DNA from: Streptomyces sp. NBC_01283
GTDB lineage: Bacteria > Actinomycetota > Actinomycetes > Streptomycetales > Streptomycetaceae
Assembly (NCBI RefSeq): GCF_041435335.1
Contig: NZ_CP108430.1
Span: forward strand, 3,268,501-3,332,500
Length of the DNA stretch: 64,000 nt
Reading direction: 5' to 3'
The translations under genes and the position numbers were made by a program. How positions within the stretch are numbered: the stretch's first letter is position 1; each line of letters opens with the position of its first letter. Of the stretch, positions 1 to 64,000 are shown piece after piece. The notes below the pieces were generated by a model. The model was not told the origin of the DNA, did no database searches, and worked only from the letters and a program-made list of their open reading frames with translations.

Positions 1-2
1 GG

Positions 3-533
3 GCCGAAGCCCGCGTCGCCGTCGAGGTCCTCCGCCCGCGCGCCGTCCTGACCATTCCCACCGCGCGCGCCGTGGCCTCGGCCGTCGACGCCGATCTGTC
101 CCGGCCCCTGCTCGTCGTGGACATCGGCGCCCACCTCACCGAGGTCGCCCTCCTCTGCGACGGCGATGTGATCGACGCACGGCACACCGCCCTGGGCACC
201 AGCGACGGAGACGGACCGGCTCCGTCCACGCCCACCCGGATCACCGACTCCGTCCTCGCGATGGTGAGCGCGATGCTCGAACAGGACCGCACCTCCCGGA
301 CCATGGAAGCCCTCCGGCGGGGTGCGCTGCTGGCCGGGGGCGGCGCGCTGCTTCCCGGCATCAGCCGCGGTCTCGCCGGTGCGCTGCACGCTCCCGTCCA
401 GCCCGTGCCCGCCCCGCACACCGCCGCGGTCCGCGGAGCCTCGAAACTCCTCCGGGCCGCCCACGCCCACCCCTCCGCGACCGACAACCGCACTGCCGCC
501 CACACCGACGCCGACACCACCCGTCCCCGTTAG
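3..533 (+). CDS. Actin-like ATPase, MreB/rod-shape family, C-terminal part (5' end outside window)
   Basis: The reading frame is open from the window edge, so the GTG at 72 is unlikely to be the true start. The visible part contains a phosphate-2-like stretch LLVVDIGAHLTEVALL and a glycine-rich motif GGGALLPGI. These are arranged as in the second half of MreB/Mbl and other actin-HSP70 ATPases. Such proteins polymerise at the membrane and guide peptidoglycan synthesis. The tail after about residue 135 is low-complexity (His/Thr/Asp-rich), so this is a divergent paralogue rather than a canonical MreB. The family call rests on two motifs and would need the missing N-terminus to confirm. Confidence 0.6.
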   Translation, partial: AEARVAVEVLRPRAVLTIPTARAVASAVDADLSRPLLVVDIGAHLTEVALLCDGDVIDARHTALGTSDGDGPAPSTPTRITDSVLAMVSAMLEQDRTSRTMEALRRGALLAGGGALLPGISRGLAGALHAPVQPVPAPHTAAVRGASKLLRAAHAHPSATDNRTAAHTDADTTRPR

Positions 534-588
534 TCCCGGCAGCCCGACCAACCAACCTCCCCATATCTAAATATCTAAGGAGCCTCCC

Positions 589-1230
589 GTGGCCGGCCAC
601 ATCCCCCCGGCACAGCCGCCCCCTGAAGAACACCAAAACCCCCGGACTCCCCACCCCCTCCTCTGGCGCTGGCGGCGCAATCCCCTGCGCCGCCGCAACG
701 ACCTCGTCCAGGGGTGGATCGCCGTCGGCCTCTTCCTGGCCGTCGTGACCGCCACCCCGGCCACCGTCGTCCTGGTCGGTGACACGGCCCGCCGCCACAT
801 CGAACAGACCGCCCGGCACCAGGCCGACACCCGGCACCGCACCACCGCCGTCCTCGTCCACGACGCGCCCCGCCACCCCGAACCCGGTTCGGCCGAGGCG
901 AAGAAGGTCCGGTACCCGGTCACGGTCCGCTTCACCGACCGCCACGGGCACAGCCACACCGCGCGGACGGACGTCGAACCCGCCCTGTCCGCCGGGAACT
1001 CCGTCCGCGTATGGGTGAGCGACGACGGGAAGGTCACCGAGCCGCCCCTCACCGAGGACGAGGTCCGTGACCACACCATGGGTTACGTCGTCCTGGCCGC
1101 CCTCGCCGTCCCGATCCTGGGCGCCGCCGCATACGCCTGCGCCCACCGCAGGCTGGAGCGGCACAACCTCGCCCGCTGGGAGGCGGCCTGGGCCCGTACC
1201 GCCCCTCGGTGGACCACCACTCCCCCTTGA
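589..1230 (+). CDS. Rv1733c-like membrane protein
   Basis: A 213-residue protein starting at GTG behind a TAAGGAG ribosome binding site. It has a proline-rich cytoplasmic N-terminus with WRWRRNPLRRRND just before a first membrane helix (about residues 44-64). An extracytoplasmic domain of about 100 residues follows, then a second helix near residues 165-185 and a basic C-terminus. This two-helix layout with the RRNPLRRR box matches the Rv1733c family of actinobacterial membrane proteins, whose biochemical role is unknown. It follows the MreB-like gene by 55 bases and may be co-transcribed with it. Confidence 0.75.
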   Translation: MAGHIPPAQPPPEEHQNPRTPHPLLWRWRRNPLRRRNDLVQGWIAVGLFLAVVTATPATVVLVGDTARRHIEQTARHQADTRHRTTAVLVHDAPRHPEPGSAEAKKVRYPVTVRFTDRHGHSHTARTDVEPALSAGNSVRVWVSDDGKVTEPPLTEDEVRDHTMGYVVLAALAVPILGAAAYACAHRRLERHNLARWEAAWARTAPRWTTTPP

Positions 1231-1251
1231 CCAGGCGCCGGGCCGGGGGCC

Positions 1252-2610
1252 TCAACTCCGTTGGATCGGCGGCAACTCGTACGTCCCGTCGAAGACCGCC
1301 GCGCGGGGCGTGTACATCCGCAGGACCGGGCGGAAGCGGCCCTCCGGTGTGGGCAGCCAGTTCGCCGCCGTCTTGTCGTCGGCGGGGCGCTGCGCCTGGA
1401 GGCGAAGGGTGAGGGAGCCGTCGTCGTCGTAGCTCAGGCCCGGGGTGCGGTCCCCGATGGAGTAACGGTCCACGGGGTTGTCGACCAGGTTCCGCTCCGG
1501 CAGGCCGTACATCGTCACCGACCAGAACGCGTCCACGGGCGGCGGCTTCTCGAAGCGCAGGGTGTAGGAGTGCTCGCCCTCCAGGGGCCGGCCGTCGGCG
1601 TCGTCCCACGCCATCGCGTGCGCCGCTTCGTAGCCGTGTCTGCCCCAGAGCGCGGTGTGCGCCGAGGTGGCGCGCAGCATGCGGCCCAACTCCCGGTCGG
1701 CGCAGATCCATTGGGGATCCTTGAGCGTACCGACCTCGAAGTGATCGGCGTTGTAGTCGAAGGCGTGGTACGTGCGCTGCCAGCCGTTCTGCCGCTGCGC
1801 GCCGTCCCCGCGGGTGGCCTCCTGCTCGACCTGCTCCTTGCCCGCGGCGAACCCCGCACGGAGCGCTTCGGCGAGCTCCGGTTCGGGGCGGGCGTAAGGG
1901 CTCTCGGCGTCCAGCAGACCCAGCGGCGCGAACCTCTTCTGGTACGTGCCGTCGGCCGGCGCGGGCGGGAAGGCGGCCATGCGGGCCCGCAGCTTCTCGT
2001 AGAAGAGGGTCTCCGGTTCCTCGTCGGGGATGTACGTGTGGGTCGGCAGCCCGCGGAGCTCTCCGGTCGCCGTCCAGTACGGCTCCAGGTGCGTGTCCTC
2101 CTGGAGCGCCCGCACCGCCGCCGCGTCGTCCGGGCCCGCGCAGGCCCACCGTCCGACGATCGTCGCCATCTCGGTCGGCGCGGCGATCCGGGTGGCGCCC
2201 GGCGGGACCTCCTCGTCCCAGCCGGGGGGTGTGAGCAGGTAGCTGGCCGCGCCGGTGCCGGTGGCGCGGCGGCCCACGTAGGCGAAGTTGTTGGTCCATG
2301 CGTCCACGAACTGCAGGACGTAGTAGCGACCGCCGGTGTCCGGCACGGTCAGGAGCAGGGCTCCGCCCGATAGGTCGAGCTGTGCCACCGAGTAGATGAC
2401 GTCGTTGTTGGCGTCGGCCGTGGGCGCCGCGGGGCCGTCGGGGCTTGCGGGCTTGCTGCCGTGGCTGAACTCGTTGAACGGCGCGGGGGCCACCGAGCCC
2501 ATGCCCTTGCGGGAGACGTGGTCGACTTCGTCGAGGTTGCGCACCATCGGGTAGCCGTAGATGTACGCCTCGGCCGCCAGCGCCTGGAGATCGGTCGTGC
2601 CGTCGGTCAT
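1252..2610 (-). CDS. DUF1254/DUF1214 domain protein
   Basis: A 452-residue protein with an N-terminal DUF1254 domain (AAEAYIYGYPMV, then an Asn-Asn-Asp segment) and a C-terminal DUF1214 domain (FWSVTMYGLPERNLVDNP, ending in the PVLRMYTP region). The two domains occur together in a widespread family of unknown function, sometimes found near catabolic genes. No signal peptide is obvious. The gene faces the Rv1733c-like gene, with only 21 bases between the stop codons. Its upstream region carries an 11-base direct repeat. Confidence 0.85.
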   Translation of the reverse strand: MTDGTTDLQALAAEAYIYGYPMVRNLDEVDHVSRKGMGSVAPAPFNEFSHGSKPASPDGPAAPTADANNDVIYSVAQLDLSGGALLLTVPDTGGRYYVLQFVDAWTNNFAYVGRRATGTGAASYLLTPPGWDEEVPPGATRIAAPTEMATIVGRWACAGPDDAAAVRALQEDTHLEPYWTATGELRGLPTHTYIPDEEPETLFYEKLRARMAAFPPAPADGTYQKRFAPLGLLDAESPYARPEPELAEALRAGFAAGKEQVEQEATRGDGAQRQNGWQRTYHAFDYNADHFEVGTLKDPQWICADRELGRMLRATSAHTALWGRHGYEAAHAMAWDDADGRPLEGEHSYTLRFEKPPPVDAFWSVTMYGLPERNLVDNPVDRYSIGDRTPGLSYDDDGSLTLRLQAQRPADDKTAANWLPTPEGRFRPVLRMYTPRAAVFDGTYELPPIQRS

Positions 2611-2623
2611 GCCCGCCGCCTTC

Positions 2624-2685
2624 TCGTGATCAAGCTCGCTCGTCGTTCTTCGTTCGTTGCTCGTCGTGCGCAGTTCGTGATCAAG
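2624..2685. promoter_or_regulatory. Pair of 11-base direct repeats upstream of the DUF1254 gene
   Basis: TCGTGATCAAG occurs at 2624-2634 and again at 2675-2685, 51 bases apart, close to five helical turns. Each copy contains the palindrome TGATCA. The sites lie just upstream of the start at 2610 and could bind a regulator. No regulator gene is adjacent. Confidence 0.35.
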
Positions 2686-2789
2686 GTTCTAGGGCCATGG
2701 TCGGGCCGCCGTGCCCCTCCTGCCACTCCTGCCGCTCACGCGGCGTGGCGTGGGCGGGGTGTGGGCCGGGGGGGCTGTCGGCTGGTCGG

Positions 2790-3056
2790 TCACTCCTGCG
2801 TGTCCGGGGGTGCCTGATCGCCGTAGCGGCGCTCGAACTTGGCCACCTGACCCTCGGAGTCCACGACGCGGGCGCGGCCCGTGTAGAAGGGGTGGCTCTC
2901 GGAGGAGATCTCCACCTCCACCAGCGGGTACGTCTCTCCGTCGTCCCACTCGATGGTCTGGTCGCTCTCCGCGGTGGAGCGGGTGAGGAAGGCGTAGCCC
3001 GCCGAGCGGTCCCGGAAGACGACGGGCCGGTAGTTGCTGTCCTTGTCCTGGGTCAT
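2790..3056 (-). CDS. rpmE2: 50S ribosomal protein L31 type B (zinc-independent form)
   Basis: An 88-residue protein containing [20 protein letters not shown] and [16 protein letters not shown], which are signatures of L31 type B. The CxxC zinc-binding pairs of ordinary L31 are absent, so this is the C-minus form. In Streptomyces and other bacteria such forms replace zinc L31 when zinc is scarce and are usually under Zur control. I see no clear Zur palindrome directly upstream. The usual N-terminal start (Lys-x-Asp-Ile-His-Pro) is altered to DKDSNYRP. The gene lies downstream of ku but is separated from it by a strong hairpin. Confidence 0.93.
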
Positions 3057-3104
3057 GCCTCCAGGTTGCTCGCGTACGGGCGCTGCGGCGAGCCTGGACG
3101 GCCA

Positions 3105-3138
3105 CGCGGGCTACGGGCCGCGGGCCCCGTAGCCCGCG
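3105..3138 (-). terminator. Strong hairpin between ku and rpmE2
   Basis: CGCGGGCTACGGG at 3105-3117 pairs perfectly with 3126-3138, giving a 13-base-pair stem and an 8-base loop. It lies after the ku stop codon in the direction of transcription. There is no U tract, as is common for Streptomyces terminators. Confidence 0.65.
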
Positions 3139-3204
3139 GCCCGAACAGCCCTCCCCATCCACCCACCCGATTGCCCCGCCCCAGCCCCGCCCCAGCCCCG
3201 CGCC

Positions 3205-4209
3205 CTATGCCGGAGCCCGCTTCTTGGCCGAGGGCTTCTTCGCCGCCGTGTTCTTCGCAGTCGTCTTCTTCGCCGCCGTCTTCTTCGCAGTGGACTTCTT
3301 GCCCCCCACCTCCTTCGGCGTCGTCCTCGTCCGCGTCGCCGCCGTCTTCTTCGCCGCGGCCCGCTTCCGCTGGCCGCCGCCCGCCAGCGGTGTCACCTCC
3401 GCCACCGACCCGTCACCCCGGTCCTTCTTCTTCGCCGCGCGCACGCTCTTCTCCAGCGCCGCCATGAGGTCGATCACCTTGCCCTCGCCCGAGTCCCCCT
3501 CAGCGGCCAGCTCCGTGGGAGCTGCGCCGGACGCCTTTGCGGTGATCAGTTCCTCCACCGCCGCCCGGTAGTCGTCATGGAGAGTGGACACGTCGACCTC
3601 CCCCAACGTGTCCATCAGCGCGTCCGCCAGGTCCAGCTCCGCGTCCCGCACCTTGACCCGGGCGTCCGGAGCAACGCCCTCCGGTTCCCGGATCTCGTCC
3701 GGCCACAGCAGTCCGTGCATCGCGATGACGTCGTCCACCACCCGCAGCATCCCCAGCCGCTCCCGCCCCCGCAGCGCGTACCTGGCGATCGCCACCTTCT
3801 CGCTCCGCTTCAGCGCCTCCCGCAGCAGCGTGTACGGCTTCGCCGCGGGCACCCCGTTGGCCGACAAGTAGTACGCCGTGTCCATCTGCATCGGATCGAC
3901 CCCGTCCGCCGGTACGAAGGCGACGATCTCGATCGTCTTGGCCGTCGGGAGCGGCAGGGCCGCCAGATCCCCGTCCGTGATCGGGATGATCGAGCCGTCC
4001 GCGTCCTCGTACCCCTTGCCGATCTCGGCGGACGTCACCTCCCGCTCCTCCAGCTCGCACACCTTGCGGTAGCGGACCCGGCCCCCGTCCTCCGTGTGGA
4101 TCTGCCGGAAGGAGACCGAGTGGTTCTCGGTGGCGTTCATGAGCTTGATCGGGATGCTGACCAAGCCGAAGGAGATCGCACCGTTCCATATGGATCGCAC
4201 GTCAGGCAC
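3205..4209 (-). CDS. ku: DNA end-binding protein Ku
   Basis: A 334-residue bacterial Ku. The N-terminus IWNGAISFGLVSIPIKL and the segments RYRKVCELEEREV and VAIARYALRGRERL are typical of the Ku beta-barrel core (about residues 1-255). The core forms a ring on double-strand break ends and recruits LigD-type ligases. The C-terminal 65 or so residues are a Lys/Ala-rich tail of KKTAAKK-like repeats, which in the family adds DNA binding. The gene is divergent from the polymerase and ligase genes with 60 bases between starts, forming a complete non-homologous end-joining locus. Confidence 0.96.
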   Translation of the reverse strand: MPDVRSIWNGAISFGLVSIPIKLMNATENHSVSFRQIHTEDGGRVRYRKVCELEEREVTSAEIGKGYEDADGSIIPITDGDLAALPLPTAKTIEIVAFVPADGVDPMQMDTAYYLSANGVPAAKPYTLLREALKRSEKVAIARYALRGRERLGMLRVVDDVIAMHGLLWPDEIREPEGVAPDARVKVRDAELDLADALMDTLGEVDVSTLHDDYRAAVEELITAKASGAAPTELAAEGDSGEGKVIDLMAALEKSVRAAKKKDRGDGSVAEVTPLAGGGQRKRAAAKKTAATRTRTTPKEVGGKKSTAKKTAAKKTTAKNTAAKKPSAKKRAPA

Positions 4210-4269
4210 CTCTCAGCAGCCGAGCATCGATTTAGTCCATATTCGACACATTCGTGGGATTCTCATCGT

Positions 4270-5226
4270 ATGACGCCGATCACCGAGGTGGAGGGGCGGC
4301 GGCTGGCCCTCAGCAATCTCGACAAGGTCCTCTACTCCGCGTCCGGCTTCACCAAGGGCGAGCTGCTGCACTACTACGCCAGCACGGCGGAGGCCCTCCT
4401 CCCGCACCTCCGCAACCGGCCCGTCTCCTTCCTCCGTTTCCCGGACGGGCCGGACGGCCAGCGCTTCTTCTCCAAGAACGTTCCCCCGGGCACCCCCGAC
4501 TGGGTGCACACCGCCGACGTACCGCGCTCGGACGGGAACACCCGGCAGGTCGTCGTGGACGACCTGGCCACCCTGATGTGGGCGGGCAACCTCGTCACCG
4601 AGTTCCACACCCACCAGTGGCAGGCCGACGCCCCCGCCATGGCCGACCGGCTCGTGCTCGACCTGGACCCCGGCGAGCCCGCCAGCGTCGTCGAATGCTG
4701 CCGGGCGGCCCTCTGGCTGCGCGAGCGCCTCCGGGCGGACGGCCTGGGGGTCTACGCGAAGACCTCGGGCTCCAAGGGGCTGCATCTGCTCTGCCCCCTG
4801 GAGCCGACGCCCTCCGAGCAGGTGACCGCGTACGCGAAGAAGCTCGCCCAGGAAGCCGAGGCCGAACTGCCCGACCTGGTCGTCCACCGGATGACCCGCA
4901 GCCTGCGCCCCGGCAAGGTCTTCGTCGACTTCAGCCAGAACGCCGCCGCGAAGACGACCGCCACCCCCTACACCCTCCGCGCCCGCCCGGACCCCACCGT
5001 CTCCACCCCCGTGACCTGGGAGGAAGTCGAGGAGGCGGGCTCCCGCGCAGGCACCCCCACAGGCACGCGCACAGCCCACCGGGCAGGCGACACCACAGGC
5101 ACCCCGCCACCGCTCGTCTTCCTCGCCTCCGACATCGCACCCCGCCTCGCCCGCCACGGAGACCTCCTGGCCCCCCTCACCGATCCGGCCCAGGCCCGCC
5201 CCCTCCCCGGCAAGGCCGCCCCATGA
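4270..5226 (+). CDS. ligD: LigD-type polymerase/primase domain protein (NHEJ polymerase)
   Basis: A 318-residue stand-alone LigD polymerase domain (archaeo-eukaryotic primase superfamily). The motif RLVLDLDPGE holds the metal-binding acidic pair, TSGSKGLHLLCPL holds the conserved Ser/His, and SLRPGKVFVDFSQN is the third motif. It fills gaps with ribo- or deoxyribonucleotides at ends held by Ku. In Mycobacterium the polymerase, nuclease and ligase domains are fused in one LigD. Here polymerase and ligase are separate genes, and no phosphoesterase domain is visible. The stop codon overlaps the ligase start (ATGA). Confidence 0.93.
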   Translation: MTPITEVEGRRLALSNLDKVLYSASGFTKGELLHYYASTAEALLPHLRNRPVSFLRFPDGPDGQRFFSKNVPPGTPDWVHTADVPRSDGNTRQVVVDDLATLMWAGNLVTEFHTHQWQADAPAMADRLVLDLDPGEPASVVECCRAALWLRERLRADGLGVYAKTSGSKGLHLLCPLEPTPSEQVTAYAKKLAQEAEAELPDLVVHRMTRSLRPGKVFVDFSQNAAAKTTATPYTLRARPDPTVSTPVTWEEVEEAGSRAGTPTGTRTAHRAGDTTGTPPPLVFLASDIAPRLARHGDLLAPLTDPAQARPLPGKAAP

Positions 5227-6104
5227 TCACTCCGCCCCTCCGGGTCGCCCTCGCCGATTCCGTGACCGCCCTGCCGCAGGGTGGCGGCTGGGCCTACGAG
5301 CCGAAGTTCGACGGTCACCGTCTGGTCGTCTTCGCCGACGGCCACCGCGTACGACTACAGGCCCGCTCCGGACGGTTCGTCACCACCGCGTTCCCCGATC
5401 TCGCCGAGGCCGCGGCACGGCTGCCCGCCGGGACCGTGCTCGACGGCGAAGTGGTCGTCTGGGCCGACGGGCGCATCGATTTCGGTGCCGTCCAGCAGCG
5501 CGCCGCCGCCACCCGCGCCCGCTCCACGCACCTCGCGCGCACGCTCCCCGCTTCGTACGCCGCCTTCGATCTGCTCGCCGACGGGGGCGAGGACTGCCGC
5601 GCGCTGCCGTACGAGGAACGGCGCGCACGCCTCGTACGGGTCCTCGAACCGCTCGGCCCGCCGCTCCAGCCCGTGCCGATGACGACCGACCGCGAACTGG
5701 CCCTGACCTGGTACGAGACCCTGCCCGCCACCGGCATCGAGGGGCTCGTGCTCAAGCGGCTCGACGGGGCCTACCGGGGCGGCACGCGCGCGTGGCTGAA
5801 ACTGCGGCACAGCGACACGCGGGACGCGGTGGTCGTCGGGTTCACCGGGAGCGGCGCACGGCCGCAGGCCCTCGTGCTCGTCCTGCCGGGGGACGGCACG
5901 CCCGTGGTGTCGTCACCGCTCCCCCCCGCGCTGCGGACGGCGGCCGGAGCGGCGTTGCCGACGGCCAGGGGCGAGGGGACCGCGATCGCCGTCGGGATCG
6001 GCGAGGTCACGTATGCCGCCCTGCCGTCCGAGCCGCCCGTCACGGTAGAGGTGCGGCAGAACACGACCCGGCACGCGACAGCGGTGGTCGTCCGCTTCCG
6101 CTGA
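5223..6104 (+). CDS. ATP-dependent DNA ligase (NHEJ ligase)
   Basis: A 293-residue ATP-dependent ligase. EPKFDGHR at about residues 26-33 is motif I with the adenylated lysine. LDGEVVVW is motif III, GIEGLVLKR is motif IV and AWLKLRH is motif V. The OB-fold part is shorter and more divergent than in LigD fusions. It seals nicks after end processing by Ku and the polymerase encoded just upstream. The start overlaps the previous stop by four bases, which indicates translational coupling. Confidence 0.93.
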   Translation: MITPPLRVALADSVTALPQGGGWAYEPKFDGHRLVVFADGHRVRLQARSGRFVTTAFPDLAEAAARLPAGTVLDGEVVVWADGRIDFGAVQQRAAATRARSTHLARTLPASYAAFDLLADGGEDCRALPYEERRARLVRVLEPLGPPLQPVPMTTDRELALTWYETLPATGIEGLVLKRLDGAYRGGTRAWLKLRHSDTRDAVVVGFTGSGARPQALVLVLPGDGTPVVSSPLPPALRTAAGAALPTARGEGTAIAVGIGEVTYAALPSEPPVTVEVRQNTTRHATAVVVRFR

Positions 6105-6159
6105 GCCCCCCCCGAACCCAACCAGGCCACAGATCAAGCGTGACCGGCGTCACATCTAA

Positions 6160-6222
6160 TCAAGTTTGACTAGCCAGTCGATGGAGCATAACTTTCCTTA
6201 CGCACCCCGTAGTCAAACTTGA
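6160..6222 (+). promoter_or_regulatory. Promoter framed by two operator copies, upstream of the SnoaL-like gene
   Basis: A good housekeeping-type promoter is visible: TTGACT at 6166-6171, a 17-base spacer, and TAACTT at 6189-6194. CAAGTTTGACTA at 6161-6172 overlaps the -35 box. Its exact reverse complement TAGTCAAACTTG lies at 6210-6221, in the expected early transcribed region. Each arm is itself nearly palindromic (TCAAGTTTGA). This arrangement fits repression by a dimeric regulator of MarR or TetR type. No such regulator is encoded next to it. Confidence 0.7.
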
Positions 6223-6234
6223 CCAGGAGACCGC

Positions 6235-6663
6235 ATGACCGTTCTGCCCGAGACCGGATACGTCCCGACCGACGACGACCGCGCGAGCCTGGCCGCCTGG
6301 TTCGCCGAGTACGACGCACACAGCGCGAAGCGCGATGTGGAGCGCATGGCCGACCTGGCCGTCTTCCCGCTCAACCTGGTCAGCGACGACTCCGCGGGCG
6401 ACGGGCGCTCCGCGCAGTGGGACCGGGAACAGTTCGTCGCGACCATGACGCACGTGATGGGGGACGGCAGCGAGGAGATCACCTTCGAGTCCACGCGCAC
6501 GCCCGTGTTCCTCTCCCCCGCCATGGCCGTGGTCTTCACCGACTCGGTGATGACGGCGAACGGCGAGACACAGCAGCTGCGGTACGCCGACATCCTGCTG
6601 AAGCGGGGCGGGGCCTGGGCGTTCCAGACCATGATCCAGGGCGGCTGGGGCGACAACCTCTAG
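6235..6663 (+). CDS. SnoaL/NTF2-like fold protein
   Basis: A 142-residue protein with the length and pattern of the SnoaL-like/NTF2-like superfamily: an N-terminal helix pair (LAAWFAEYDAHSAKRDVERM), then a strand-rich half ending GAWAFQTMIQGG. Members include isomerases, cyclases and proteins of unknown function, so the reaction cannot be inferred. It has an AGGAG ribosome binding site and sits alone behind the operator-framed promoter described above. Confidence 0.65.
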   Translation: MTVLPETGYVPTDDDRASLAAWFAEYDAHSAKRDVERMADLAVFPLNLVSDDSAGDGRSAQWDREQFVATMTHVMGDGSEEITFESTRTPVFLSPAMAVVFTDSVMTANGETQQLRYADILLKRGGAWAFQTMIQGGWGDNL

Positions 6664-6699
6664 ACCCGCGGTCGCGACCTACAGCCGCAGCCGCAACGC

Positions 6700-7503
6700 C
6701 TAGACCCGCAGCCACGTACGCCGGTCGCGGGCCATCGCGTGCAGCGCCTCCACATCGGCCGGTTTCAGTACGCCGCCGATCCGCGCGAGGGCCGACACCT
6801 CCCCGTCGCGCACGATCCGCACCTCGCGCGGCGGGGACGTGACGTCCAGGTCCGTCGCCCCGGAGAGGGCGAGGACCGGGCGGATCTCGGCGGTCAGCGC
6901 GAAGGACGCCCGGTCGGCGTCGGCGCGGAGCTCCCGCAGAAGTGGACGCGGGTCCGCGCGGCCGACCGTGACCATCGGGTCGGCGACGCGCACCCGCTGC
7001 TTACGGGCGGGGAGCGTGTGGACGCTGAACAGGCCGCCGGGCCCGATCAGGAGGTGGTGGAGGCGGGCGCCGCCCGGCAGCGGCACCGAGTGCAGGGTGT
7101 GCCAGCCCGCGCCTTCGAGGCCGTCGAGCACCTCACCGATGGACTGCTCGGCGGTGAGCGCCCGCTGCCGCGGGTCGGCGCGCAGCCTGCGGGCGGGGGC
7201 CGGGTCGCGGTCCAGGGCGATCAGGAGGGCCTCGCCGGGGCGGTTCGGGGCCAGGTCGTCGTCCGGGTGGAGGGCGAGGCGGGCCAGCTCGGCGGGGGTG
7301 GGGACGGGCGGTGGGCCGACCGAGAAACCGCCGGTCAGGAAGGGGGCGAGGGCGCGCAGGACGGCTTCCCTGTGCTCCTCGCCGAGCAGGTTCACGCGGG
7401 ACGACTCCCTCTCGTACCACGCCACGTTCCTGCCGTCCGCGAGGCAGACGTACAGCCGCTCCTGTCCGTGCCGCCAGGCCGGTATGACGCGCAGTCCGCT
7501 CAT
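6700..7503 (-). CDS. NERD domain protein (nuclease-related)
   Basis: A 267-residue protein. Its central part, EQSIGEVLDGLEGAGWHTLH followed by HHLLIGPGGLFSVHT, is the NERD core, with the conserved Glu of the first helix and the IGPGG strand-turn. NERD is related to restriction-endonuclease-like folds, and most members have no known substrate. The N-terminal 100 residues (WRHGQERLYVCLADGRNVAWY) resemble other Streptomyces NERD proteins. No membrane segments are visible. It is transcribed towards the SnoaL-like gene and away from the sortase cluster. Confidence 0.75.
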   Translation of the reverse strand: MSGLRVIPAWRHGQERLYVCLADGRNVAWYERESSRVNLLGEEHREAVLRALAPFLTGGFSVGPPPVPTPAELARLALHPDDDLAPNRPGEALLIALDRDPAPARRLRADPRQRALTAEQSIGEVLDGLEGAGWHTLHSVPLPGGARLHHLLIGPGGLFSVHTLPARKQRVRVADPMVTVGRADPRPLLRELRADADRASFALTAEIRPVLALSGATDLDVTSPPREVRIVRDGEVSALARIGGVLKPADVEALHAMARDRRTWLRV

Positions 7504-7770
7504 GCACCATCACCCCATGGACCATGGGAGCAGCAAGGACATGCCTTGGGCAAGAACCTGGGCGACGCGGAAGGAAGTTGAGCCATTCGCCGCCGGGCGA
7601 AGTCGAGCCACTCGTCACAGCACCGCCCCCGCAGTTATGGCCCGCTGTTACATAGCCGACTAAAGGCCGCAATAGCGGACACCTACCTTCGGAGGCGTCC
7701 TCTTCGCTCCCTCACAGCGATCCGCCTCCGTCAGGCTCCGTCAGCCTCCAGCCGTAAGGAACGACCGCTC

Positions 7771-8064
7771 ATGAGCAGCCACCGCCGTCGCACCCTCCTC
7801 CGTTCCGCCGCCGTGACCACCGTCGTCGGGGGCGCGCTCCTCATGCCGGCCGTGGCCGCCGTCGCGGACGCGCCGGAGCACTCCGAGGGCACGCGGACGG
7901 TGGCGCCACTCGCCCCCGGCACCCCGGAGGGCGGGGTCAAGGCCGGTACCGAGGGGTTCCACAGCGGCGACCCGGTATTCATCGCCGCCGGTGGTGCCAT
8001 GGCGGCGGCCGGTGCGGCCGGTCTCGGGTACGCGATGCTGCGCCGCGGCCGCACCGACGCCTGA
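7771..8064 (+). CDS. Small exported protein with C-terminal membrane anchor, next to sortase
   Basis: A 97-residue protein. It has a twin-arginine-like or Sec-type signal (RRRTLLRSAAVTTVVGGALL, cleavage near AVADA), a short Pro/Gly-rich exported segment, then a hydrophobic helix (FIAAGGAMAAAGAAGLGYAML) followed by RRGR. This is the layout of a wall or membrane-anchored surface protein, but no LPxTG-like motif precedes the helix. It lies 71 bases before the class F sortase gene and may be its partner. That link is inference from position only. Confidence 0.6.
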   Translation: MSSHRRRTLLRSAAVTTVVGGALLMPAVAAVADAPEHSEGTRTVAPLAPGTPEGGVKAGTEGFHSGDPVFIAAGGAMAAAGAAGLGYAMLRRGRTDA

Positions 8065-8135
8065 GCCCGCCCCTCCGCGACCAGACGCGACCAGACGCAA
8101 CCAGGCGCGCGACCAAGGCCACCCCAGGAGCCCCC

Positions 8136-8792
8136 ATGAGCACCCCCACCGAAGAAACCCCCGCCCCCGCACCCACCCCCGCAAAGCCCCGCCACACCGC
8201 CCGCATAGCAGCAGCCGCCACGCTGACCGTCGCCCTCGGCATCGGGCTCATCGCCTGCGGTCAGGGCTCCGGCGGCCCCGCGCCCGACGTCAAGGTCGAC
8301 AACGCCACCGCCGCACCGGCGGCCGACCCGCACGCCCCGCTGGGCAAGTCCCGGCCGACGGGCCTGCGCATTCCGGCGGCCGATGTCGACGCGAAGTCGA
8401 TGCTCGACCTCGGCGTGGGCGCGGACGACGCGCTGGAGGTGCCGCCCGTGGACAAGGCGGACGAGCCCGGCTGGTGGACCGGGGGTGTCACTCCCGGGCA
8501 GAAGGGGGCGGCCGTCCTGGTCGCGCACTACGACACGGCGCGGGGGCCCGCGCTGATGAAGAACGTGGCGAAGGTGAGAATGGGGGACGAGATCGAGGTG
8601 CCGCGAGCGGACGGGAGTACCGCGACGTTCAAGGTGCGCGAGATTGAACAGGTGGACAAAAAGAACTTCCCCACCCATAAGGTGTATGGGGCGACCGATC
8701 GTCCCGAGCTGCGCCTGCTGACCTGTGGCGGGCCCATCAAGGACGGTCACCGCACCGACAACATCATTCTCTACGCCGACCTCGCGCCGTAG
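8136..8792 (+). CDS. Class F sortase
   Basis: A 218-residue sortase with an N-terminal membrane anchor (about residues 22-41). The catalytic residues are visible: His131 in VAHYDTARGP, Cys197 in LLTCGGP and Arg206 in GHRTDN. This layout is that of actinobacterial class F enzymes. Sortases cleave a sorting signal and join surface proteins to acceptors such as peptidoglycan. Class F substrates are poorly defined. The anchor ends in IACGQGSGG, so a lipobox-like cysteine is also present. The neighbouring small exported protein is the obvious candidate partner. Confidence 0.9.
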   Translation: MSTPTEETPAPAPTPAKPRHTARIAAAATLTVALGIGLIACGQGSGGPAPDVKVDNATAAPAADPHAPLGKSRPTGLRIPAADVDAKSMLDLGVGADDALEVPPVDKADEPGWWTGGVTPGQKGAAVLVAHYDTARGPALMKNVAKVRMGDEIEVPRADGSTATFKVREIEQVDKKNFPTHKVYGATDRPELRLLTCGGPIKDGHRTDNIILYADLAP

Positions 8793-8894
8793 CCGGACCC
8801 GGGCAACGGGACCCGGACCCTGCGGCGCCGCAACCGAACCTCGCGCCGCAGCCGAGCAGCCACCCGGGCCGCTCCACCGGCAGGCAGGAGTGCA

Positions 8895-9647
8895 GTGCAC
8901 CGGAGCCGTCTCGCGCTCGCCGCGGTCGTCGTGCTGCCCGCCGTCCTGCTGGCGGGCGGCTGTGGCGACCCGGGCGGCCTGCGCGGCGCGGGATCCACTC
9001 CCCCCGCCGAGGCCCCCACGCGCCTGTGGCCGAAGCTGCCGCCCCCGTCGGCGCCCGCCGAGGACTACGGCACGATAGAGAGCGTGCCGGTCAAGGGCGT
9101 GGACGTACCGGGCGGAGACCTGCACAAGGTGAATCCGGTGACCGTCGTCAAGACCGACTTCGACAAGAACCCGGGGATGTACGACCGTTCGGACGCGGTC
9201 TACAAGCAGACGGCCGCGCAGCTGGCCAAGTGCGGCACCGCGCACGCCGACGACGAGTGCCCCGTCCTGAACGCCTACTACCGCGACCTCACCGGCGACG
9301 GCGAGGACGACCTCATCGTCGGCATCCGGCTGGCCAAGGGGCACGCCGAGAATCTCGACATACGCGCCTACGCCGTGGAGAAGCGGCAGCTGACGCAGAT
9401 CATGGAGATGGGGGACGCGGTGCTCGGTGTCGAGCTGGCCGGTCATGAGGTGATCGTCCGCGCCGTGTCCGGCATGGCGGGGTACGAGTACCGCACCGTC
9501 TGGTCCTGGGACTCCCACCAGAAGTCCATGCTGCCGACGACCGACGAGATCGTGCGCTCCCCGAACGCGCCCAAGAGGAAGCCGTCCCGCAAGCCCGAGC
9601 CGGCCGCGAGCGCCCGCCCGCTGCCCTCCGCGAGCTCCGGCCGATGA
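8895..9647 (+). CDS. Lipoprotein coupled to a histidine kinase
   Basis: A 250-residue protein starting at GTG after AGGAG. It has a signal peptide with lipobox LAGGC (cysteine about residue 23), so it should be anchored on the outer face of the membrane. The mature part has a central conserved region with DLTGDGEDDLIVGI, which resembles a calcium-loop-like Asp-rich turn, and a Pro/Ser-rich tail. Its last codons overlap the kinase start (ATGA), suggesting that it modulates that sensor. Lipoprotein CseA plays such a role for CseC in Streptomyces, but this is analogy only. Confidence 0.75.
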   Translation: MHRSRLALAAVVVLPAVLLAGGCGDPGGLRGAGSTPPAEAPTRLWPKLPPPSAPAEDYGTIESVPVKGVDVPGGDLHKVNPVTVVKTDFDKNPGMYDRSDAVYKQTAAQLAKCGTAHADDECPVLNAYYRDLTGDGEDDLIVGIRLAKGHAENLDIRAYAVEKRQLTQIMEMGDAVLGVELAGHEVIVRAVSGMAGYEYRTVWSWDSHQKSMLPTTDEIVRSPNAPKRKPSRKPEPAASARPLPSASSGR

Positions 9648-10945
9648 GCCACCGGCTGCCGCGCGGGCCGCGGCTCCCCGCCTGGACGGCGACGCTGACC
9701 TGGAAGGCCGCGGTCTTCATCACCGTCATGTGCTGCGCGCTCGCCGCGCTGCTCGGCGCGCTCGTGCATGTCTCGGTGACCAACCAGACCGTGGGCCAGG
9801 CCCGCGAGCATGCCCTCGCCCGGCTGGACGACGCGACCGAGGCGTTCGAGGCGGGCGACGACCTCGGTCCCGGCGCGGGCGTCGATCCGCCGGGCCTCCC
9901 CGCGCAGCTGCGGAAGCTCGCCACGGGCGGGGAGCGCGGGACGATGGTCGACGCGCGGGACTCCCGGCCGACGATGTGGGCCGCGGGGCCCGCCACGGAC
10001 CGGCGTGCCGTCGCCGTGCAGGTCGATTACGCCCAGGGGGCCCGCACCATCGACGGGCTCGACCGCGCGATCCTCGGCTCGTCGGCGCTCGCGATCGGGG
10101 CGACGCTGCTGGTCGGGGCGTTCGCCGTGACGCGCGTGACACGGCGCCTGCACCAGACGGCGACGGTGGCCCGCCGGATCAGCGCGGGTGACCTCGACGC
10201 CCGTGTGAACGACCCGCGCACCCGCGAGCCGTCGCGCCGCCAGGACGAGGTGGCGGCGGTCTCCGGAGCGCTCGACACGATGGCGTCCTCGATGCAGGGC
10301 AAGCTGCAGAGCGAGCAGCGGTTCACCGCGGACGTGGCGCACGAGCTGCGCACGCCGCTGACCGGTCTGCACGCGGCGGCCGAGCTGCTGCCGCCGGGCC
10401 GCCCCACGGAGCTGGTGCGCGACCGGGTGGCCGCGCTGCGGACCCTCACCGAGGACCTCCTGGAGATCTCCCGGCTCGACGCGAAGAGCGAGCGCGTGGA
10501 CCTGGACGACCACCATCTCGCCCCACTGGCCGAGCGTGCCGTGCGGGGTTCGGCGGTCGCCGCCGAGCTGGTCGTCGTACGCGATGTCTGCGTGGTGACC
10601 GACCGGCGGCGCCTGGAGCGGGTGCTCGGGAACCTCATCGCCAACGCGGCCAAGCACGGCAGGCCGCCGATCGTGGTGACCGTCGACGGGCCGGTGGTCT
10701 CGGTGCGCGACCACGGCGACGGATACCCGGATTACCTGGTGGAACACGGCCCGCAGCGGTTCCGCACGGAGGGGACGTCGCGGGGCCACGGGCTCGGCCT
10801 GACCATCGCGTTGGGCCAGACGGCGGTGCTCGGCGCGCGGCTCACGTTCGCGAACGCGGCGGGCGGCGGGGCGGTCGCGACGCTGGCGCTGCCGTACGAG
10901 GAGTCCGCGGACGACTGCGCCAGGGGCGCCGACGGGGCGGCTTGA
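9644..10945 (+). CDS. Sensor histidine kinase (no adjacent response regulator)
   Basis: A 433-residue membrane kinase. It has helices at about residues 20-46 and 143-165 flanking an extracytoplasmic domain of about 95 residues. HAMP follows, then the HisKA motif FTADVAHELRTPL with His233. The ATPase part has NLIANAAKHG (N box), VRDHGDGYP (G1) and GHGLGLTIA (G2). No response regulator gene is next to it, so its partner must lie elsewhere. The upstream overlapping lipoprotein is probably part of the signalling unit. Confidence 0.9.
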   Translation: MSHRLPRGPRLPAWTATLTWKAAVFITVMCCALAALLGALVHVSVTNQTVGQAREHALARLDDATEAFEAGDDLGPGAGVDPPGLPAQLRKLATGGERGTMVDARDSRPTMWAAGPATDRRAVAVQVDYAQGARTIDGLDRAILGSSALAIGATLLVGAFAVTRVTRRLHQTATVARRISAGDLDARVNDPRTREPSRRQDEVAAVSGALDTMASSMQGKLQSEQRFTADVAHELRTPLTGLHAAAELLPPGRPTELVRDRVAALRTLTEDLLEISRLDAKSERVDLDDHHLAPLAERAVRGSAVAAELVVVRDVCVVTDRRRLERVLGNLIANAAKHGRPPIVVTVDGPVVSVRDHGDGYPDYLVEHGPQRFRTEGTSRGHGLGLTIALGQTAVLGARLTFANAAGGGAVATLALPYEESADDCARGADGAA

Positions 10946-11075
10946 CGGGCGGTTTGACGCCGCGTGACCTTTTGCGCGCTCAGCATGCCGATTTTACTGT
11001 GAATCGCGGCCTATGACCCGAATTCCAGGGGGTCGAGGGCTGCGTCGCATCCGCCCTTTCCCCAGAGGAGACCCC

Positions 11076-11435
11076 ATGTCCCTTCGGCCCACCGCTCTCA
11101 GCACCCGGCTCGGCATACTCGCCGCAGGCGGTGCGCTCGCCGCCCTCACCCTCAGCGGCCCCGCCTTCGCGGCCGACGACGCCAACAGCGTGAACCCGCG
11201 CATCTACAAGGGCCGCGTGACCGCCAAGAGCGGGCTGCTGCTGCGCACCGCCCCCACCCGGGGCAGCAGGGTGATCCGCAGCGTGCCGTACGGCAGGGTC
11301 GTCTCCATCTACTGCAAGACGACGGGCGACCACGTGGCGGGCAACAACCGCTGGTACCTGCTCACCAACGGCACCTGGGCGTGGGGTGCCGCGCACTACA
11401 TCTCCAACATCGGGCCCGCCCCGCGCTGGTGCTGA
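11076..11435 (+). CDS. Secreted bacterial SH3-like domain protein
   Basis: A 119-residue protein with a clear signal peptide (LGILAAGGALAALTLSGPAF, cleavage after AFAA). One SH3-like domain follows, with the usual LLLRTAPTRGSRVIRSVPYG pattern. Such domains bind peptidoglycan or cell-wall peptides. The ATG at 11076 is preferred because AGAGGAG precedes it; the longer frame from 11013 has no site. It is probably monocistronic, between the kinase and the FtsW-type gene. Confidence 0.75.
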   Translation: MSLRPTALSTRLGILAAGGALAALTLSGPAFAADDANSVNPRIYKGRVTAKSGLLLRTAPTRGSRVIRSVPYGRVVSIYCKTTGDHVAGNNRWYLLTNGTWAWGAAHYISNIGPAPRWC

Positions 11436-11498
11436 CGCACCACCACCGCACGGTGACATAAGCGGACATCGACGCCTATCGCTTGCTACGTTCCGGGC

Positions 11499-12863
11499 AT
11501 GACCGGAACAGCAGCGGCGCCCCCGTCCGTACCCGCTGTTCGCGTGCCCCGGCGCCGTGGCACCGAAGCCGCCCTGATCGTCGTGGCCGTCCTGCTCTCG
11601 GTCTACGGCTACTGCGACGTCGGCCTCGCCAAGAACGGCACCGTCCCGCCCGGCGCCGCCGGTTACGGCGCCGGGCTCGGCGTGCTCGCGCTCCTGGCCC
11701 ATCTCGCGGTCCGCTTCCGCGCGCCCTACGCCGATCCGCTGCTCCTGCCGATCGCCGTGCTCCTCAACGGCCTGGGCCTCGTCCTGATCTACCGGCTCGA
11801 CCTGGAGACCCCGGGCGACGAGGCGGCGCCCACACAACTCGTCTGGTCCACCGTCGGCGTGGCTCTCTTCATCGCCGTCGTGGTCCTCCTGCGCGACCAC
11901 CGGGTGCTCCAGCGGTACGCGTACATCTGTGTCGTCGCGGCGCTGGTCCTGATGATCGTGCCGATCTTCTTCCCCGCCGTGAACGGCGCCCGGATCTGGA
12001 TCAGGGTCGGCGGATTCTCCATCCAGCCCGGCGAGTTCGCGAAGATCCTGCTCGCGATCTTCTTCGCCAGCTATCTCTCCGCCAACCGCAACGCCCTCGC
12101 CTACACCGGCCGTACGGTATGGAAGCTGACGAAGCTCCAGCTGCCGACCGGCCGTGTGCTCGGCCCGATCGTCGCGATCTGGCTCCTGAGCGTCGGGGTC
12201 CTCGTCCTGGAACGGGACCTCGGCACCTCGCTGCTCTTCTTCGGCCTCTTCGTGGTCCTGCTGTACGTCGCCACCGGACGCACCGGCTGGATCGCGGTCG
12301 GCCTGGTGCTGGCCGGGGTCGGGGCGTTCGTGGTCGGCTCGCTCGAACCCCATGTGCACGGCCGGGTCGAGGACTGGCTGCACCCCTTCGCCTCCATCGA
12401 CGCGGGCGACGGGCCGAACCAACTGGCCCAGTCCCTCTTCGCGTTCGCGGCGGGCGGGATGCTCGGCACCGGGCTCGGGCTCGGGCACTCCATCCTCATC
12501 GGCTTCGCCGCCAAGTCCGACTTCATCCTGGCCACGGCGGGCGAGGAGCTGGGCCTGGCCGGGCTCGCCGCGATCTTCCTGCTGTACGCGCTCCTGGTGG
12601 AGCGCGGCTACCGGGCAGGGCTCGCGCTGCGGGACTCCTTCGGGCGGCTCCTCGCGGTGGGGCTCGCCTCGATCGTCGCGCTGCAGGTGTTCGTGATCGC
12701 GGGCGGGGTGACCGGGCTGATTCCGCTGACCGGCATGGCGATGCCTTTCCTGGCGCAGGGCGGATCGTCCGTCGTCACCAACTGGATCATCGTGGCGCTG
12801 CTCATCCGGGTCAGCGACTCGGCGCGCAGCCAGCCGGTGGGGCCCGTCGGGGAGGACGCGTGA
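11499..12863 (+). CDS. SEDS-family peptidoglycan polymerase (FtsW/RodA/SpoVE type)
   Basis: A 454-residue protein with about ten membrane helices. Typical SEDS features include GGFSIQPGEFAKI (about residue 167), the long WLHPFASIDAG loop, and QSLFAFAAGGMLGTGLGLG and AATAGEELG-like segments near residue 345. SEDS proteins polymerise lipid II glycan strands and work with a class B penicillin-binding protein, which is encoded immediately downstream with overlapping codons (GTGA). Streptomyces has several such pairs. The primary division ftsW lies in the dcw cluster, so this is one of the extra pairs. Confidence 0.93.
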   Translation: MTGTAAAPPSVPAVRVPRRRGTEAALIVVAVLLSVYGYCDVGLAKNGTVPPGAAGYGAGLGVLALLAHLAVRFRAPYADPLLLPIAVLLNGLGLVLIYRLDLETPGDEAAPTQLVWSTVGVALFIAVVVLLRDHRVLQRYAYICVVAALVLMIVPIFFPAVNGARIWIRVGGFSIQPGEFAKILLAIFFASYLSANRNALAYTGRTVWKLTKLQLPTGRVLGPIVAIWLLSVGVLVLERDLGTSLLFFGLFVVLLYVATGRTGWIAVGLVLAGVGAFVVGSLEPHVHGRVEDWLHPFASIDAGDGPNQLAQSLFAFAAGGMLGTGLGLGHSILIGFAAKSDFILATAGEELGLAGLAAIFLLYALLVERGYRAGLALRDSFGRLLAVGLASIVALQVFVIAGGVTGLIPLTGMAMPFLAQGGSSVVTNWIIVALLIRVSDSARSQPVGPVGEDA

Positions 12864-14320
12864 CCAGGTACATCCGGCATGCCGCCGCGTTCTGCGCGCT
12901 GCTCCTGATCGCCCTGCTGGTGAACGCGACCCGCGTCCAGGTCGTCCAGTCCGAGTCCTTCGACAAGAACTCCGCCAACCGCCGCCAGGCCATCGCCCGC
13001 TTCGGCCAGCCGCGCGGCGACATCATGGTCGACGGCCGCGCGGTCACCGGCTCCAAGGACACCGGGGAGCAGCTCCGCTACGAACGGACGTACCTGCACG
13101 GCCCGTTGTACGCCCCGGTGACCGGGTACGCCTCGCAGGTCTACGGCACGACCCTCCTGGAGAGCGCCGAGGACGACATCCTCTCCGGCACCGATCCGAT
13201 GCTCGCGCCGCTCCCCCTGTGGAACGACATCAGCCGGGCGCAGAACCCCGGCGGCATGGTGCGCACCACCGTGAGGGCGGCGGCGCAGCAGGCCGCGTAC
13301 GCCGGGCTCGGCGGCAAGAAGGGCGCGGTGGCCGCGATCGAGCCGTCCACCGGGAAGGTCCTCGCCCTGGTCAGCACGCCCTCGTACGATCCCGAGCGGC
13401 TCTCCGGTACCAATGGGTCGGTGGCCAGGTCCTGGGCGGCGCTGAACGGCGACCCCGACAAGCCGATGCTGAACCGGGCGATCCGCCAGACGTACCCGCC
13501 CGGTTCGACGTTCAAGGTGGTGACGGCGGCCGCCGCGCTGGACGCCGGCACGGTCACCGACCTGGACGCGGCCACCAAGTCACCCAACCCCTACACGCTG
13601 CCCGGCACGAGCACGGAGCTGACGAACGAGGTCGACGGCTGTACGAACGCGACCCTCCGCTACGCCTTCGAGTGGTCCTGCAACACGGTCTTCGCCAAGC
13701 TGGGCGCGGACACCGGTCTGAACGACATGCTGGGCACGGCACGGAACTTCGGCTTCAACGACGGCGGCCTGAAGATCCCGTCGTCGGTGGCGGCGAGCAA
13801 CTTCGACACGTCGATGGACAAGGCACAGCTCGCGCTCTCCTCCATCGGGCAGTTCAACACCCGGGCGACACCCCTGCAGATGGCGATGGTCTCGGCGGCG
13901 GTGGCCAACGGCGGCTCCGTGGAGGCACCGCACCTGGTGGACGAGACCACCACCGACGACGGCGACGTGGTGCGGAACACCGGCAACGAGTCCCTCCACC
14001 AGGCGATGAACCCGGCCACGGCGATGCAGCTGCGGGAGATGATGACCGACGTCGTCGAGGAGGGCACCGGCTCCAACGCGGCGATCCCCGGCGCGACGGT
14101 GGGCGGCAAGACGGGCACGGCCCAGCACGGCATCGACAACTCCGGAACGCCGTACGCCTGGTTCATCTCCTGGGCCCAGAAGTCCGGCGAGGCACAGCCC
14201 TCGGTCGCGGTGGCGGTGGTGGTCGAGGACGCGTCGGCGGACCGGGGGGACATCAGCGGCGGCGGCAGCGCGGCGCCGATCGCGAAGGCGGTGATGGAGG
14301 CGGTGCTCGCCGGCCCCTGA
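12860..14320 (+). CDS. Class B penicillin-binding protein (transpeptidase)
   Basis: A 486-residue protein starting at a GTG that overlaps the SEDS gene stop, with GGAGG nine bases upstream. It has one N-terminal membrane helix (residues 10-26) and a PBP dimer domain. The transpeptidase part has SxxK at Ser216 (PPGSTFKV), SxN at Ser273 (WSCNTVF) and KTG at Lys417 (GGKTGTAQ). It cross-links peptidoglycan made by the upstream SEDS enzyme. It is short compared with FtsI and closer to the PbpA type of actinobacteria. Confidence 0.95.
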   Translation: MTRYIRHAAAFCALLLIALLVNATRVQVVQSESFDKNSANRRQAIARFGQPRGDIMVDGRAVTGSKDTGEQLRYERTYLHGPLYAPVTGYASQVYGTTLLESAEDDILSGTDPMLAPLPLWNDISRAQNPGGMVRTTVRAAAQQAAYAGLGGKKGAVAAIEPSTGKVLALVSTPSYDPERLSGTNGSVARSWAALNGDPDKPMLNRAIRQTYPPGSTFKVVTAAAALDAGTVTDLDAATKSPNPYTLPGTSTELTNEVDGCTNATLRYAFEWSCNTVFAKLGADTGLNDMLGTARNFGFNDGGLKIPSSVAASNFDTSMDKAQLALSSIGQFNTRATPLQMAMVSAAVANGGSVEAPHLVDETTTDDGDVVRNTGNESLHQAMNPATAMQLREMMTDVVEEGTGSNAAIPGATVGGKTGTAQHGIDNSGTPYAWFISWAQKSGEAQPSVAVAVVVEDASADRGDISGGGSAAPIAKAVMEAVLAGP

Positions 14321-14462
14321 GCCCGATGAGCGGCCCGGCGGCGTCACCGGGCCCCCGGCAGCGCCTCCCTGCGCAGCAGCCAGGCCTCCGGCACCGCACC
14401 GACCCCCGTGCGGGCCCGAGGTCATGGGGTCATGCTGCCGCCCCGGGCCGGGACGTGCGGCC

Positions 14463-15581
14463 CTAATTTCCGTCGGCTGTCCGGCCACCCGCGGCGATCA
14501 TGTCCTCGACCTCCGCCACGCGCTCGTACTCCTCGGCCGCGAAGCGTTCCGCGTCCAGCTTCTCGGCGATCTCCTCGTCCTGCGCCATCAGCTGGTCGAG
14601 GTTGGCGTTGCCCATCTCGAAGACGCCCATGTCGACGTACGCCTCCTGCAGGCGCTTGCCCCACAGGCCGATGTCCTTGACGCACGGCACGATGCGACTG
14701 AAGAGCAGCTGCCGGAAGAGGGCGAGGAACTCGGAGTTCTCGGTGTACTCCTCGGCCTCCGCCTTCGGGATCCCGAAGTTCTCCAGGACCTCGACGCCGC
14801 GCAGCCGGTCGCGCATCAAGTAGCAGCCCTCGATGACGAATTCCTCGCGCTCGCGCAGTTCCGCGTCGGAGAGCTGTTTGTAGTAGTCGCGCAGGGCCAT
14901 GCGGCCGAAGGCCACGTGCCGGGCCTCGTCCTGCATGACGTACGCGAGGATCTGCTTCGGCAGCGGCTTGTCCGTCGTGTCGCGGATCATGCCGAACGCG
15001 GCGAGCGCGAGGCCCTCGATGAGGACCTGCATGCCGAGATAGGGCATGTCCCAGCGGGAGTCGCGCAGGGTGTCGCCGAGCAGGGACCGAAGGTTGTCGT
15101 TGATCGGGTAGAGCATGCCGATCTTGTCGTGCAGGAAGCGGCCGTAGACCTCCGCGTGCCGCGCCTCGTCCATGGTCTGGGTCGCCGAGTAGAACTTCGC
15201 GTCCAGGTCGGGGACGGATTCCACGATGCGTGCCGCACACACCATCGCGCCCTGCTCGCCGTGCAGGAACTGGCTGAACTGCCAGGAGGCATAGTGCTTG
15301 CGCAGCTCGCCCTTGTCCCGGTCGGTCATCTTCGCCCAGTGCCGGGTGCCGTAGAGCGACATGGACTCGTCGGGGGTGCCCAGGGGGTCGTACGGATCGA
15401 CCTCCAGATCCCAGGCGATGCGCTTGGCGCCGTCCCACTGCTTGTCCTTGCCCTTCTGGTAGAGGGCGAGCAGCCGGGCGCGGCCCTCGTCGTACTCCCA
15501 GCTGAAGCGGGCCGCGCCGTTCGCCGGTATCTGCCAGATGTTTCCGTCCGGTGCGTGGGTGTACAGCTCATGCGTGGACAC
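14463..15581 (-). CDS. Ferritin-like di-iron protein
   Basis: A 372-residue protein rich in helices. The motifs HGEQGAMVCAARIVE, ATQTMDEARHAEVY and YVMQDEARHVAFG give two Glu...ExxH pairs, the ligand set of ferritin-like di-iron enzymes. The substrate is unknown. It is divergent from an AurF-like gene with 185 bases between starts. Two di-iron proteins back to back suggest a shared oxidation or stress role. I have no direct evidence for a pathway. Confidence 0.8.
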   Translation of the reverse strand: MSTHELYTHAPDGNIWQIPANGAARFSWEYDEGRARLLALYQKGKDKQWDGAKRIAWDLEVDPYDPLGTPDESMSLYGTRHWAKMTDRDKGELRKHYASWQFSQFLHGEQGAMVCAARIVESVPDLDAKFYSATQTMDEARHAEVYGRFLHDKIGMLYPINDNLRSLLGDTLRDSRWDMPYLGMQVLIEGLALAAFGMIRDTTDKPLPKQILAYVMQDEARHVAFGRMALRDYYKQLSDAELREREEFVIEGCYLMRDRLRGVEVLENFGIPKAEAEEYTENSEFLALFRQLLFSRIVPCVKDIGLWGKRLQEAYVDMGVFEMGNANLDQLMAQDEEIAEKLDAERFAAEEYERVAEVEDMIAAGGRTADGN

Positions 15582-15766
15582 TGACGGCTCCTAAGAATTG
15601 GCCTAGGTCTCTCCGTAATCGCCTCGAACTGCCGGTAGTTGGCAGGCTCACACGTTCGTAGACGCGGGGTCAACAAGTCGTGCGCAAGGGATTGACGCCC
15701 TTGCTGACAGGCAGTCTCATAAGTCGTGACCGCCGGTAACTCTGACGACGAGGCAGGGGCAGAGTC

Positions 15767-16705
15767 ATGACGACCATCACGGAGGACGCGGCGATCGAAG
15801 GGCTGCGGGACGCCCTCGGGCTGCTGAAGGACCGGGAGCAGGTGGCCGAGCGGCTGCTCGATTCCTCCGCCAAGCACTCCTTCGATCCCGACAAGGAGCT
15901 GGACTGGGAGGCACCCTTCGAGGAGGGCAAGTGGTTCTGGCCCCCGGAGCTGGTCTCCCTGTACGGCACGCCGATGTGGCGGCGGATGAGCGAGGAGCAG
16001 CGCATCGCGCTCTCCCAGCACGAGGCCGCCGCGCTCGCGTCGCTGGGCATCTGGTTCGAACTGATCCTGATGCAGCTGCTCGTACGGCACATCTATGACA
16101 AGCCGGCGACGAGCGCGCATGTGCGCTATGCCCTCACCGAGATCGAGGACGAGTGCCGGCACTCGAAGATGTTCGCGCGCCTCATCTCGCGCGGTGACAC
16201 CCCGTACTACCCGGTCAGCGCCGTGCACCGGAACCTGGGCCGCCTCTTCAAGACCATCTCGACGACGCCCGGTTCGTTCACGGCGACGCTGCTCGGCGAG
16301 GAGATCCTCGACTGGATGCAGCGCCTGACGTTCCCGGACGAGCGGGTCCAGACCCTCGTGCGCGGCGTCACGCGGATCCACGTCGTGGAGGAGGCGCGCC
16401 ATGTGCGGTACGCCCGTGAGGAGCTGCGCCGCCAGATGGTGACCGCCCCGCGCTGGTCCCAGGAGTTCACCCGCCTCACCTCGGGTGAGTTCGCCCGCGT
16501 CTTCTCCATCGCCTTCATCAACCCCGACGTCTACACGAACGTCGGCCTGGACAAGCGCGAGGCCATGGCGCAGGTCAGGGCGAGCGCCCACCGCCGCGAG
16601 ATCATGCAGACGGGAGCCAAGCGCCTGACGGACTTCCTGGACGACATCGGGGTGCTGCGGGGTGCCGGACGGCGGCTGTGGAAGAGCTCGGGTCTGCTGG
16701 CGTAG
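15767..16705 (+). CDS. AurF-like di-iron oxygenase
   Basis: A 312-residue all-helical protein with Glu and ExxH ligand motifs: SQHEAAALASLG, EIEDECRHSKMF and HVVEEARHVRYAREEL. These match the AurF family of N-oxygenases, whose founding member converts p-aminobenzoate to p-nitrobenzoate. Many actinobacterial homologues outside biosynthetic clusters have no known substrate. The gene reads away from the ferritin-like gene and is followed by a TetR regulator that could control it. Confidence 0.82.
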   Translation: MTTITEDAAIEGLRDALGLLKDREQVAERLLDSSAKHSFDPDKELDWEAPFEEGKWFWPPELVSLYGTPMWRRMSEEQRIALSQHEAAALASLGIWFELILMQLLVRHIYDKPATSAHVRYALTEIEDECRHSKMFARLISRGDTPYYPVSAVHRNLGRLFKTISTTPGSFTATLLGEEILDWMQRLTFPDERVQTLVRGVTRIHVVEEARHVRYAREELRRQMVTAPRWSQEFTRLTSGEFARVFSIAFINPDVYTNVGLDKREAMAQVRASAHRREIMQTGAKRLTDFLDDIGVLRGAGRRLWKSSGLLA

Positions 16706-16764
16706 CGAAGAGGGTACGCGGGGTTCCGGGGCGCTTGTTCGAAAGGGCGGTTACGCTGCGAGGC

Positions 16765-17493
16765 ATGACCTCGCCTGCTCCCACCCGCGCGTACCGGCGC
16801 CTCAGTGTCGAAGAGCGGCAGCGGCAGCTCAAAGAGGCCGCCCTGTCCCTCTTCGCGGTGCGCGCACCCGACGAGGTCTCCCTCGACGACGTCGCGGAGG
16901 CGGCCGGGGTCTCCCGGCCGCTCGTCTACCGCTACTTCCCGGGCGGCAAGCAGCAGTTGTACGAGGCCGCACTGCGGTCCGCCGCCGACGAGCTGGAGCA
17001 GTGCTTCGCCGAGCCGCCCGAGGGTCCGCTCACCCAGCGTCTCGCCAACGCCCTCGACCGCTACCTCGCCTTCGTCGACCAGCACGACGCGGGGTTCAGC
17101 GCGCTGCTCCAGGGCGGCAGCGTCGTGGAGACCTCACGCACCACCGCCATAGTGGACGAGGTGCGCAGGACGGCCGCCGAGCACATACTCGCCCACCTGG
17201 AGGTCGCGGGCGCCACGGGCCCACGGCTGCGGATGACCGTGCGGATGTGGATCACCTCCGTCGAGGCGGCGTCCCTGATCTGGCTGGACGAGGAGAAGCA
17301 GCCGCCGCTTGACGAGCTGCGGGACTGGCTGGTCGAGCAGTTCATGGCGGTCCTGGTGGCCTCGGCGGGCCGCGACCCGCAGTCCGCGGAGGCGGTACGG
17401 GGCGCGCTGGCCATGGAGACGCCCGACGGCCCCGCGGGCTCGCTCGCCCGGCGGGTGCTGCCCGTGGTGAGCGACGCGGCGCACCTCCTGTGA
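16765..17493 (+). CDS. TetR-family transcriptional regulator
   Basis: A 242-residue regulator. The N-terminal HTH is clear: ALSLFAVRAPDEVSLDDVAE then AAGVSRPLVYRYFPGGKQQL. The C-terminal ligand domain is helical with no identifiable ligand. The start at 16765 is chosen because the HTH begins normally from there; the frame is open further upstream to 16678 but would overlap the AurF-like gene. There is no strong ribosome binding site, so translation may be nearly leaderless. Likely targets are its neighbours, the di-iron pair. Confidence 0.85.
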   Translation: MTSPAPTRAYRRLSVEERQRQLKEAALSLFAVRAPDEVSLDDVAEAAGVSRPLVYRYFPGGKQQLYEAALRSAADELEQCFAEPPEGPLTQRLANALDRYLAFVDQHDAGFSALLQGGSVVETSRTTAIVDEVRRTAAEHILAHLEVAGATGPRLRMTVRMWITSVEAASLIWLDEEKQPPLDELRDWLVEQFMAVLVASAGRDPQSAEAVRGALAMETPDGPAGSLARRVLPVVSDAAHLL

Positions 17494-17503
17494 CACTGGC
17501 CGG

Positions 17504-17782
17504 GTGAAGAGCGAAGAGACCCCCTTCGTGGGTGGCCCCCTGGACGGCCGCGTACTGCCCATCCTGCTGGGCCCGACCGGCCACCCCCCGAAGGTGTACC
17601 GGGTCCCGGTGCCGGACGAGGCGGGCGGCCCGCCGACCGTGCTCGTGTACCGCAGGGTGGCCAGGGCCGCGGGGAAGCGGTTCGGGCTGCATCCGGGCTG
17701 GAAGTTCGAGTACGACCCCGAGGGCGACAAGGCCGGGTCCGGCCTGAAGTGGCCGTGGTCGAAGCCGGGCGGGGCGGGCTGA
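17504..17782 (+). CDS. Small conserved actinobacterial protein, function unknown
   Basis: A 92-residue protein starting at GTG 11 bases after the TetR stop. It contains FVGGPLDGRVLPIL near the N-terminus and YRRVARAAGKRFGLHPGW near the C-terminus. The GGPLDG start is seen in several small Streptomyces proteins, but I cannot assign a function. It has no signal or membrane segment and is probably co-transcribed with the TetR gene. Confidence 0.6.
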   Translation: MKSEETPFVGGPLDGRVLPILLGPTGHPPKVYRVPVPDEAGGPPTVLVYRRVARAAGKRFGLHPGWKFEYDPEGDKAGSGLKWPWSKPGGAG

Positions 17783-17932
17783 GGGCCGCCTCGGCAAGGG
17801 CGACGCGCCGTGGGGCCCTGGACGAGTGACCGCATTGCGCCAACCCGCGCACCTTCCGGAGGCGGGCCGCGCCGGGGCGGCCGATGCTCGCGGTGCGGGG
17901 CGGAGCCGCCGCCGCGCGCCGGAGGTGATGGC

Positions 17933-19099
17933 ATGTCAGGCAGGCTGCTGCGATGGGTGTGTACGGGTGCGGTGGTCGGCGCGTTGCTCGCGCCCGCTTC
18001 CCCCGCGTACGCCGTCCCGGGGCCCGACGGCACCGGGGAGCGCCCGGTCTCCGAGCTCCTGACGGACCTCCAGGAGCTGTACCGGAAGGCCGAGGAGTCG
18101 ACGGAGACATACAACGCGACCGCGGAGAAGCTGAAGGACCAGCGCGCCGAGGTCACCCGGCTGAACGCCGGCCTGGCCCGCGCCCGGACCTCGCTGCGCG
18201 ACAGCCGGGGCGCGGCGGGCCGCTTCGTCCGCCAGCAGTACCAGGGCACGTCCCAGATCTCCCCCTACGTACGCCTCCTCCTCGCCCGCAACGCGCAGCA
18301 GGCCCTCGACCAGGGGCATGTGATCGGGCGGGCGGCGGCGGAGCGGGCCGCGACGGTGAAGCGGCTCGTCGGCGGCGAGAAGACGGCGTCCGAGCTGGCG
18401 GCCAGGGCGAAGAGTGCCCTGGAGACCCAACTGGCGCTCGCCGCGCGGCAGAAGGAGGCGCGGGACACGGTCAAGGGGCAGCTCAAGGAGGTCGAGGAGC
18501 TGCTCGCCGGGCTGAGCACGGAGCAGCTGGCGGAGCTGGCACGGGCCGAGGAGGAGGGGATGGCGGCTGCGCAGCGGAAGTTCCTGGCGTCGGGCTCGCT
18601 GAGCGGCTCCGCGGGCTCCGCCGGGTCCGCGCCGTCACGGCCGCCGTCCCGGCGGGGGGACGAGGCCCTCGACTACGCCGTGCGGCAGATCGGGAAGCCG
18701 TACAAGTGGGGCGCCGAGGGGCCCAAGGCCTTCGACTGCTCGGGGCTCACCTCGCGGGCGTGGGCGGCGGCGGGCAAGGAGATTCCCCGTACGTCGCAGG
18801 AGCAGTGGGCGAAGCTGCGGCGGGTCTCGCTGCGGAAGCTGCGGCCGGGCGACCTGATCGTCTACTTCCCCAAGGCCACACATGTGGCGCTGTACCTGGG
18901 TGACGGCATGGTGATCCAGGCACCCCGCCCCGGAGCCCGCGTCAAGGTCTCCCCCATCGCGGCAAACCCCCTCCTGGGAGCAGTACGCCCCGACCCGTCG
19001 GCAAAGCCCATGAAGAACTACACCCCGCCAAAGCTGCCCCGCGGGGCACGAAAGGGCGGCGACACGGGCAACAACCGGGCGGCGGCACCCCGGCGCTAA
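17933..19099 (+). CDS. Secreted NlpC/P60 peptidoglycan hydrolase
   Basis: A 388-residue protein. The ATG at 17933 has an ideal GGAGGTG site nine bases upstream. A signal peptide (cleavage after AYA, about residue 25) is followed by a long coiled coil (residues 40-215) like that of RipA-type hydrolases. The C-terminal NlpC/P60 domain has the catalytic Cys in KAFDCSGLTSRAW, with the His in KATHVALYLG. It should cut the stem peptide (D-Glu to diamino acid bond). The tail is Pro/Arg-rich. The final codons overlap the convergent membrane-protein gene by four bases. Confidence 0.92.
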   Translation: MSGRLLRWVCTGAVVGALLAPASPAYAVPGPDGTGERPVSELLTDLQELYRKAEESTETYNATAEKLKDQRAEVTRLNAGLARARTSLRDSRGAAGRFVRQQYQGTSQISPYVRLLLARNAQQALDQGHVIGRAAAERAATVKRLVGGEKTASELAARAKSALETQLALAARQKEARDTVKGQLKEVEELLAGLSTEQLAELARAEEEGMAAAQRKFLASGSLSGSAGSAGSAPSRPPSRRGDEALDYAVRQIGKPYKWGAEGPKAFDCSGLTSRAWAAAGKEIPRTSQEQWAKLRRVSLRKLRPGDLIVYFPKATHVALYLGDGMVIQAPRPGARVKVSPIAANPLLGAVRPDPSAKPMKNYTPPKLPRGARKGGDTGNNRAAAPRR

Positions 19100-19635
19100 C
19101 GCCGGCGGCCGTCCCGACTCTCCTGCCGGTGGGATCTCAGGTCACGGTAGAACCGGGTGCTCCGCCTGACACCCTTGACGACGGCCATCGCGTGCCCACC
19201 GATCGAAATGATCATCCTGATCATGGGCACCGACATGACCCAGGCGAATCCCAGCACCAGCGCCGCGAGGCAGAAGGCGGCCTGGAGAGGGACAGGGCCC
19301 TCCTGGGGAATGGCGAGCCAACGCAGCACCAGCACTTCCGCGCCGAGCAGGAGGCAGCCCACACCGACGGCAGAGGCGACGTAAAGCATCACGAAGACGT
19401 CCGCGACCGCGTGTCGCCCCGACTGGCTGATCGCCACGCCAACCGCTTCCACCTGAGGCCCGGTCGGGGGCTGCTCAGTGGAGTACAGATCGTCGATCAG
19501 CCCCTGCTGCCGACCCAGCCGCTCAAAGACGGAGCGGACTGTCCCAGTCCGGCTGCCTATCTCCAGTACGGCGACCAGCAGGATGACAGGCGCCTCCCCA
19601 GCCACAGTGGCCGCGAACGTCTCACTCATCCTCAT
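19096..19635 (-). CDS. Hypothetical membrane protein next to the integration junction
   Basis: A protein of about 179 residues with four hydrophobic segments: an N-terminal helix (ILLVAVLEIG), then a pair (VMLYVASAVGVGCLLLGAE and AAFCLAALVLGFAWVMSVPM) and a weaker one (MIRMIISIGGHAMAVV). A basic tail ends in SHRQESRDGRRR. I do not recognise the family. ATG 19635 and ATG 19629 are equally possible starts. It is the first chromosomal gene beyond the left element junction, so before integration it lay directly downstream of the flavoprotein gene. A CGACA-N4-TGTCG inverted repeat overlaps its start region. Confidence 0.5.
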   Translation of the reverse strand: MRMSETFAATVAGEAPVILLVAVLEIGSRTGTVRSVFERLGRQQGLIDDLYSTEQPPTGPQVEAVGVAISQSGRHAVADVFVMLYVASAVGVGCLLLGAEVLVLRWLAIPQEGPVPLQAAFCLAALVLGFAWVMSVPMIRMIISIGGHAMAVVKGVRRSTRFYRDLRSHRQESRDGRRR

Positions 19636-19703
19636 TCGACAAGTGTGTCGCAACCCTTGCGCCGCCCAAGGGAGTTCAGCGCAAGGGGATCAGCTGCGGG
19701 CCG

Positions 19704-19757
19704 TCAGCTGCCGGAGATGGAGGCCAGGTACGCGCCCGTCTTCTCCGGGTCAGAGAA
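19704..19757 (-). pseudogene. Left junction (attL): displaced native 3' end of the flavoprotein gene
   Basis: On the minus strand this segment encodes DPEKTGAYLASISGS and a TGA stop. The intact gene at 35303 ends DPEKTDAYLASLSGA and stop. Blocks of 15 (19720-19734) and 17 bases (19736-19752) are identical to 35319-35333 and 35335-35351, with a single mismatch between them. The rest of the native gene is at the other junction. I infer that the element inserted here and that this is the orphaned original end of the gene. Confidence 0.85.
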
Positions 19758-19819
19758 AACGGCCCCCAACCCGTCAGGCTCCCTACCAGCAGGTTTCCCC
19801 TAACTGGCAGGCCCATGAC

Positions 19820-19844
19820 GGGCCGTGGGCCGTCTGTGGGCCGT
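19820..19844. promoter_or_regulatory. Candidate integrase arm-type sites, left end
   Basis: GGGCCGT occurs at 19820, 19827 and 19838. An 18-base stretch, 19827-19844, is repeated exactly at 35219-35236 near the other junction. Repeats just inside both ends of an element are typical binding sites for the N-terminal domain of tyrosine integrases. The sites overlap the stop codon of int. Confidence 0.55.
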
Positions 19845-21088
19845 CAAAGCGATCGAGAGGCACTGTCGTAGACGGTCGCGATGGCCTTCCGAGTCCGCTC
19901 CCGGCTACTCGGCATGAGGTGGGCGTAGATCCTCAGCGTCAGGGCCGCGTTGCTGTGTCCAAGGTACTCACTGACGGCCTTGATGTTCTCCCCACCATCT
20001 AGGAGCGCCGAGGCGTAGAAGTGCCTCAGTGCGTGCATGCCGTGCTCGCGTGCCGCCGCGTAGTCGTCGCCCTTCGTCTCTGGCTCGGGAATGACTCCTG
20101 CCTTGACGAGAGCAGGCTTCCACGCGGTCTCGTTCAGGGTGGTGCGCCACACGTGGTTGCCGATGGGCGCCGTGAAGAGGATCTGACGGGTCGTCTTAGG
20201 CCCGTCAGACGTCTTCCAGGGCAGGGTGATTTCGACCGGCGGGAATTGCTTCATGTGGGCCCTGAGCGCGTCGGCCACGGGCCCTGGTAGGGGAACGTCC
20301 CGTGTCTTGCCGCCCTTGGGGAGAGCGAAGACAGGCTTACTTCCGCTGAGCTTGAGCTGTTGCACCACGTGCAGCGTGTCCGCTTCGAAGTCGATTGCGT
20401 CCACCGCGATGCCCAAGATCTCGCCCTGCCGCATCCCGCATCCCGCCCCCAGGTCGGCCATTGCCTGATAGCGATCCGGCAGCGCCTCCTGCACAGCGAA
20501 TACCCGCTCAACGGACCATGGCACGACGCGCTTGGCGTCAACGGCCGGCGGTTTCACGGAGCGAGCGGAGACGGGATTGCGGCTCAGATATCCGTCGTCG
20601 ACAGCCGCGCTCAGGGCGGAGCGAACGTTCGCGTAGATGATCCGGCCGTACGAGCCAGGCACGCTCGCTTCAAGTTCCGCCACCCACTCACGAATGTGCT
20701 CCGGCTTGAACGACCCGAGCGGGCGCGACCCGATGTACGGGAAGGCGTGCAGCCTGAGTTGGGAATTCATGGACTCGATGGTGTTCGGGTCCGCCCCAAG
20801 CGTGCTCAGCCACTTCTCCGTGTACTGCTGAAAGGTCTTCTTGGCCGCGCGCGGGTCGACGTACTGCCCGCTGCCCATGTCGGCCTCGGTGTTGCTCAGC
20901 CACTTCTCGGCGAGGCGCTTCTGACCGTCACGGAAGCTCTTGGACTTCTCGGTGCCGTCGGGGCCTACGTAGCGCGCCCGATAGCGCAGCCCCTTGCCGT
21001 GTCGGTCGGTCTTGACGCGGGTTGTCTTGCCGTCGGCGTCGGTCTCGTTCTCGGTCTTGAACCAGCGGTCTTGGATGTGGCCAGCCAC
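19844..21088 (-). CDS. int: Tyrosine site-specific recombinase (integrase)
   Basis: A 414-residue phage-type integrase. The catalytic set is complete: Arg220 (GCGMRQGE), a Lys in the beta-hairpin LPKGGKTRDVPL, His352-x-x-Arg355 (HALRHFYAS), His378 (LGHSN) and the nucleophile Tyr388 (RIYAHL). An N-terminal arm-binding domain (KGLRYRARYVGPDG) and a SAM-like core-binding domain (residues 82-165) precede it. Translation starts at GTG 21088. It should recombine attP with the 3' end of the flavoprotein gene. It lies beside the left junction, with xis directly upstream, as in pSAM2-type elements. Confidence 0.95.
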   Translation of the reverse strand: MAGHIQDRWFKTENETDADGKTTRVKTDRHGKGLRYRARYVGPDGTEKSKSFRDGQKRLAEKWLSNTEADMGSGQYVDPRAAKKTFQQYTEKWLSTLGADPNTIESMNSQLRLHAFPYIGSRPLGSFKPEHIREWVAELEASVPGSYGRIIYANVRSALSAAVDDGYLSRNPVSARSVKPPAVDAKRVVPWSVERVFAVQEALPDRYQAMADLGAGCGMRQGEILGIAVDAIDFEADTLHVVQQLKLSGSKPVFALPKGGKTRDVPLPGPVADALRAHMKQFPPVEITLPWKTSDGPKTTRQILFTAPIGNHVWRTTLNETAWKPALVKAGVIPEPETKGDDYAAAREHGMHALRHFYASALLDGGENIKAVSEYLGHSNAALTLRIYAHLMPSSRERTRKAIATVYDSASRSL

Positions 21089-21116
21089 GGGCGGGGTTCC
21101 CTTCTCAAAACGAGGA

Positions 21117-21143
21117 AGGGAGGGCCACGGTGTGGCCCTCCCT
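21117..21143 (-). terminator. Hairpin between xis and int
   Basis: AGGGAGGGCCAC at 21117-21128 pairs perfectly with 21132-21143, leaving a three-base loop. It sits in the 86-base gap between the xis stop and the int start. It could terminate or attenuate transcription and so lower integrase relative to excisionase. Confidence 0.6.
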
Positions 21144-21174
21144 GGGGTGTTGAGTCGCGCTCAGGAGTACGTAG

Positions 21175-21411
21175 TCAGGCGGCGTCCTCATCCGCCATGC
21201 GTTCCCTGGCCCAGTCGTGGACGGCGGCGGGGTCGTAGCGGATGTACTTGCCGACGCGGAAGCCGGGCGGGCCTGTGCGCTTCTTGCGCCACTGGTAGAC
21301 GGTCTCCTTGGGCACCTTGAATATCTCGGCGATGTCGTCGGGGGTGAGATAGCGGTCCGGGAGCCCGGCCCGGAGCGTCGCGCGGGGGTCGTTCGTCGTG
21401 GACGTGGCCAC
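21175..21411 (-). CDS. xis: Excisionase (MerR-like winged HTH, AlpA/Xis type)
   Basis: A protein of 78 residues if translation starts at GTG 21411, which has GAGGAGG five bases upstream. A longer frame from ATG 21468 has no site. The HTH is YLTPDDIAEIFKVPKETVYQ followed by the wing GFRVGKYIRYDPAAVHDW, the standard pattern of helix-turn-helix domain 17 excisionases. It bends attachment-site DNA and directs the integrase towards excision. It is encoded upstream of int on the same strand. Confidence 0.93.
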   Translation of the reverse strand: MATSTTNDPRATLRAGLPDRYLTPDDIAEIFKVPKETVYQWRKKRTGPPGFRVGKYIRYDPAAVHDWARERMADEDAA

Positions 21412-21449
21412 GGGTCCTCCTCGGCTAGCTACCGATTGCGGGGTGGTGA

Positions 21450-21740
21450 GCCGCCGCAGAAACCGCATAAACCCTGGCGGTCGTCCTGACCAGCGCGTTC
21501 ATGCTGCGTGTTTGTGCGGTGGGGGGTCCCGCAGAAACCCGCGAAATTCCGCAATATTCAGCGGCCCGCTCGGGTGGCCGGGTGAGGGCGCAGAAGGGCC
21601 GGGATTTTTGCGGAATTACCTGGGGTTTGTGCGGCGGGACCCCACCGGGCGTGGGCACAGAGAGTTGCCGCAGGTCAGCGGCGGGGCCCGGGTATTTCTG
21701 CGTTTCTGCGGTTTGTGCGGGCGGGGTCGGACACCTGCGG
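21450..21740. other. Candidate origin or control region: long imperfect inverted repeat with TTTGTGCGG repeats
   Basis: The 333 bases between the DUF3987 gene and xis hold no gene. Segments 21519-21553 and 21608-21644 form a long imperfect inverted repeat (arms contain GGGGTCCCGC and ATTCCGCAA) around a loop of about 54 bases. GTTTGTGCGG occurs three times (near 21510, 21625 and 21711), with related CCGCAGAAAC copies near 21455 and 21530. Iterated sequence plus dyad symmetry beside the replication genes suggests the replication origin. An operator for xis-int is the alternative. Confidence 0.5.
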
Positions 21741-21744
21741 GCGC

Positions 21745-23292
21745 TCACGCCTCGGTCTCCCGCAGGGCGGGGTGGAGGCGGTAGCGGGGTGCGGGTGGTC
21801 GCCCACGTGCCCCGGTGCGCTCGGGCTGGTAGCTGCGGAGATAGCCGTGCTCTTCGAGCAGCGCGGTCGCCGGTTCGAGATCGGCGACGTTGGGGAACTC
21901 GCTGCGGGACAGCTTGGTGAACAGATCCCGGCGGCTGACGTCCTCCCAGCCGCCCGCCCGCAGCGCTTCGAGTACGGCGCGGGCGCGGCCCACGGTGGGA
22001 TCGGCGCCCATGACGTCGAAGACAGCGAGCGCGTGAGCGGTGAAGTACTCCCCCAGCGTGATCGCGTTGCTCATGGTGGCCTCGGTGACCGGCGTGGTGT
22101 GGCCACGATCGAGGTGCTCTGCCAGGTGCAGGAGAGCGGCCATGCGGGCAACGGCTCCGGCGAGTTTGCCCGCCCAGTTGGAAATGTGCCCCAACGCACC
22201 GCCACGCGCCCTGAGTTGGGGCTCTACGCGCTTCTGGTAGCCGATGAGGGCTTGATCTGCCTCGGGGCTGAGCTGAATGACCGCCGGGTCGGTCCACTCC
22301 GCCAGAGACAGCGTGAGGGCGACGACGTTGCGCTCATAGGTCGCGCGGGTCTCCTCCGGGATCGGATCAGTGATGATCTCCCGCTCTCCCACCAGGGAGG
22401 TGGGCAGCGAGTACAGGAAGCGGGCCAGCAGCCCGCGTCCATCGAACCCCTTCACCTTGGCAATGTCGCGCAACACGTCGGGCTGCACGGCCAGGCCGAT
22501 GGTGAGCGCGGGGTGGTCGATGTACTCGCGGCGGGTCTGCCGGTTGACCCGCAGCCGGTCCCCGGCATGGCCTTTGAGGAAGACCTCCATGTTCGGGGCG
22601 CCGGAGTAGCGTCCGGCGATGATGTCGAAGATCCCGCCCTCGGCCGACATCACCGCGAGGCGACCACCCTGCTCGGCAATGAGCGAGGTGACCGTCTCAG
22701 AGGTGGAGTCGTCGGCCAGGAGCAGCGGTTCGACCGGAACGGCTACCGATTCGGCGGTCTGCGCGAGCCCGATGGCCTCGGCTACCAGCTCCTCGCGCTT
22801 GCCGCCCTCGGCATTCACGGCTTTGGCTGCGGCCTTGTCAGCTGCTTCCTTGGCCAGGCGGGCGGTCAGGGCCGCTTCGACGATGGCGGGCGCCATGGTC
22901 GCCTTGAGCTGCTTCTCGGCCTCGTACAGCGGGTCGGTGAGCAGGGCGAAGACGGCTGACTTGCGGTTGGCCGGGGGCAGTGCGCAGACCACGAACAGGT
23001 TCGTGGGCTCACGCCAGTTGCCCCGCACGTGAACGACCGCACGTCCGCCGGACGCAGTGGCCAGGGTGGACAGGGCCACGGAGCCCGCAAGGTCGATGGG
23101 CGTCTGGGTCTCCTCCGCGACGGCTGTCACGAACTCCCGCAGCCAGGCGGGGAAGACGTGCGCGGGGAAGACGGGAAGCTCACGTCGCCCGGTGAGCGGG
23201 ATGGGTTCTTCCCACGGGGTTTCGGTGGGCGCCGGTTCGTCAGTGAGGTCCTGTCCGGCCCACAGGTCGGTGTCCACAGGCTGTGCGCTCAT
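21745..23292 (-). CDS. DUF3987 domain protein (replication partner of Prim-Pol)
   Basis: A 515-residue protein. The N-terminal half has IDLAGSVALSTLATASGGRA and a P-loop-like ALPPANRKSAVFALL. The middle has MSAEGGIFDIIAGRYSG and YIDHPALTIGLAVQPDVLRD. These are DUF3987 signatures. Such proteins resemble helicase-like ATPases and commonly follow Prim-Pol proteins in plasmids, phages and AICEs. The likely role is loading or unwinding during element replication. The last 100 residues look like a winged-helix tail. Its start overlaps the preceding small gene by four bases (ATGA). Confidence 0.85.
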   Translation of the reverse strand: MSAQPVDTDLWAGQDLTDEPAPTETPWEEPIPLTGRRELPVFPAHVFPAWLREFVTAVAEETQTPIDLAGSVALSTLATASGGRAVVHVRGNWREPTNLFVVCALPPANRKSAVFALLTDPLYEAEKQLKATMAPAIVEAALTARLAKEAADKAAAKAVNAEGGKREELVAEAIGLAQTAESVAVPVEPLLLADDSTSETVTSLIAEQGGRLAVMSAEGGIFDIIAGRYSGAPNMEVFLKGHAGDRLRVNRQTRREYIDHPALTIGLAVQPDVLRDIAKVKGFDGRGLLARFLYSLPTSLVGEREIITDPIPEETRATYERNVVALTLSLAEWTDPAVIQLSPEADQALIGYQKRVEPQLRARGGALGHISNWAGKLAGAVARMAALLHLAEHLDRGHTTPVTEATMSNAITLGEYFTAHALAVFDVMGADPTVGRARAVLEALRAGGWEDVSRRDLFTKLSRSEFPNVADLEPATALLEEHGYLRSYQPERTGARGRPPAPRYRLHPALRETEA

Positions 23293-23462
23293 GAGGTCCT
23301 CCCCTCCTGCGGGTCAGAGCGAAGAGCTGAAAGGGCGCCCTTGCGGGCGGCGACCTTCGCCACGCCAGCGGCCGTCGGGGGAACGGCCGGTGGGGCGGCG
23401 CAGGGTGAACGGGTGGTGAGGGGAGGGCTTTTCAGGGGTTCGGGGGTGGGGGTGGTGCTCAT
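23289..23462 (-). CDS. Small Pro/Ala-rich protein, translationally coupled
   Basis: A 57-residue frame that starts inside the Prim-Pol stop codon (ATGA) and ends inside the DUF3987 start codon (ATGA), with GGAGG in front. The N-terminal half is Pro/Thr-rich (STTPTPEPLKSPPLTTR). The C-terminal half is basic (VAKVAARKGALSAL). The family is unknown. The perfect double overlap in a replication operon is the main reason to believe it is made. Confidence 0.55.
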   Translation of the reverse strand: MSTTPTPEPLKSPPLTTRSPCAAPPAVPPTAAGVAKVAARKGALSALRSDPQEGRTS

Positions 23463-24361
23463 GCCGTCCTCCGGGGCTGGCACGTGCGGATGGCCCAGTT
23501 CAGAGCGCTGCGCAGAGTGGCGCGGCACTGGGAGGCCGGGAGTCCGGTGGACTCGCCCGAGAGCTGAAAAGCCTGCTCCACCTCGTGGCGGGGGATGTCG
23601 CCCCAGGCCACGAAGCGGCCCATGGCGCGGGCGGCCTTGAACAGGGTCTCCTCGCGCTTGCCTTCCGGCGCGGCCTCGATGGCGGCGCGTTCGCGGTCCA
23701 AGGCGACCTGCGCACAGCGGGTTCCGTGCCGGGGCACGTTCAGCGGGAGGGGGCCTGCGGGCCGCTGGCGGGGCGTGAGAGCGTCCCGGAGCCAGCCTGG
23801 CAAGGCAAGTACCGGGGCGTCATCGAGGACCGTGTACGAGCCGTACGGCGTGGTGCTGCCGGGAGCGACCACGTACCCGCCCCACGCACGGGTGTCGACC
23901 TTGGGCGCCAAGGTCTCCTTCGTGTTGTGCAGGCGCACCCCGTCGGGGGCGGTGAAGTACAGGTGCTCCCCGCCGCTCGCGGTCCGCACCCGGTAGGTAG
24001 CAGGGACAGCCTGTCCGGAGCGCTCGCAGAGCGCCGCAAAGGTCGTCACGCCGCTAGGCGTGCCCTTCGGGTCCTTGGCCTTGGGCATGTCGAGATCGAC
24101 GACGACCAGACCGGAGGGGCCGGTGGCGATGCCGATGTTGAACGGGCGCGTGGCCCATGCGGTGTGGATGCGGGCGGGGTCGCGGGTGGCGCGCTGCTCG
24201 AACTTACGGTGCCCGTCGGCGCACTCGCCGGTACCGGGGCAACGGGTCTCGCCGTGCAGGGCGGGCGGCTTGTCGCCGACGCGCAGGGGGAAGACGTGCC
24301 AGCCGCGTGCTGCGGCATGGAGCGCTGCGGAGAGCAGCGCGGGAGGGCAGGCAGGTGTCAT
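23459..24361 (-). CDS. Bifunctional DNA primase/polymerase (Prim-Pol) replication protein, RepPP type
   Basis: A 300-residue protein from ATG 24361 with AGGAG upstream. The Prim-Pol core has GWHVFPLRVGDKPP near the N-terminus, GIATGPSGLVVVDLDMP with the metal-binding Asp-x-Asp, and TASGGEHLYFTAPDG with the conserved His. A glycine-rich GGYVVAPGS segment follows. Prim-Pol proteins make primers and extend them. In AICEs one class of replication initiator (RepPP) is of this kind. A C-terminal helical region (AAIEAAPEGKREETLFKAAR) resembles the PriCT-like part. It heads an operon with the 57-residue and DUF3987 genes. Confidence 0.9.
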   Translation of the reverse strand: MTPACPPALLSAALHAAARGWHVFPLRVGDKPPALHGETRCPGTGECADGHRKFEQRATRDPARIHTAWATRPFNIGIATGPSGLVVVDLDMPKAKDPKGTPSGVTTFAALCERSGQAVPATYRVRTASGGEHLYFTAPDGVRLHNTKETLAPKVDTRAWGGYVVAPGSTTPYGSYTVLDDAPVLALPGWLRDALTPRQRPAGPLPLNVPRHGTRCAQVALDRERAAIEAAPEGKREETLFKAARAMGRFVAWGDIPRHEVEQAFQLSGESTGLPASQCRATLRSALNWAIRTCQPRRTA

Positions 24362-24399
24362 GCTGGGGTTTCTCCTGTTTCTCTCGAAGGGACGGAGAG

Positions 24400-24441
24400 C
24401 CGAGGCGGTCGCGGTCTTTTGGTGAGAGGCGACCGCCTCGG
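24400..24441 (-). promoter_or_regulatory. Element hairpin, copy 1 (before the Prim-Pol gene)
   Basis: A 13-base-pair perfect stem (24400-24412 with 24429-24441) has a 16-base loop. On the transcribed strand the loop reads CTCTCACCAAAAGACC. It starts 7 bases after the lipoprotein stop and lies 39 bases before the Prim-Pol start. It shares its loop with copies at 30221 and 31568, and more distantly at 28185. Confidence 0.7.
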
Positions 24442-24447
24442 GCGTAG

Positions 24448-24708
24448 CTACTGGCCTTCGGTGCAGGCGGGGTAGGGATCGCCGACAGCGCACTTGTCGT
24501 AGTCGCTGATCAGGACCTGGAAGGGCTTGCGTTCGCCCTCGGCGGTTCGCACGGTCAGGAAGTAGGGGCGGCTCTTGGAAGCCGGGGGCGTCTTGTTGTC
24601 CTTGGCGACGACGACGCCGGGCGGCCCATCGGGCAGGGAGCATCCAGCGAGCGCAGTTACGGCGCTCACGGCCACGGCAACGGCGGCGATACGGGTTCGG
24701 CAGATCAT
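24448..24708 (-). CDS. Small lipoprotein of the element
   Basis: An 86-residue protein with a signal peptide and lipobox (AVTALAGCSLPDGPP, cysteine about residue 24). A mature part of about 60 residues has YFLTVRTAEGERKPFQVLIS and two more cysteines (KCAVGDPYPAC) that could form a disulphide. It should sit on the cell surface. A role in mating contact or exclusion is possible but unproven. The start overlaps the upstream stop codon (ATGA). A longer frame upstream is only an out-of-phase extension. Confidence 0.7.
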   Translation of the reverse strand: MICRTRIAAVAVAVSAVTALAGCSLPDGPPGVVVAKDNKTPPASKSRPYFLTVRTAEGERKPFQVLISDYDKCAVGDPYPACTEGQ

Positions 24709-25319
24709 GCGGCGTCCTCCTTGGTGATCTCGGCGGCGGGGAGTTCGGGCAGTCCCGCACGGCTGAGCGCGGCGGGGTCGTAGCCGGGCAGGGCGGCTCG
24801 GGTGAGCAGCGCGGTGGCGAGCTGCTCGGCATACGCCGCTCCGGCGCGGGCGGATTCGATCTGTGCTCCGGCCCGCAGCGCTTCGACGCGTTCCACGTGG
24901 GCGTGCTCCTCGCGGCGCCCGCTCGTGTGCCGCTCGTGCGCGAGGCGCTCGCGGCGGTCGGTGCGCCAGTAGCGGGCCGCGAGCCCGTAGGCGACGGCGG
25001 TGGCCAGCACCCACAGCAGGAGCGGCAGGGACAGACCGTCGGAGTACCCGGCGACCCCGGCGAAGGCCAGGGCGCCGGAGGTGGCGAACGCGGTCCCGGC
25101 GATGACGCGGTCACCGGCGAAGCCGACCGAAGCGAAAGTGCCGGCCGCTCCGGCGGCGAGGGCGAGAACGGTCATCAAGGCGGCGTTACCGATGCTGTGT
25201 TCGGCGCCGTCGGCGTTCCAGATGCGGGCCAGGATCAGCACGGTCGAGGTGGCCAGTGCGGGCGCGGCTTTGGGGGCGATGATGGCCAGCCAGTGCCGGG
25301 CGATGATCTGTTCGTTCAT
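24705..25319 (-). CDS. Multi-helix membrane protein of the element (Spd-like)
   Basis: A 204-residue protein from ATG 25319 with GGAGG upstream. It has about four membrane helices in residues 20-125 (for example AALMTVLALAAGAAGTFASV and LSLPLLLWVLATAVAYGLAA). A charged cytoplasmic helix (WRTDRRERLAHERH, HVERVEALRAGAQIE) and an Ala/Leu-rich tail follow. It resembles membrane proteins encoded around tra genes of Streptomyces plasmids, which help spread the element between hyphal compartments (pock formation). The assignment rests on topology and neighbours. Confidence 0.65.
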   Translation of the reverse strand: MNEQIIARHWLAIIAPKAAPALATSTVLILARIWNADGAEHSIGNAALMTVLALAAGAAGTFASVGFAGDRVIAGTAFATSGALAFAGVAGYSDGLSLPLLLWVLATAVAYGLAARYWRTDRRERLAHERHTSGRREEHAHVERVEALRAGAQIESARAGAAYAEQLATALLTRAALPGYDPAALSRAGLPELPAAEITKEDAA

Positions 25320-25333
25320 GGCCGTGCCTCCGC

Positions 25334-25522
25334 TCACAGGTCGGGGATGGCGCTGATGACGGCGGTGGTGAGTTCGTTGACGGGTCCGGCCGCGCCGGTG
25401 GAGGCGAGGAAGAACCCGAACATCACGGCGATGAACGCGGAGCCGTAGCCCAGGGTCTTGCCCCGCAGGAGGAAGAACAGGATCAGTCCGTAGAGCAGGA
25501 CCAGGGAGACGGTGACGGCCAT
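25334..25522 (-). CDS. Small two-helix membrane protein
   Basis: A 62-residue protein made almost entirely of two hydrophobic helices (VSLVLLYGLILFFLL and GSAFIAVMFGFFLAST) joined by RGKTLGYG. No family is recognised. It lies between the zinc-ribbon gene (5-base gap) and the multi-helix gene in the same operon. It may be a component of the intercompartment spread machinery. Confidence 0.6.
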   Translation of the reverse strand: MAVTVSLVLLYGLILFFLLRGKTLGYGSAFIAVMFGFFLASTGAAGPVNELTTAVISAIPDL

Positions 25523-25526
25523 CGGG

Positions 25527-25820
25527 CTATCCCTTCGAGGCAGGAGTGCGGGCGGGCTTGGGGGCGGGTGTGTCGGTGCCTGCGCGGTAGGTGCGGGCCC
25601 ACAGGTTGTAGAGGTGGCGCCCGACGCGTATGCGCTTGCCGGTGGCGTGGCAGCGGCGGCAGTCCTTGCCGCGCTTCATGCGGCCCTTGCGGTCGGTCTT
25701 CATCGCGAAGCCCCAACCACGGCACTTGCGGCAGTTGCCGAACGGCGAGGCGGCGCACACGGAGACGTAACACAGCGTCACGCCGAGAATCAGGGTGATA
25801 GCGAGCAGGGCAGGGGTCAT
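25527..25820 (-). CDS. Membrane-anchored zinc-ribbon-like protein
   Basis: A 97-residue protein with one N-terminal hydrophobic segment (LLAITLILGVTLCYVSVCA) and two CxxC pairs (NCRKCRGWGF and KDCRRCHATGK). These are placed like a DnaJ-type zinc ribbon. The C-terminal half is strongly basic. Such a fold could bind nucleic acid or protein at the membrane. ATG 25820 is preferred over GTG 25823 for spacing to GGAGG. It is the first gene after the presumed clt region downstream of traB. Confidence 0.65.
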   Translation of the reverse strand: MTPALLAITLILGVTLCYVSVCAASPFGNCRKCRGWGFAMKTDRKGRMKRGKDCRRCHATGKRIRVGRHLYNLWARTYRAGTDTPAPKPARTPASKG

Positions 25821-25863
25821 CACGGCCCTCCCGGGCGGGTTTCAGGGGTTTCCGCAGGTGGGC

Positions 25864-25949
25864 CGCTATCCGCTAGCGGCCTGATCAGAGCAGGTTTGGG
25901 GCGCTAGCGGGGTCGCTAACGTTAGCGGGGCGTGCCGCTAGCGCTAGCG
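25864..25949. other. Candidate clt / TraB recognition site: cluster of CGCTAGCG palindromes
   Basis: The perfect 8-base palindrome CGCTAGCG occurs at 25871, 25902, 25936 and 25942 (the last two overlap). CGCTAACGTTAGCG lies at 25914-25927, all within 86 bases just after the traB stop codon. In the studied Streptomyces plasmids, TraB's winged-helix end binds 8-base repeats in the cis-acting transfer locus (clt). The location and unit length fit. Binding itself is inference. Confidence 0.6.
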
Positions 25950-25960
25950 ACCCCGGATCC

Positions 25961-28153
25961 TCAGCCCGCGTCCCGCTTTCCGTCACGCTCCGCAATCGCG
26001 GTGGTGATGTGGGACCGGTCGACGCCCCGGCGGTTGACGACCTTGCCGTCCACCCGGCGGCCCACCTGGACGGTGGCGATGCCGTGCGGCTTGAGCGCCG
26101 CGTTCAGCGCTTCGGGGCCCCATCCCTCGTAGACCTCGGGCCGCAGTTCGGCGAGGCGGGTCACGATCGTCTCGGACCACAGCTTGGGTTCCTTGGCCGT
26201 GACCACGGCGAGGATGTCGGCGAGCAAGTCGTACGCGCTCGCGGTGACTTCCGGCTCCTCGCCCAGCGCGTGCCCGGAAAGCCTGCCCGCGTCTTCGCGG
26301 AGCTTGCGGGCCCGTGCGGCGATGCGGTCGGCTCCGGGGCCATCCACGTAGGCCGAGGAGACGATGCGGGCATCGGAGCCTTCGCCGACGAAGTAGTGGA
26401 TGCCCTTGTCACCCCAGGCGAACATGGTCGCCCGCACCCCGCGCTTGTAGGCGGAGGTGCCCAGGACCATGTCGTTTTCGAGCTGGCCCATGACTTTCAG
26501 GCACCAGCGGGCCGAGGCGTTCGCGGAGATCCCGGTGGGCAGCGCCTTCGCGTCGGGGCGCTGGGTGGCGAGCAGGAGCACGATGCCGGTGGCCGGACCG
26601 CGCTTGACCAGGTCGGTGGCGATCTCCTCGAACTCGTCCTTGTGCTTGGGGTGCTCGAACAGCACCTGGCACTCATCCACCCCGATCACGATGGGGTGCA
26701 GCCCAAGGGAGGGCTTGTCGGCGAGTTGGCTGGTCACCTTCGACTCCGGGCAGATGTCCCGCGGGAGCGAGCGGATCACCTTGGTCCGGCGCCGCAGCTC
26801 CTCGCGCAGCGCGCGGAAGTCGTTCAGCGCGTAGGTGATGGCCTCATCATCGTCCCCGGCGGCGTGCCGATGGGAGACCGCGTTGCCCACCGGATCGAGG
26901 TCGCCGGTGCCCTTCATGTCGTAGGTGTGCAGCTCAGCCCGCGAATCCAGCGCCGCAATCAGCAGCAGGAGACGCAGGAGGAAGGTCTTGCCCATGCGCG
27001 GGATGGCGCCGATGATCCCCGCGATGTACATGAGCGTGACTTCGACCCAGCGTCCTCGCTGGTCAGTGCCGTAGGCGACCGGCTTGAACAGGTTCACCGA
27101 ACCACTGGTGAGCAGAGGCCACTTGGGCTTCTTGGCGGTCGACATGTCCTGATCGCCGACCCACAGCACCAGGCGCCCGGTGTGCTCATCCGGCACGGCT
27201 TCGGGCCACACGCAGCCCAGCGGACGGCGCAGACCCGAAGCGAGCCGGTCACGGCGCTCGATCACGTCAGTGACCGTCACGCCGAAGGGCAAGTTGCCCT
27301 CCGCGCGCCATCCCGGACCATCCCGGGTGATCGGGGCAGTGAACTCGAACCCGTCCCGGCCCTTGCCCTGCGCCTGATTGATCGCCGGAATGCCCAGCGC
27401 CCCGAGTGCGCGCAGCACGATATCGCTGGTCAGCTTGGTTGCCTTGGGCAGTTCCACGGCCTTGTGGATGACCGGGTCATCCGCGCGGCGTCCGGCGAAG
27501 CCGAGCGCCATCGTGACCGCGCTGACCGAGATCGCCTGCAACCAAGTCGGGGCGAGCACGTAAATGGCGAGCGCTGCCCCCAGCCCGACGAACATCGACA
27601 GCACCGCGACCAGCGTGCGCAGCCGCACCCGGCCATCGCGCTGCCGCGAGAGCTTGAGGTACTCGGCCGCGTCCTCGCGACGCACGGCAGCCAGGCGCAC
27701 CGGCTCACCCTCGCGGTCGGCGACCCAACGCAGCGTCCCGCCCACGAACTTCGCCGCCCCGGCCGGTGCCTGGAGAGTGAGGCGGGCGGCGTAGATCGGG
27801 GAGCGCAGCGCGTGATAGCCGGTGGCGTGCGCATAGTGGCTGGCCACCCACGCGGTGGCCGTCTTCAGCTCCGCCATCGACCGCAGCCACTCCGGGACGA
27901 CCGCGCGACGGCGGGCACCCCGCAGTCGACCCAGGTAGCCCGGACCAGCAGCCTTCGCGGTCGGCTGGTCAACCATGACCGGACGCTCCGGACTGCCCGA
28001 CTCAACGCCCGGACCATCCGGAACGGGGTCGGGGGTGGCCGATTCGGCACGGGCGGTGCGGGCTGCGTCGAGGTCGACCACGTCGCCGCCAGCCTCGGTG
28101 GCCATCTCGGCTTCGAGCCGGTTGAACAGGTTGTTTTCGTCGTCGTGATTCAC
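25961..28153 (-). CDS. traB: FtsK/SpoIIIE-type conjugative DNA translocase TraB (TraSA-like)
   Basis: A 730-residue protein. It has an acidic N-terminus, membrane helices around residues 178-220, and an ATPase core with Walker A GAIPRMGKT (382-390) and Walker B IVIGVDECQ (Asp493). A C-terminal winged-helix-like region (about 660-725) follows, where FtsK family members read DNA repeats. In Streptomyces a single TraB hexamer moves double-stranded DNA into the recipient, without relaxase or type IV secretion. The gene is flanked by a conserved-loop hairpin upstream and the CGCTAGCG cluster downstream. Confidence 0.93.
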   Translation of the reverse strand: MNHDDENNLFNRLEAEMATEAGGDVVDLDAARTARAESATPDPVPDGPGVESGSPERPVMVDQPTAKAAGPGYLGRLRGARRRAVVPEWLRSMAELKTATAWVASHYAHATGYHALRSPIYAARLTLQAPAGAAKFVGGTLRWVADREGEPVRLAAVRREDAAEYLKLSRQRDGRVRLRTLVAVLSMFVGLGAALAIYVLAPTWLQAISVSAVTMALGFAGRRADDPVIHKAVELPKATKLTSDIVLRALGALGIPAINQAQGKGRDGFEFTAPITRDGPGWRAEGNLPFGVTVTDVIERRDRLASGLRRPLGCVWPEAVPDEHTGRLVLWVGDQDMSTAKKPKWPLLTSGSVNLFKPVAYGTDQRGRWVEVTLMYIAGIIGAIPRMGKTFLLRLLLLIAALDSRAELHTYDMKGTGDLDPVGNAVSHRHAAGDDDEAITYALNDFRALREELRRRTKVIRSLPRDICPESKVTSQLADKPSLGLHPIVIGVDECQVLFEHPKHKDEFEEIATDLVKRGPATGIVLLLATQRPDAKALPTGISANASARWCLKVMGQLENDMVLGTSAYKRGVRATMFAWGDKGIHYFVGEGSDARIVSSAYVDGPGADRIAARARKLREDAGRLSGHALGEEPEVTASAYDLLADILAVVTAKEPKLWSETIVTRLAELRPEVYEGWGPEALNAALKPHGIATVQVGRRVDGKVVNRRGVDRSHITTAIAERDGKRDAG

Positions 28154-28184
28154 TGAACGTTCCTCCCGTACAGCGGGGTTGGAA

Positions 28185-28226
28185 GGGGTCCGGGCGGCGC
28201 TTTGGTAGGCCGACCGTCCGGGCCCC
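28185..28226 (-). promoter_or_regulatory. Element hairpin, copy 4 (before traB), divergent member
   Basis: A 13-base-pair stem (28185-28197 with 28214-28226) includes two G-U pairs. The 16-base loop contains CTACCAAAG on the transcribed strand, similar to the CACCAAA loops of the other three copies. It lies 22 bases after the upstream stop codon and 31 bases before the traB start. Confidence 0.5.
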
Positions 28227-28247
28227 GATGAGCGAAGTCGTGCCAGG

Positions 28248-28634
28248 TCAGGCGGTGCACTGTTCTTCGGGGTAGGCGCAGGGCACGCACATGCCGAGCG
28301 AGGCCGGGATGCAGTACCCGGCGTCCAGGTGGCAGACCGGGCAGGTGCGGCGGGCGAGCATCGCCAGCGCGAGCGCGCCCCACTTGCGCGAGGTCATCGG
28401 CCGCACTGGAAGCGCCTTGTCGAGGCGGTAGAGGTAGGCGACCTTCGCGCCGGACTTCCGGCCGCGCTGGCGGATCATCACCTGAGCCGCTATCGGCTGA
28501 CCGCCCGGACGCAGCCCCTTCGCACGGAGCTGCCTGCGGGTGGCCAGGCCGTCCGGGGCGAGGCGCCAGGGGAACGTGGGCACGCCGTAGCGGGCGCCGC
28601 TGGGGTCGTAGCACTTGGCGTATGCGGTGCCCAT
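28248..28634 (-). CDS. RRQRL-motif zinc-binding protein
   Basis: A protein of 128 residues from ATG 28634, whose start shares a base with the preceding stop (TGATG). It has RRQLRAKGLRPGGQPIAAQV near the middle and a C-terminal four-cysteine cluster (TCPVCHLDAGYC, GMCVPCAYP). This matches a family of small zinc-binding proteins named for an RRQRL motif and common in Streptomyces mobile elements. No molecular function is known. It is coupled to the DUF2637 gene and lies upstream of traB. Confidence 0.75.
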   Translation of the reverse strand: MGTAYAKCYDPSGARYGVPTFPWRLAPDGLATRRQLRAKGLRPGGQPIAAQVMIRQRGRKSGAKVAYLYRLDKALPVRPMTSRKWGALALAMLARRTCPVCHLDAGYCIPASLGMCVPCAYPEEQCTA

Positions 28635-29641
28635 CACGCGGCCACTTGGTCGTCGCGGAGGTCCTGCACGCGGGCGTTGACCCAGCCGACCGACCAGCCC
28701 GTGCGATCGGCGATGGTGCGCACGGAGTCGCCCGCGGCATGCCCGGCACGGACGGCGGCGAGGGCGTCGGTCTCGTTCATCTTCGTGACCGACGCGGTGT
28801 TCACCGCTCGCGTCTGCGGGGTTGTCTTGGGCCGCGCGGCGCGTTCACGAGCGGCAGCCTCGGCCCGTTCACGGCTCTCGCGTTCGCGCTGTTCACGGGC
28901 GGCCCGCTCTTGCTGTTCACGCCGCTCGCGTTCGGCCCGCTCGCGGTCCTCGCGCTCCTGCTCGTACTGCCGCTGCTCGCGCCGGGCCCGTTCCTGCCGC
29001 TCGGCTTCCTCGCGACGGAGGCGTTCCTCATGTTCGCGCTGTTCACGGCGTTCTACGGCTTCCCGTTCGGCCCGCTGTGCTTCGAGCCGCTCAGCGTGTT
29101 CGCGAGCCTCGCGCTCCCGGCGTTCACGCATCTCGCGTTCGCGTTCACGCTCCTCGCGGGCGGCCCGTTCACGGGCCTGCCGTTCGCAGCGTTCACGCTC
29201 GGACTGCTCGGACTGTTCACGGGCGAGTTCATCCAGGCGCCGGGAGATCGCGCGACGGTAAGCGAGTCCGGCCTCTCCGGTCGCAATCAGCAGGGCGGGG
29301 GCAACGAGGTGAACACCCACGCCGACGAGATCACCCTTGAGCGCCGATTCGCCGATGTTGAGCGCGACCGTCATCAATCCGGTGAGCCAACGCAGGATGC
29401 CCGGCCACGTACCGGCCTCGCCCCCCAGACGGGCCACCGTGGAATCCAGGCGGATCACGATGACGACCGCGGAGTCGACCACGAGCGGCAGGATCGGTGC
29501 CGTCCAGTCCCACTCGGCAGCCGTGGTGCGCTGCACGAGCGGGGTAACCGTCAGGACGCTGAAGAGGATCGCGCCGAACGTGATCGTCCAGGTGCCTACG
29601 CTCAAGGTCCGTTCCGCGCCCGCGAGTTGCTTGGGCGTCAT
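28634..29641 (-). CDS. DUF2637 membrane protein with long charged coiled coil and C-terminal HTH (SpdB-like)
   Basis: About 335 residues from ATG 29641 (GAGGA upstream); ATG 29656, which overlaps the previous stop, is an alternative. The first 130 residues form the DUF2637 unit with four helices (for example WTITFGAILFSVLTV and HLVAPALLIATGEAGLAYRR). Residues 140-285 are an almost uninterrupted Arg/Glu heptad-like coiled coil (RERAEREREQ-like). The C-terminus has an HTH-like segment (VRTIADRTGWSVGWVNARVQ). DUF2637 proteins are regularly linked to Streptomyces transfer and spread genes. A membrane anchor joined to a DNA-binding end suggests tethering of element DNA. Confidence 0.8.
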   Translation of the reverse strand: MTPKQLAGAERTLSVGTWTITFGAILFSVLTVTPLVQRTTAAEWDWTAPILPLVVDSAVVIVIRLDSTVARLGGEAGTWPGILRWLTGLMTVALNIGESALKGDLVGVGVHLVAPALLIATGEAGLAYRRAISRRLDELAREQSEQSERERCERQARERAAREEREREREMRERREREAREHAERLEAQRAEREAVERREQREHEERLRREEAERQERARREQRQYEQEREDRERAERERREQQERAAREQRERESRERAEAAARERAARPKTTPQTRAVNTASVTKMNETDALAAVRAGHAAGDSVRTIADRTGWSVGWVNARVQDLRDDQVAA

Positions 29642-29652
29642 GGCGGCGGTCC

Positions 29653-29859
29653 TCATGCCGCACCGCCGATCCGCCGCAGCCGACGCCCGTGCAGGAGCCA
29701 CCCGGCGAATTGCACCAGGCCCCCGCCCGCAACGCCGAACCGCCAGGCGGGCTCATGCAGCACGAGCAGGCAGACGGTCGCGGCCACCATGGTCAGCGCG
29801 CCCACCACGATCAGGGCCAGCGCCCCGCCGCTGGGGGAAGGCTTCGTGTTCTCGCTCAT
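29653..29859 (-). CDS. Small membrane protein
   Basis: A 68-residue protein with two hydrophobic helices (GGALALIVVGALTMVAATVC and FGVAGGGLVQFAGWLL) and a basic end (HGRRLRRIGG). Start and stop are both ATGA-coupled to neighbours. The family is unknown and the role is probably with the spread proteins. Confidence 0.6.
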   Translation of the reverse strand: MSENTKPSPSGGALALIVVGALTMVAATVCLLVLHEPAWRFGVAGGGLVQFAGWLLHGRRLRRIGGAA

Positions 29860-30188
29860 GCCGCTTCCCCCGCCCCGGAGAACGTGCCGGCAGAGTGGGC
29901 AGCAACGCGCAGGAGCGGCACGGTGCGGGTGAGCGCGTCGGCATACAGCGCGTCCCACGCGGCCACTTCGTCGCCGCTCTCGCCCGCCTCCCGCAGCTCC
30001 GCGAGCATCTCGCGGGCCACGTCCAGACGGGCCGCGCGCTCCGCGCGGGACTCGGGCCTGAGCGGGCCACGAAACAGCTCCTGGAAGGCGTCCGTGTCGC
30101 TGTCCGCGGGCAGGTCGTCGAAGCCGAGCGCGAGCTCTTCGAACTCGGTCGTGTTCAGGGCCTCGTGGGTGCCGATGTAGCTACGCAT
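29856..30188 (-). CDS. Acidic hypothetical protein heading the spd-like operon
   Basis: A 110-residue soluble acidic protein, starting at ATG 30188 after AGGAG. It has FEELALGFDDLPADSDTDAF and ARLDVAREMLAELREAGESG. No domain is recognised. It is the first gene after hairpin copy 2 and is coupled by ATGA to the small membrane protein, so it heads a four-gene run that ends before traB. Confidence 0.55.
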   Translation of the reverse strand: MRSYIGTHEALNTTEFEELALGFDDLPADSDTDAFQELFRGPLRPESRAERAARLDVAREMLAELREAGESGDEVAAWDALYADALTRTVPLLRVAAHSAGTFSGAGEAA

Positions 30189-30220
30189 GGAGTGACTCCT
30201 GGATTCGAAGGAACGGAGAT

Positions 30221-30263
30221 GCCGGGGTGGCCTCGGTCTTTGGTGAGAGGCGGCCACCCCGGC
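30221..30263 (-). promoter_or_regulatory. Element hairpin, copy 2 (before the 110-residue gene)
   Basis: A 12-base-pair perfect stem (30221-30232 with 30252-30263) has a 19-base loop containing CCTCTCACCAAAGACC on the transcribed strand. Compared with copy 1 the stem sequence differs on both sides in a compensating way, while the loop is the same. It begins 11 bases after the DUF3307-like stop. Confidence 0.7.
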
Positions 30264-30274
30264 GAGAATGGGGG

Positions 30275-30724
30275 TCAGACGGTGGCGATGATGAGCGCGG
30301 CGACCAGCAGCCACAGGTGGTGGAAGGACTGGTCAAGGGCGTAGGCGCCGGTCCCGATGTGCGGGTTGTCGTCGCGCTCAGGGCGCGGGGCCCCGAGCCG
30401 GTAGAACTCGCCCTTGCCGGTCACCTTGGCCAGCCACGCGAGGGTGCTGCGGCGGTCGGCCCACCAGTGGGTGACGGCGTCGATGCCAAGGCCCAGCACC
30501 AGGCCGGGCACGCTCACGGAGAGGTTCAGCAGCCACAGGACCGGCAGCAACAGCACGAGCTTGGTGGCGGTCAGGGTGGCGACGTGCCGGGCGCCCGCGA
30601 GGCGGCCGACCCAGCCGGGGCGGCCCTTGTGCGCGGACTGACACGAGGTCTGCACCCAGTGATCGCCCACGCTGTGGGCGACGTACAGGGCGACGAACAC
30701 AGCAGCGAAGACGGCGGCAGCCAT
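30275..30724 (-). CDS. DUF3307-like membrane protein
   Basis: A 149-residue protein with an N-terminal hydrophobic segment containing AHSVGDHWVQT, a middle helix pair (KLVLLLPVLWLLNLSVSVPG), DAVTHWWADRR and a final HHLWLLVAALIIATV. The spaced His/Asp motifs in helices recall DUF3307 membrane proteins. The function is unknown. It follows the DUF4097-type gene on the same strand with a 38-base gap. Confidence 0.6.
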   Translation of the reverse strand: MAAAVFAAVFVALYVAHSVGDHWVQTSCQSAHKGRPGWVGRLAGARHVATLTATKLVLLLPVLWLLNLSVSVPGLVLGLGIDAVTHWWADRRSTLAWLAKVTGKGEFYRLGAPRPERDDNPHIGTGAYALDQSFHHLWLLVAALIIATV

Positions 30725-30762
30725 CGGGTAACTCCTTGCCAGAAGGGAGGAACGAGGGCTGA

Positions 30763-31536
30763 TCAGCCGTTCCGGACGCGGCCAGAGACACTGTCGGCCG
30801 ACACGCTCAGGTGACGGGCGCCAGAGACCCGGACGTCACCGGAGATGCTGCGGGCGCTCAGGTGCCCGGACGCGACGGCCGTGGCCTGCACGCGGATGTC
30901 GCCCGAGGTGGCCGCGAGCTGGGCATGACTCCCGCCGTACAGGGCCACCTCGATGTCACCGGAGACCGACTGCGCGGTGACCCGCTCGGTGACCCGGTTG
31001 ACCCGGACGTCACCGGAGGTGCTGTTCACCGTGAGGTCGCGGACGTCGCAGGCGTCCAGGTCACCGGAGACGGAGCGGATCTCCATCCGGTCGATGTCGC
31101 CCCACACCACAGTGTCCGCCGACGTGGTGGACAGAGCGAAGGACGACCCGGCGGGCACGTGCACGGTGGCCTCGATCTGGCTCACGGTCTGCATGCCGCC
31201 CGAACCGCCGGTGACGACACGGCCGTTGATGATGGTCATGCCGGTCACCGAGCCGTACACGGTGCCCATGGTCTGCGTGACGCGGTTGCCGCGCACGCTG
31301 GTCACCATCACATTGCCCGGCATCTCCGGAACCTCGATGCCGAGCGCCTGCCCGTTCTGCTCGCTGCGAGCCCGGTTGACCGCGTCGGCGGCAGGCCCCG
31401 TGCTGTCCTCGGTGTGCAGCACCACACGAGCGGTGGTGAGGTCCTGACTGACCTTCACGTGCACGCGGCCCATCTGGAGGGACAGGCCAAGCACGATCGG
31501 GCCGGGGGTCTGGGAAACGAAGGTGCGCTCGGTCAT
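30763..31536 (-). CDS. DUF4097-type beta-solenoid protein of the element
   Basis: A 257-residue protein from ATG 31536 (AGGAGA upstream). The C-terminal two thirds repeat SVSGDL / STSGDVRV / SVSGDIEV / ATSGDIRV / SISGDVRV, a regular beta-strand repeat of DUF4097 (adhesin-like putative). There is no signal peptide or anchor, so it is probably cytoplasmic. A second DUF4097 gene is on the chromosome at 55.8 kb. Why a mobile element carries one is unclear. Confidence 0.8.
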   Translation of the reverse strand: MTERTFVSQTPGPIVLGLSLQMGRVHVKVSQDLTTARVVLHTEDSTGPAADAVNRARSEQNGQALGIEVPEMPGNVMVTSVRGNRVTQTMGTVYGSVTGMTIINGRVVTGGSGGMQTVSQIEATVHVPAGSSFALSTTSADTVVWGDIDRMEIRSVSGDLDACDVRDLTVNSTSGDVRVNRVTERVTAQSVSGDIEVALYGGSHAQLAATSGDIRVQATAVASGHLSARSISGDVRVSGARHLSVSADSVSGRVRNG

Positions 31537-31567
31537 GGCGGATCTCCTGTTTCGCGGGAAGGGGCGA

Positions 31568-31603
31568 GGCGGTCGCGGTCTTTCTTGGTGAGAGGCGACC
31601 GCC
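31568..31603 (-). promoter_or_regulatory. Element hairpin, copy 3 (before the DUF4097-type gene)
   Basis: A 9-base-pair stem (31568-31576 with 31595-31603), extendable past one mismatch, has an 18-base loop containing CTCTCACCAAGAAAGACC on the transcribed strand. It lies 31 bases before the DUF4097-type start. Confidence 0.7.
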
Positions 31604-31641
31604 CCGGAGAAGCCCCACGCCGTGAGCACGGCGGGAGCGAG

Positions 31642-31684
31642 CGCCCCGGCGCGGGAGTCGAACCCGGCCTTCGACCATCGGGGC
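31642..31684 (-). pseudogene. tRNA-like 3' fragment (acceptor plus T-arm only)
   Basis: On the minus strand GCCCCGA at the 5' side pairs with CCGGGGC at the 3' side (six of seven pairs). They enclose a T-arm-like GGGTTCGACTCCC. There is no room for D and anticodon arms, and nothing suitable lies further upstream, so it is not an intact tRNA. It may be a relic of an attP site derived from a tRNA gene, or chance. Confidence 0.3.
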
Positions 31685-31743
31685 TGTTCGGACGGCTTGT
31701 CAGCCGACCTCGTTCGGTACAGGGCTGGTCCGGCGGCGAGCGC

Positions 31744-31911
31744 TCAGAACCAGCGGGATTTCTTCTTCGGCGTGATGTTGGGGCAGCCGTTGACCATGTG
31801 GTTCACGCACTGCGGGCAGTCCTCGCGAGGACCAAGGGCGCGGTGTATCCGCTTGTTGTGGGCGTGCTCCCAGCACTGCGGGCACTCGCCCGGAGGCGTC
31901 TGCGTCGCCAT
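31744..31911 (-). CDS. Small four-cysteine zinc-binding protein
   Basis: A 55-residue protein with two CPQC pairs (GECPQCWEHAH and EDCPQCVNHMV) and several His, ending KKKSRWF. It has an excellent AAAGGAG site seven bases before ATG 31911. It is likely to be a mini zinc ribbon. It is the first gene read leftward from the central control region opposite the GntR repressor. Confidence 0.7.
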   Translation of the reverse strand: MATQTPPGECPQCWEHAHNKRIHRALGPREDCPQCVNHMVNGCPNITPKKKSRWF

Positions 31912-32301
31912 GGCGGGCTCCTTTGTGATCGGGAATCGGATCGTTGCGCGCCCCGGACCGCATCCGATGCGGCGCCCTCGCGGCTGAATGCCGGGGCAGT
32001 GCGAAGCGAGGGCGAGCCCTCGCGAAGGTGCTGCGGATTTCAGATCACGCAATGCCGGTCACGCCCTGGAGGGCGGAACCGGGCAGGCCACCCGGCCCGA
32101 CATGGTCGGTCGGGATGGTGACCCGCACCCATCGACCACCCGTGTTCAGGCGGCTGGGTCGGCACGCTGTTCAGTTTTCAAGGCGGTTCCGCTCCCAGCC
32201 CGTCGGTGAGCGACTGAAGTCGCTCCCCCAGGTCTTCCTGCTGGTGCGCGTACTGCGGTTCGTGCGGCTCCGCCGGTTCAGACGGGCACTGACATGCAGG
32301 T
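31912..32301. other. Non-coding leader region of the leftward genes
   Basis: No convincing gene was found. The region holds a tight palindrome GCGAGGGC-GA-GCCCTCGC (32006-32023). A short leftward frame at 32,200-32,300 is rich in Arg/Ser/Thr but has no usual start codon. The region probably contains the leader and promoter of the leftward transcript. Confidence 0.4.
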
Positions 32302-32404
32302 CAAGTGGTTTCCCCTTGGATCGGGGCGACCACTTGCTAACTAGCTTGCACTAGTCTGCTGTGGTCCACAACCCTCGCGAGGTGATGCGCGCTAGTTCGC
32401 TGTG
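32302..32404. promoter_or_regulatory. Operator region of the GntR (KorSA-like) repressor
   Basis: Between the leftward genes and gntR there are: CAAGTGGT (32302) and its exact complement ACCACTTG (32329), 19 bases apart; the inverted repeat ACTAG-N6-CTAGT (32340-32355); and two direct CTAGTNNGCTGTGG copies (near 32351 and 32390). Clustered CTAGT half-sites fit autoregulation by the short GntR protein and control of the divergent transfer genes. Confidence 0.6.
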
Positions 32405-32421
32405 GTGGGTACCCTCAAGGA

Positions 32422-32757
32422 ATGACTGTCACAGGAGGGCCAAAGCCAAAGGCGGTGCAGGTCGCGGACGCACTCCGCGACGACATCAAGAAGATGAAGC
32501 CGGGGGAGAAACTCGCGTCTCAGCGAGAGCTGATGGACCGCTTCGGGTACGCAAGCCAGACCATCCAGAACGGGCTAGCCGCGCTCCGAGCCGAGGGACT
32601 GGTCGTGTCGGCGGGGAACTTGGGCAACTTCGTCAGCGACGGGTCTGCCCCAAGTGGCGACGTACGTGATGACATCAAGGAAATCCGCTCCCAACTCCAG
32701 GCGTTGACTGCACGGCTCGAAGCACTGGAAAACCGCTCCGCACCAGGTGGCGCTTGA
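32422..32757 (+). CDS. Short GntR-family repressor (KorSA-like)
   Basis: A 111-residue protein with a GntR winged HTH (QVADALRDDIKKMKPGEKLA, then QRELMDRFGYASQTIQNGLA) and a C-terminal coiled coil (IKEIRSQLQALTARLEALEN) in place of a large effector domain. Short GntR proteins such as KorSA of pSAM2 repress transfer and replication genes of Streptomyces elements and are themselves autoregulated. It is transcribed rightward, away from the tra genes. Operators lie directly upstream. Confidence 0.88.
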   Translation: MTVTGGPKPKAVQVADALRDDIKKMKPGEKLASQRELMDRFGYASQTIQNGLAALRAEGLVVSAGNLGNFVSDGSAPSGDVRDDIKEIRSQLQALTARLEALENRSAPGGA

Positions 32758-32805
32758 TCTGCAATCAGCATGGGAGTAACGGAGCGTGTGGGGTAAGTGA
32801 CAGCC

Positions 32806-32870
32806 CTGGGGACGATGGGAGGAGCTGGGGACATGTCCAGTGACACCCCCCTGTCCCCTTCCCTGTCCCC
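32806..32870. promoter_or_regulatory. Repeated GGGGAC/GTCCCC sites upstream of the XRE regulator
   Basis: CTGGGGAC occurs at 32806 and 32825. GTCCCC occurs in opposite orientation at 32853 and 32865. The second direct copy is part of CTGGGGACATGTCCAG. These four half-sites upstream of the start at 32916 are probably autoregulatory sites. Confidence 0.45.
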
Positions 32871-32915
32871 CCGGCTCGGGCGCGAGACTCGGAGTAGGCA
32901 TTCGGAGGAGGGCGC

Positions 32916-34163
32916 ATGACTGACGACAGGCCCGCATGGGCACGACGCATCGCCGCCGAACGGCAGGCGCGCGACTGGTCACAGCGGGACGCGGTCAGGG
33001 CCCTGCGCTCGCACGCCCCCACGGAGCTACCGGCGGAGGACAGCATGATTCGCCAGTGGAAGCGCTGGGAGTCCGGCCAGGCACCGAACGACTTCTATCA
33101 ACCGATCATCGCCGCCGTGTTCGGCACGGTGACGCGCGCGCTCTTCCCCGCTCCGTCGCGACGGGACGGAGACAGGGAAATCTTGGCAGTGAGCGGTATG
33201 GAGACTCTGGAGATCGTGAGTCGTCTGAACCGGTCCGACGTCAGCAGCGGGACGCTCGATGCTCTTCGGATCACCACGGACCGCCTCTGCTCTGAGTACC
33301 CCTTCATGCCGAGTGCCCAGCTCCTCATCGAGGGGCGGCAGTGGCTGCGCCGAGTCGTTGAGCTGCACACCAAGAGCCTCACGCTTGCCCAGCATCGCGA
33401 AGTGCTCGCGCTGTCGGGTTGGCTCGCCTTGCTGGTCGGCTGCGTCGAGTACGACACGGGAGATCGCCACGCAGCCGAGTCAACGCGTCGCGCCGCTCTG
33501 TCGCTGGCCACTGAGGCAGACCACCCCGAGGTAGCGGGGTGGGCACACGAGATGCGGGCATGGTTCGCCCTCACGACCGGCGACTATCGCGGGGTCATCG
33601 CCGCAGCGCAGGCTGGAGCAGAGACCGCACCGCAGCACGGCGTCGCCGTGCAGCTCGCCGGTCAGGAGGCCAAGGCGTGGGCGCGGCTCGGGGACCGTCG
33701 GCAGGTTGAGGTGGCTCTCGACAAGGGGCGCCGCCTGCTGGAGGGGATGCCGTACCCCGAGAACCTGGACAACCACTTTGTCGTCGACCCCGCCAAGTTC
33801 GACTTCTACGCGATGGATTGCTACCGACTGGTCGGGGAAGACCGACTCGCTCGGACACTCGCGGACGAGGTCCTGCGCGCCGGAACCGACTTCGACGGCA
33901 CGGAGCGGTCACCCATGCGGAACTCCGAAGCGCGGGTAACCCTGGGGGTCGCCGCAGCGCGGGAGGGCAACCTCGATGAGGCGCTTATTCATGGTGAGCG
34001 GGCCCTACAGGGCGAGCGGCAGTCCGTTCCCTCTCTCATCATGACCAGTCGAGAACTCGCGGCGGTAATGAGGCAGCGCTATGGCACCGAACCCGCAGCT
34101 CAGGACTACCTATCCCACCTGCAAGAATTGGGCAAGGAGAAGCCGGGGTTCCTCCCCTCCTGA
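32916..34163 (+). CDS. XRE-family regulator with TPR-like C-terminus
   Basis: A 415-residue protein with an N-terminal XRE-type HTH (RRIAAERQARDWSQRDAVRA, then WKRWESGQAPNDFYQPIIAA). A long helical region of TPR-like repeats follows (for example LALSGWLALLVGCVEYDTGD, AQAGAETAPQHGVAVQLAGQ, TLGVAAAREGNLDEALIHGE). This type is abundant in Streptomyces and may sense a peptide or other ligand. On the element it could control the switch between integrated and transferring states. It ends 3 bases before a perfect 23-base-pair hairpin. Confidence 0.83.
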   Translation: MTDDRPAWARRIAAERQARDWSQRDAVRALRSHAPTELPAEDSMIRQWKRWESGQAPNDFYQPIIAAVFGTVTRALFPAPSRRDGDREILAVSGMETLEIVSRLNRSDVSSGTLDALRITTDRLCSEYPFMPSAQLLIEGRQWLRRVVELHTKSLTLAQHREVLALSGWLALLVGCVEYDTGDRHAAESTRRAALSLATEADHPEVAGWAHEMRAWFALTTGDYRGVIAAAQAGAETAPQHGVAVQLAGQEAKAWARLGDRRQVEVALDKGRRLLEGMPYPENLDNHFVVDPAKFDFYAMDCYRLVGEDRLARTLADEVLRAGTDFDGTERSPMRNSEARVTLGVAAAREGNLDEALIHGERALQGERQSVPSLIMTSRELAAVMRQRYGTEPAAQDYLSHLQELGKEKPGFLPS

Positions 34164-34166
34164 CAG

Positions 34167-34222
34167 ATGGCATACGTGTGGCCCACCTCCTATAAGGATG
34201 AGGTGGGCCACACGTATGCCAT
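34167..34222. terminator. Perfect 23-base-pair hairpin after the XRE gene
   Basis: Positions 34167-34189 and 34200-34222 are exact complements, with a 10-base loop (CTATAAGGAT). It begins three bases after the XRE stop codon, so it is most simply a terminator. No T tract follows. The length and perfection of the arms are unusual. Confidence 0.7.
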
Positions 34223-34361
34223 TTGCCCCTTGACCTGCGTCAGTTTCCGTCTCATTCAGCCCCGTACGCCGACGTTCCTGACCGTACGCACTGCGATTTC
34301 AGGGGTTCGCCCGGACGGGGCCGAGAGGGCGAATTTCGGACAACCTCCGAATACTCTCTTG

Positions 34362-34404
34362 GTCGCTTCCCGTCACTTCCCGTCGCTTCCCGTCGCTTCC
34401 CGTC
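34362..34404. repeat. Tandem 10-base repeat
   Basis: The unit CGTCRCTTCC is repeated about four times (one partial, three full, then CGTC). It lies in the roughly 600-base non-coding stretch 34223-34821, in which I otherwise see only hairpins and short repeats. Confidence 0.6.
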
Positions 34405-34591
34405 AATCAACCTTGATTCCCTGGATTCCCTTTGGCGGCGGCTTGGATGGCGTCCGCAATCAAGAGTGCGTGGCCAAGACAGTTCGCACGCCCACTGCAT
34501 CACCGCGCCTTGGCCCTAGAGTCGAAATCAGCGTCACGCGGGCTACCACCTAAGAGTGTGAGGCATCCCATATGACCGCTTTCTGGGGCGG

Positions 34592-34778
34592 CCCTAGTTA
34601 CCCCGCAGTTACACCCTAGTTAGACAATGGCCCGTCACTGAACCAAGTAGATGTGATCAAATACCCCGTCCAGAAACGGGGTTCGTCGACAGCTGCCCTA
34701 GAATCAGGTCAGGTCTACCAACGCAAAAGGAGCCCGCGATCCGACATCGGTTCCTAGGCCACTAGTCGGGGGCTCCTT
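34592..34778 (+). promoter_or_regulatory. Direct repeats and hairpins upstream of a small gene
   Basis: CCCTAGTTA occurs at 34592 and 34614, 22 bases apart (two helical turns); it resembles the CTAGT half-sites near the GntR gene. A 7-base-pair hairpin (ACCCCGT/ACGGGGT, 34663-34682) is followed by a TAGAAT sequence (about 34700) that could be a -10 box. A larger hairpin then follows (34727-34739 with 34766-34778, 12 of 13 pairs). Confidence 0.4.
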
Positions 34779-34821
34779 ATGCGGCATTCCAGTCCACCAC
34801 TCACGGGAAGAAAGGAAGCGT

Positions 34822-34998
34822 ATGGACGATGGTAAGCCCCGCACCAATGGGGCGCCTACGCGACTGCAAAAATTGGCACGCAGGATCAGGCTGCTCGGCC
34901 ACCGAGACCTGATGGGGGAGGCGCTTCGGGGCGCCGCATACAAAGCAGGCAGCAGCGCAGTGACGGTCCTGATCCTCTGGATCCAGAGTCGACGCTGA
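34822..34998 (+). CDS. Small basic protein near the right end of the element
   Basis: A 58-residue frame with ATG five bases after AGGA. It is rich in Arg/Lys in the first half (RLQKLARRIRLLGHRDLMGE) and has a hydrophobic segment (AVTVLILWIQ) near the end. It is followed 9 bases later by a 20-base perfect palindrome that would act as a terminator. The family is unknown. The ribosome binding site, the terminator and the repeats upstream support a real gene. Confidence 0.5.
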   Translation: MDDGKPRTNGAPTRLQKLARRIRLLGHRDLMGEALRGAAYKAGSSAVTVLILWIQSRR

Positions 34999-35007
34999 CG
35001 ACGCACA

Positions 35008-35027
35008 GCCCCTCCCTAGGGAGGGGC
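35008..35027. terminator. Perfect 20-base palindrome (terminator)
   Basis: GCCCCTCCCTAGGGAGGGGC lies directly after the small gene's stop codon. It is also next to the stop codon of the degenerate HNH frame on the other strand, so it may act in both directions. Confidence 0.55.
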
Positions 35028-35200
35028 CTAGCCCGACCCCGAGCAGTTGAGCCGCAACCACATCTTGAGGCGCGGCATGGTTCGGCGAATCATGCGGTGA
35101 CAGTTCGAGCAGATCAGCGAGAGGTCGGCCAGCTTCGTGGTGCCCTATCCGGCTACGCGGAGCGATACCACGTGGTGAAGCTCGGGGAGCAGGAGCGCAG
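35028..35200 (-). pseudogene. Degenerate HNH endonuclease gene fragment
   Basis: The minus strand encodes ELHHVVSLRVAG, an in-frame TAG, then GTTKLADLSLICSNCHRMIR and TMPRLKMWLRLNCSG before a stop. This is the HNH signature (HH...G.T.L.DL.L.CSNCHRM) interrupted by a stop codon. Another stop lies shortly upstream, so only a remnant remains. HNH genes often sit at element or phage ends. This one appears dead. Confidence 0.6.
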
Positions 35201-35218
35201 CTCAGCCGAGGGAGAGCC

Positions 35219-35236
35219 GGGCCGTCTGTGGGCCGT
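35219..35236. promoter_or_regulatory. Candidate integrase arm-type site, right end
   Basis: An 18-base sequence identical to 19827-19844 contains two GGGCCGT units. It is 67 bases from the right junction repeat. The partner copies are just inside the left junction. Confidence 0.55.
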
Positions 35237-35302
35237 GAAAGGGCGGCCCACAACGGCCAACGACAACCAATGACGACGGCTACTCTGCAGGTCGGACGCC
35301 CT

Positions 35303-35351
35303 TCAGGCGCCGGAGAGCGAGGCCAGGTACGCGTCCGTCTTCTCCGGGTCA
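35303..35351 (-). repeat. Right junction (attR), inside the 3' end of the flavoprotein gene
   Basis: This is the direct-repeat partner of 19704-19752. The identical blocks are 35319-35333 and 35335-35351. Similarity continues towards the stop codon but fades on the gene-body side, as expected if the element supplies the end of the gene and crossover took place in the 17-base block. Confidence 0.8.
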
Positions 35352-36538
35352 TAGAAGAAGTTCTCGAAGTCCGAGGGGTCGTTGAAGCCGTTGGCGAAGC
35401 GGTTGGCCGCCGGCTGGAGCTGGCCTGCCGCGCCGATCAGGTTCAGGACGTGCTCCGGCGGCGGCGACAGCATGGCGTTCGTCCACTTGGTGACGTGCTG
35501 AGCCGTCTCCCAGTACCGGTCGAACGTGGCCTGCATCCACTCCTCGTCGAACGGCTTGTCGCCGTGCGCGACGATCGAGGAGAGGTACGCCGCGGCGCAC
35601 TTCGACGCCGAGTTGGAGCCCTGCCCCGTGATCGGGTCGTTGGCCACGACCACGTCGGCGACGCCCAGGACGAGTCCGCCGCCCGGCAGCCGGCCCACGG
35701 GCTTGCGCACGGTCGGGGCGTACCGCCCGGACAGTGTGCCGCCCGCGTCCGTCAGTTCGACCTTGGTCGCCCGCGCGTACTCCCACGGCGTGAACTTCTC
35801 CAGGAGTTCGAGCGTCAGCGCCAGGTGCTCCGAGGGGTCCTTGACGCCCTGGAAGACGTCCAGCGGGCCGCCCGGTACGCCCTCCCAGAAGAGGATGTCC
35901 GCACGCCCGGACGTCGTCAGCGTCGGCATGACGAAGAGCTCGCCCACACCCGGCACGAGATTGCACCGCACCGCGTCGAACTCGGGGTGCTCGGGCCGCG
36001 GCCCCATCCCGTGGACGTACGCGACGGCCAGCGCGCGCTGCGGGGTGTCGTACGGGGAGCGCGAGGCGTCGCGCTCGAACATCGAGACCAGCTCGCCCTT
36101 GCCCGCGGCGACGAGCACGAGGTCGTACGTACGGGAGAAGTAGTCGAGGTCGGAGACCGCCGCGCCGTGGATGACCAGCTGGCCGCCCCGCTGCGCGAAC
36201 GTCTCCATCCAGCCCGCCATCTTCACGCGCTGGTCAACGGACTGGGCGAAGCCGTCCAGCTTGCCGACCCAGTCGATGACGCGGGAGGAGTCGGGCCCGG
36301 CGACCGAGACGCCGAGGCCCTCGATCTTCGGGGCCTGGGACTCCCAGAAGTTCAGCTGCAACTCACGCTCGTGCTCCAGCGCCGTGTCGAACATGCACTG
36401 CGTGGACATCACACGGCCGGACCGGACCTCGTCCGCCGTGCGGTTGGACATCAGGGTGACCTCGTACCCCTGTGACTGGAGTCCGAGAGCGATCTGGAGC
36501 CCGGCCTGACCGGCTCCGACGACGAGTATCTTCCGCAT
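35303..36538 (-). CDS. Styrene/indole monooxygenase-like flavoprotein, C-terminus supplied by the element
   Basis: A 411-residue FAD-dependent protein. It starts with the dinucleotide-binding motif ILVVGAGQAGLQIALGL and contains the StyA-type substrate domain and GLVLGVADVVVANDPITGQG, the usual second FAD motif. StyA-type enzymes are group E monooxygenases that need a separate flavin reductase. None is encoded nearby and the substrate is unknown. It follows cvnD by 40 bases on the same strand, so it may belong to the conservon operon. The last ten or so codons derive from the integrated element, with DAYLASLSGA replacing the native GAYLASISGS. Confidence 0.88.
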   Translation of the reverse strand: MRKILVVGAGQAGLQIALGLQSQGYEVTLMSNRTADEVRSGRVMSTQCMFDTALEHERELQLNFWESQAPKIEGLGVSVAGPDSSRVIDWVGKLDGFAQSVDQRVKMAGWMETFAQRGGQLVIHGAAVSDLDYFSRTYDLVLVAAGKGELVSMFERDASRSPYDTPQRALAVAYVHGMGPRPEHPEFDAVRCNLVPGVGELFVMPTLTTSGRADILFWEGVPGGPLDVFQGVKDPSEHLALTLELLEKFTPWEYARATKVELTDAGGTLSGRYAPTVRKPVGRLPGGGLVLGVADVVVANDPITGQGSNSASKCAAAYLSSIVAHGDKPFDEEWMQATFDRYWETAQHVTKWTNAMLSPPPEHVLNLIGAAGQLQPAANRFANGFNDPSDFENFFYDPEKTDAYLASLSGA

Positions 36539-36578
36539 GCGGCGCTTCTCCTACGTACTAAAAAGCTTAAGGCTAAAG

Positions 36579-37208
36579 CTATTCGGGGGTTGCTGCGAGG
36601 GCGTGGCCGACCAGCGAGAGCAGGGACTCGATCACCGAGATCCGCTGCCTCGCGTCCATGATCAGCACCGGTATGTGCGACGGGATCGTCAGCGCCTCAC
36701 GGACGTCCGCGGGCTCGAACTCCTCGGTGCCGTCGAAGTGGTTGACGGCCACGATGTACGGCAGCCCGCAGCTCTCGAAGTAGTCGAGCGCGGGGAAGCA
36801 GTCGGGGAGCCTGCGCGTGTCGGCGAGGACGACGGCGCCGATCGCGCCGCGCACCAGGTCGTCCCACATGAACCAGAAGCGCTGCTGCCCCGGCGTACCG
36901 AAGAGGTAGAGCACGAGGTCGTCGTCGAGCGTGATCCGGCCGAAGTCCATGGCGACCGTGGTCGTGGTCTTGTCCGGGGTCGACGTGAGGTCGTCCGTGT
37001 CCTCGCTCGCCTGCGTCATCAGCGCCTCCGTCTGGAGGGGCGTGATCTCGGAGACCGCGGAGACCAGGGTCGTCTTGCCGACACCGAAGCCGCCCGCCAC
37101 CACGATCTTCGTCGCGATCGGGGCCCGGGTGCGGTCCGTCTGCCAGGCTTGGAGGTTCTCGTCCGGGTCGGGGCCCGGGTGGCGGAGTTCAGAGACGGCG
37201 GAGTCCAC
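36579..37208 (-). CDS. cvnD: Conservon GTPase CvnD
   Basis: A 209-residue Ras-like/Arf-like GTPase. The P-loop is VVAGGFGVGKTTLVSAV, TTTVAMDFGRI is switch I, LYLFGTPGQQRFWFMWDDLV is switch II, and the base-recognition motif is VAVNHFDG (altered from NKxD). In conservons CvnA to CvnD form a membrane complex likened to a eukaryotic G-protein-coupled system and affect development and antibiotic production. The gene overlaps cvnC by 20 bases. Confidence 0.94.
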   Translation of the reverse strand: MDSAVSELRHPGPDPDENLQAWQTDRTRAPIATKIVVAGGFGVGKTTLVSAVSEITPLQTEALMTQASEDTDDLTSTPDKTTTTVAMDFGRITLDDDLVLYLFGTPGQQRFWFMWDDLVRGAIGAVVLADTRRLPDCFPALDYFESCGLPYIVAVNHFDGTEEFEPADVREALTIPSHIPVLIMDARQRISVIESLLSLVGHALAATPE

Positions 37209-37593
37209 TCAGCACCCTTTCGAGCAGTGCGCGGTCCGGCTGTCCCGGGCCGTGGCCCGTTCCGTACACGCGGATCTTTCCCTGGTCTGCGAGGTCGCTG
37301 AGCAGTACGCGGACCACGCCGAGCGGCATCTTCAGGAGCGCGGCGATCTCCGCGACCGTACGCATGCGGCGGCAGATCTCGACGATGGCCCGCATCTCCG
37401 GCATGACGCGGGCGATGGCGTTGCCCTGCGGCAGCTCGCGGCGCTCCTCGGGGGCGTCGAGCGCCGCCACGAAGGTCTCCACGAGCAGGACGTGGCCGAA
37501 GCGGGTGCGCCCGCCGGTGAGCGAGTACGGACGCACTCGGGCGGGTTTGCGCGCGCCACCCCGCTGGGGCAGCTTGCCGGGCTTACTGCTCAT
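37189..37593 (-). CDS. cvnC: Conservon DUF742 protein CvnC
   Basis: A 134-residue DUF742 protein. It has VRPYSLTGGRTR near the N-terminus, a winged-HTH-like core (RTVAEIAALLKMPLGVVRVL then LSDLADQGKI) and the usual end RALLERVLSGLRRL. It bridges other Cvn components in the family model. It is coupled to cvnB (ATGA) and overlaps cvnD. Confidence 0.93.
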   Translation of the reverse strand: MSSKPGKLPQRGGARKPARVRPYSLTGGRTRFGHVLLVETFVAALDAPEERRELPQGNAIARVMPEMRAIVEICRRMRTVAEIAALLKMPLGVVRVLLSDLADQGKIRVYGTGHGPGQPDRALLERVLSGLRRL

Positions 37594-38123
37594 CGGACGC
37601 TCTCCATCGACTGGCGCAGCTCACTGCGGAGTTCGGGGGTGAGGACATGCCCGGCGCGGCCGACGAAGAGCGCCATGTGGTACGCGACGACGCTCATGTC
37701 GCAGTCCGGGGTGGCGTGCACGCCGAGCAGCGAGCCGTCGCTGATCGACATGACGAAGAGGCTGCCCTCCTCCATCGCGACGACGGTCTGCTTGACGGAC
37801 CCCGCGTCCATCAGCTTGCCCGCGCCGATGCAGAGGGAGCCGAGGCCGGACACGATGGTGGCGAGGTCCGCGCTGGAACCCTTGGGGCCCGAACTGTTGT
37901 CGACCGCCTGCTCGCTGTTGCGCGCGGGGTCGGAGGAGAGCAGGAGCAGCCCGTCGGAGGAGACCACCGCGACCGACAGGAGACCTGGCACCTCCTCGAC
38001 GAGATTCGTCAGCAGCCAGTGCAGGTTGCGGGCTTCGCTGCTCAGTCCGAACCCGGCCGGTCTGCTGTCGGCGGTGGAGCTGCCGGTGGGAGAACTGCCG
38101 GTGGAAGAACTGGGCGAGCGCAT
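37590..38123 (-). CDS. cvnB: Conservon roadblock/LC7 protein CvnB
   Basis: A protein of 177 residues from ATG 38123. A TTG at 38135 that overlaps the cvnA stop and has GAGGAGG seven bases upstream is an equally good start. After a Ser/Thr-rich N-terminus, a roadblock/LC7 domain begins (LHWLLTNLVEEVPGLLSVAV, VVSSDGLLLLSSD). Roadblock proteins regulate small GTPases, here CvnD. It is part of the four-gene overlapping operon. Confidence 0.92.
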   Translation of the reverse strand: MRSPSSSTGSSPTGSSTADSRPAGFGLSSEARNLHWLLTNLVEEVPGLLSVAVVSSDGLLLLSSDPARNSEQAVDNSSGPKGSSADLATIVSGLGSLCIGAGKLMDAGSVKQTVVAMEEGSLFVMSISDGSLLGVHATPDCDMSVVAYHMALFVGRAGHVLTPELRSELRQSMESVR

Positions 38124-38131
38124 GGGCGCAG

Positions 38132-41041
38132 TCAACTGCTTGCCTCCTCGACTGTGTCCCCCATGGTTTCGGTACGTTCGTTCTGCTCGTTCTGCTCGTT
38201 CTGTTCGGTACGTTCGGTCAGCTCGGCCTCTACGTCGCGACGGCCGCTGATGGCTCCCTGGTGGAAGCCCCCGAGCCGCTTGCGCAGCGCTTCGGCGTCG
38301 ACGGAGCCGCTGCGCGCCTTGGGCACGGCGGGCTCGGGCGCGGTGATCTTGGGCGTGCGCTTGGGCAGCCCCTTGTCGGTGACGCGCTCCCACTTGGGGG
38401 CGGGGGCGGGGGCGGCTTCGGGGGCCACCGCTTCCGGCTCCTCGGGAGCCTTCGGCTCCTCCGGGGCGGGCGGAATGGCGAGTTCCATGGTCGTCTCGGG
38501 CGAAACCTCGGGCTCCGGCTCGGGCGCGCGCCCGGGCTCAGGCGCGGGCTCCGGCTCGCTCGCGGCTTCCGGTGCGGCCGTGGGCTCCGCCTCCGCCTCC
38601 GCGTCACGCACCGTCTGCTCGGCGGCCGCGATCAGCGGATCAGCGCCGACCGTCACGTCCGGCGCGTCCGTCGCTTCCGTCGCTTCCGGCGCGGTCGGCA
38701 CCGCGGTGGTCACCGCCGCACGCCCCGGCAGCACGTTGGAGTTCGCCTCGGCCTCCGAGCCGGGCAGGTGCACTGCGGGCGCTGCCCCGGCCACCGGAAC
38801 ACCGGCCGGCGGCGCACCCACCGCGGGCGCCGCGGCGAGGATCGACTTCGGCAGGACCACGACGGCCGCGACACCGCCCTGCTTCTGCTCGCGCAGCCGG
38901 ACCCGTGCACCGTGCCGCGCGGCGAGCCGGGCCACGACGTAGAGGCCGAGCCCGAGCCCGTCCCCGCTCTCCTGGTCGTACGCGTCGTCCGGACGGAATT
39001 CCGCGAGGCGGGAGTTGAGCTCCTCCATGCGGTCCTCGGTCACCCCTATGCCCTCGTCCTGCACGGAGAGCATGACCTCGCCGCTCTCCAGGAGCCATCC
39101 GGAGACCTCCACGGAGGCGTCCGGCGGCGAGAACGAGGTCGCGTTCTCCAGGAGCTCGGCGACCAGGTGGCTGATGTCGTCCGCGGCGAAGCCCGCGACG
39201 TGCGCGTGCGGCGGCAGTGTGGCGATGCGCACGCGCTCGTACCGCTCGATCTCGCTGACGGCGGCGCGCACGACGTCGACCAGCGGGACCGGTCCGGGGT
39301 GCTGGTGGCCGTGCTCGGCGCCCGCGAGGACCAGGAGGTTCTCGCTGTGGCGGCGCATGACCGTGGCGAAGTGGTCGAGCTTGAAGAGCGTGGCGAGGCG
39401 GTCGGGGTCCTGCTCGCGGTCCTCCAGGTTCTCGATGACGGCGAGCTGCCGCTCGACCAGGCCCAGGGTGCGCAGCGCCAGATTGACGAACGTGCCGTGG
39501 ATGGACTGCCGCACCCGCTCCAGGTGGGCGGAGGCCTCGGCCAGTTCGGCGCGCAGCGTCTCGCGCTCGTCGGCCATGGACTGCCGCTTGCCGATGAGGT
39601 GCTTGCGGTCGGCCTCAAGCGTGGTGAGGCGCTCGGTGAGGGCTGCCGCATGCTCGTGCAGCGCGTTGACGGACCGTACGACCTGGGCGAACTCGTCGTC
39701 GCGGCCCGTGAAGCGGATCGGCTCCTGGGGCGCGGGCTCGGTGGCGAGGCGGGCCGAGCCGATGCGCAGGACGGCGAGCGGGCGGGTCAGGCTGCGGGCC
39801 ATCGCCATGGAGACGCCGACCGCGACGAGCAGCGTGACGCCGATGAGCGCGACGCGGGCCTCCAGCGCCGTCACGTCGTCGTCGCGCAGCTGCGCGAGGT
39901 CCTTGGTGCGCTGCACGGTGAGCGCGGACTCGGCGCCGCGCATCATCTCGATGCGGGCGGAGAGCGCGGTGTCGAGCTTCTTGCGGTCGTAGCCGAGCTC
40001 GGCGACGGAGAGCGAGGGCTGGTCGGTTAGGCGGGCGAGGTACTTCTCGGCCGTGGTCACCTCACTGCCCGTGACCGTCGAGTCGTACGTGGAGCGGGCG
40101 CCGTCCGTGGCCGCGTCCCGGAAGTCGGCGAGGGCCGCCTGTGCGCGGACGTGGGCCTCCTGGCCCGCGGCGCTGAGGGCGTCACGGCTCTTGCTGCCCG
40201 CGGGGGACTCCTCGACCACCGTGGTGGGCAGTCCGGTGACGGGGTCGACGCCGGTACTCGTCTCCGTGGAGCGCGGGACGGCGAGGGTGGCGAGGAGCAG
40301 GCCGCGGGCGCTCGCGGCCTGTTCGACGGCGTGGTCCAGGTCGGCGAGGGCGTCGGCGCCCGAGCCCGCGCGGGGCGGGGTCTTCTCGGCGAGTTCGCGG
40401 GTGAGGCCGTGCAGTTCGGTGATGACGTTCGAGTACGCCGTGTGGGCTTCCAGAGCAGTGCTCTTGCCGGTGAGCGCCGCTCTGCGCACGGCGCCGATGT
40501 CGGCGAGGTCCGCGCGCAGGCCGGCCGGGGCGTCGGCGGTGCGCAGCTCCTCGATCTGGCGGTCCACGCGGGCGCTGCGGTTCTCGGAGAGGCCCTTGCC
40601 CTGCGGGCGGCCCGCCGCGATGAACGAGGTGACCTCGTCGCGCTCGTCGGCCAGCGAGTGGCCGAGGGACACGGCCTCCTGGGTGTGCTCGGCGAGGGTC
40701 ACGAGCTGCTGCGCGTCGCTCAGTTGCCCGGAGGCTGCGATGATCGCGGGCGCTCCGGCCCCGGCGATCGCGGCGGCCACGACGGCGACGGCGACGATCA
40801 GCCGATTGCGCACGCGTGCGGTGGGCTTGGAATGGACGGACTTCTGGGGCTGCACGGGCTTCGAGCCGTCAGGAGCCGTCACGGCGGAGGCGGTCCGCCC
40901 TTCCGCCGCGGTCTCGGGGGCCTCTCCCGCTGTGGGCTCGGGCGAGCGCTCCGTAGGGGTGGTCGCGCCCGGCGTGGCTCCTTCGGGAGCCGTCTGCTTG
41001 CCCTTGCGCCCAGGCCGCATCTTCTGCACCGGTGCTCGCAT
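38132..41041 (-). CDS. cvnA: Conservon sensor kinase CvnA (nitrate/sulphonate-sensing type)
   Basis: A protein of about 969 residues from ATG 41041 (ATG 41020 also possible). It has a cytoplasmic Pro/Thr-rich start, a first helix (LIVAVAVVAAAIAGAGAPAI), a large extracytoplasmic helical nitrate-sensor-like (NIT) domain, a second helix and HAMP near residues 390-450. A dimerisation helix and an HATPase domain follow (ENATSFSPP N box, QDEGIGV, GDGLGLGLYVVA). No standard phospho-His motif is obvious, as in other CvnA proteins. The C-terminal 270 residues are Pro/Ala/Glu-rich and disordered, ending in EQNEQNEQNE repeats. Confidence 0.92.
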   Translation of the reverse strand: MRAPVQKMRPGRKGKQTAPEGATPGATTPTERSPEPTAGEAPETAAEGRTASAVTAPDGSKPVQPQKSVHSKPTARVRNRLIVAVAVVAAAIAGAGAPAIIAASGQLSDAQQLVTLAEHTQEAVSLGHSLADERDEVTSFIAAGRPQGKGLSENRSARVDRQIEELRTADAPAGLRADLADIGAVRRAALTGKSTALEAHTAYSNVITELHGLTRELAEKTPPRAGSGADALADLDHAVEQAASARGLLLATLAVPRSTETSTGVDPVTGLPTTVVEESPAGSKSRDALSAAGQEAHVRAQAALADFRDAATDGARSTYDSTVTGSEVTTAEKYLARLTDQPSLSVAELGYDRKKLDTALSARIEMMRGAESALTVQRTKDLAQLRDDDVTALEARVALIGVTLLVAVGVSMAMARSLTRPLAVLRIGSARLATEPAPQEPIRFTGRDDEFAQVVRSVNALHEHAAALTERLTTLEADRKHLIGKRQSMADERETLRAELAEASAHLERVRQSIHGTFVNLALRTLGLVERQLAVIENLEDREQDPDRLATLFKLDHFATVMRRHSENLLVLAGAEHGHQHPGPVPLVDVVRAAVSEIERYERVRIATLPPHAHVAGFAADDISHLVAELLENATSFSPPDASVEVSGWLLESGEVMLSVQDEGIGVTEDRMEELNSRLAEFRPDDAYDQESGDGLGLGLYVVARLAARHGARVRLREQKQGGVAAVVVLPKSILAAAPAVGAPPAGVPVAGAAPAVHLPGSEAEANSNVLPGRAAVTTAVPTAPEATEATDAPDVTVGADPLIAAAEQTVRDAEAEAEPTAAPEAASEPEPAPEPGRAPEPEPEVSPETTMELAIPPAPEEPKAPEEPEAVAPEAAPAPAPKWERVTDKGLPKRTPKITAPEPAVPKARSGSVDAEALRKRLGGFHQGAISGRRDVEAELTERTEQNEQNEQNERTETMGDTVEEASS

Positions 41042-41395
41042 TCTTGTTTTTCGTCTGCCCAGGGGCCCGGGTGACGATCCGTCAACACACGCGCCCCCAG
41101 GTACGGCTCCAGACCCTTCCAGTGCCGATGGGTGGCAGTCGTGCATCACATGCCTGGCCACCCGAAGGAGTGAACATCGGCGGGGAGTTGGCGAGCAAGT
41201 CCCGCCCCGGGCCGAAAGTCTCGGCCACGGTGCGCCGGTTGGACGTCGACCGCAGGCTTTGGCAGGATTCGCCGCCACACGCCGACGGAAGCGATCATTC
41301 CGACTGAATTCCGGCGTCTGACCTGCCGGTCCTGGCCGCCCCTCGCGTTTGCCACCTCCGGATGACCTTGTGAAGGCCTCGTGCAGACTGGCTGA
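41042..41395. other. Divergent intergenic region between cvnA and the PP2C gene
   Basis: These 354 bases must hold the divergent promoters of the conservon operon and the PP2C-like gene. I see no gene and no clear -10/-35 pair or repeat. Confidence 0.4.
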
Positions 41396-42241
41396 ATGCG
41401 CATCGAACTCGCCACCGAGCCCGGCGACCCCGCACGCCCCAACGAGGACTATGCCTCGGTGATCCTTCCCGCGGCCGGACAGGGCGGTTCGCTCGTCCTC
41501 CTGGATGGGGTGACTCCGCCTGCCGGAGATGACGGCTGCCTGCATTCCGTCCCTTGGTTCACGGCGCGACTCGGGGGCGCACTGGGGGAACTGTCCGTTT
41601 CGCGACGGGATATGACGCTCTCCGAGATCCTCGCGGCGGCGATCGTGCGCACCGCGGAGGCCCATTGTGAAACTTGTGACCTTTCTCACCCGCGTACGCC
41701 TCAGGCCACCGTGATTCTGGTGCGTTGGGACGAGGAGCAGGTCGAACACCTCGTCCTGTCCGACTCCGCGCTCCTGATGGCGGGCCCGGACGGCCGGGTC
41801 ACGCCGGTCCTCGACGAGCGTCTCGCCGAACTGCCCCCGAGGATCCGCGCGATGCGCGACGCGGTCCGCGCGATGCCGCGCGGCTCGGCCGAGCGTGAGG
41901 TGGCGGGCCGCGCGTACGGGGCCGCCGTGGAGGCCCTGCGCAACGCGGAGGACGGCTTCTTCACCGCGGCGGCGGATCCCTCGGCGGCATCCCGCGCGGT
42001 CACGGGCACCTGGCCCCGCTCCGAGGTGACGGCGGTGGCGGCCCTGACGGACGGGGTGGGCCGCTGGGTCGAGACGTTCCGCCAGGGCGACTGGGCGGAA
42101 TGCTTCACGCTCCTGCGCAAGGACGGCCCGCAACGCCTGGTGGACCGGGTCCGGGAACTGGAACGAGCGGACCCCGAGGGCACGGCGTACCCCCGGGGGA
42201 AGCGGCACGACGACGCGGCGGTGGTGTACGCGGAGCTGTGA
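41396..42241 (+). CDS. PP2C-like (PPM family) protein phosphatase
   Basis: A 281-residue protein with PPM-family landmarks: RPNEDYASV near residue 15, LVLLDGVTPP, HLVLSDSALLM, VAALTDGVGRWVE and a C-terminal RHDDAAVVYAEL. The metal-binding Asp residues are at least partly kept (NED, LDG, TDG, HDD). It probably removes phosphate from Ser/Thr or acts as a divergent signalling relative. It is divergent from the conservon operon, so a link to Cvn signalling is possible but only by position. Confidence 0.75.
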   Translation: MRIELATEPGDPARPNEDYASVILPAAGQGGSLVLLDGVTPPAGDDGCLHSVPWFTARLGGALGELSVSRRDMTLSEILAAAIVRTAEAHCETCDLSHPRTPQATVILVRWDEEQVEHLVLSDSALLMAGPDGRVTPVLDERLAELPPRIRAMRDAVRAMPRGSAEREVAGRAYGAAVEALRNAEDGFFTAAADPSAASRAVTGTWPRSEVTAVAALTDGVGRWVETFRQGDWAECFTLLRKDGPQRLVDRVRELERADPEGTAYPRGKRHDDAAVVYAEL

Positions 42242-42249
42242 AAGCCCCT

Positions 42250-42480
42250 CTGGGGGCGCGAGGAACGGCGCGGGCAGCCCCGTAAGGGGCGCGAGGAACG
42301 GCGCGAGCAACCGCAACGGGCCCGCAGGCGACAGGGCACGGACGCCCTCCAAGGGGCGCGGGGAACTGAGCGAGCAACCACGACCGGCCCGCAGGCGACA
42401 CCCGGCGGACGACCCCCAAGGGGCGCGGGGAACTGCGCGACAAGCCACAGCCCACCCGCAGACAGAATCGCGCCCCGACT
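42250..42480. repeat. Cluster of Streptomyces interspersed repeats
   Basis: Four degenerate copies of a unit related to AGGGGCGCGGGGAACTGCGC followed by a CCCGCAG-containing half lie at about 42250, 42284, 42353 and 42417. Units of this kind recur between genes in many Streptomyces genomes, usually near gene ends. They account for the spurious reading frames here. They sit between the PP2C and MarR stop codons, where they may serve in termination or RNA processing. Confidence 0.65.
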
Positions 42481-42492
42481 ACGCCCCGCCCC

Positions 42493-42981
42493 TCAGGACT
42501 CCGGGGACTCGTTCAGCTGCCGCAGCAAGCGGGCCAGCTCCGCCACCTCCACCCGGTCCCACCCGGCCAGCTTCCGCACGTACTGCTCCCGCCGCCCCGC
42601 CCGCACCGTACGGAACCGCGTACCGCCCTCCTCGGTGAGGTGCACCAGCCACGCCCGCCCGTCGGCGGGGTCGGGCTCGCGGGCGACGAGCCCGAGCTCC
42701 TCTAGGGCCCGCAGCTGACGACTCATCGTCGCCTTGCCGACGCCGATGTACGCGGCGAGATCCGTGGCCCGCTGCGGACCCGAGTCGTCGAGGCAGACCA
42801 GGAGTCCGTACGCGGCCGGCTCCAGATCGGGGTGGACCTGGCGCGCCATCTCTCCGGAGGAGGCCCGCGCCCGGCGCAGCAGCAGCGTCAACTCCCGCTC
42901 CAGGGAGAGGAACTCGCGGTCGACCCCCCTGTTCACGTCGGCCCCACCGTCGTTCTCGCCCTCGTGCACTTCAGCACCCAT
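42493..42981 (-). CDS. MarR-family transcriptional regulator
   Basis: A protein of 162 residues from ATG 42981. The winged HTH is typical: DLAAYIGVGKATMSRQLRAL then GLVAREPDPADGRAWLVHLT. Dimerisation helices lie at both ends. Any ligand is unknown. The gene is divergent from the GH25 lysozyme with about 280 bases between, where sites for both genes may lie. The longer frame upstream of the chosen start lacks MarR character. Confidence 0.88.
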   Translation of the reverse strand: MGAEVHEGENDGGADVNRGVDREFLSLERELTLLLRRARASSGEMARQVHPDLEPAAYGLLVCLDDSGPQRATDLAAYIGVGKATMSRQLRALEELGLVAREPDPADGRAWLVHLTEEGGTRFRTVRAGRREQYVRKLAGWDRVEVAELARLLRQLNESPES

Positions 42982-43259
42982 GGCACGCTTTCTTTCCGGA
43001 TCAGAGAAGTTTTCCGCCCCGCACGGCGGCAGACACCCGCGTCGGCCCATCGCCGCAGCTCGACCAGTATTTCGTAACGCCCCCGGGGGCCATGCCGCGG
43101 ACACCGCCGCAGGAGTAGACCAACGGCAGACACCGGACCCCCTTCCCAGCCACAGGTCTACGTGCGTAGCGTCGTACGTGACATGTTCACACCACGTCAT
43201 GTCGACAGGTCCCCCCACGAGCTCCATCGAGCTCAATCGAGGCCTACGGAGGCACGCAC

Positions 43260-44102
43260 ATGCCCGTGCACAGACCCGGAACCCCCCGCCGCTCGCACCG
43301 GTCAGCGGCCGGAATCCTGCTCTCAGTCCTCTCCGCGCTCTCCCTCCTCCTCACGCTGCCGGGCGCCGCACAGGCCAGCGGCGGCGATGACACCCCGCCC
43401 CGCGGCTCCGCCCGCATGGGACAGGGCGTCATCGAGCACGACGGGCAGGGCAGTCTGCCGCCCGGCGGCGACGCCGTACAGACCGAAGGCGTCGACGTCA
43501 GCAGCCACCAGGGCAACGTCGCGTGGTCGACGCTCTGGAACAGCGGTGTGAAGTGGGCCTACGTGAAGGCCACCGAGGGGACGTACTACAAGAACCCCTA
43601 CTTCGCCCAGCAGTACAACGGTTCGTACAACGTGGGCATGATCCGCGGCTCCTACCACTTCGCGACCCCCGACACCACGAGCGGCGCCACCCAGGCCAAC
43701 TACTTCGTGGACAACGGCGGCGGCTGGTCGCGCGACGGCAGGACGCTGCCGGGCGCGCTCGACATCGAGTGGAACCCGTACGGGGCGGCCTGCTTCGGCA
43801 AGTCCCAGTCCGCGATGGTCACCTGGATCCGTGACTTCCTGAACCAGTACAAGGCACGCACCGGGCGTGACGCCGTGATCTACACGGCCACCAGCTGGTG
43901 GAAGCAGTGCACCGGCAACTACGGGGGCTTCGCCGCCAACAACCCGCTCTGGATCGCCCGTTACAACACCTCTCCGGGTGAGCTCCCGGCCGGCTGGGGC
44001 GTGCAGACGATGTGGCAGTACACCTCGACCGGTCCGACGGTCGGTGACCACAACAAGTTCAACGGCGCACTGGACAGGGTGCAGGCACTCGCCAACGGCT
44101 GA
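43260..44102 (+). CDS. Secreted GH25 muramidase (lysozyme)
   Basis: A 280-residue secreted protein with a signal peptide (cleavage near AQASG, about residue 41). The GH25 domain starts at EGVDVSSHQGNVAW and contains AYVKATEGTYYKNP and LPGALDIEWNP, carrying the catalytic acidic residues. It ends with WGVQTMWQYTSTG and DHNKFNG. It cuts the MurNAc-GlcNAc bond in peptidoglycan. A GACATG-N12-CATGTC inverted repeat lies about 57 bases upstream (43180-43203). A terminator hairpin follows. Confidence 0.95.
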   Translation: MPVHRPGTPRRSHRSAAGILLSVLSALSLLLTLPGAAQASGGDDTPPRGSARMGQGVIEHDGQGSLPPGGDAVQTEGVDVSSHQGNVAWSTLWNSGVKWAYVKATEGTYYKNPYFAQQYNGSYNVGMIRGSYHFATPDTTSGATQANYFVDNGGGWSRDGRTLPGALDIEWNPYGAACFGKSQSAMVTWIRDFLNQYKARTGRDAVIYTATSWWKQCTGNYGGFAANNPLWIARYNTSPGELPAGWGVQTMWQYTSTGPTVGDHNKFNGALDRVQALANG

Positions 44103-44134
44103 GCCAACGGCTGAGTCCGCCCCCCGGCGCACAA

Positions 44135-44166
44135 GGGCCCGGAACCCCTCTCGGGGTCCCGGGTCC
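44135..44166. terminator. Bidirectional terminator between GH25 and lon
   Basis: A 14-base-pair stem with one mismatch and one G-U pair (44135-44148 with 44153-44166) and a TCTC loop lies between the convergent stop codons at 44102 and 44213. Confidence 0.75.
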
Positions 44167-44212
44167 TCACGCACCGGCCTCCGCGGGCGGAGCCCGCTGA
44201 TGGGCCCAGCCG

Positions 44213-46642
44213 TCACGCGGCGGCCGGGACCCTCACCTCGGCCTCCGTCAGGGCCAGTTCGAGCACCTGGCGGACATCCGTCACCGGGTGGACGTCCAGC
44301 TTCTCCAGGATCTCCGCCGGGACGTCGTCCAGGTCGGCCTCGTTCCGCTTCGGGATGATCACCGTGGTGATCCCCGCGCGGTGCGCGGCCAGCAGCTTCT
44401 GCTTGACGCCGCCGATCGGCAGGACGCGCCCGGTCAGCGAGACCTCACCGGTCATGGCCACATCCGTACGGACGAGCCGGCCGCTGAGCAGCGAGGCGAG
44501 GGCGGTCGTCATGGTGACGCCCGCGCTCGGCCCGTCCTTGGGGACCGCGCCCGCCGGGAAGTGGATGTGCACGCCGCGTTCCTTCAGGTCCGCGACGGGC
44601 AGCTCCAGTTCGGCGCCGCGCGAGCGCAGGAAGGAGAGCGCGATCTGCGCGGACTCCTTCATCACGTCGCCGAGCTGACCGGTCAGGGTCAGTCCCGCCG
44701 CGCCGGTCTCGGGATCCGCGAGCGACGCCTCGACGAAGAGCACGTCGCCTCCCGCGCCGGTGACCGCGAGCCCGGTGGCCACGCCCGGCACCGCCGTGCG
44801 CCGCTCGGCCGGGTCCTGCGCCGACTCGGGCACGTGGTGCGGGCGCCCGATGAGACCGCGCAGATCCTCGTCGCCGACGGTGAACGGAAGCTCCCTCTCA
44901 CCCAGTTCGTGCTGCGCCGCGACCTTGCGGAGCAGCCGCGCCACGGACCGCTCCAGGTTCCGTACACCGGCTTCCCGGGTGTACTCCCCCGCGAGCTTGC
45001 GCAGCGCGCTCTCGTCCAGGGTCACCTCGTCCGACTGCAGACCGGCCCGCTCCAGCTGGCGCGGGAGCAGGTGGTCGCGGGCGATGACGACCTTCTCGTC
45101 CTCGGTGTAGCCGTCGAGCCTGACCAGCTCCATGCGGTCGAGCAGCGCCTCGGGGATGGCCTCGATGACGTTCGCCGTGGCCAGGAAGACCACGTCACTG
45201 AGGTCGAGCTCGACCTCCAGGTAGTGGTCGCGGAAGGTGTGGTTCTGCGCCGGGTCGAGGACTTCGAGGAGGGCGGCGGCCGGGTCGCCCCGGAAGTCGG
45301 AGCCCACCTTGTCGATCTCGTCGAGGAGCACGACCGGGTTCATGGACCCGGCCTCCTTGATGGCCCGCACGATCCGGCCGGGCAGCGCCCCGACGTACGT
45401 ACGACGGTGGCCGCGGATCTCCGCCTCGTCGCGTACGCCGCCGAGCGCGACCCGCACGAACTTGCGGCCCATGGCGTGCGCCACGGACTCGCCGAGCGAG
45501 GTCTTGCCGACGCCGGGCGGGCCGACGAGGGCCAGCACCGCGCCGCCGCGACGGCCGCCGACGACCCCGAGACCGCGGTCGCTGCGGCGCTTGCGCACCG
45601 CGAGGTACTCGGTGATGCGCTCCTTCACGTCCTGCAGGCCCGCGTGCTCGGCATCGAGGATGTTCTGGGCGCCCTTGATGTCGTACTCGTCCTCGGTCCG
45701 CTCGTTCCAGGGCAGTTCGAGGACGGTGTCGAGCCAGGTCCTGATCCAGGAGCCCTCGGGCGACTGGTCGCTGGACCGCTCCAGCTTGTCGACTTCCTTG
45801 AGGGCGGCCTCGCGGACGTTCTCGGGGAGGTCGGCGGCCTCTACGCGAGTGCGGTAGTCGTCGGACTCCTCGGCCGAGTCCTTGCTGTCGCCGTTGATCT
45901 CGCGCAGCTCCTTGCGCACGGCGTCCAGCTGGCGCCGCAGCAGGAACTCGCGCTGCTGCTTGTCGACGCCTTCCTGGACGTCCTTGGCGATGGACTCGGC
46001 GACATCCTGCTCGGCGAGGTGCTCGCGCAGCTGCTCGGTGGCCAGCTTCAGGCGGGCGGCCGGGTCGTCGGTCTCCAGGAGCGCGACCTTCTGCTGGGTG
46101 GAGAGGAAGGGGGAGTATCCGGAGTTGTCGGCAAGGGCGGAGACGTCGTCGATCTGGGTGACACGGTCGACGACCTGCCAGGCCCCGCGCTTCTTCAGCC
46201 AGCTGGTGGCGAGCGCCTTGTACTCCTTGACCAGCTCGGTGACGGCACCCGGCAGCGGATCGGGCACGGTCTCGTCGACCTTGACCCCTTCCACCCAGAG
46301 CGCGGCACCCGGCCCGGTCGTCCCGGCACCGATCCGCACCCGGGAACGGCCGCGGATGAGCGCGCCGGGGTCGCCGTCGGAGAGCCGGCCGACCTGCTCC
46401 ACGGTGCCGAGGACGCCGGTCGCGGCGTACGTCCCGTCGATGCGCGGAACAAGAAGGACCTGCGGCTTGCTGCTCCCGGTGGAGCGGGCCGCCGCCTGGG
46501 CGGCCTCCACCGCGGCGCGCACGTCGGCATCGGACAGGTCGAACGGAACCACCATGCCGGGCAGGACAACCTCGTCGTCGAGCGGCAGCACGGGCAGTGT
46601 GAGAGGCGTGGACGCCTTCGGCTCAGTGGACTCAGCAGACAT
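44213..46642 (-). CDS. lon: ATP-dependent protease Lon
   Basis: A protein of 809 residues from ATG 46642 (GGGGAG upstream). It has the N-terminal LON substrate domain ([19 protein letters not shown]), a coiled-coil linker, an AAA+ ATPase with [10 protein letters not shown] and LLDEIDKVG, and the protease domain with catalytic Ser706 ([10 protein letters not shown]) and Lys749 ([10 protein letters not shown]). It degrades misfolded and regulatory proteins. HspR-type sites lie directly upstream, and lon is a known member of the Streptomyces HspR regulon. Confidence 0.97.
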
Positions 46643-46664
46643 GATCTCCCCTTCGGCATTCAAG

Positions 46665-46694
46665 TTGAGCTATGTGGACTCAATGCTCGTGAGT
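46665..46694 (-). promoter_or_regulatory. HspR-type operator (HAIR motif) upstream of lon
   Basis: TTGAGC-N7-ACTCAA (46665-46683) matches the HAIR consensus CTTGAGT-N7-ACTCAAG. It shares its right arm with a second dyad ACTCA-N7-TGAGT (46678-46694). Repressor HspR binds such sites, so lon should be heat inducible. Confidence 0.8.
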
Positions 46695-46800
46695 CCATGA
46701 ATGTTCCCCAAGAGGTGTTCGCTGTGAGCGATCACGTCGGTACGTGCGGAAACGCCGCACGGCGAAGGGTGACGCCGCACGGCGGAGGGTGAAGGGAAGG

Positions 46801-47595
46801 TCAGGCGGGCGGGCGCCACCGGCGCACCAGCGGCCACGTGGCGACACCGAGCGACAGGGCGAGCAGATGACCCCAGTTGGTCATCGGGTCCGCGAAGGCG
46901 ATGAGGTCGTCGATGAGCATCCCGCCGAACCCGGCGAGCACCAGCCACCGCAGCCACGGCCTGAAGAGCCCCGCGAGGGCGCCGACGCTCGCCGCGACGC
47001 CGAAGCTGATGCCGTAGTCGAGGCGGTGCAGGGAGCTGTGGGGCAGGTGGCCCGCGAGGACGGAGAGCCCGACCGGGACCTCGGTCGCGAGGGTGGCCAC
47101 GACATGGCCGAGCAGAAAGACGCCCGCCGCGCGGAGCGCGCCTATGCGGCGCTCCAGGGCGGTGAGGACCAGCAGGAAGCCGATCGCGTACGGCGACGCG
47201 ATGCCACCGGCGATCCACAGGGCGCTGGCCACCAGGACGAGCAGCGGCTCCTGCGCCAGATGCGCGACGTCCGTGCTGGAGTGCCGGTGCAGCGCCGAGA
47301 TCAGGGACGGGGCCGCGTACGAGGTCAGGAGGGACGTCACGGCGAGGATCGCCGCGAAGCCGAACGTGAAGGGCGTGCCCGTGGGAGTCGGCAGCAGCCG
47401 CCAGGGGCGCAGACGGCGCAGGTGTGCGGCGACCCCGCCGGGCGCGGTTACGGCACCGGGGGCGGCACTCGCCTCATGGACCGGTTCCGGGACGACCACC
47501 CCGGGCACTGGCCCCCGCTGACACGGAATGCCGTCGAGGCCGGGCTCGGCGATCCCCTCGGGTGCCGTGGTGGCAGCCGACGCACTCCGGTTCAC
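46801..47595 (-). CDS. Rhomboid-like membrane protein
   Basis: A 264-residue protein with a long cytoplasmic N-terminus and about six membrane helices. RLDYGISFGVAASVGALAG holds a GxSxG-like serine in a helix, and NWGHLLALSLGVA holds a histidine in the last helix. This is the Ser/His layout of rhomboid intramembrane proteases. Because the serine motif is GISFG rather than GxSG, activity is uncertain. It reads towards lon. Confidence 0.7.
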   Translation of the reverse strand: MNRSASAATTAPEGIAEPGLDGIPCQRGPVPGVVVPEPVHEASAAPGAVTAPGGVAAHLRRLRPWRLLPTPTGTPFTFGFAAILAVTSLLTSYAAPSLISALHRHSSTDVAHLAQEPLLVLVASALWIAGGIASPYAIGFLLVLTALERRIGALRAAGVFLLGHVVATLATEVPVGLSVLAGHLPHSSLHRLDYGISFGVAASVGALAGLFRPWLRWLVLAGFGGMLIDDLIAFADPMTNWGHLLALSLGVATWPLVRRWRPPA

Positions 47596-47764
47596 GGTGA
47601 GGCGCTCCTTCCGTCACGTCCACCCTTTGATGATTTTTCCGGTGCTGTCTATGACCGGCGCCACGTGAGACGCGAATCACATCAACCTCACAGGTCAAAA
47701 GCGCGTCCGCGCCGGCCCGCGCTTCTTGAGTCTCCCCCGATCCCGCGCCCCTACGCTGGCCGCC

Positions 47765-48466
47765 ATGCACACCCACACCACCCCCGTCGTGATCGACCGG
47801 CGTGAGGGGCCGTACGGCGAGGTCGTACTGCGGCGCCACGGTGCGCTTCTGCAGATCATCGCCAACGGCTGTTTCCTCATGGACACTTCGGACGGCCGCT
47901 CGGAGCGGCTGCTCGTCGACGCGGCGTACGACGCCCTCGAAGACCCCCGGGAGCCCGCGCTGCTCATCGGCGGCCTGGGCGTGGGCTTCTCCCTCGCCCA
48001 CGCGGCGGCCGACCCGCGCTGGGGCCGCATCACGGTCGTCGAGCGCGAGCGGGCCGTCATCGACTGGCACTGCTCGGGCGCGGACGCCCCGCTGGCCGCG
48101 CTCTCCGGGGCAGCGCTCGCCGATCCGCGCACCGAGATCCTGCACACAGACCTCGTGGCACACCTCGGCGGCGCCGACGCCTGTGACGGCACCCCGAAAA
48201 CGTACGACGCGCTCTGTCTCGACATCGACAACGGCCCCGACTGGACGGTGACCGAGGACAACAACTCCCTCTATTCACCGGCCGGTCTGGCCGTCTGCCG
48301 GTCCCGGCTGAACCCGGGCGGGGTGCTGGCCGTGTGGTCCGCCCAGGCCTCGTCCGCTTTCGACTTCGCTCTACGGAATGCCGGGTTCCAGTCGGTACGG
48401 ACGGAAGAGATCCCCGTTGCCCGAGGCGTACCCGACGTGGTGCACCTCGGCGTAAGGGCTGCGTAG
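47765..48466 (+). CDS. Spermidine-synthase-like methyltransferase-fold protein
   Basis: A protein of 233 residues from ATG 47765. It has EPALLIGGLGVGFSLAHAAA (glycine-rich nucleotide loop), ITVVERERAVIDWH (acidic ribose-binding residue), YDALCLDIDNGPDW and GGVLAVWSAQASSAFDFALR. These are hallmarks of the polyamine synthase/SpeE-like fold. It is shorter than true spermidine synthases at the N-terminus, so the substrate is open. It is transcribed alone, just before the two-component pair. Confidence 0.78.
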   Translation: MHTHTTPVVIDRREGPYGEVVLRRHGALLQIIANGCFLMDTSDGRSERLLVDAAYDALEDPREPALLIGGLGVGFSLAHAAADPRWGRITVVERERAVIDWHCSGADAPLAALSGAALADPRTEILHTDLVAHLGGADACDGTPKTYDALCLDIDNGPDWTVTEDNNSLYSPAGLAVCRSRLNPGGVLAVWSAQASSAFDFALRNAGFQSVRTEEIPVARGVPDVVHLGVRAA

Positions 48467-48532
48467 CCGAGGTGCCTTCGCGACCCGTACCCTGCTGACC
48501 GAACACAAGCGATCAGTGTCAGGGGCGGGGCG

Positions 48533-49273
48533 ATGGAGCAGACACACACCTCCCACAACGGTGCGACGGCGGCGATGCCAGGCGCCCAGCGCCGGGTTCT
48601 GGTGGTCGAGGACGACCCGACGATCGTCGACGCCATCGCCGCCCGGCTACGCGCCGAGGGTTTCGTAGTGCAAACGGCGATGGACGGTCCTTCGGCCGTC
48701 GACACCGCACAGGCTTGGCAGCCCGATCTGCTGATCCTGGACATCATGCTGCCGGGCTTCGACGGGCTTGAAGTGTGCCGTCGGGTGCAGGCCCAGCGGC
48801 CGGTACCGGTCCTCATGCTGACGGCCCGCGACGACGAGACGGACATGCTGGTCGGGCTCGGCGTCGGCGCCGACGACTACATGACCAAGCCGTTCTCCAT
48901 GCGGGAGCTCGCGGCCCGCGTGCACGTCCTGCTGCGCAGGGTCGAGCGGGCCGCGCTGGCCGCGACCACCCCGCGCAGCGGGATCCTGCGGCTCGGCGAG
49001 CTGGAGATCGACCACGCACAGCGGCGGGTCAGGGTCCGCAGCGAGGACGTCCATCTGACGCCGACGGAGTTCGACCTGCTCGTCTGCCTGGCCAACACCC
49101 CGCGTGCGGTGCTCTCGCGCGAGCAGCTGCTCGCCGAGGTGTGGGACTGGGCGGACGCGTCGGGCACCCGTACCGTCGACAGCCACATCAAGGCACTGCG
49201 CCGGAAGATCGGCGCCGAGCGGATCCGTACGGTGCACGGCGTGGGATACGCCCTGGAGACCCCGACCCCGTGA
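48533..49273 (+). CDS. OmpR/PhoB-family response regulator
   Basis: A 246-residue protein. The receiver domain has RVLVVEDDPT (acidic pocket), the phosphorylated Asp70 in LLILDIMLPG, Thr in LMLTARDD and Lys119 in YMTKPFS. The C-terminal winged helix has LTPTEFDLLVCLANTP and RTVDSHIKALRRKIG. It is followed 13 bases later by its kinase. The stimulus is not deducible. Confidence 0.95.
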   Translation: MEQTHTSHNGATAAMPGAQRRVLVVEDDPTIVDAIAARLRAEGFVVQTAMDGPSAVDTAQAWQPDLLILDIMLPGFDGLEVCRRVQAQRPVPVLMLTARDDETDMLVGLGVGADDYMTKPFSMRELAARVHVLLRRVERAALAATTPRSGILRLGELEIDHAQRRVRVRSEDVHLTPTEFDLLVCLANTPRAVLSREQLLAEVWDWADASGTRTVDSHIKALRRKIGAERIRTVHGVGYALETPTP

Positions 49274-49286
49274 GGTGGGCCGTCCG

Positions 49287-50375
49287 ATGAGTGGTCCCTT
49301 CGGGGGGCTGCGGCCCTTCTCCATCAAGACCAAGCTGGGCACCCTCGTGGTCGTCTCGGTCTTCATCACCACGGGTCTGCTCATGGTGGCGATGAAGACG
49401 GAGACGGAGCTGCGCTTCATCACCGTCTTCTCGGTGATCGCCACCCTGCTCATCACGCAGTTCGTGGCCCACAGCCTCACCGCGCCCCTGGACGAGATGA
49501 ACTCCGTGGCGCGCGCCGTCTCGCACGGCGACTACACGCGCCGGGTGCGCGGCGCCGACCGCCGTGACGAGCTGGGCGACGTGGCCACCACGATCAACCG
49601 CATGGCGGACGACCTGGAGGCCCAGGACCAGCAGCGCAAGGAACTGGTCGCCAACGTCTCGCACGAGCTGCGCACCCCCATCGCGGGCCTTCGCGCGGTC
49701 CTGGAGAACGTCGTCGACGGAGTCTCCGCCGCCGACCCGGAGACCATGCGCACGGCCCTGAAGCAGACGGAGCGGCTCGGGCGCCTCGTGGAGACCCTGC
49801 TCGACCTCTCCCGCCTGGACAACGGCGTCGTACCGCTGCGGGCCCGCCGCTTCGAGGTGTGGCCGTATCTGTCGGGCGTCCTGAAGGAGGCCAACATGGT
49901 CGCCTCGGCGCGCGCGGGGATCGCTTCGGGCTCCGGCAGCCACACGCGTACGGACGTGCATCTGCACCTGGACGTCACGCCGCCCGAGCTGACCGCGCAC
50001 GCGGACGCCGAGCGGCTGCACCAGGTCGTGGCCAACCTCATCGACAACGCGGTCAAGCACAGCCCGCCGCACGGCCGCGTCACCGTGCGCGCCCGGCGCG
50101 GCCTCTACCCCGAGTCCCTGGACCTGGAGGTCCTCGACGAGGGCCCCGGCATCCCGGAGTCGGAGTGGCACCGCGTCTTCGAGCGCTTCAACCGGGGCAG
50201 CCACGCCAACGCCGCCCCGCAGGCGGGCCCCGGCAGCGATGGCGGCACCGGTCTCGGGCTCGCCATCGCGCGCTGGGCGGTCGATCTGCACGGCGGGCAC
50301 ATCGGTGTGGCCGAATCCCCTCGTGGCTGCCGCATCCAGGTCACCCTTCCGGGCCTGCCCGAAGTGCGAAGTTGA
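49287..50375 (+). CDS. Sensor histidine kinase (partner of the upstream regulator)
   Basis: A 362-residue kinase with two close membrane helices (residues 17-36 and 44-62) and almost no external loop, so it senses within or near the membrane. After HAMP comes ANVSHELRTPIAGL with phospho-His126, then NLIDNAVKHSP, LDEGPGIPE and GGTGLGLAIARW. It is co-transcribed with the OmpR-type regulator, upstream of kgd. A role near central metabolism is speculative. Confidence 0.94.
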   Translation: MSGPFGGLRPFSIKTKLGTLVVVSVFITTGLLMVAMKTETELRFITVFSVIATLLITQFVAHSLTAPLDEMNSVARAVSHGDYTRRVRGADRRDELGDVATTINRMADDLEAQDQQRKELVANVSHELRTPIAGLRAVLENVVDGVSAADPETMRTALKQTERLGRLVETLLDLSRLDNGVVPLRARRFEVWPYLSGVLKEANMVASARAGIASGSGSHTRTDVHLHLDVTPPELTAHADAERLHQVVANLIDNAVKHSPPHGRVTVRARRGLYPESLDLEVLDEGPGIPESEWHRVFERFNRGSHANAAPQAGPGSDGGTGLGLAIARWAVDLHGGHIGVAESPRGCRIQVTLPGLPEVRS

Positions 50376-50634
50376 CGTAGGGTTCGAAAAGGAAGCGATT
50401 CGCGGGCGCATCGGAAGCGCGCTCGGGTGAAGCCGCCGCGCAGGGCAAGGCCCGCGCGGCCATCCTGCGTTGCGGAACCTCGCTTGTTTCCCGCCAATAA
50501 TGCCGCCGAAACCTTCGCTCCAATGTGACTTACGCGACGGATGACGGGGCCGGTCTGCACCTGGCGGCAATGGAGGCGTAGCCTTAATTCCCGCTGTCCA
50601 TCACCTTGTGAAGCGGAAGAGGGCGGTTACCGCC

Positions 50635-53600
50635 GTGTCGTCACAGTCCCCCAGTAGCTCGAGCATCTCGACCGACCAAGACGGGCAAGGCAAGAGCCCT
50701 GCTGCTGCCTTCGGTCCCAATGAGTGGCTCGTCGACGAGATCTATCAGCAGTACCTCCAGGACCCGAATTCGGTCGACCGAGCCTGGTGGGACTTCTTCG
50801 CCGACTACAAGCCGGGAGCGGGCGCATCACCTGCGGCCACCCCGGCCAAGCCGGCGGGTGACGCAGCCGCGGGGGCTGCGGCCACCACGTCCCCCGCAGC
50901 TCCTGCCGCACCCGCGGCCGCTCCGGCCGCACCCGCCGCCCCGGCCGCACCCGCCGCGCCCGCAGCCCCGGCTGCGAAGCCCGCGGCCGCGGCACCGGCC
51001 CCCGCCGCGAAGCCCGCAGCCGCGAAGCCCGCCGCCAAGGCGGAGCCCGCGGCCCCTGCTGAAACGGCCCCTGCCGGGCCCGAGTACGTGACGCTGCGCG
51101 GCCCCGCCGCCGCGGTCGCGAAGAACATGAACGCCTCCGTGGAGGTCCCGACGGCGACGTCGGTCCGCGCGGTCCCGGTGAAGCTGCTCTTCGACAACCG
51201 CATCGTCATCAACAACCACCTCAAGCGCGCCCGCGGCGGGAAGATCTCCTTCACGCACCTCATCGGGTACGCGATGGTGCAGGCCATCAAGGCCATGCCG
51301 TCGATGAACTACTCCTTCGTGCAGAAGGACGGCAAGCCGACGCTGGTCAAGCCGGAGCACATCAACTTCGGCCTCGCCATCGACCTCGTGAAGCCCAACG
51401 GCGACCGCCAGCTCGTCGTCGCGGGCATCAAGAAGGCCGAGACGCTGAACTTCTTCGAGTTCTGGCAGGCCTACGAGGACATCGTCCGCCGCGCTCGCGA
51501 CGGCAAGCTCGGCATGGACGACTTCACCGGCGTCACGGTCTCGCTGACCAACCCCGGCGGCCTCGGCACGGTCCACTCGGTCCCCCGCCTGATGCCCGGA
51601 CAGTCGGTCATCATGGGCGTCGGCTCGATGGACTACCCGGCGGAGTTCCAGGGCACGTCCCAGGACACCCTGAACAAGCTCGGCATCTCGAAGGTCATGA
51701 CGCTCACGTCGACCTACGACCACCGGGTGATCCAGGGCGCCGCCTCGGGCGAGTTCCTGCGGATCGTCGCGAACCTGCTGCTCGGCGAGAACGACTTCTA
51801 CGACGAGATCTTCAAGGCGCTGCGCATCCCCTACGAGCCGGTCCGCTGGCTCAAGGACATCGACGCCTCGCACGACGACGACGTCACGAAGGCCGCCCGC
51901 GTCTTCGAGCTGATCCACTCCTACCGCGTCCGCGGCCACGTCATGGCCGACACGGACCCGCTGGAGTACAAGCAGCGCAAGCACCCCGACCTGGACATCA
52001 CCGAGCACGGCCTCACCCTGTGGGACCTGGAGCGTGAGTTCGCGGTCGGCGGCTTCGCCGGCAAGTCGATGATGAAGCTGCGCGACGTCCTCGGCGTGCT
52101 GCGCGACTCGTACTGCCGCACCACCGGCATCGAGTTCATGCACATCCAGGACCCGAAGCAGCGCAAGTGGCTGCAGGACCGCATCGAGCGCACCCACGCC
52201 ACGAAGCCCGAGCGCGAGGAGCAGCTGCGCATCCTGCGCAGGCTGAACGCCGCCGAGGCCTTCGAGACGTTCCTGCAGACGAAGTACGTCGGCCAGAAGC
52301 GCTTCTCCCTGGAGGGCGGCGAGTCCGTCATCCCGCTGCTCGACGCCGTCATCGACAGCGCCGCGGAGTCCCGCCTGGACGAGGTCGTCATCGGCATGGC
52401 CCACCGTGGCCGCCTGAACGTCCTCGCGAACATCGTGGGCAAGTCGTACGCCCAGATCTTCCGCGAGTTCGAGGGCAACATGGACCCCAAGTCCATGCAC
52501 GGCTCCGGCGACGTCAAGTACCACCTGGGCGCCGAGGGCACCTTCACCGGTCTGGACGGCGAGCAGATCAAGGTCTCGCTCGCCGCGAACCCGTCCCACC
52601 TGGAGACGGTCGACCCGATCATCGAGGGCATCACCCGCGCCAAGCAGGACGTCATCAACAAGGGCGGCACCGACTTCACGGTCCTGCCCGTCGCCCTGCA
52701 CGGTGACGCGGCCTTCGCGGGCCAGGGTGTGGTCGCCGAGACCCTGAACATGTCGCAGCTGCGGGGCTACCGCACCGGCGGCACGGTCCACATCGTCATC
52801 AACAACCAGGTCGGCTTCACCGCCGCCCCGGAGTCGTCGCGCTCCTCCATGTACGCCACGGACGTGGCCCGCATGATCGAGGCGCCGATCTTCCACGTGA
52901 ACGGCGACGACCCCGAGGCCGTCGTCCGCATCGCGCGGCTCGCCTTCGAGTTCCGTCAGGCGTTCAACAAGGACGTCGTGATCGACCTCATCTGCTACCG
53001 CCGCCGCGGTCACAACGAGTCGGACAACCCGGCGTTCACGCAGCCGCTGATGTACGACCTGATCGACAAGAAGCGCTCGGTGCGCAAGCTCTACACCGAG
53101 TCCCTCATCGGTCGCGGCGACATCACCCTGGAAGAGGCCGAGCAGGCCCTGCAGGACTTCCAGGGGCAGCTGGAGAAGGTCTTCACGGAGGTCCGCGAGG
53201 CCATCTCGCAGCCCGCCGAGGCCGAGGTCCCGGCCCCGGAGGCCGAGTTCCCGGTGAACGTCCACACGTCGATCACCCAGGAAGTCGTCAAGCGGATCGC
53301 CGAGTCCCAGGTCAACATCCCCGACCGGGTCACCGTCCACCCGCGTCTGCTGCCGCAGCTGCAGCGCCGCGCGTCGATGGTCGAGGAAGACACGATCGAC
53401 TGGGGCATGGGCGAGACCCTCGCCATCGGCTCGCTCCTCCTGGAGGGCACGCCGGTCCGTCTGTCGGGCCAGGACTCGCGTCGTGGCACGTTCGGTCAGC
53501 GCCACGCGGTCCTCATCGACCGTGAGACGGGCGAGGACTTCACGCCGCTCCTGTACCTCTCCGAGGACCAGGCGCGCTACAACGTCTACGACTCGCTGCT

Positions 53601-54444
53601 CTCCGAGTACGCGGTGATGGGCTTCGAGTACGGCTACTCGCTGGCCCGTCCCGAGTCCCTCGTCATGTGGGAAGCGCAGTTCGGTGACTTCGTCAACGGC
53701 GCGCAGACGGTGGTGGACGAGTACATCTCGGCCGCCGAGCAGAAGTGGAACCAGCACTCCGGCGTCACGCTGCTGCTGCCCCACGGCTACGAGGGCCAGG
53801 GACCGGACCACTCGTCCGCCCGCATCGAGCGCTTCCTCCAGCTGTGCGCGCAGAACAACATGACGGTCGCGATGCCGACCCTCCCGTCGAACTACTTCCA
53901 CCTCCTGCGGTGGCAGGTGCACAACCCGCACCACAAGCCGCTGGTGGTCTTCACCCCGAAGTCGATGCTGCGCCTCAAGGCGGCGGCCTCGAAGACGGAG
54001 GAGTTCACGTCGGGCGGCTTCCGCCCGGTCATCGGCGACGACTCGGTCGAGGCGTCGGCGGTCCGCAAGGTCGTCTTCTGCTCCGGCAAGCTGTACTACG
54101 ACCTGGAGGCCGAGCGGAAGAAGCGCGAGGTCAAGGACACCGCGATCATCCGCATCGAGCGTCTGTACCCGCTGCCGGGTGCCGAGCTCCAGGCGGAGAT
54201 CGCGAAGTACCCGAACGCCGAGAAGTACCTGTGGGCGCAGGAGGAGCCGGCGAACCAGGGCGCATGGCCCTTCATCGCCCTCAACCTCATCGACCACCTG
54301 GACCTGGCGGTCGGCGCGGACATCCCGCACGGCGAGCGCCTGCGCCGCATCTCGCGGCCGCACGGCTCGTCCCCGGCGGTCGGCTCGAAGAAGCGCCACG
54401 AGCAGGAGCAGGAAGCTCTCCTGCGCGAGGTCTTCGAGGCGTAA
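50635..54444 (+). CDS. kgd: Multifunctional 2-oxoglutarate metabolism enzyme (Kgd: E1 decarboxylase with E2-type domain)
   Basis: A protein of 1269 residues from GTG 50635. GTG 50608 would add nine basic residues and is less like relatives. It has the N-terminal E1 targeting helix ([16 protein letters not shown]), an Ala/Pro/Lys-rich linker (about residues 60-145), an E2 succinyltransferase-type domain ([20 protein letters not shown] ... [17 protein letters not shown]) and an E1o thiamine-dependent part ([29 protein letters not shown]). This fused form is typical of actinomycetes and feeds the TCA cycle as 2-oxoglutarate dehydrogenase, decarboxylase or carboligase. GarA/OdhI-type control is known in the group. 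Confidence 0.96.
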
Positions 54445-54463
54445 GCCTGAGGGTTCGTACGTT

Positions 54464-54508
54464 GGTGGGCCCGGTCCCGAGTGCTTGTCACCCGGGGCCG
54501 GGCCCACC
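54464..54508 (+). terminator. Terminator hairpin after kgd
   Basis: GGTGGGCCCGG (54464-54474) pairs exactly with 54498-54508, with a 23-base loop. It starts 20 bases after the kgd stop codon. Confidence 0.7.
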
Positions 54509-54596
54509 GGCGTACCGGCTTATCCTGGAGGTCCGTCCGGAACACATCCCAGAACACATCGTTCGTCAGCAACGTTCTTGAATCGCGGAGCCTGTC

Positions 54597-54779
54597 TTGT
54601 ACTTCACCGACCGTGGCATCGAGGAGCTGGAGAAGCGGCGCGGCGAGGAGGAAGTCTCCTTCGAGTGGCTCGCCGAGCAGCTCCGCACCTTCGTGGACCT
54701 CAACCCCGACTTCGAGGTCCCGGTCGAACGCCTGGCGACGTGGCTGGCCCGTCTGGACGACGAGGACGAGGACGAGTAG
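54597..54779 (+). CDS. DUF6104 small acidic protein, TTG start
   Basis: A 60-residue protein (YFTDRGIEELEKRRGEEEV ... LARLDDEDEDE) that is nearly constant in Streptomyces genomes. It starts at TTG with GGAG about eight bases upstream. No ATG or GTG is available, so the TTG call is firm. It is helical and very acidic, with no known function. It lies just after the kgd terminator. Confidence 0.88.
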   Translation: MYFTDRGIEELEKRRGEEEVSFEWLAEQLRTFVDLNPDFEVPVERLATWLARLDDEDEDE

Positions 54780-54818
54780 GGCGCTCAACCGCTGGTTCCG
54801 GGCCCGTGAGGACCGGCA

Positions 54819-55679
54819 TCAGCCGCTCGCAGGACCCGTGTCGGCCGCCCGCACCCTGTCGTACGCCAGTCCCAGGGAGCCGTGGACCAGCAGGAGTGCC
54901 CCGGTAGCGGCCCATCCGCCGCTGCGCCGCCGCAGGGCCCAGGCCGCGAGCGGCAGCCCCACGGCCATCTGGGCCACGGCCAGCGCGCGCGCCTTCGGGC
55001 CCCGTAGCCAGGGCCCGAAGGGGCCCCGCTCGACCACGTCGAGTTCCGCGCGCACCGCGTCGCGCCACCCGGCCCACTCGATCTCCCGCACTCCCGGCAC
55101 CACGCGCGCCACCGCCCGCAGCCTGTCCGCGGGTTCGCCGGGGCCGAGGCCGGCCGGGAGTGCCACTCCTGCCCGTGCGAGGACGGCCAGCAGCCCCAGG
55201 AGCCGGGCGCGGGCGTCGGACTCCGTGTCGGGGCGTCCCAGGGCCTCCAGGGACTGCACGTCCAGGACGGGGTCGAGGCCGAGCCGCGCGGCGAAGGTCC
55301 GCAGCGCCTCGTCCTCGCCGACGGGCGTCCCGTTCGCCAGCCACACGTACTCGACGGTGCGCCGGAAGCCCGCGGCGAGGGTGCAGCCGGAGCGGTCCGA
55401 GTCCCACCACAGCGCGAGCACGGGCCAGGACGCCCCGACCGCGAGCGCGGTGGCCCAGCCCGTGAGCACCCGGTCCACCGGTTCGTCACCGTGCACCCAG
55501 GGCTTGCCCTCGGGCACGAGCACGCTCCACTCGGGACCCGTCGGGGCGAGCAGCATCTGTTCGCGCAACAGCCGGGCGGCGGGCTCGACCGCGTGGGGTT
55601 CGGCCCGGCAGAGCAGCAGCGCACCGGCGGCGGGGTGTTCGGGGGCCGCTGCGGCGTGCTCGAAAGCTTCGGACGACAT
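54819..55679 (-). CDS. Conserved Streptomyces protein of unknown function
   Basis: A 286-residue protein, Ala/Leu-rich, with WSVLVPEGKPWVHGDEPVDR and WPVLALWWDSDRSGCTLAAG in the N-terminal half. A helical middle part follows, then one or two hydrophobic segments near the C-terminus (ALAVAQMAVGLPLAAWALRR, GALLLVHGSLGLAYDRVR). No domain is recognised. It is convergent with the DUF6104 gene and divergent from the DUF4097 operon. Confidence 0.7.
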   Translation of the reverse strand: MSSEAFEHAAAAPEHPAAGALLLCRAEPHAVEPAARLLREQMLLAPTGPEWSVLVPEGKPWVHGDEPVDRVLTGWATALAVGASWPVLALWWDSDRSGCTLAAGFRRTVEYVWLANGTPVGEDEALRTFAARLGLDPVLDVQSLEALGRPDTESDARARLLGLLAVLARAGVALPAGLGPGEPADRLRAVARVVPGVREIEWAGWRDAVRAELDVVERGPFGPWLRGPKARALAVAQMAVGLPLAAWALRRRSGGWAATGALLLVHGSLGLAYDRVRAADTGPASG

Positions 55680-55731
55680 GGCCCCACGCTAGGCCAAATC
55701 GCCATATTTAGCGCAGAGAAGGACGGGTGTC

Positions 55732-55779
55732 TTGACTTTCCGCAACCGCGATATATCGTGTATCTCAGAGACGCGATAT
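55732..55779 (+). promoter_or_regulatory. Promoter with GCGATAT repeats upstream of the DUF4097-PadR operon
   Basis: TTGACT (55732-55737) with TATCGT 16 bases downstream is a plausible promoter. GCGATATATCG (55748 onwards) contains the palindrome CGATATATCG, and GCGATAT recurs at about 55773. Both overlap or follow the -10 box, so the PadR regulator encoded in the operon is a likely autorepressor. Confidence 0.5.
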
Positions 55780-55818
55780 GGCGCGTTGCCGTCCAGCTCG
55801 CCCGAGGAGGTCAGCCCG

Positions 55819-56703
55819 ATGTCAGAGTGGTCCGTCGCCGAGCCCCAGAAGCTCACGTTCGACGCCCCCGTGGAGAACCTCCGTGTGCGCGTCGTCAACG
55901 GAACGGTGAACGTCGTGGGCACCGACGAAGTTTCCGCCCGGCTTGAGGTCTCCGAGATCGAGGGGCCGCCACTGGCCGTCACCCAGGAGGCCGGCACCCT
56001 GACCGTCGCCTATGACGACCTGCCCTGGAAGGGCTTCCTGAAGTGGCTCGACCGCAAGGGCTGGCGGCGCAGTGCCGTGGTCTCCCTGGCCGTCCCCGCG
56101 GGCACCCGCGTCGAGGTGGGCGTGGTCGGAGCGGGCGCCGTGGTCTCGGGGATCGAGGGGAGCACGGAGGTCAGGGGCGTCACCGGCGACACCACCCTCG
56201 TCGGCCTCTCCGGCCGGGTCAGCGCCGACACGGTCTCGGGCAGCCTGGAGGCGCAGGGCATCACGGGCGACCTGCGGTTCAATTCCGTCTCCGGCGATCT
56301 GACCGTCTTCGGGGGCGCGGGCTCCTCCGTTCGGGCCGATTCGGTGAGCGGCTCGATGATCGTGGACCTGGACCCGGCGGGCACCCTGGCCGACATCGGT
56401 CTGACGAGCGTCTCGGGCGAGATGGCGATCCGGCTGCCTCATCCGACGGACGCGGACGTCGAGGTGAACACCACGAGCGGTGCGGTGTCAAACGCCTTCG
56501 AGGATCTGCGGGTCAGCGGCCAGTGGGGGGCGAAGAAGATCACCGGCCGTCTGGGGTCGGGCAGCGGAAAGCTCAGGGCGACGACGGTCTCGGGGTCCAT
56601 CGCGCTGCTGCGCAGGCCACCGACGGAGGAAGAGCCGACGGACACTCCCCTGACGGACACTCCCCCGACCGACGCCGCCCCGACCGACAAGAAGGTGCTC
56701 TGA
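55819..56703 (+). CDS. DUF4097 beta-solenoid protein (chromosomal)
   Basis: A protein of 294 residues from ATG 55819 (GAGGAGG upstream). The N-terminus is a beta-sandwich-like region (LRVRVVNGTVNVVGTDEVSA). Repeats follow, such as STEVRGVTGDTTLVGLSGRV, NSVSGDLTVFGGAGS and TSVSGEMAIRLP, the DUF4097 pattern. There is no signal peptide. The tail is Pro/Thr/Asp-rich. It is one base apart from the PadR gene and clearly co-transcribed. The function is unknown; association with PadR regulators is common. Confidence 0.85.
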   Translation: MSEWSVAEPQKLTFDAPVENLRVRVVNGTVNVVGTDEVSARLEVSEIEGPPLAVTQEAGTLTVAYDDLPWKGFLKWLDRKGWRRSAVVSLAVPAGTRVEVGVVGAGAVVSGIEGSTEVRGVTGDTTLVGLSGRVSADTVSGSLEAQGITGDLRFNSVSGDLTVFGGAGSSVRADSVSGSMIVDLDPAGTLADIGLTSVSGEMAIRLPHPTDADVEVNTTSGAVSNAFEDLRVSGQWGAKKITGRLGSGSGKLRATTVSGSIALLRRPPTEEEPTDTPLTDTPPTDAAPTDKKVL

Positions 56704-56704
56704 G

Positions 56705-57850
56705 ATGGCCCCCGTGTTCGCCCACGGCCGACTGCGCCTGTACCTGCTCAAGCTCCTCGACGAGGCGCCGCGCCACGGCTATGAGGTGATCCGCCTCCTG
56801 GAGGAGCGCTTCCAGGGGTTGTACGCGCCTTCGGCCGGGACGGTCTACCCGCGCCTGGCGAAGCTGGAGGCCGAGGGCCTGGTCACGCACACCACGGAGG
56901 GCGGCCGGAAGGTGTACGCCATCACGGACGCGGGCCGCGCCGAACTGGCCGACCGCAGCGGTGAGCTGGCCGACCTGGAGCTGGAGATCCGCGATTCCGT
57001 CGCCGAGCTCGCCGCGGAGATCCGGGACGGTGTGCGGGGCGCGGCAGGTGAGCTCCGCCGTGAGATGCGGGAGGCCGCCAACGAGGCTCGCGCGTCCGGC
57101 GGGATGCCCGAGGGCAAGAGCGGCGCCGGCGCCGGATCCAGCACCGGTACGGGCGCGGGTACGGGTGCCGGTACGGGTGCCGGTACGGGCAAGCCCTTCC
57201 CCGATCCCTCGGACTTCTTCGACAGCTCCTGGGGCGACAAGGAGGGCTGGCGCCAGGCCAAGGAGGAGTTCAAGCGCGCCAAGCAGGAGTGGAAGGAGCA
57301 GGCCAGGCGGGCGAAGGACGAGACCCGCAGGGCACGCGAGGAGGCCCAGCGCGCCCGCCGCCAGGCCCAGGACGCGCAGGACACCGCGCGCGCCCAGGCC
57401 CAGGAGGAGGTGCAGCGCATCGCACGGCGCGTCCAGGACCAGGTGCAGGACCACTTCACGCGGGGTGACTGGCCGACGGGGGTCCGCGAGGGTCTGACGG
57501 AACTGGCCAAGGAGTTCGGCGACTTCGGGAAGGACCTGGGCAAGGACTTCGGCAAGGACTTCGGCAAGGACTTCGGCCGCAAGGGCTCGCGGTCCACCGC
57601 CGAGGAGCCCAGGTTCACGTCCGCCCCGGAGGACGGGGTCCCCACGGAGTACGTCCCGGAGTGGGCCCAGGAGGACACCACCGGCAACCCGGCACGTGAC
57701 CTGGACCGCCTCCTGGACCGCTTCCGGGACGACATCCGTGACGTGGCCCGGGACCACGGCGTGACGGAGGATCAGCTCCGCGACGCCCGCCGTCACTTGT
57801 CGTCGGCGGCGGCCCACATCGCCGCGACACTGCGCACACCGGAGGGGTGA
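56705..57850 (+). CDS. PadR-family regulator with long coiled-coil extension
   Basis: A 381-residue protein with an N-terminal PadR winged HTH (LRLYLLKLLDEAPRHGYEVI, then YAPSAGTVYPRLAKLEAEGL). A helical linker, a Gly/Thr repeat (GTGAGTGAGTGAGTG), a charged coiled coil (KRAKQEWKEQARRAKDE), repeats of FGKD (about residues 278-290) and a C-terminal helical end complete it. Ordinary PadR proteins are 110-190 residues, so this is a much extended form. It probably controls its own operon with the DUF4097 gene. Confidence 0.87.
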   Translation: MAPVFAHGRLRLYLLKLLDEAPRHGYEVIRLLEERFQGLYAPSAGTVYPRLAKLEAEGLVTHTTEGGRKVYAITDAGRAELADRSGELADLELEIRDSVAELAAEIRDGVRGAAGELRREMREAANEARASGGMPEGKSGAGAGSSTGTGAGTGAGTGAGTGKPFPDPSDFFDSSWGDKEGWRQAKEEFKRAKQEWKEQARRAKDETRRAREEAQRARRQAQDAQDTARAQAQEEVQRIARRVQDQVQDHFTRGDWPTGVREGLTELAKEFGDFGKDLGKDFGKDFGKDFGRKGSRSTAEEPRFTSAPEDGVPTEYVPEWAQEDTTGNPARDLDRLLDRFRDDIRDVARDHGVTEDQLRDARRHLSSAAAHIAATLRTPEG

Positions 57851-57885
57851 CGGAGGACTGACCCGGGGCCGCCGGCACCCACGGC

Positions 57886-58488
57886 CTACTCGGTGTCGGC
57901 GCCGCTTCCGGTGCCGGTGCCGTACAGCACCCTCTCCACCGACTCGTGGGTCACGCCGTGGTCCGCGAGGACCTCGCCGACGGGGCCGGGGCGGACGGTC
58001 AGGGCGAACAGGATGTGCTCGTCGCCGATGTGCCGGTCCCGGCGCGCGGTGGCGATGCGCAGGGACTTCTCCAGGGTGTCCTTGGCTTCGCGGGTGAAGG
58101 GCCGGTGGCCGCTCCAGCCTCGGCCGGACCGGCGCCCGGCCGCCTTGCCGCCGCCCGACCTGCCGCCGCCCGCCAACGCGCCCACGCCATGGGCCTCTTC
58201 GACCCGGGTAACGATCTCGGAGACGTCGATGCCGAGTCCGGCCAGTGCCTCCGTGTCGGCCTGCGAGAGGCCCCCTCGGCGCCGCGCCTCGCCCAGTGCG
58301 TCCTCGATCGAGCCCCGGCGGCGCGTGGCCCCGAGCGAGGCCAGGGCGAAGGACGCCCGGCTCGCCTCGCGGTCGAGCAGCGCGAGGAGCATGTGCCCGT
58401 CGTCGACGGATGCGGCGCCCTCGCCCTCGGCATGCTCGACCGCGCCTTTGACCACGGCGCGGGCGTCCTTCGTGAACCGCTCGAACAT
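57886..58488 (-). CDS. Clp N-terminal repeat protein (ClpC/ClpA adaptor-like domain)
   Basis: A protein of 200 residues from ATG 58488 (GGGAGG upstream). The start MFERFTKDARAVVKGAVEHA is typical of Clp N domains, which come as two repeats. The first is residues 1-75 (DDGHMLLALLDREASRASFA). The second is residues 130-195 (RPFTREAKDTLEKSLRIA, IGDEHILFALTVRP). There is no ATPase part. Such stand-alone Clp N proteins may act as substrate adaptors or decoys for ClpC. It is coupled to the small HTH gene (TGATG). Confidence 0.88.
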   Translation of the reverse strand: MFERFTKDARAVVKGAVEHAEGEGAASVDDGHMLLALLDREASRASFALASLGATRRRGSIEDALGEARRRGGLSQADTEALAGLGIDVSEIVTRVEEAHGVGALAGGGRSGGGKAAGRRSGRGWSGHRPFTREAKDTLEKSLRIATARRDRHIGDEHILFALTVRPGPVGEVLADHGVTHESVERVLYGTGTGSGADTE

Positions 58489-58697
58489 CACTGCCTCCCG
58501 TACTTCTTGTGCACGGCCTGCCTGCTCACTCCGAGCTCCGCGGCGATCCCCTGCCACGACCAGCCCTGCCGACGCGCGCTGCGCACCTGCACGGCCTCCA
58601 ACTGCTCCACCAGCCTCCGCAGCGCGGAGACGGCTCGCAGTCCGACTCGTGGGTCACGGTCACCCGCACGCTCGGCGAGATCCGTAGCTTCGGTCAT
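58488..58697 (-). CDS. Small HTH regulator, coupled to the Clp-N gene
   Basis: A protein of 69 residues from ATG 58697. It has LRRLVEQLEAVQVRSARRQG then WSWQGIAAELGVSRQAVHKK, a clear helix-turn-helix with a short helical N-terminus. It is almost certainly a DNA-binding autoregulator. Four GTTGACA/TGTCAAC sites lie directly upstream. The pairing of this HTH with a Clp N protein is conserved in Streptomyces as far as I know, but its stimulus is unknown. Confidence 0.82.
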   Translation of the reverse strand: MTEATDLAERAGDRDPRVGLRAVSALRRLVEQLEAVQVRSARRQGWSWQGIAAELGVSRQAVHKKYGRQ

Positions 58698-58700
58698 GCA

Positions 58701-58745
58701 TGTCAACTTACGTTGACAAGGAGAGAGTGTCAACCACAGTTGACG
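58701..58745 (-). promoter_or_regulatory. Operator array GTTGACA/TGTCAAC upstream of the HTH-ClpN operon
   Basis: TGTCAAC at 58701 and GTTGACA at 58712 form an 18-base palindrome with a four-base spacer. TGTCAAC at 58728 and GTTGAC at 58739 form another pair in the same arrangement with the same spacing. TTGACA on the coding strand may also be the -35 element, so binding would block transcription. Confidence 0.7.
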
Positions 58746-58781
58746 TCAGGAGCGGTAGCGATAGCGGTGGCGGTGGCGGGG

Positions 58782-59744
58782 TCAGACCTCCAGCACGACC
58801 TTTCCGAACACGTCGCCGGACTCGATGCGCTCGAAGCCCTCGCGTGCCCGGTCCAGGGGGAGGACCTCGTCGATGACGGGGCGCACACCCGTGGCGGCGC
58901 AGAAGGAGAGCAGGTCCTCCAGTTCGTCCTTGGATCCCATCGTCGAACCGACGATCTTCAGCTCCAGAAAGAAGACCCTGGTCAGCTCCGCATGCGAGGG
59001 CCGGTCGCCGCTCGTCGCGCCGGAGATCACCAGAGTGCCGCCCGGCTTCAGGGACTTGATGGAGTGCGACCACGTCGCCGCCCCCACCGTCTCGATGACG
59101 GCGTCCACCCGCTGCGGCAGCCGCGCGCCGGACTCGACGGCCTCCACCGCACCCAGCTCAAGGGCCCGCTTCCGCTTGGCCTCGTCACGGCTCGTGGCGA
59201 AGACCCGCAGGCCCGCCGCCTTGCCGAGCACGATCGCTGCGGTGGCGACGCCGCCGCCCGCGCCCTGGACGAGCACCGAATCCCCGGGACGTACACCGGC
59301 GTTGGTGAAGAGCATGCGGTAGGCGGTGAGCCACGCGGTCGGCAGGCAGGCCGCCTCGGCGAACGACAGCTCCTTCGGCTTCGGCAGCACGTTCCAGGTG
59401 GGGACGGAGACCTGCTCGGCGAACGTCCCCTGGTACTTCTCGGTGAGGATGGAGCGGCCCTCACGGTGGCCGACCCCGTATCCGCTCTGGCCGATGACGG
59501 AGTGCAGGACGACCTCGTTGCCGTCCTCGTCGATCCCCGCGGCGTCACAGCCGAGGATCATCGGCAGCTTGTCCTCGGCGAGGCCGACCCCGCGCAGGGA
59601 CCAGAGGTCGTGGTGGTTGAGGGAGGCGGCCCGGACGTTCACGGTCGACCAGCCGGTGCGGGCCTCGGGGGCGGGGCGCTCCCCCAACTCAAGGCCGCTG
59701 AGCGGCTGGTCACGGTCGATGCGGGCGGCGTAGGCGGCGAACAT
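58782..59744 (-). CDS. Zinc-free alcohol dehydrogenase / quinone oxidoreductase (MDR superfamily)
   Basis: A protein of 320 residues from ATG 59744. It has AASLNHHDLWSLRGVGL, a CDAAGIDEDGNEV catalytic-domain segment, and the NAD(P) fold VLVQGAGGGVATAAIVLGKA followed by LRVFATSRDEAKRKRALELG. The GHE zinc motif and the structural four-cysteine lobe of alcohol dehydrogenases are absent, so it belongs with zinc-independent quinone oxidoreductase-like members. The substrate is unknown. It lies downstream of two terminators that isolate it from malic enzyme. Confidence 0.88.
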   Translation of the reverse strand: MFAAYAARIDRDQPLSGLELGERPAPEARTGWSTVNVRAASLNHHDLWSLRGVGLAEDKLPMILGCDAAGIDEDGNEVVLHSVIGQSGYGVGHREGRSILTEKYQGTFAEQVSVPTWNVLPKPKELSFAEAACLPTAWLTAYRMLFTNAGVRPGDSVLVQGAGGGVATAAIVLGKAAGLRVFATSRDEAKRKRALELGAVEAVESGARLPQRVDAVIETVGAATWSHSIKSLKPGGTLVISGATSGDRPSHAELTRVFFLELKIVGSTMGSKDELEDLLSFCAATGVRPVIDEVLPLDRAREGFERIESGDVFGKVVLEV

Positions 59745-59820
59745 GAAGCAGACGATAGGCGCGCGCCCTACCCGCACGTAACCAGCAGCCCCTGTGACAC
59801 GCGTCCCGCTCCAGGAGCAC

Positions 59821-59895
59821 GCCCACCCGTTCAAGCGACAGAACGGGTGGGCGGGTGGGAAAGCGGTGGGCCCCGCCACAGCAGTGACGGGGCCC
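59821..59895 (-). terminator. Two tandem terminator hairpins after the malic enzyme gene
   Basis: GGGCCCCG (59868-59875) pairs with CGGGGCCC (59888-59895). Further downstream GCCCACCCGTTC (59821-59832) pairs perfectly with 59841-59852. The first lies about 22 bases after the malic enzyme stop. A TTTTTT run precedes it on the transcribed strand. Confidence 0.75.
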
Positions 59896-59917
59896 AAGGC
59901 CCAGGGGCCAGAAAAAA

Positions 59918-61132
59918 TCAGCGGCGAGCCACACCTTCGGCACGAGCGGCCGCCGCAACAGCCGCGGTGACCGCCGGGGCGACCCGCTCGTCGAACGGCG
60001 AGGGGATCACGTAGTCGGCGGAGAGCTCGTCGCCCACCACGCCGGCCAGCGCCTCGGCGGCGGCGATCTTCATCGTCTCGGTGATGCGGGAGGCCCGCAC
60101 CTGCAGCGCGCCCGCGAAGATGCCGGGGAAGGCGAGCACGTTGTTGATCTGGTTCGGGTAGTCCGAACGGCCCGTCGCGACGACCGCCGCGTACTTGTGG
60201 GCGATGTCCGGGTGCACCTCGGGGTTCGGGTTGGCCATGGCGAACACGAACGAGTTCGGCGCCATGGAGGCGACCGCGGGCTCGGGGACGGTGCCGCCCG
60301 AGACGCCGATGAACACGTCGGCACCCGCGAGGGCGCTCTCCAGCGAACCGCTGAGCCCGGCCTTGTTGGTGATCTCCGCGAGCTCACGCTTGACCGGCGT
60401 GAGGTCGTCGCGGTCCCGGCTCACGACGCCCTTGCGGTCCGCGACCGCCACATCGCCCAGGCCCGCCTCGAGCAGGAACTTGGCGATGGCGACCCCGGCC
60501 GCACCGGCACCGGAGATCACGGCACGCAGCTCGCCGAGCGTGCGCCCGGTCAGCCGTGCCGCGTTCCGCAGCGCGGCGAGCGTCACGACCGCCGTGCCGT
60601 GCTGGTCGTCGTGGAAGACGGGAATGTCGAGCCGCTCCTGGAGCTTGCGCTCGATCTCGAAGCAGCGCGGGGCCGAGATGTCCTCGAGGTTCACACCACC
60701 GAAGGACGGCGCGAGCCGCACCACGGTCTCGACGATCTCGTCCGCGTCCGTCGTCGCGAGCGCGATCGGAACCGCGTCCACGCCGCCGAACTGCTTGAAC
60801 AGAATGGCCTTGCCCTCCATCACGGGGAGGGAGGCCTCGGGACCGATGTCACCGAGACCGAGCACGGCCGTGCCGTCGGTGACCACGGCCACGACGTTCG
60901 ACTTCCATGTGTAGTCGTTCACCAGCTCCGGCTGCTCGGCGATCGCGGTGCACACTTTCGCGACGCCGGGCGTGTACGCCAGGGACAGGTCGTCCTTGTC
61001 CCGCACGGGCACGGTGGCCTGCACGGCCATCTTGCCGCCACGGTGCAGCGCGAACGCCGGATCGAAGGGCTCTTCCGCGCCTTCGTGACCCGTATTGCTG
61101 TCGCTGCGAGGATTGACGATCTCCGCTGCCAC
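59918..61132 (-). CDS. NAD(P)-dependent malic enzyme
   Basis: A 404-residue protein starting at GTG 61132. It has LSLAYTPGVAKVCTAIAEQP, the Tyr of the first motif, then FKQFGGVDAVPIAL, PVFHDDQHGTAVVTLAALRN with metal-binding Asp residues, and the nucleotide fold AVISGAGAAGVAIAKFLLEA. It decarboxylates malate to pyruvate, making NAD(P)H. The short 400-residue bacterial type without a phosphotransacetylase domain is seen. Specificity for NAD or NADP cannot be read with certainty here. A TTAAGTCTTAA palindrome touches its ribosome binding region. Confidence 0.95.
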   Translation of the reverse strand: MAAEIVNPRSDSNTGHEGAEEPFDPAFALHRGGKMAVQATVPVRDKDDLSLAYTPGVAKVCTAIAEQPELVNDYTWKSNVVAVVTDGTAVLGLGDIGPEASLPVMEGKAILFKQFGGVDAVPIALATTDADEIVETVVRLAPSFGGVNLEDISAPRCFEIERKLQERLDIPVFHDDQHGTAVVTLAALRNAARLTGRTLGELRAVISGAGAAGVAIAKFLLEAGLGDVAVADRKGVVSRDRDDLTPVKRELAEITNKAGLSGSLESALAGADVFIGVSGGTVPEPAVASMAPNSFVFAMANPNPEVHPDIAHKYAAVVATGRSDYPNQINNVLAFPGIFAGALQVRASRITETMKIAAAEALAGVVGDELSADYVIPSPFDERVAPAVTAAVAAAARAEGVARR

Positions 61133-61671
61133 TTGTCTGACCCCTTAAGTCTTAAATCATCAGTTGAGGGTGTCCACTCCTGGTTGAGAAGTGGGCGGGC
61201 ACCGCGTCTGTTCCCCGCCTGTCGGCGGAGGGAGGTACAGACACGCGAGCGCGCCGCACACGCGCTCTGGGCCCCGGATGAGGGGTGTAACGCACCTTTC
61301 TACCTGACGGTGCTCGGCATGGGCGAGTGGGATTGGTTACCTGAGGTGCCCGTGGCCGTTGTAGTGGTCCGACAAGAACGGATGGCGGGCCGTGCCCGAA
61401 TTTTCCGTGGAGCGCCCGCCACCGGTCCACATCGCGAGATTCATCCGAGATTCACGGAAGATCTCAAATAGCGGTACTTCGTTCCGGGCCGGTACGGCCC
61501 TGTTGTCCCGGCCTGTCTGGGTACCGGGATCACCCGTTATCCGATTTTGACATCTCTGGCACCCAGAATCGGACGGTCCGAATGGCAAGATGCCGTCATC
61601 ACACGAGGTCGCGACACCCGAAGGTGTGTGCACGACCGCTCGGCAACTCCCTCATCCGCCGGAGGACCCTC
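61133..61671. promoter_or_regulatory. Divergent control region of malic enzyme and the amino acid ABC operon
   Basis: A gap of 539 bases with no supported gene. Visible are the palindrome TTAAGTCTTAA (61145-61155) next to the malic enzyme start, two close GAGATTCA copies (about 61436 and 61447), and a TTGACA at 61547 without a good -10 box at 17 bases. The long distance suggests a long leader for the transporter mRNA, but I see no recognised riboswitch. Confidence 0.4.
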
Positions 61672-62634
61672 ATGACCGCACGCTCCATCTGTCGTACCAC
61701 CGCCGGTAAGTCCGCGAAGTCCCGGATGGCCACGGTCGGCGCGATCGCGGTCGCCGGCGCGCTGCTGCTGACCGGTTGCGGTGACCAGACCAAGAGCAAG
61801 GACGAGGGCGGCGAGAAGGTGAGCAACGCTCCGCTCGCCGACAAGCTCCCCAAGGAAATCCGGGACGCCGGTGTCATCAAGGTCGGTTCGGACATCGCGT
61901 ACCCGCCCGTCGAGTTCAAGGACAAGTCCGGCAAGACGGTCGGCATCGACCCCGACCTCGGCGACGCCCTGGGCAAGCAGCTCGGCGTGGAGTTCCAGTT
62001 CGACAACGGCACCTTCGACACCCTGCTCGGCGGTCTCCGCTCCAAGCGCTACGACCTGGCGATGTCGGCCATGACCGACACCAAGAACCGCCAGGAAGGC
62101 GTCGACGAGGAGACCGGCAAGAAGATCGGCACCGGCGTCGACTTCGTCGACTACTTCACGGCGGGCGTCTCGATCTACACCAAGAAGGGCGACGACCAGG
62201 GCATCAAGACCTGGGCCGACCTCTGCGGCAAGAAGATCGTCGTCCAGCGCGGCACCGTCTCGCACGACCTGGCCAAGGCCGAGTCGAAGAAGTGCAAGGG
62301 CGGCAAGAAGATCGCCATCGAGTCCTTCGACAACGACCAGCAGGCCCAGACCCGACTGCGCTCCGGCGGCGCGGACGCGGGCTCGTCCGACTTCCCGGTC
62401 GCCGCGTACGCGGTGAAGACCTCGGGCGGCGGCAAGGACTTCGAGCTCGTCGGCGAGCAGGTCGAGGCCGCTCCGTACGGCATCGCGATCTCCAAGAAGA
62501 ACCCCGAGCTGCGTGACGCGATCAAGGCCGCACTCGACGCGATCATCAAGAGCGGCGACTACGACAAGATCATCTCGAAGTGGGGCGTCGAGGACGGCGC
62601 GGTCAAGGAAGCCAAGATCAACGGCGGCAAGTGA
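61672..62634 (+). CDS. Amino acid ABC transporter substrate-binding lipoprotein (glutamate/polar type)
   Basis: A protein of 320 residues from ATG 61672 (GGAGG upstream). It has a signal peptide with lipobox LLTGC (about residue 35). The mature domain is SBP family 3: GVIKVGSDIAYPPVEFKDKS, TVGIDPDLGDALGKQLGVEF, LRSKRYDLAMSAMTDTKNRQ and EAAPYGIAISKKNPELRDAI. It captures a polar amino acid outside the membrane and hands it to the permease encoded next. The exact substrate cannot be told from sequence alone. Confidence 0.94.
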   Translation: MTARSICRTTAGKSAKSRMATVGAIAVAGALLLTGCGDQTKSKDEGGEKVSNAPLADKLPKEIRDAGVIKVGSDIAYPPVEFKDKSGKTVGIDPDLGDALGKQLGVEFQFDNGTFDTLLGGLRSKRYDLAMSAMTDTKNRQEGVDEETGKKIGTGVDFVDYFTAGVSIYTKKGDDQGIKTWADLCGKKIVVQRGTVSHDLAKAESKKCKGGKKIAIESFDNDQQAQTRLRSGGADAGSSDFPVAAYAVKTSGGGKDFELVGEQVEAAPYGIAISKKNPELRDAIKAALDAIIKSGDYDKIISKWGVEDGAVKEAKINGGK

Positions 62635-62669
62635 CCGCGCACCCGTCTCGCCGCTGAAAGGCCACTCCC

Positions 62670-63608
62670 GTGACTACCGACATCTCCAAGAAGGGCCCGG
62701 AGGACACACCCCCGTCCTCCCACCCTGAGGCCATCAAGGCCATCCCCGTCCGGCACTACGGCCGGTACGTCGCCGCGGTCGTCGCCATCGCCGCTTTCGC
62801 CGCGATCGTCTACGCGTTCTCCCAGGGCGACATCAACTGGAACGCGATCCCCGACAACTTCTTCGACGACCGCATCCTGCGGGGCGTCCGCGAGACCCTG
62901 ATCCTGACCGCCCTGTCGATGCTCATCGGCGTGGTCGGCGGCGTCATCCTCTCCGTGATGCGCATGTCGAGGAACCCGGTGACCTCGTCGATCGCCTGGT
63001 TCTACATCTGGTTCTTCCGGGGCACGCCGGTCCTGGTCCAGCTCTTCGTCTGGTTCAACCTCGGTTTCGTCTTCGACTACGTGAACCTCGGCCCCGTCTA
63101 CAAGGACGAGTGGTCGGACTTCATGACGCCGTTCCTGACGGCGCTGCTCGGCCTGGGTCTCAACGAGGCCGCGTACATGGCGGAGATCTGCCGCGCCGGT
63201 CTGCTCTCGGTCGACGAGGGCCAGACCGAGGCGTCCCAGGCGCTCGGCATGAGCCACGGCAAGACACTGCGCCGGGTCGTGCTCCCTCAGGCGATGCGCG
63301 TGGTCGTGCCGCCGACGGGCAACGAAGTCATCAACATGCTGAAGACGACCTCGCTGGTCGCGGCCGTCCAGTACTACGAACTCCTGCGGTACGCGCAGGA
63401 CATCGGTACGTCGTCCGGCGCGACGGTGGAGACCCTGCTGCTCGCGGCGTGCTGGTACCTGATCATGACGTCGATCCTCAGCGTCGGCCAGTTCTACCTG
63501 GAGCGTTACTACGCACGCGGTTCGTCGCGCTCCCTGCCGACCACGCCGTTCCAGAAGATCAAGGCCAATATGTTGTCCCTTGGCAACCGCTCGGGAGTTG
63601 GTCACTGA
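62670..63608 (+). CDS. Amino acid ABC transporter permease
   Basis: A 312-residue HisM/GlnP-type permease starting at GTG. It has an N-terminal cytoplasmic tail, a first helix (VAAVVAIAAFAAIVYAFSQG), the family signature FRGTPVLVQLFVWF, and the EAA loop EASQALGMSHGKTLRRVVLP. It forms the channel with itself or a partner and is driven by the downstream ATPase. The stop shares a base with the next start (TGATG). Confidence 0.94.
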   Translation: MTTDISKKGPEDTPPSSHPEAIKAIPVRHYGRYVAAVVAIAAFAAIVYAFSQGDINWNAIPDNFFDDRILRGVRETLILTALSMLIGVVGGVILSVMRMSRNPVTSSIAWFYIWFFRGTPVLVQLFVWFNLGFVFDYVNLGPVYKDEWSDFMTPFLTALLGLGLNEAAYMAEICRAGLLSVDEGQTEASQALGMSHGKTLRRVVLPQAMRVVVPPTGNEVINMLKTTSLVAAVQYYELLRYAQDIGTSSGATVETLLLAACWYLIMTSILSVGQFYLERYYARGSSRSLPTTPFQKIKANMLSLGNRSGVGH

Positions 63609-64000
63609 TGACGACCGCCATGGTGAAGTCCGAAGGCGTCCACAAGTCGTTCGGCAACGTCGAGGTCCTCAAGGGCATCGACCTGGAGGTCAAGTCGGGC
63701 GAGGTCTTCTGCCTCATCGGCCCGTCCGGCTCCGGCAAGTCGACGTTCCTGCGCTGCATCAACCACCTGGAGAAGATCAACGCCGGGCGGCTGTACGTGG
63801 ACGGCGAGCTGGTCGGCTACCGGCAGAAGGGCGACAAGCTGTACGAGCTCAAGGACAGCGAGGTAGCCCTCAAGCGCCGGGACATCGGCATGGTCTTCCA
63901 GCGCTTCAACCTGTTCCCGCACATGACGGCGCTCGAAAACGTCATGGAGGCGCCGGTCCAGGTCAAGGGCGAGACGAAGTCGGCGGCGCGGGACCGCGCC
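63608..64000 (+). CDS. Amino acid ABC transporter ATP-binding protein (3' end outside window)
   Basis: The first 131 residues are visible. Walker A is LIGPSGSGKSTFLRCINHLE and the Q-loop is DIGMVFQRFNLFPHMTALEN. The order and spacing match GlnQ/GluA-type ATPases of polar amino acid transporters. The signature and Walker B motifs lie beyond the window. It is translationally coupled to the permease. Confidence 0.94.
   Translation, partial: MTTAMVKSEGVHKSFGNVEVLKGIDLEVKSGEVFCLIGPSGSGKSTFLRCINHLEKINAGRLYVDGELVGYRQKGDKLYELKDSEVALKRRDIGMVFQRFNLFPHMTALENVMEAPVQVKGETKSAARDRA

Follow-up and report, generated by a model that had tools for sequence, protein, structure and literature searches.

Results

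An AICE-like element delimited by direct repeats at the 3' end of a flavoprotein gene

How can a mobile element of more than 15 kb insert into the 3' end of a protein-coding gene and leave that gene whole? This question is raised by a locus in a 64,000-nucleotide stretch of Streptomyces sp. NBC_01283 DNA (hereafter the window), where the initial annotation had placed the direct repeats of an element in the 3' end of a styrene-monooxygenase-like gene. This placement was confirmed: the repeats occupy positions 19701–19757 and 35300–35356, span 57 bp at 88% identity and lie 15,599 bp apart from start to start, and a search of the entire 9.6-Mb genome with window positions 19000–19800 recovered the 35300–35356 repeat at E = 1.2e-12. 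The repeats delimit a 15.6-kb AICE-like element, which very probably inserted into the 3' end of the flavoprotein gene and swapped the tail of that gene through its att core. Without mismatches, the core GACCCGGAGAAGAC occurs at two places only in the window, namely the two repeats; the remaining three of the five matches listed had 2 mismatches, and ∼4 matches that loose are expected by chance. On the minus strand, the attL core (TTCTC-TGACCCG-GAGAA) lies at 19741–19757 and the attR core (TTCTA-TGACCCG-GAGAA) at 35340–35356, with the putative overlap TGACCCG at 19746–19752 and 35345–35351, respectively. Further, a putative integrase arm-type site, ACGGCCCACAGACGGCCC, has exact matches on the minus strand at 19827–19844 (left arm) and 35219–35236 (right arm) and nowhere else in the window with up to 3 mismatches permitted. 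The arm site is also present near both ends of related elements, and the right arm was found in 10 other genomes out of 295.

We compared the gene content of the element with the AICE modules set out in the accessible text of PMC3218068. Adjoining att is the gene for a 414-aa tyrosine integrase (19844–21088, minus strand; PF00589, E 1.6e-16), with the attL core ∼85 bp beyond its stop codon. Further along the same strand are genes for a 97-aa helix-turn-helix protein (21175–21468; PF12728, E 6.3e-12), which from its position may act as Xis, a putative replication protein of the DUF3987 family (21745–23292; PF13148, E 2.5e-104), and a bifunctional primase/polymerase (23459–25114; PF09250, E 9.9e-44), which represents the Prim-Pol type among the AICE replication modules (RepSA, RepAM or Prim-Pol). 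The 730-aa product of 25961–28153 (minus strand) is a putative FtsK/TraB-like translocase: the motifs GAIPRMGKT and IVIGVDE were identified by eye, and NCBIfam matches to EccCa (1.9e-6) and TraB (2.1e-5) were weak and below cut-off. No match was found in Pfam, including PF01580 (FtsK/SpoIIIE-type Tra), or in the PDB at E ≤ 0.01, and this open reading frame is possibly an FtsK-like ATPase. The element also encodes a DUF2637-like protein with repeats of 24-nt period (28634–29701, minus strand; PF10935, 24.1 bits, cut-off 22.8) and an NsdA-family regulator (32916–34163, plus strand; NF053720, 106.3 bits, cut-off 75) that recurs in two more elements at the same site, with 89% (G268) and 85% (S. 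diastatochromogenes) identity. A tRNA target was rejected because the single tRNA found in the window, at 58032–58136, is not near att.

The target gene (35303–36538, minus strand) encodes a StyA-like flavoprotein monooxygenase of 411 aa (PF17885, E 2.8e-44; NCBIfam StyA, 238.6 bits, under the equivalog cut-off of 550), and 279 of the 295 genus genomes encode a homologue (E ≤ 1e-40). As the initial annotation had described, there is an intact gene and a far copy of its end with its own stop. The intact gene is a full-length open frame of 411 aa with no internal stop that ends in the codons EKTDAYLASLSGA plus stop, giving the C terminus DPEKTDAYLASLSGA, whereas the far repeat encodes DPEKTGAYLASISGS and stops at 19704–19706. 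Positions 35303–35344 (minus strand) would be an element-derived replacement for the last 13 codons and stop of the gene, as demonstrated in the G011 relative described below, and the displaced end EKTGAYLASISGS plus stop (19704–19745, minus strand) is probably the native tail of the host, judging from other elements. Counting against this reading, the tails of the sister genomes G123 (NAYLTGLAG) and G280 (GAYLASLAGE) equal neither of the tails in the window.

We propose that the tyrosine integrase of the element would insert it at the 3' end of the flavoprotein gene by strand exchange in or beside a 7-bp sequence, YGASCCS (TGACCCG in the window), which lies over codons D-P and is flanked by the inverted half-sites TTCTC and GAGAA; the exact 7-bp extent of the overlap is the probable one. 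The attP site would consist of the core, the replacement for the last 13 codons plus stop, and the right arm and, read from the integrase side, would continue through TGACCCGGAGAAGACGGACGCG into the right arm. Integration would fuse the substitute tail to the host gene (35303–36538) and, by the action of the integrase, shift the native tail to the far end (19704–19745), and excision would be expected to give the native tail back. Because the element brings its own copy of the last codons, the flavoprotein gene would stay whole. This proposal draws on features established at the sequence level, that is, the repeats, the two tails, the arms, the occupied, decayed and empty sites of relatives, the tail in G011 and the contig breaks in SID12501.

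A related element carries a replacement gene end

In seven elements at the flavoprotein site both ends could be read, and in each attR combines the whole gene, ending in one tail, with the conserved arm, whereas another tail is found beyond int. The pairs in S. prunicolor and S. diastatochromogenes, two of the seven, have tails that encode identical residues and are therefore uninformative on the swap. In G011 (S. pseudovenezuelae), a close relative of the element lies within a carotenoid-oxygenase gene, the two halves of which cover profile positions 1–216 and 214–468 and rejoin in frame; the flavoprotein gene of this genome is uninterrupted. The G011 attR reads GAGAAGAC...EKTGAYLASVTGA*, followed by the arm, i.e. 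a flavoprotein tail has been carried into another gene. As far as sequence can tell, G011 is the decisive case, demonstrating that attP carries a replacement gene end. Together with the seven two-ended elements, it bears out the earlier suggestion that the element carries a copy of the last codons and rebuilds the gene with it.

In SID12501, each end of the element's contig bears the 24-bp core and shares exactly 127 bases with another contig, that of the flavoprotein gene on one side and that of NlpC/P60 on the other. Because these contigs part exactly at both att cores, an attP junction, in a circle or a tandem, is implied, an indirect sign of attP in a relative. The copy in the window may be active.

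Decayed elements are frequent at the flavoprotein site; they retain the arm and tail, and int is absent or fragmentary, which supports the view that element tails can persist after the element itself has decayed. All 15 other genes that could be parsed with an element or remnant end in frame, and so does L076. A tail of 15 residues was scored by the script in 15 of the 17 genes with an element or remnant, with the window taken as the 16th; L076, which the script did not parse and counted as a miss, has 15 residues when its tail is read. Among empty genes (25 of 29 relatives plus G011, with L020, L023, L025 and L028 left out as occupied), 12 of 26 have such a tail. We give no weight to the resulting Fisher p of 0.0012 (script count) because of the relatedness of the genomes, because native tails are also most often 15 residues long and because the query was biased: ten of the occupied sites came from a DNA query containing the tail of the window, which favours 15-residue tails. 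This bias does not affect the six sites found through the integrase (G268, G023, L072, L073, L076 and L077), each of which has a 15-residue tail.

DNA beyond the element and alternative explanations

We next considered the DNA beyond the displaced tail. The initial annotation expected the 19.1–19.6-kb open reading frame to follow the flavoprotein gene directly in related genomes without the element; the gene usually found there is instead an NlpC/P60 gene (window 17810–19099, plus strand; PF00877). The flavoprotein gene is followed by NlpC/P60 at 25 of 29 relatives' loci, and at the empty site of the close relative G123, whose flavoprotein is 94% identical, NlpC/P60 lies 85 bp beyond the stop. 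In the window, it comes only after 600 private bases past the displaced tail, which include a 185-aa open reading frame (19096–19653, minus strand) with only distant matches (30–38% identity), in 6 other genomes of 295 searched. When DNA of 18900–19760 was searched in 100 relatives, only the window's own genome held this segment. An empty site in the same species was found neither in the 295 genus genomes (open reading frame) nor in the 100 relatives (DNA), a negative that says little about other strains because each species is represented in the collections by one genome. NlpC/P60 beyond the displaced tail is matched in G023, S. prunicolor, S. filipinensis and S. atroolivaceus, and no match was found in the elements of G268 or S. 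diastatochromogenes.

These 600 bp without counterpart in the relatives searched could suggest that an older element once occupied the site and that the far repeat is a trace of it, not the native tail, with 19100–19704 as the remnant. Such accretion is documented for AICEs in the available portion of PMC9513070, and this site has many decayed elements. However, when the DNA beyond the 19704 stop was compared with the right arms of 16 sites, no resemblance was seen (mean alignment score 9.69 versus 10.08 for its shuffles, with 127 of 200 shuffles reaching 9.69), whereas the right arm of the window, used as a control, scored 34.47, reached by 0 of 200 shuffles, and a third arm site was not found in the window. 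Neither right-arm similarity nor the arm-site search supports accretion as the source of the 19.7-kb tail, and we consider it unlikely. Less probable still is a crossover farther along, in the shared GCGTACCTGGCCTC block, which would swap only the last 4–6 codons and leave the D/G difference to some other cause. This 15-bp block is identical in the two repeats of the window, but the block shared in S. filipinensis stops at CGACCCCGAGAAGAC, ahead of GCGTACCTGGCCTC, and host and element in G011 diverge at the GAGAA half-site. A better case, albeit a doubtful one, can be made that the copy in the window is fixed in its present place, being either defective or related to AICEs but non-conjugative: for the Tra candidate, Pfam gave no match and NCBIfam only weak ones, and many elements at this site have decayed. 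Against this, the genes for the integrase, Xis-like, DUF3987 and Prim-Pol proteins and the 730-aa ATPase are all uninterrupted, and each end of the element has a core and an arm. Insertion with exchange of tails at the core remains our preferred explanation.

Target choice within the integrase subfamily

The initial annotation considered the target unusual because AICEs typically use tRNA genes. The majority of tRNA targets holds in one Streptomyces population, with insertion sites in 36 tRNA genes, 14 protein-coding genes and 1 intergenic region (accessible text of PMC9513070), but the target is not unusual for this integrase: 101 of 109 labelled related integrases adjoin the 3' end of a protein gene, and the flavoprotein target is therefore ordinary for the subfamily. 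The commonest target among the relatives is gpmA. Elements at gpmA (e.g. L121, L127 and L128) share the integrase subfamily and a short repeat at the 3' end of the gene, and L121 has the same arm motif at both its ends, but at gpmA the gene runs toward int and the repeat is TACTTCTTCTTGCCCTGG, of 18–23 bp. We infer a target switch from gpmA to the flavoprotein gene, which is in the opposite orientation to int.

Discussion

The locus provides a mapped attB/attP pair in a gene present in 279 of the 295 sampled genus genomes, and its integrase might become a tool for chromosomal integration. The integrase subfamily inserts repeatedly at the 3' ends of protein genes, with one apparent change of target, and in one case an off-target insertion has disrupted a gene. 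Because tails outlast the element, some C-terminal differences between orthologues may be scars of mobile elements. That the elements act as vectors of protein C termini, with the tail staying after decay and occupancy selectably affecting the enzyme or the expression of its operon, is a speculative and improbable extension.

Protein-gene targets of AICEs and gene-restoring attP sites are already published. The Streptomyces AICEs of PMC9513070 resemble the present element in using single-copy protein genes (rlmN and a glycosyltransferase gene) with short direct repeats, and integrase exchange alters AICE targets there; they differ in their target genes, and the accessible text does not describe tail replacement. 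The genomic islands covered in the available part of PMC10111431, at icd for example, follow the same principle, in which attP supplies a new end to the tRNA or protein gene whose own end is displaced, and off-target insertions of such islands are known, but they are enterobacterial prophages and satellites with other integrases and other genes. PAISt of Streptomyces turgidiscabies, an integrative element outlined in PMC4057263, also lies at the 3' end of a protein-coding gene, bacA, but is a large pathogenicity island that targets the 8-bp palindrome TTCATGAA. Our literature search, which covered main texts outside subscription papers, found no report of flavoprotein or gpmA att sites. Compared with these systems, what is new here is the flavoprotein attB and its repeated use, the inferred switch from gpmA to the flavoprotein gene, and tails that outlast decayed elements.

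An inserted element that carries a substitute end for its target gene

The target of the element is a StyA-like flavoprotein monooxygenase gene (35303-36538, minus strand; PF17885), the 3' end of which is repeated as a 57-bp copy at 19701-19757. The best structural relatives of its product were solved chains described as "putative dehydrogenase/oxygenase subunit (flavoprotein)," and because the alignment runs to residue 408 of 411, the exchanged tail lies at the extreme C-terminal end. A homologue was found in 279 of the 295 genomes of the genus set, the window's own counted (E ≤ 1e-40). The gene upstream has a match to PF03029 (ATP_bind_1), an arrangement that we take to be as in conservon operons.

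Between the repeat copies lie the integrase gene (int) and genes for Xis-like, DUF3987 and Prim-Pol proteins, a 730-amino acid protein with ATPase motifs, a DUF2637-like protein and an NsdA-family regulator. As defined in passages of PMC3218068, an AICE has three modules, Int, Rep and Tra; Int and Rep are both present, and the 730-amino acid protein is the candidate Tra on the basis of ATPase motifs seen by eye and weak matches. Repeats with a 24-nt period (28837-29221) inside the DUF2637-like ORF perhaps encode a coiled-coil region.

Both ends were readable in seven elements (those of the window, G023, G268, Streptomyces prunicolor, S. filipinensis, S. atroolivaceus and S. diastatochromogenes), with 6.8 to 15.6 kb between cores; two further relatives (L074 and L075) are cut by contig ends. 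In all seven, the whole gene ends at attR, the gene-side end, and is followed by conserved element DNA (the arm), with a second tail beyond int. Five of the seven have tails that are unlike each other, with differences that reach several residues and extend to length: the window pair has three residue differences (D/G, L/I and A/S), the displaced tail of S. filipinensis reads SAYLASLG versus QAYLASVAGA on the gene, and that of S. atroolivaceus reads NAYLAEISGAQG versus NAYLGSLTGA. In S. prunicolor and S. diastatochromogenes, both tails encode identical residues. The tails compared here are short.

The NlpC/P60 gene, the usual downstream neighbor of the flavoprotein gene, lies past the displaced tail in four of the six other elements (G023, S. 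prunicolor, S. filipinensis and S. atroolivaceus); no match was obtained there for G268 and S. diastatochromogenes. In the window, ∼600 private bases separate the displaced tail from the NlpC/P60 gene. The private ORF located here (19096-19653, minus strand, 185 amino acids) had no match in Pfam or NCBIfam and only distant matches (30-38%) in six other genomes of the 295 searched and at one more place in its own genome.

Off-target insertion in S. pseudovenezuelae and the crossover

In S. pseudovenezuelae (G011, locus L142), a relative of the element breaks a carotenoid-oxygenase gene mid-frame (contig C13, 90096-105664), leaving halves at 105020-105664 (profile positions 1-216) and 90096-90821 (profile positions 214-468) that rejoin in frame. 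This insertion is off-target and gene-breaking. Given its junctions, TTCTCTGAGCCG abutting AAGAAGACGGCG and GGGCGTGACG abutting GAGAAGACAGGCGCC, and the in-frame rejoining, attR from GAGAA onward is element DNA. That DNA encodes EKTGAYLASVTGA followed by a stop, with a putative integrase arm-type site 108 bp further on. The flavoprotein gene of the same genome is uninterrupted and ends in TGAYLASVTGAA; the arm is not present after it, and the DNA there resembles, by eye, the end of the NlpC/P60 gene. Of all the cases, G011 proves most cleanly that the tail is part of the element. The shortest block common to both ends, in S. filipinensis, is CGACCCCGAGAAGAC. The cases are compatible with a putative crossover overlap of 7 bp, YGASCCS, flanked by TTCTC and GAGAA.

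A probable att junction in the SID12501 assembly

In Streptomyces sp. SID12501, the contig that contains the element (L075, 9303 bp) has the same 24-bp core at its start and end. Its first 127 bases are the end of the flavoprotein contig and its last 127 the beginning of the NlpC/P60 contig, overlaps that point to an assembly k of 127. Its opening base comes directly after the point at which host (TTCTA) and element (TTCTC) diverge, and the contig ends at the divergence of host tail (C) from element tail (T); breaks at these points are expected from graph branching if reads also link the element end to its start. The coverage stated in contig titles is 118.2 for L075, compared with 59.6 for a second contig from this assembly. 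The predicted end-to-start junction should belong to either a circle or a tandem copy, and both fit.

Empty and decayed sites

The collections, which have a single genome for each species, yielded no same-species empty site. The flavoprotein of G123 is 94% identical to the window's, and 85 bp beyond the stop of its gene the DNA becomes homologous (84% identity) to the NlpC/P60 gene (window 17810-19099). Among the loci of 29 relatives, 25 gave a match to the NlpC/P60 protein within the ∼1.5 kb of downstream DNA that these contain, and L021, L022, L023 and L026 gave none over that distance; an element remnant is present at three of the 25.

A search of the 295 genomes for the right arm beyond the stop gave 13 matches (E ≤ 1e-40): the window's own, two (in G143 and G119) that end near the stop, and 10 in further genomes. 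The sites inspected were these 10 plus G023 and G041, both below that threshold. Int is intact at G268 and G023, fragmentary at G216, G101 and G095, and unmatched at G240, G282, G172, G255, G179 and G041; the G237 site is cut by a contig end. NlpC/P60 lies ∼0.9 to 3.4 kb from the gene's stop codon at the nine sites with fragmentary or unmatched int. Flavoprotein genes at the inspected sites end in frame with tails of the element's length, a length toward which the search was biased, ten of the occupied sites having come from a DNA query containing the window's tail.

Integrase family and its targets

An integrase homologue occurs in 137 of the 295 genomes (E ≤ 1e-90), and the named-genome scan covered the best 79 loci. 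The window's own genome has two more subfamily integrases, at 4483347-4484576 (65% identity) and 6504201-6505424 (62%) of contig C1. The integrase tree has 109 entries, 94 of them different (some genomes were reached twice), labeled gpmA (81), flavoprotein (9), glnA (5), miaA (2), cdsA (2), icd (1), nusG (1) and carotenoid oxygenase (2, one element reached twice), with six unassigned. The gpmA label denotes a gpmA 3' end in the fetched locus, ∼80 bp to ∼1.4 kb downstream of int. NCBIfam supplied the name for one example of each target; cdsA and carotenoid oxygenase fell below equivalog cut-offs, the latter lying above Pfam's RPE65 cut-off.

The nine flavoprotein and two carotenoid-oxygenase rows group together in a single clade (100/96), which is nested, together with gpmA rows, within larger supported sets (98/85 and 96/86). 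Target labels change 10 times on the tree versus a shuffle mean of 27.5, a value as low in 0 of 200 shuffles. At gpmA, glnA and the remaining named targets, the target gene points toward int; at the flavoprotein site, the intact gene is found at the end distant from int, and the displaced tail has the same direction as int. Together with the nesting, these opposite orientations suggest one target change with reversed gene orientation, the direction of which, from gpmA to flavoprotein, is inferred from nesting in a midpoint-rooted tree.

Repeats at both ends were found among 76 named loci of the best 79 (three in which no integrase end was found were left out) for 11 gpmA-type sites, five with the flavoprotein core and one at glnA; a repeat in larger elements would have escaped notice, as the loci extend no more than 10 kb upstream. 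By eye, tandem repeats a few tens of bases long are visible between int and gpmA in L043, L044, L045 and L051. In L144, an 88-bp repeat (97%) of the glutamine synthetase gene end (3142-3229 versus ∼11345-11432, just beyond int and ∼8 kb apart) would likewise be a long tail that restores its gene, here glnA.

Comparison with known elements

Passages of PMC3218068 place the vast majority of tyrosine-recombinase AICEs in tRNA genes, the pSLS subfamily excepted, and AICE sites in protein-coding genes are described in PMC9513070. According to passages of PMC10111431 and PMC12884075, attP usually includes sequence that replaces that of the tRNA or protein target gene. The window element likewise carries a substitute gene end and is a new, well-resolved example, gene-end replacement and protein-gene AICE sites both having been published already.
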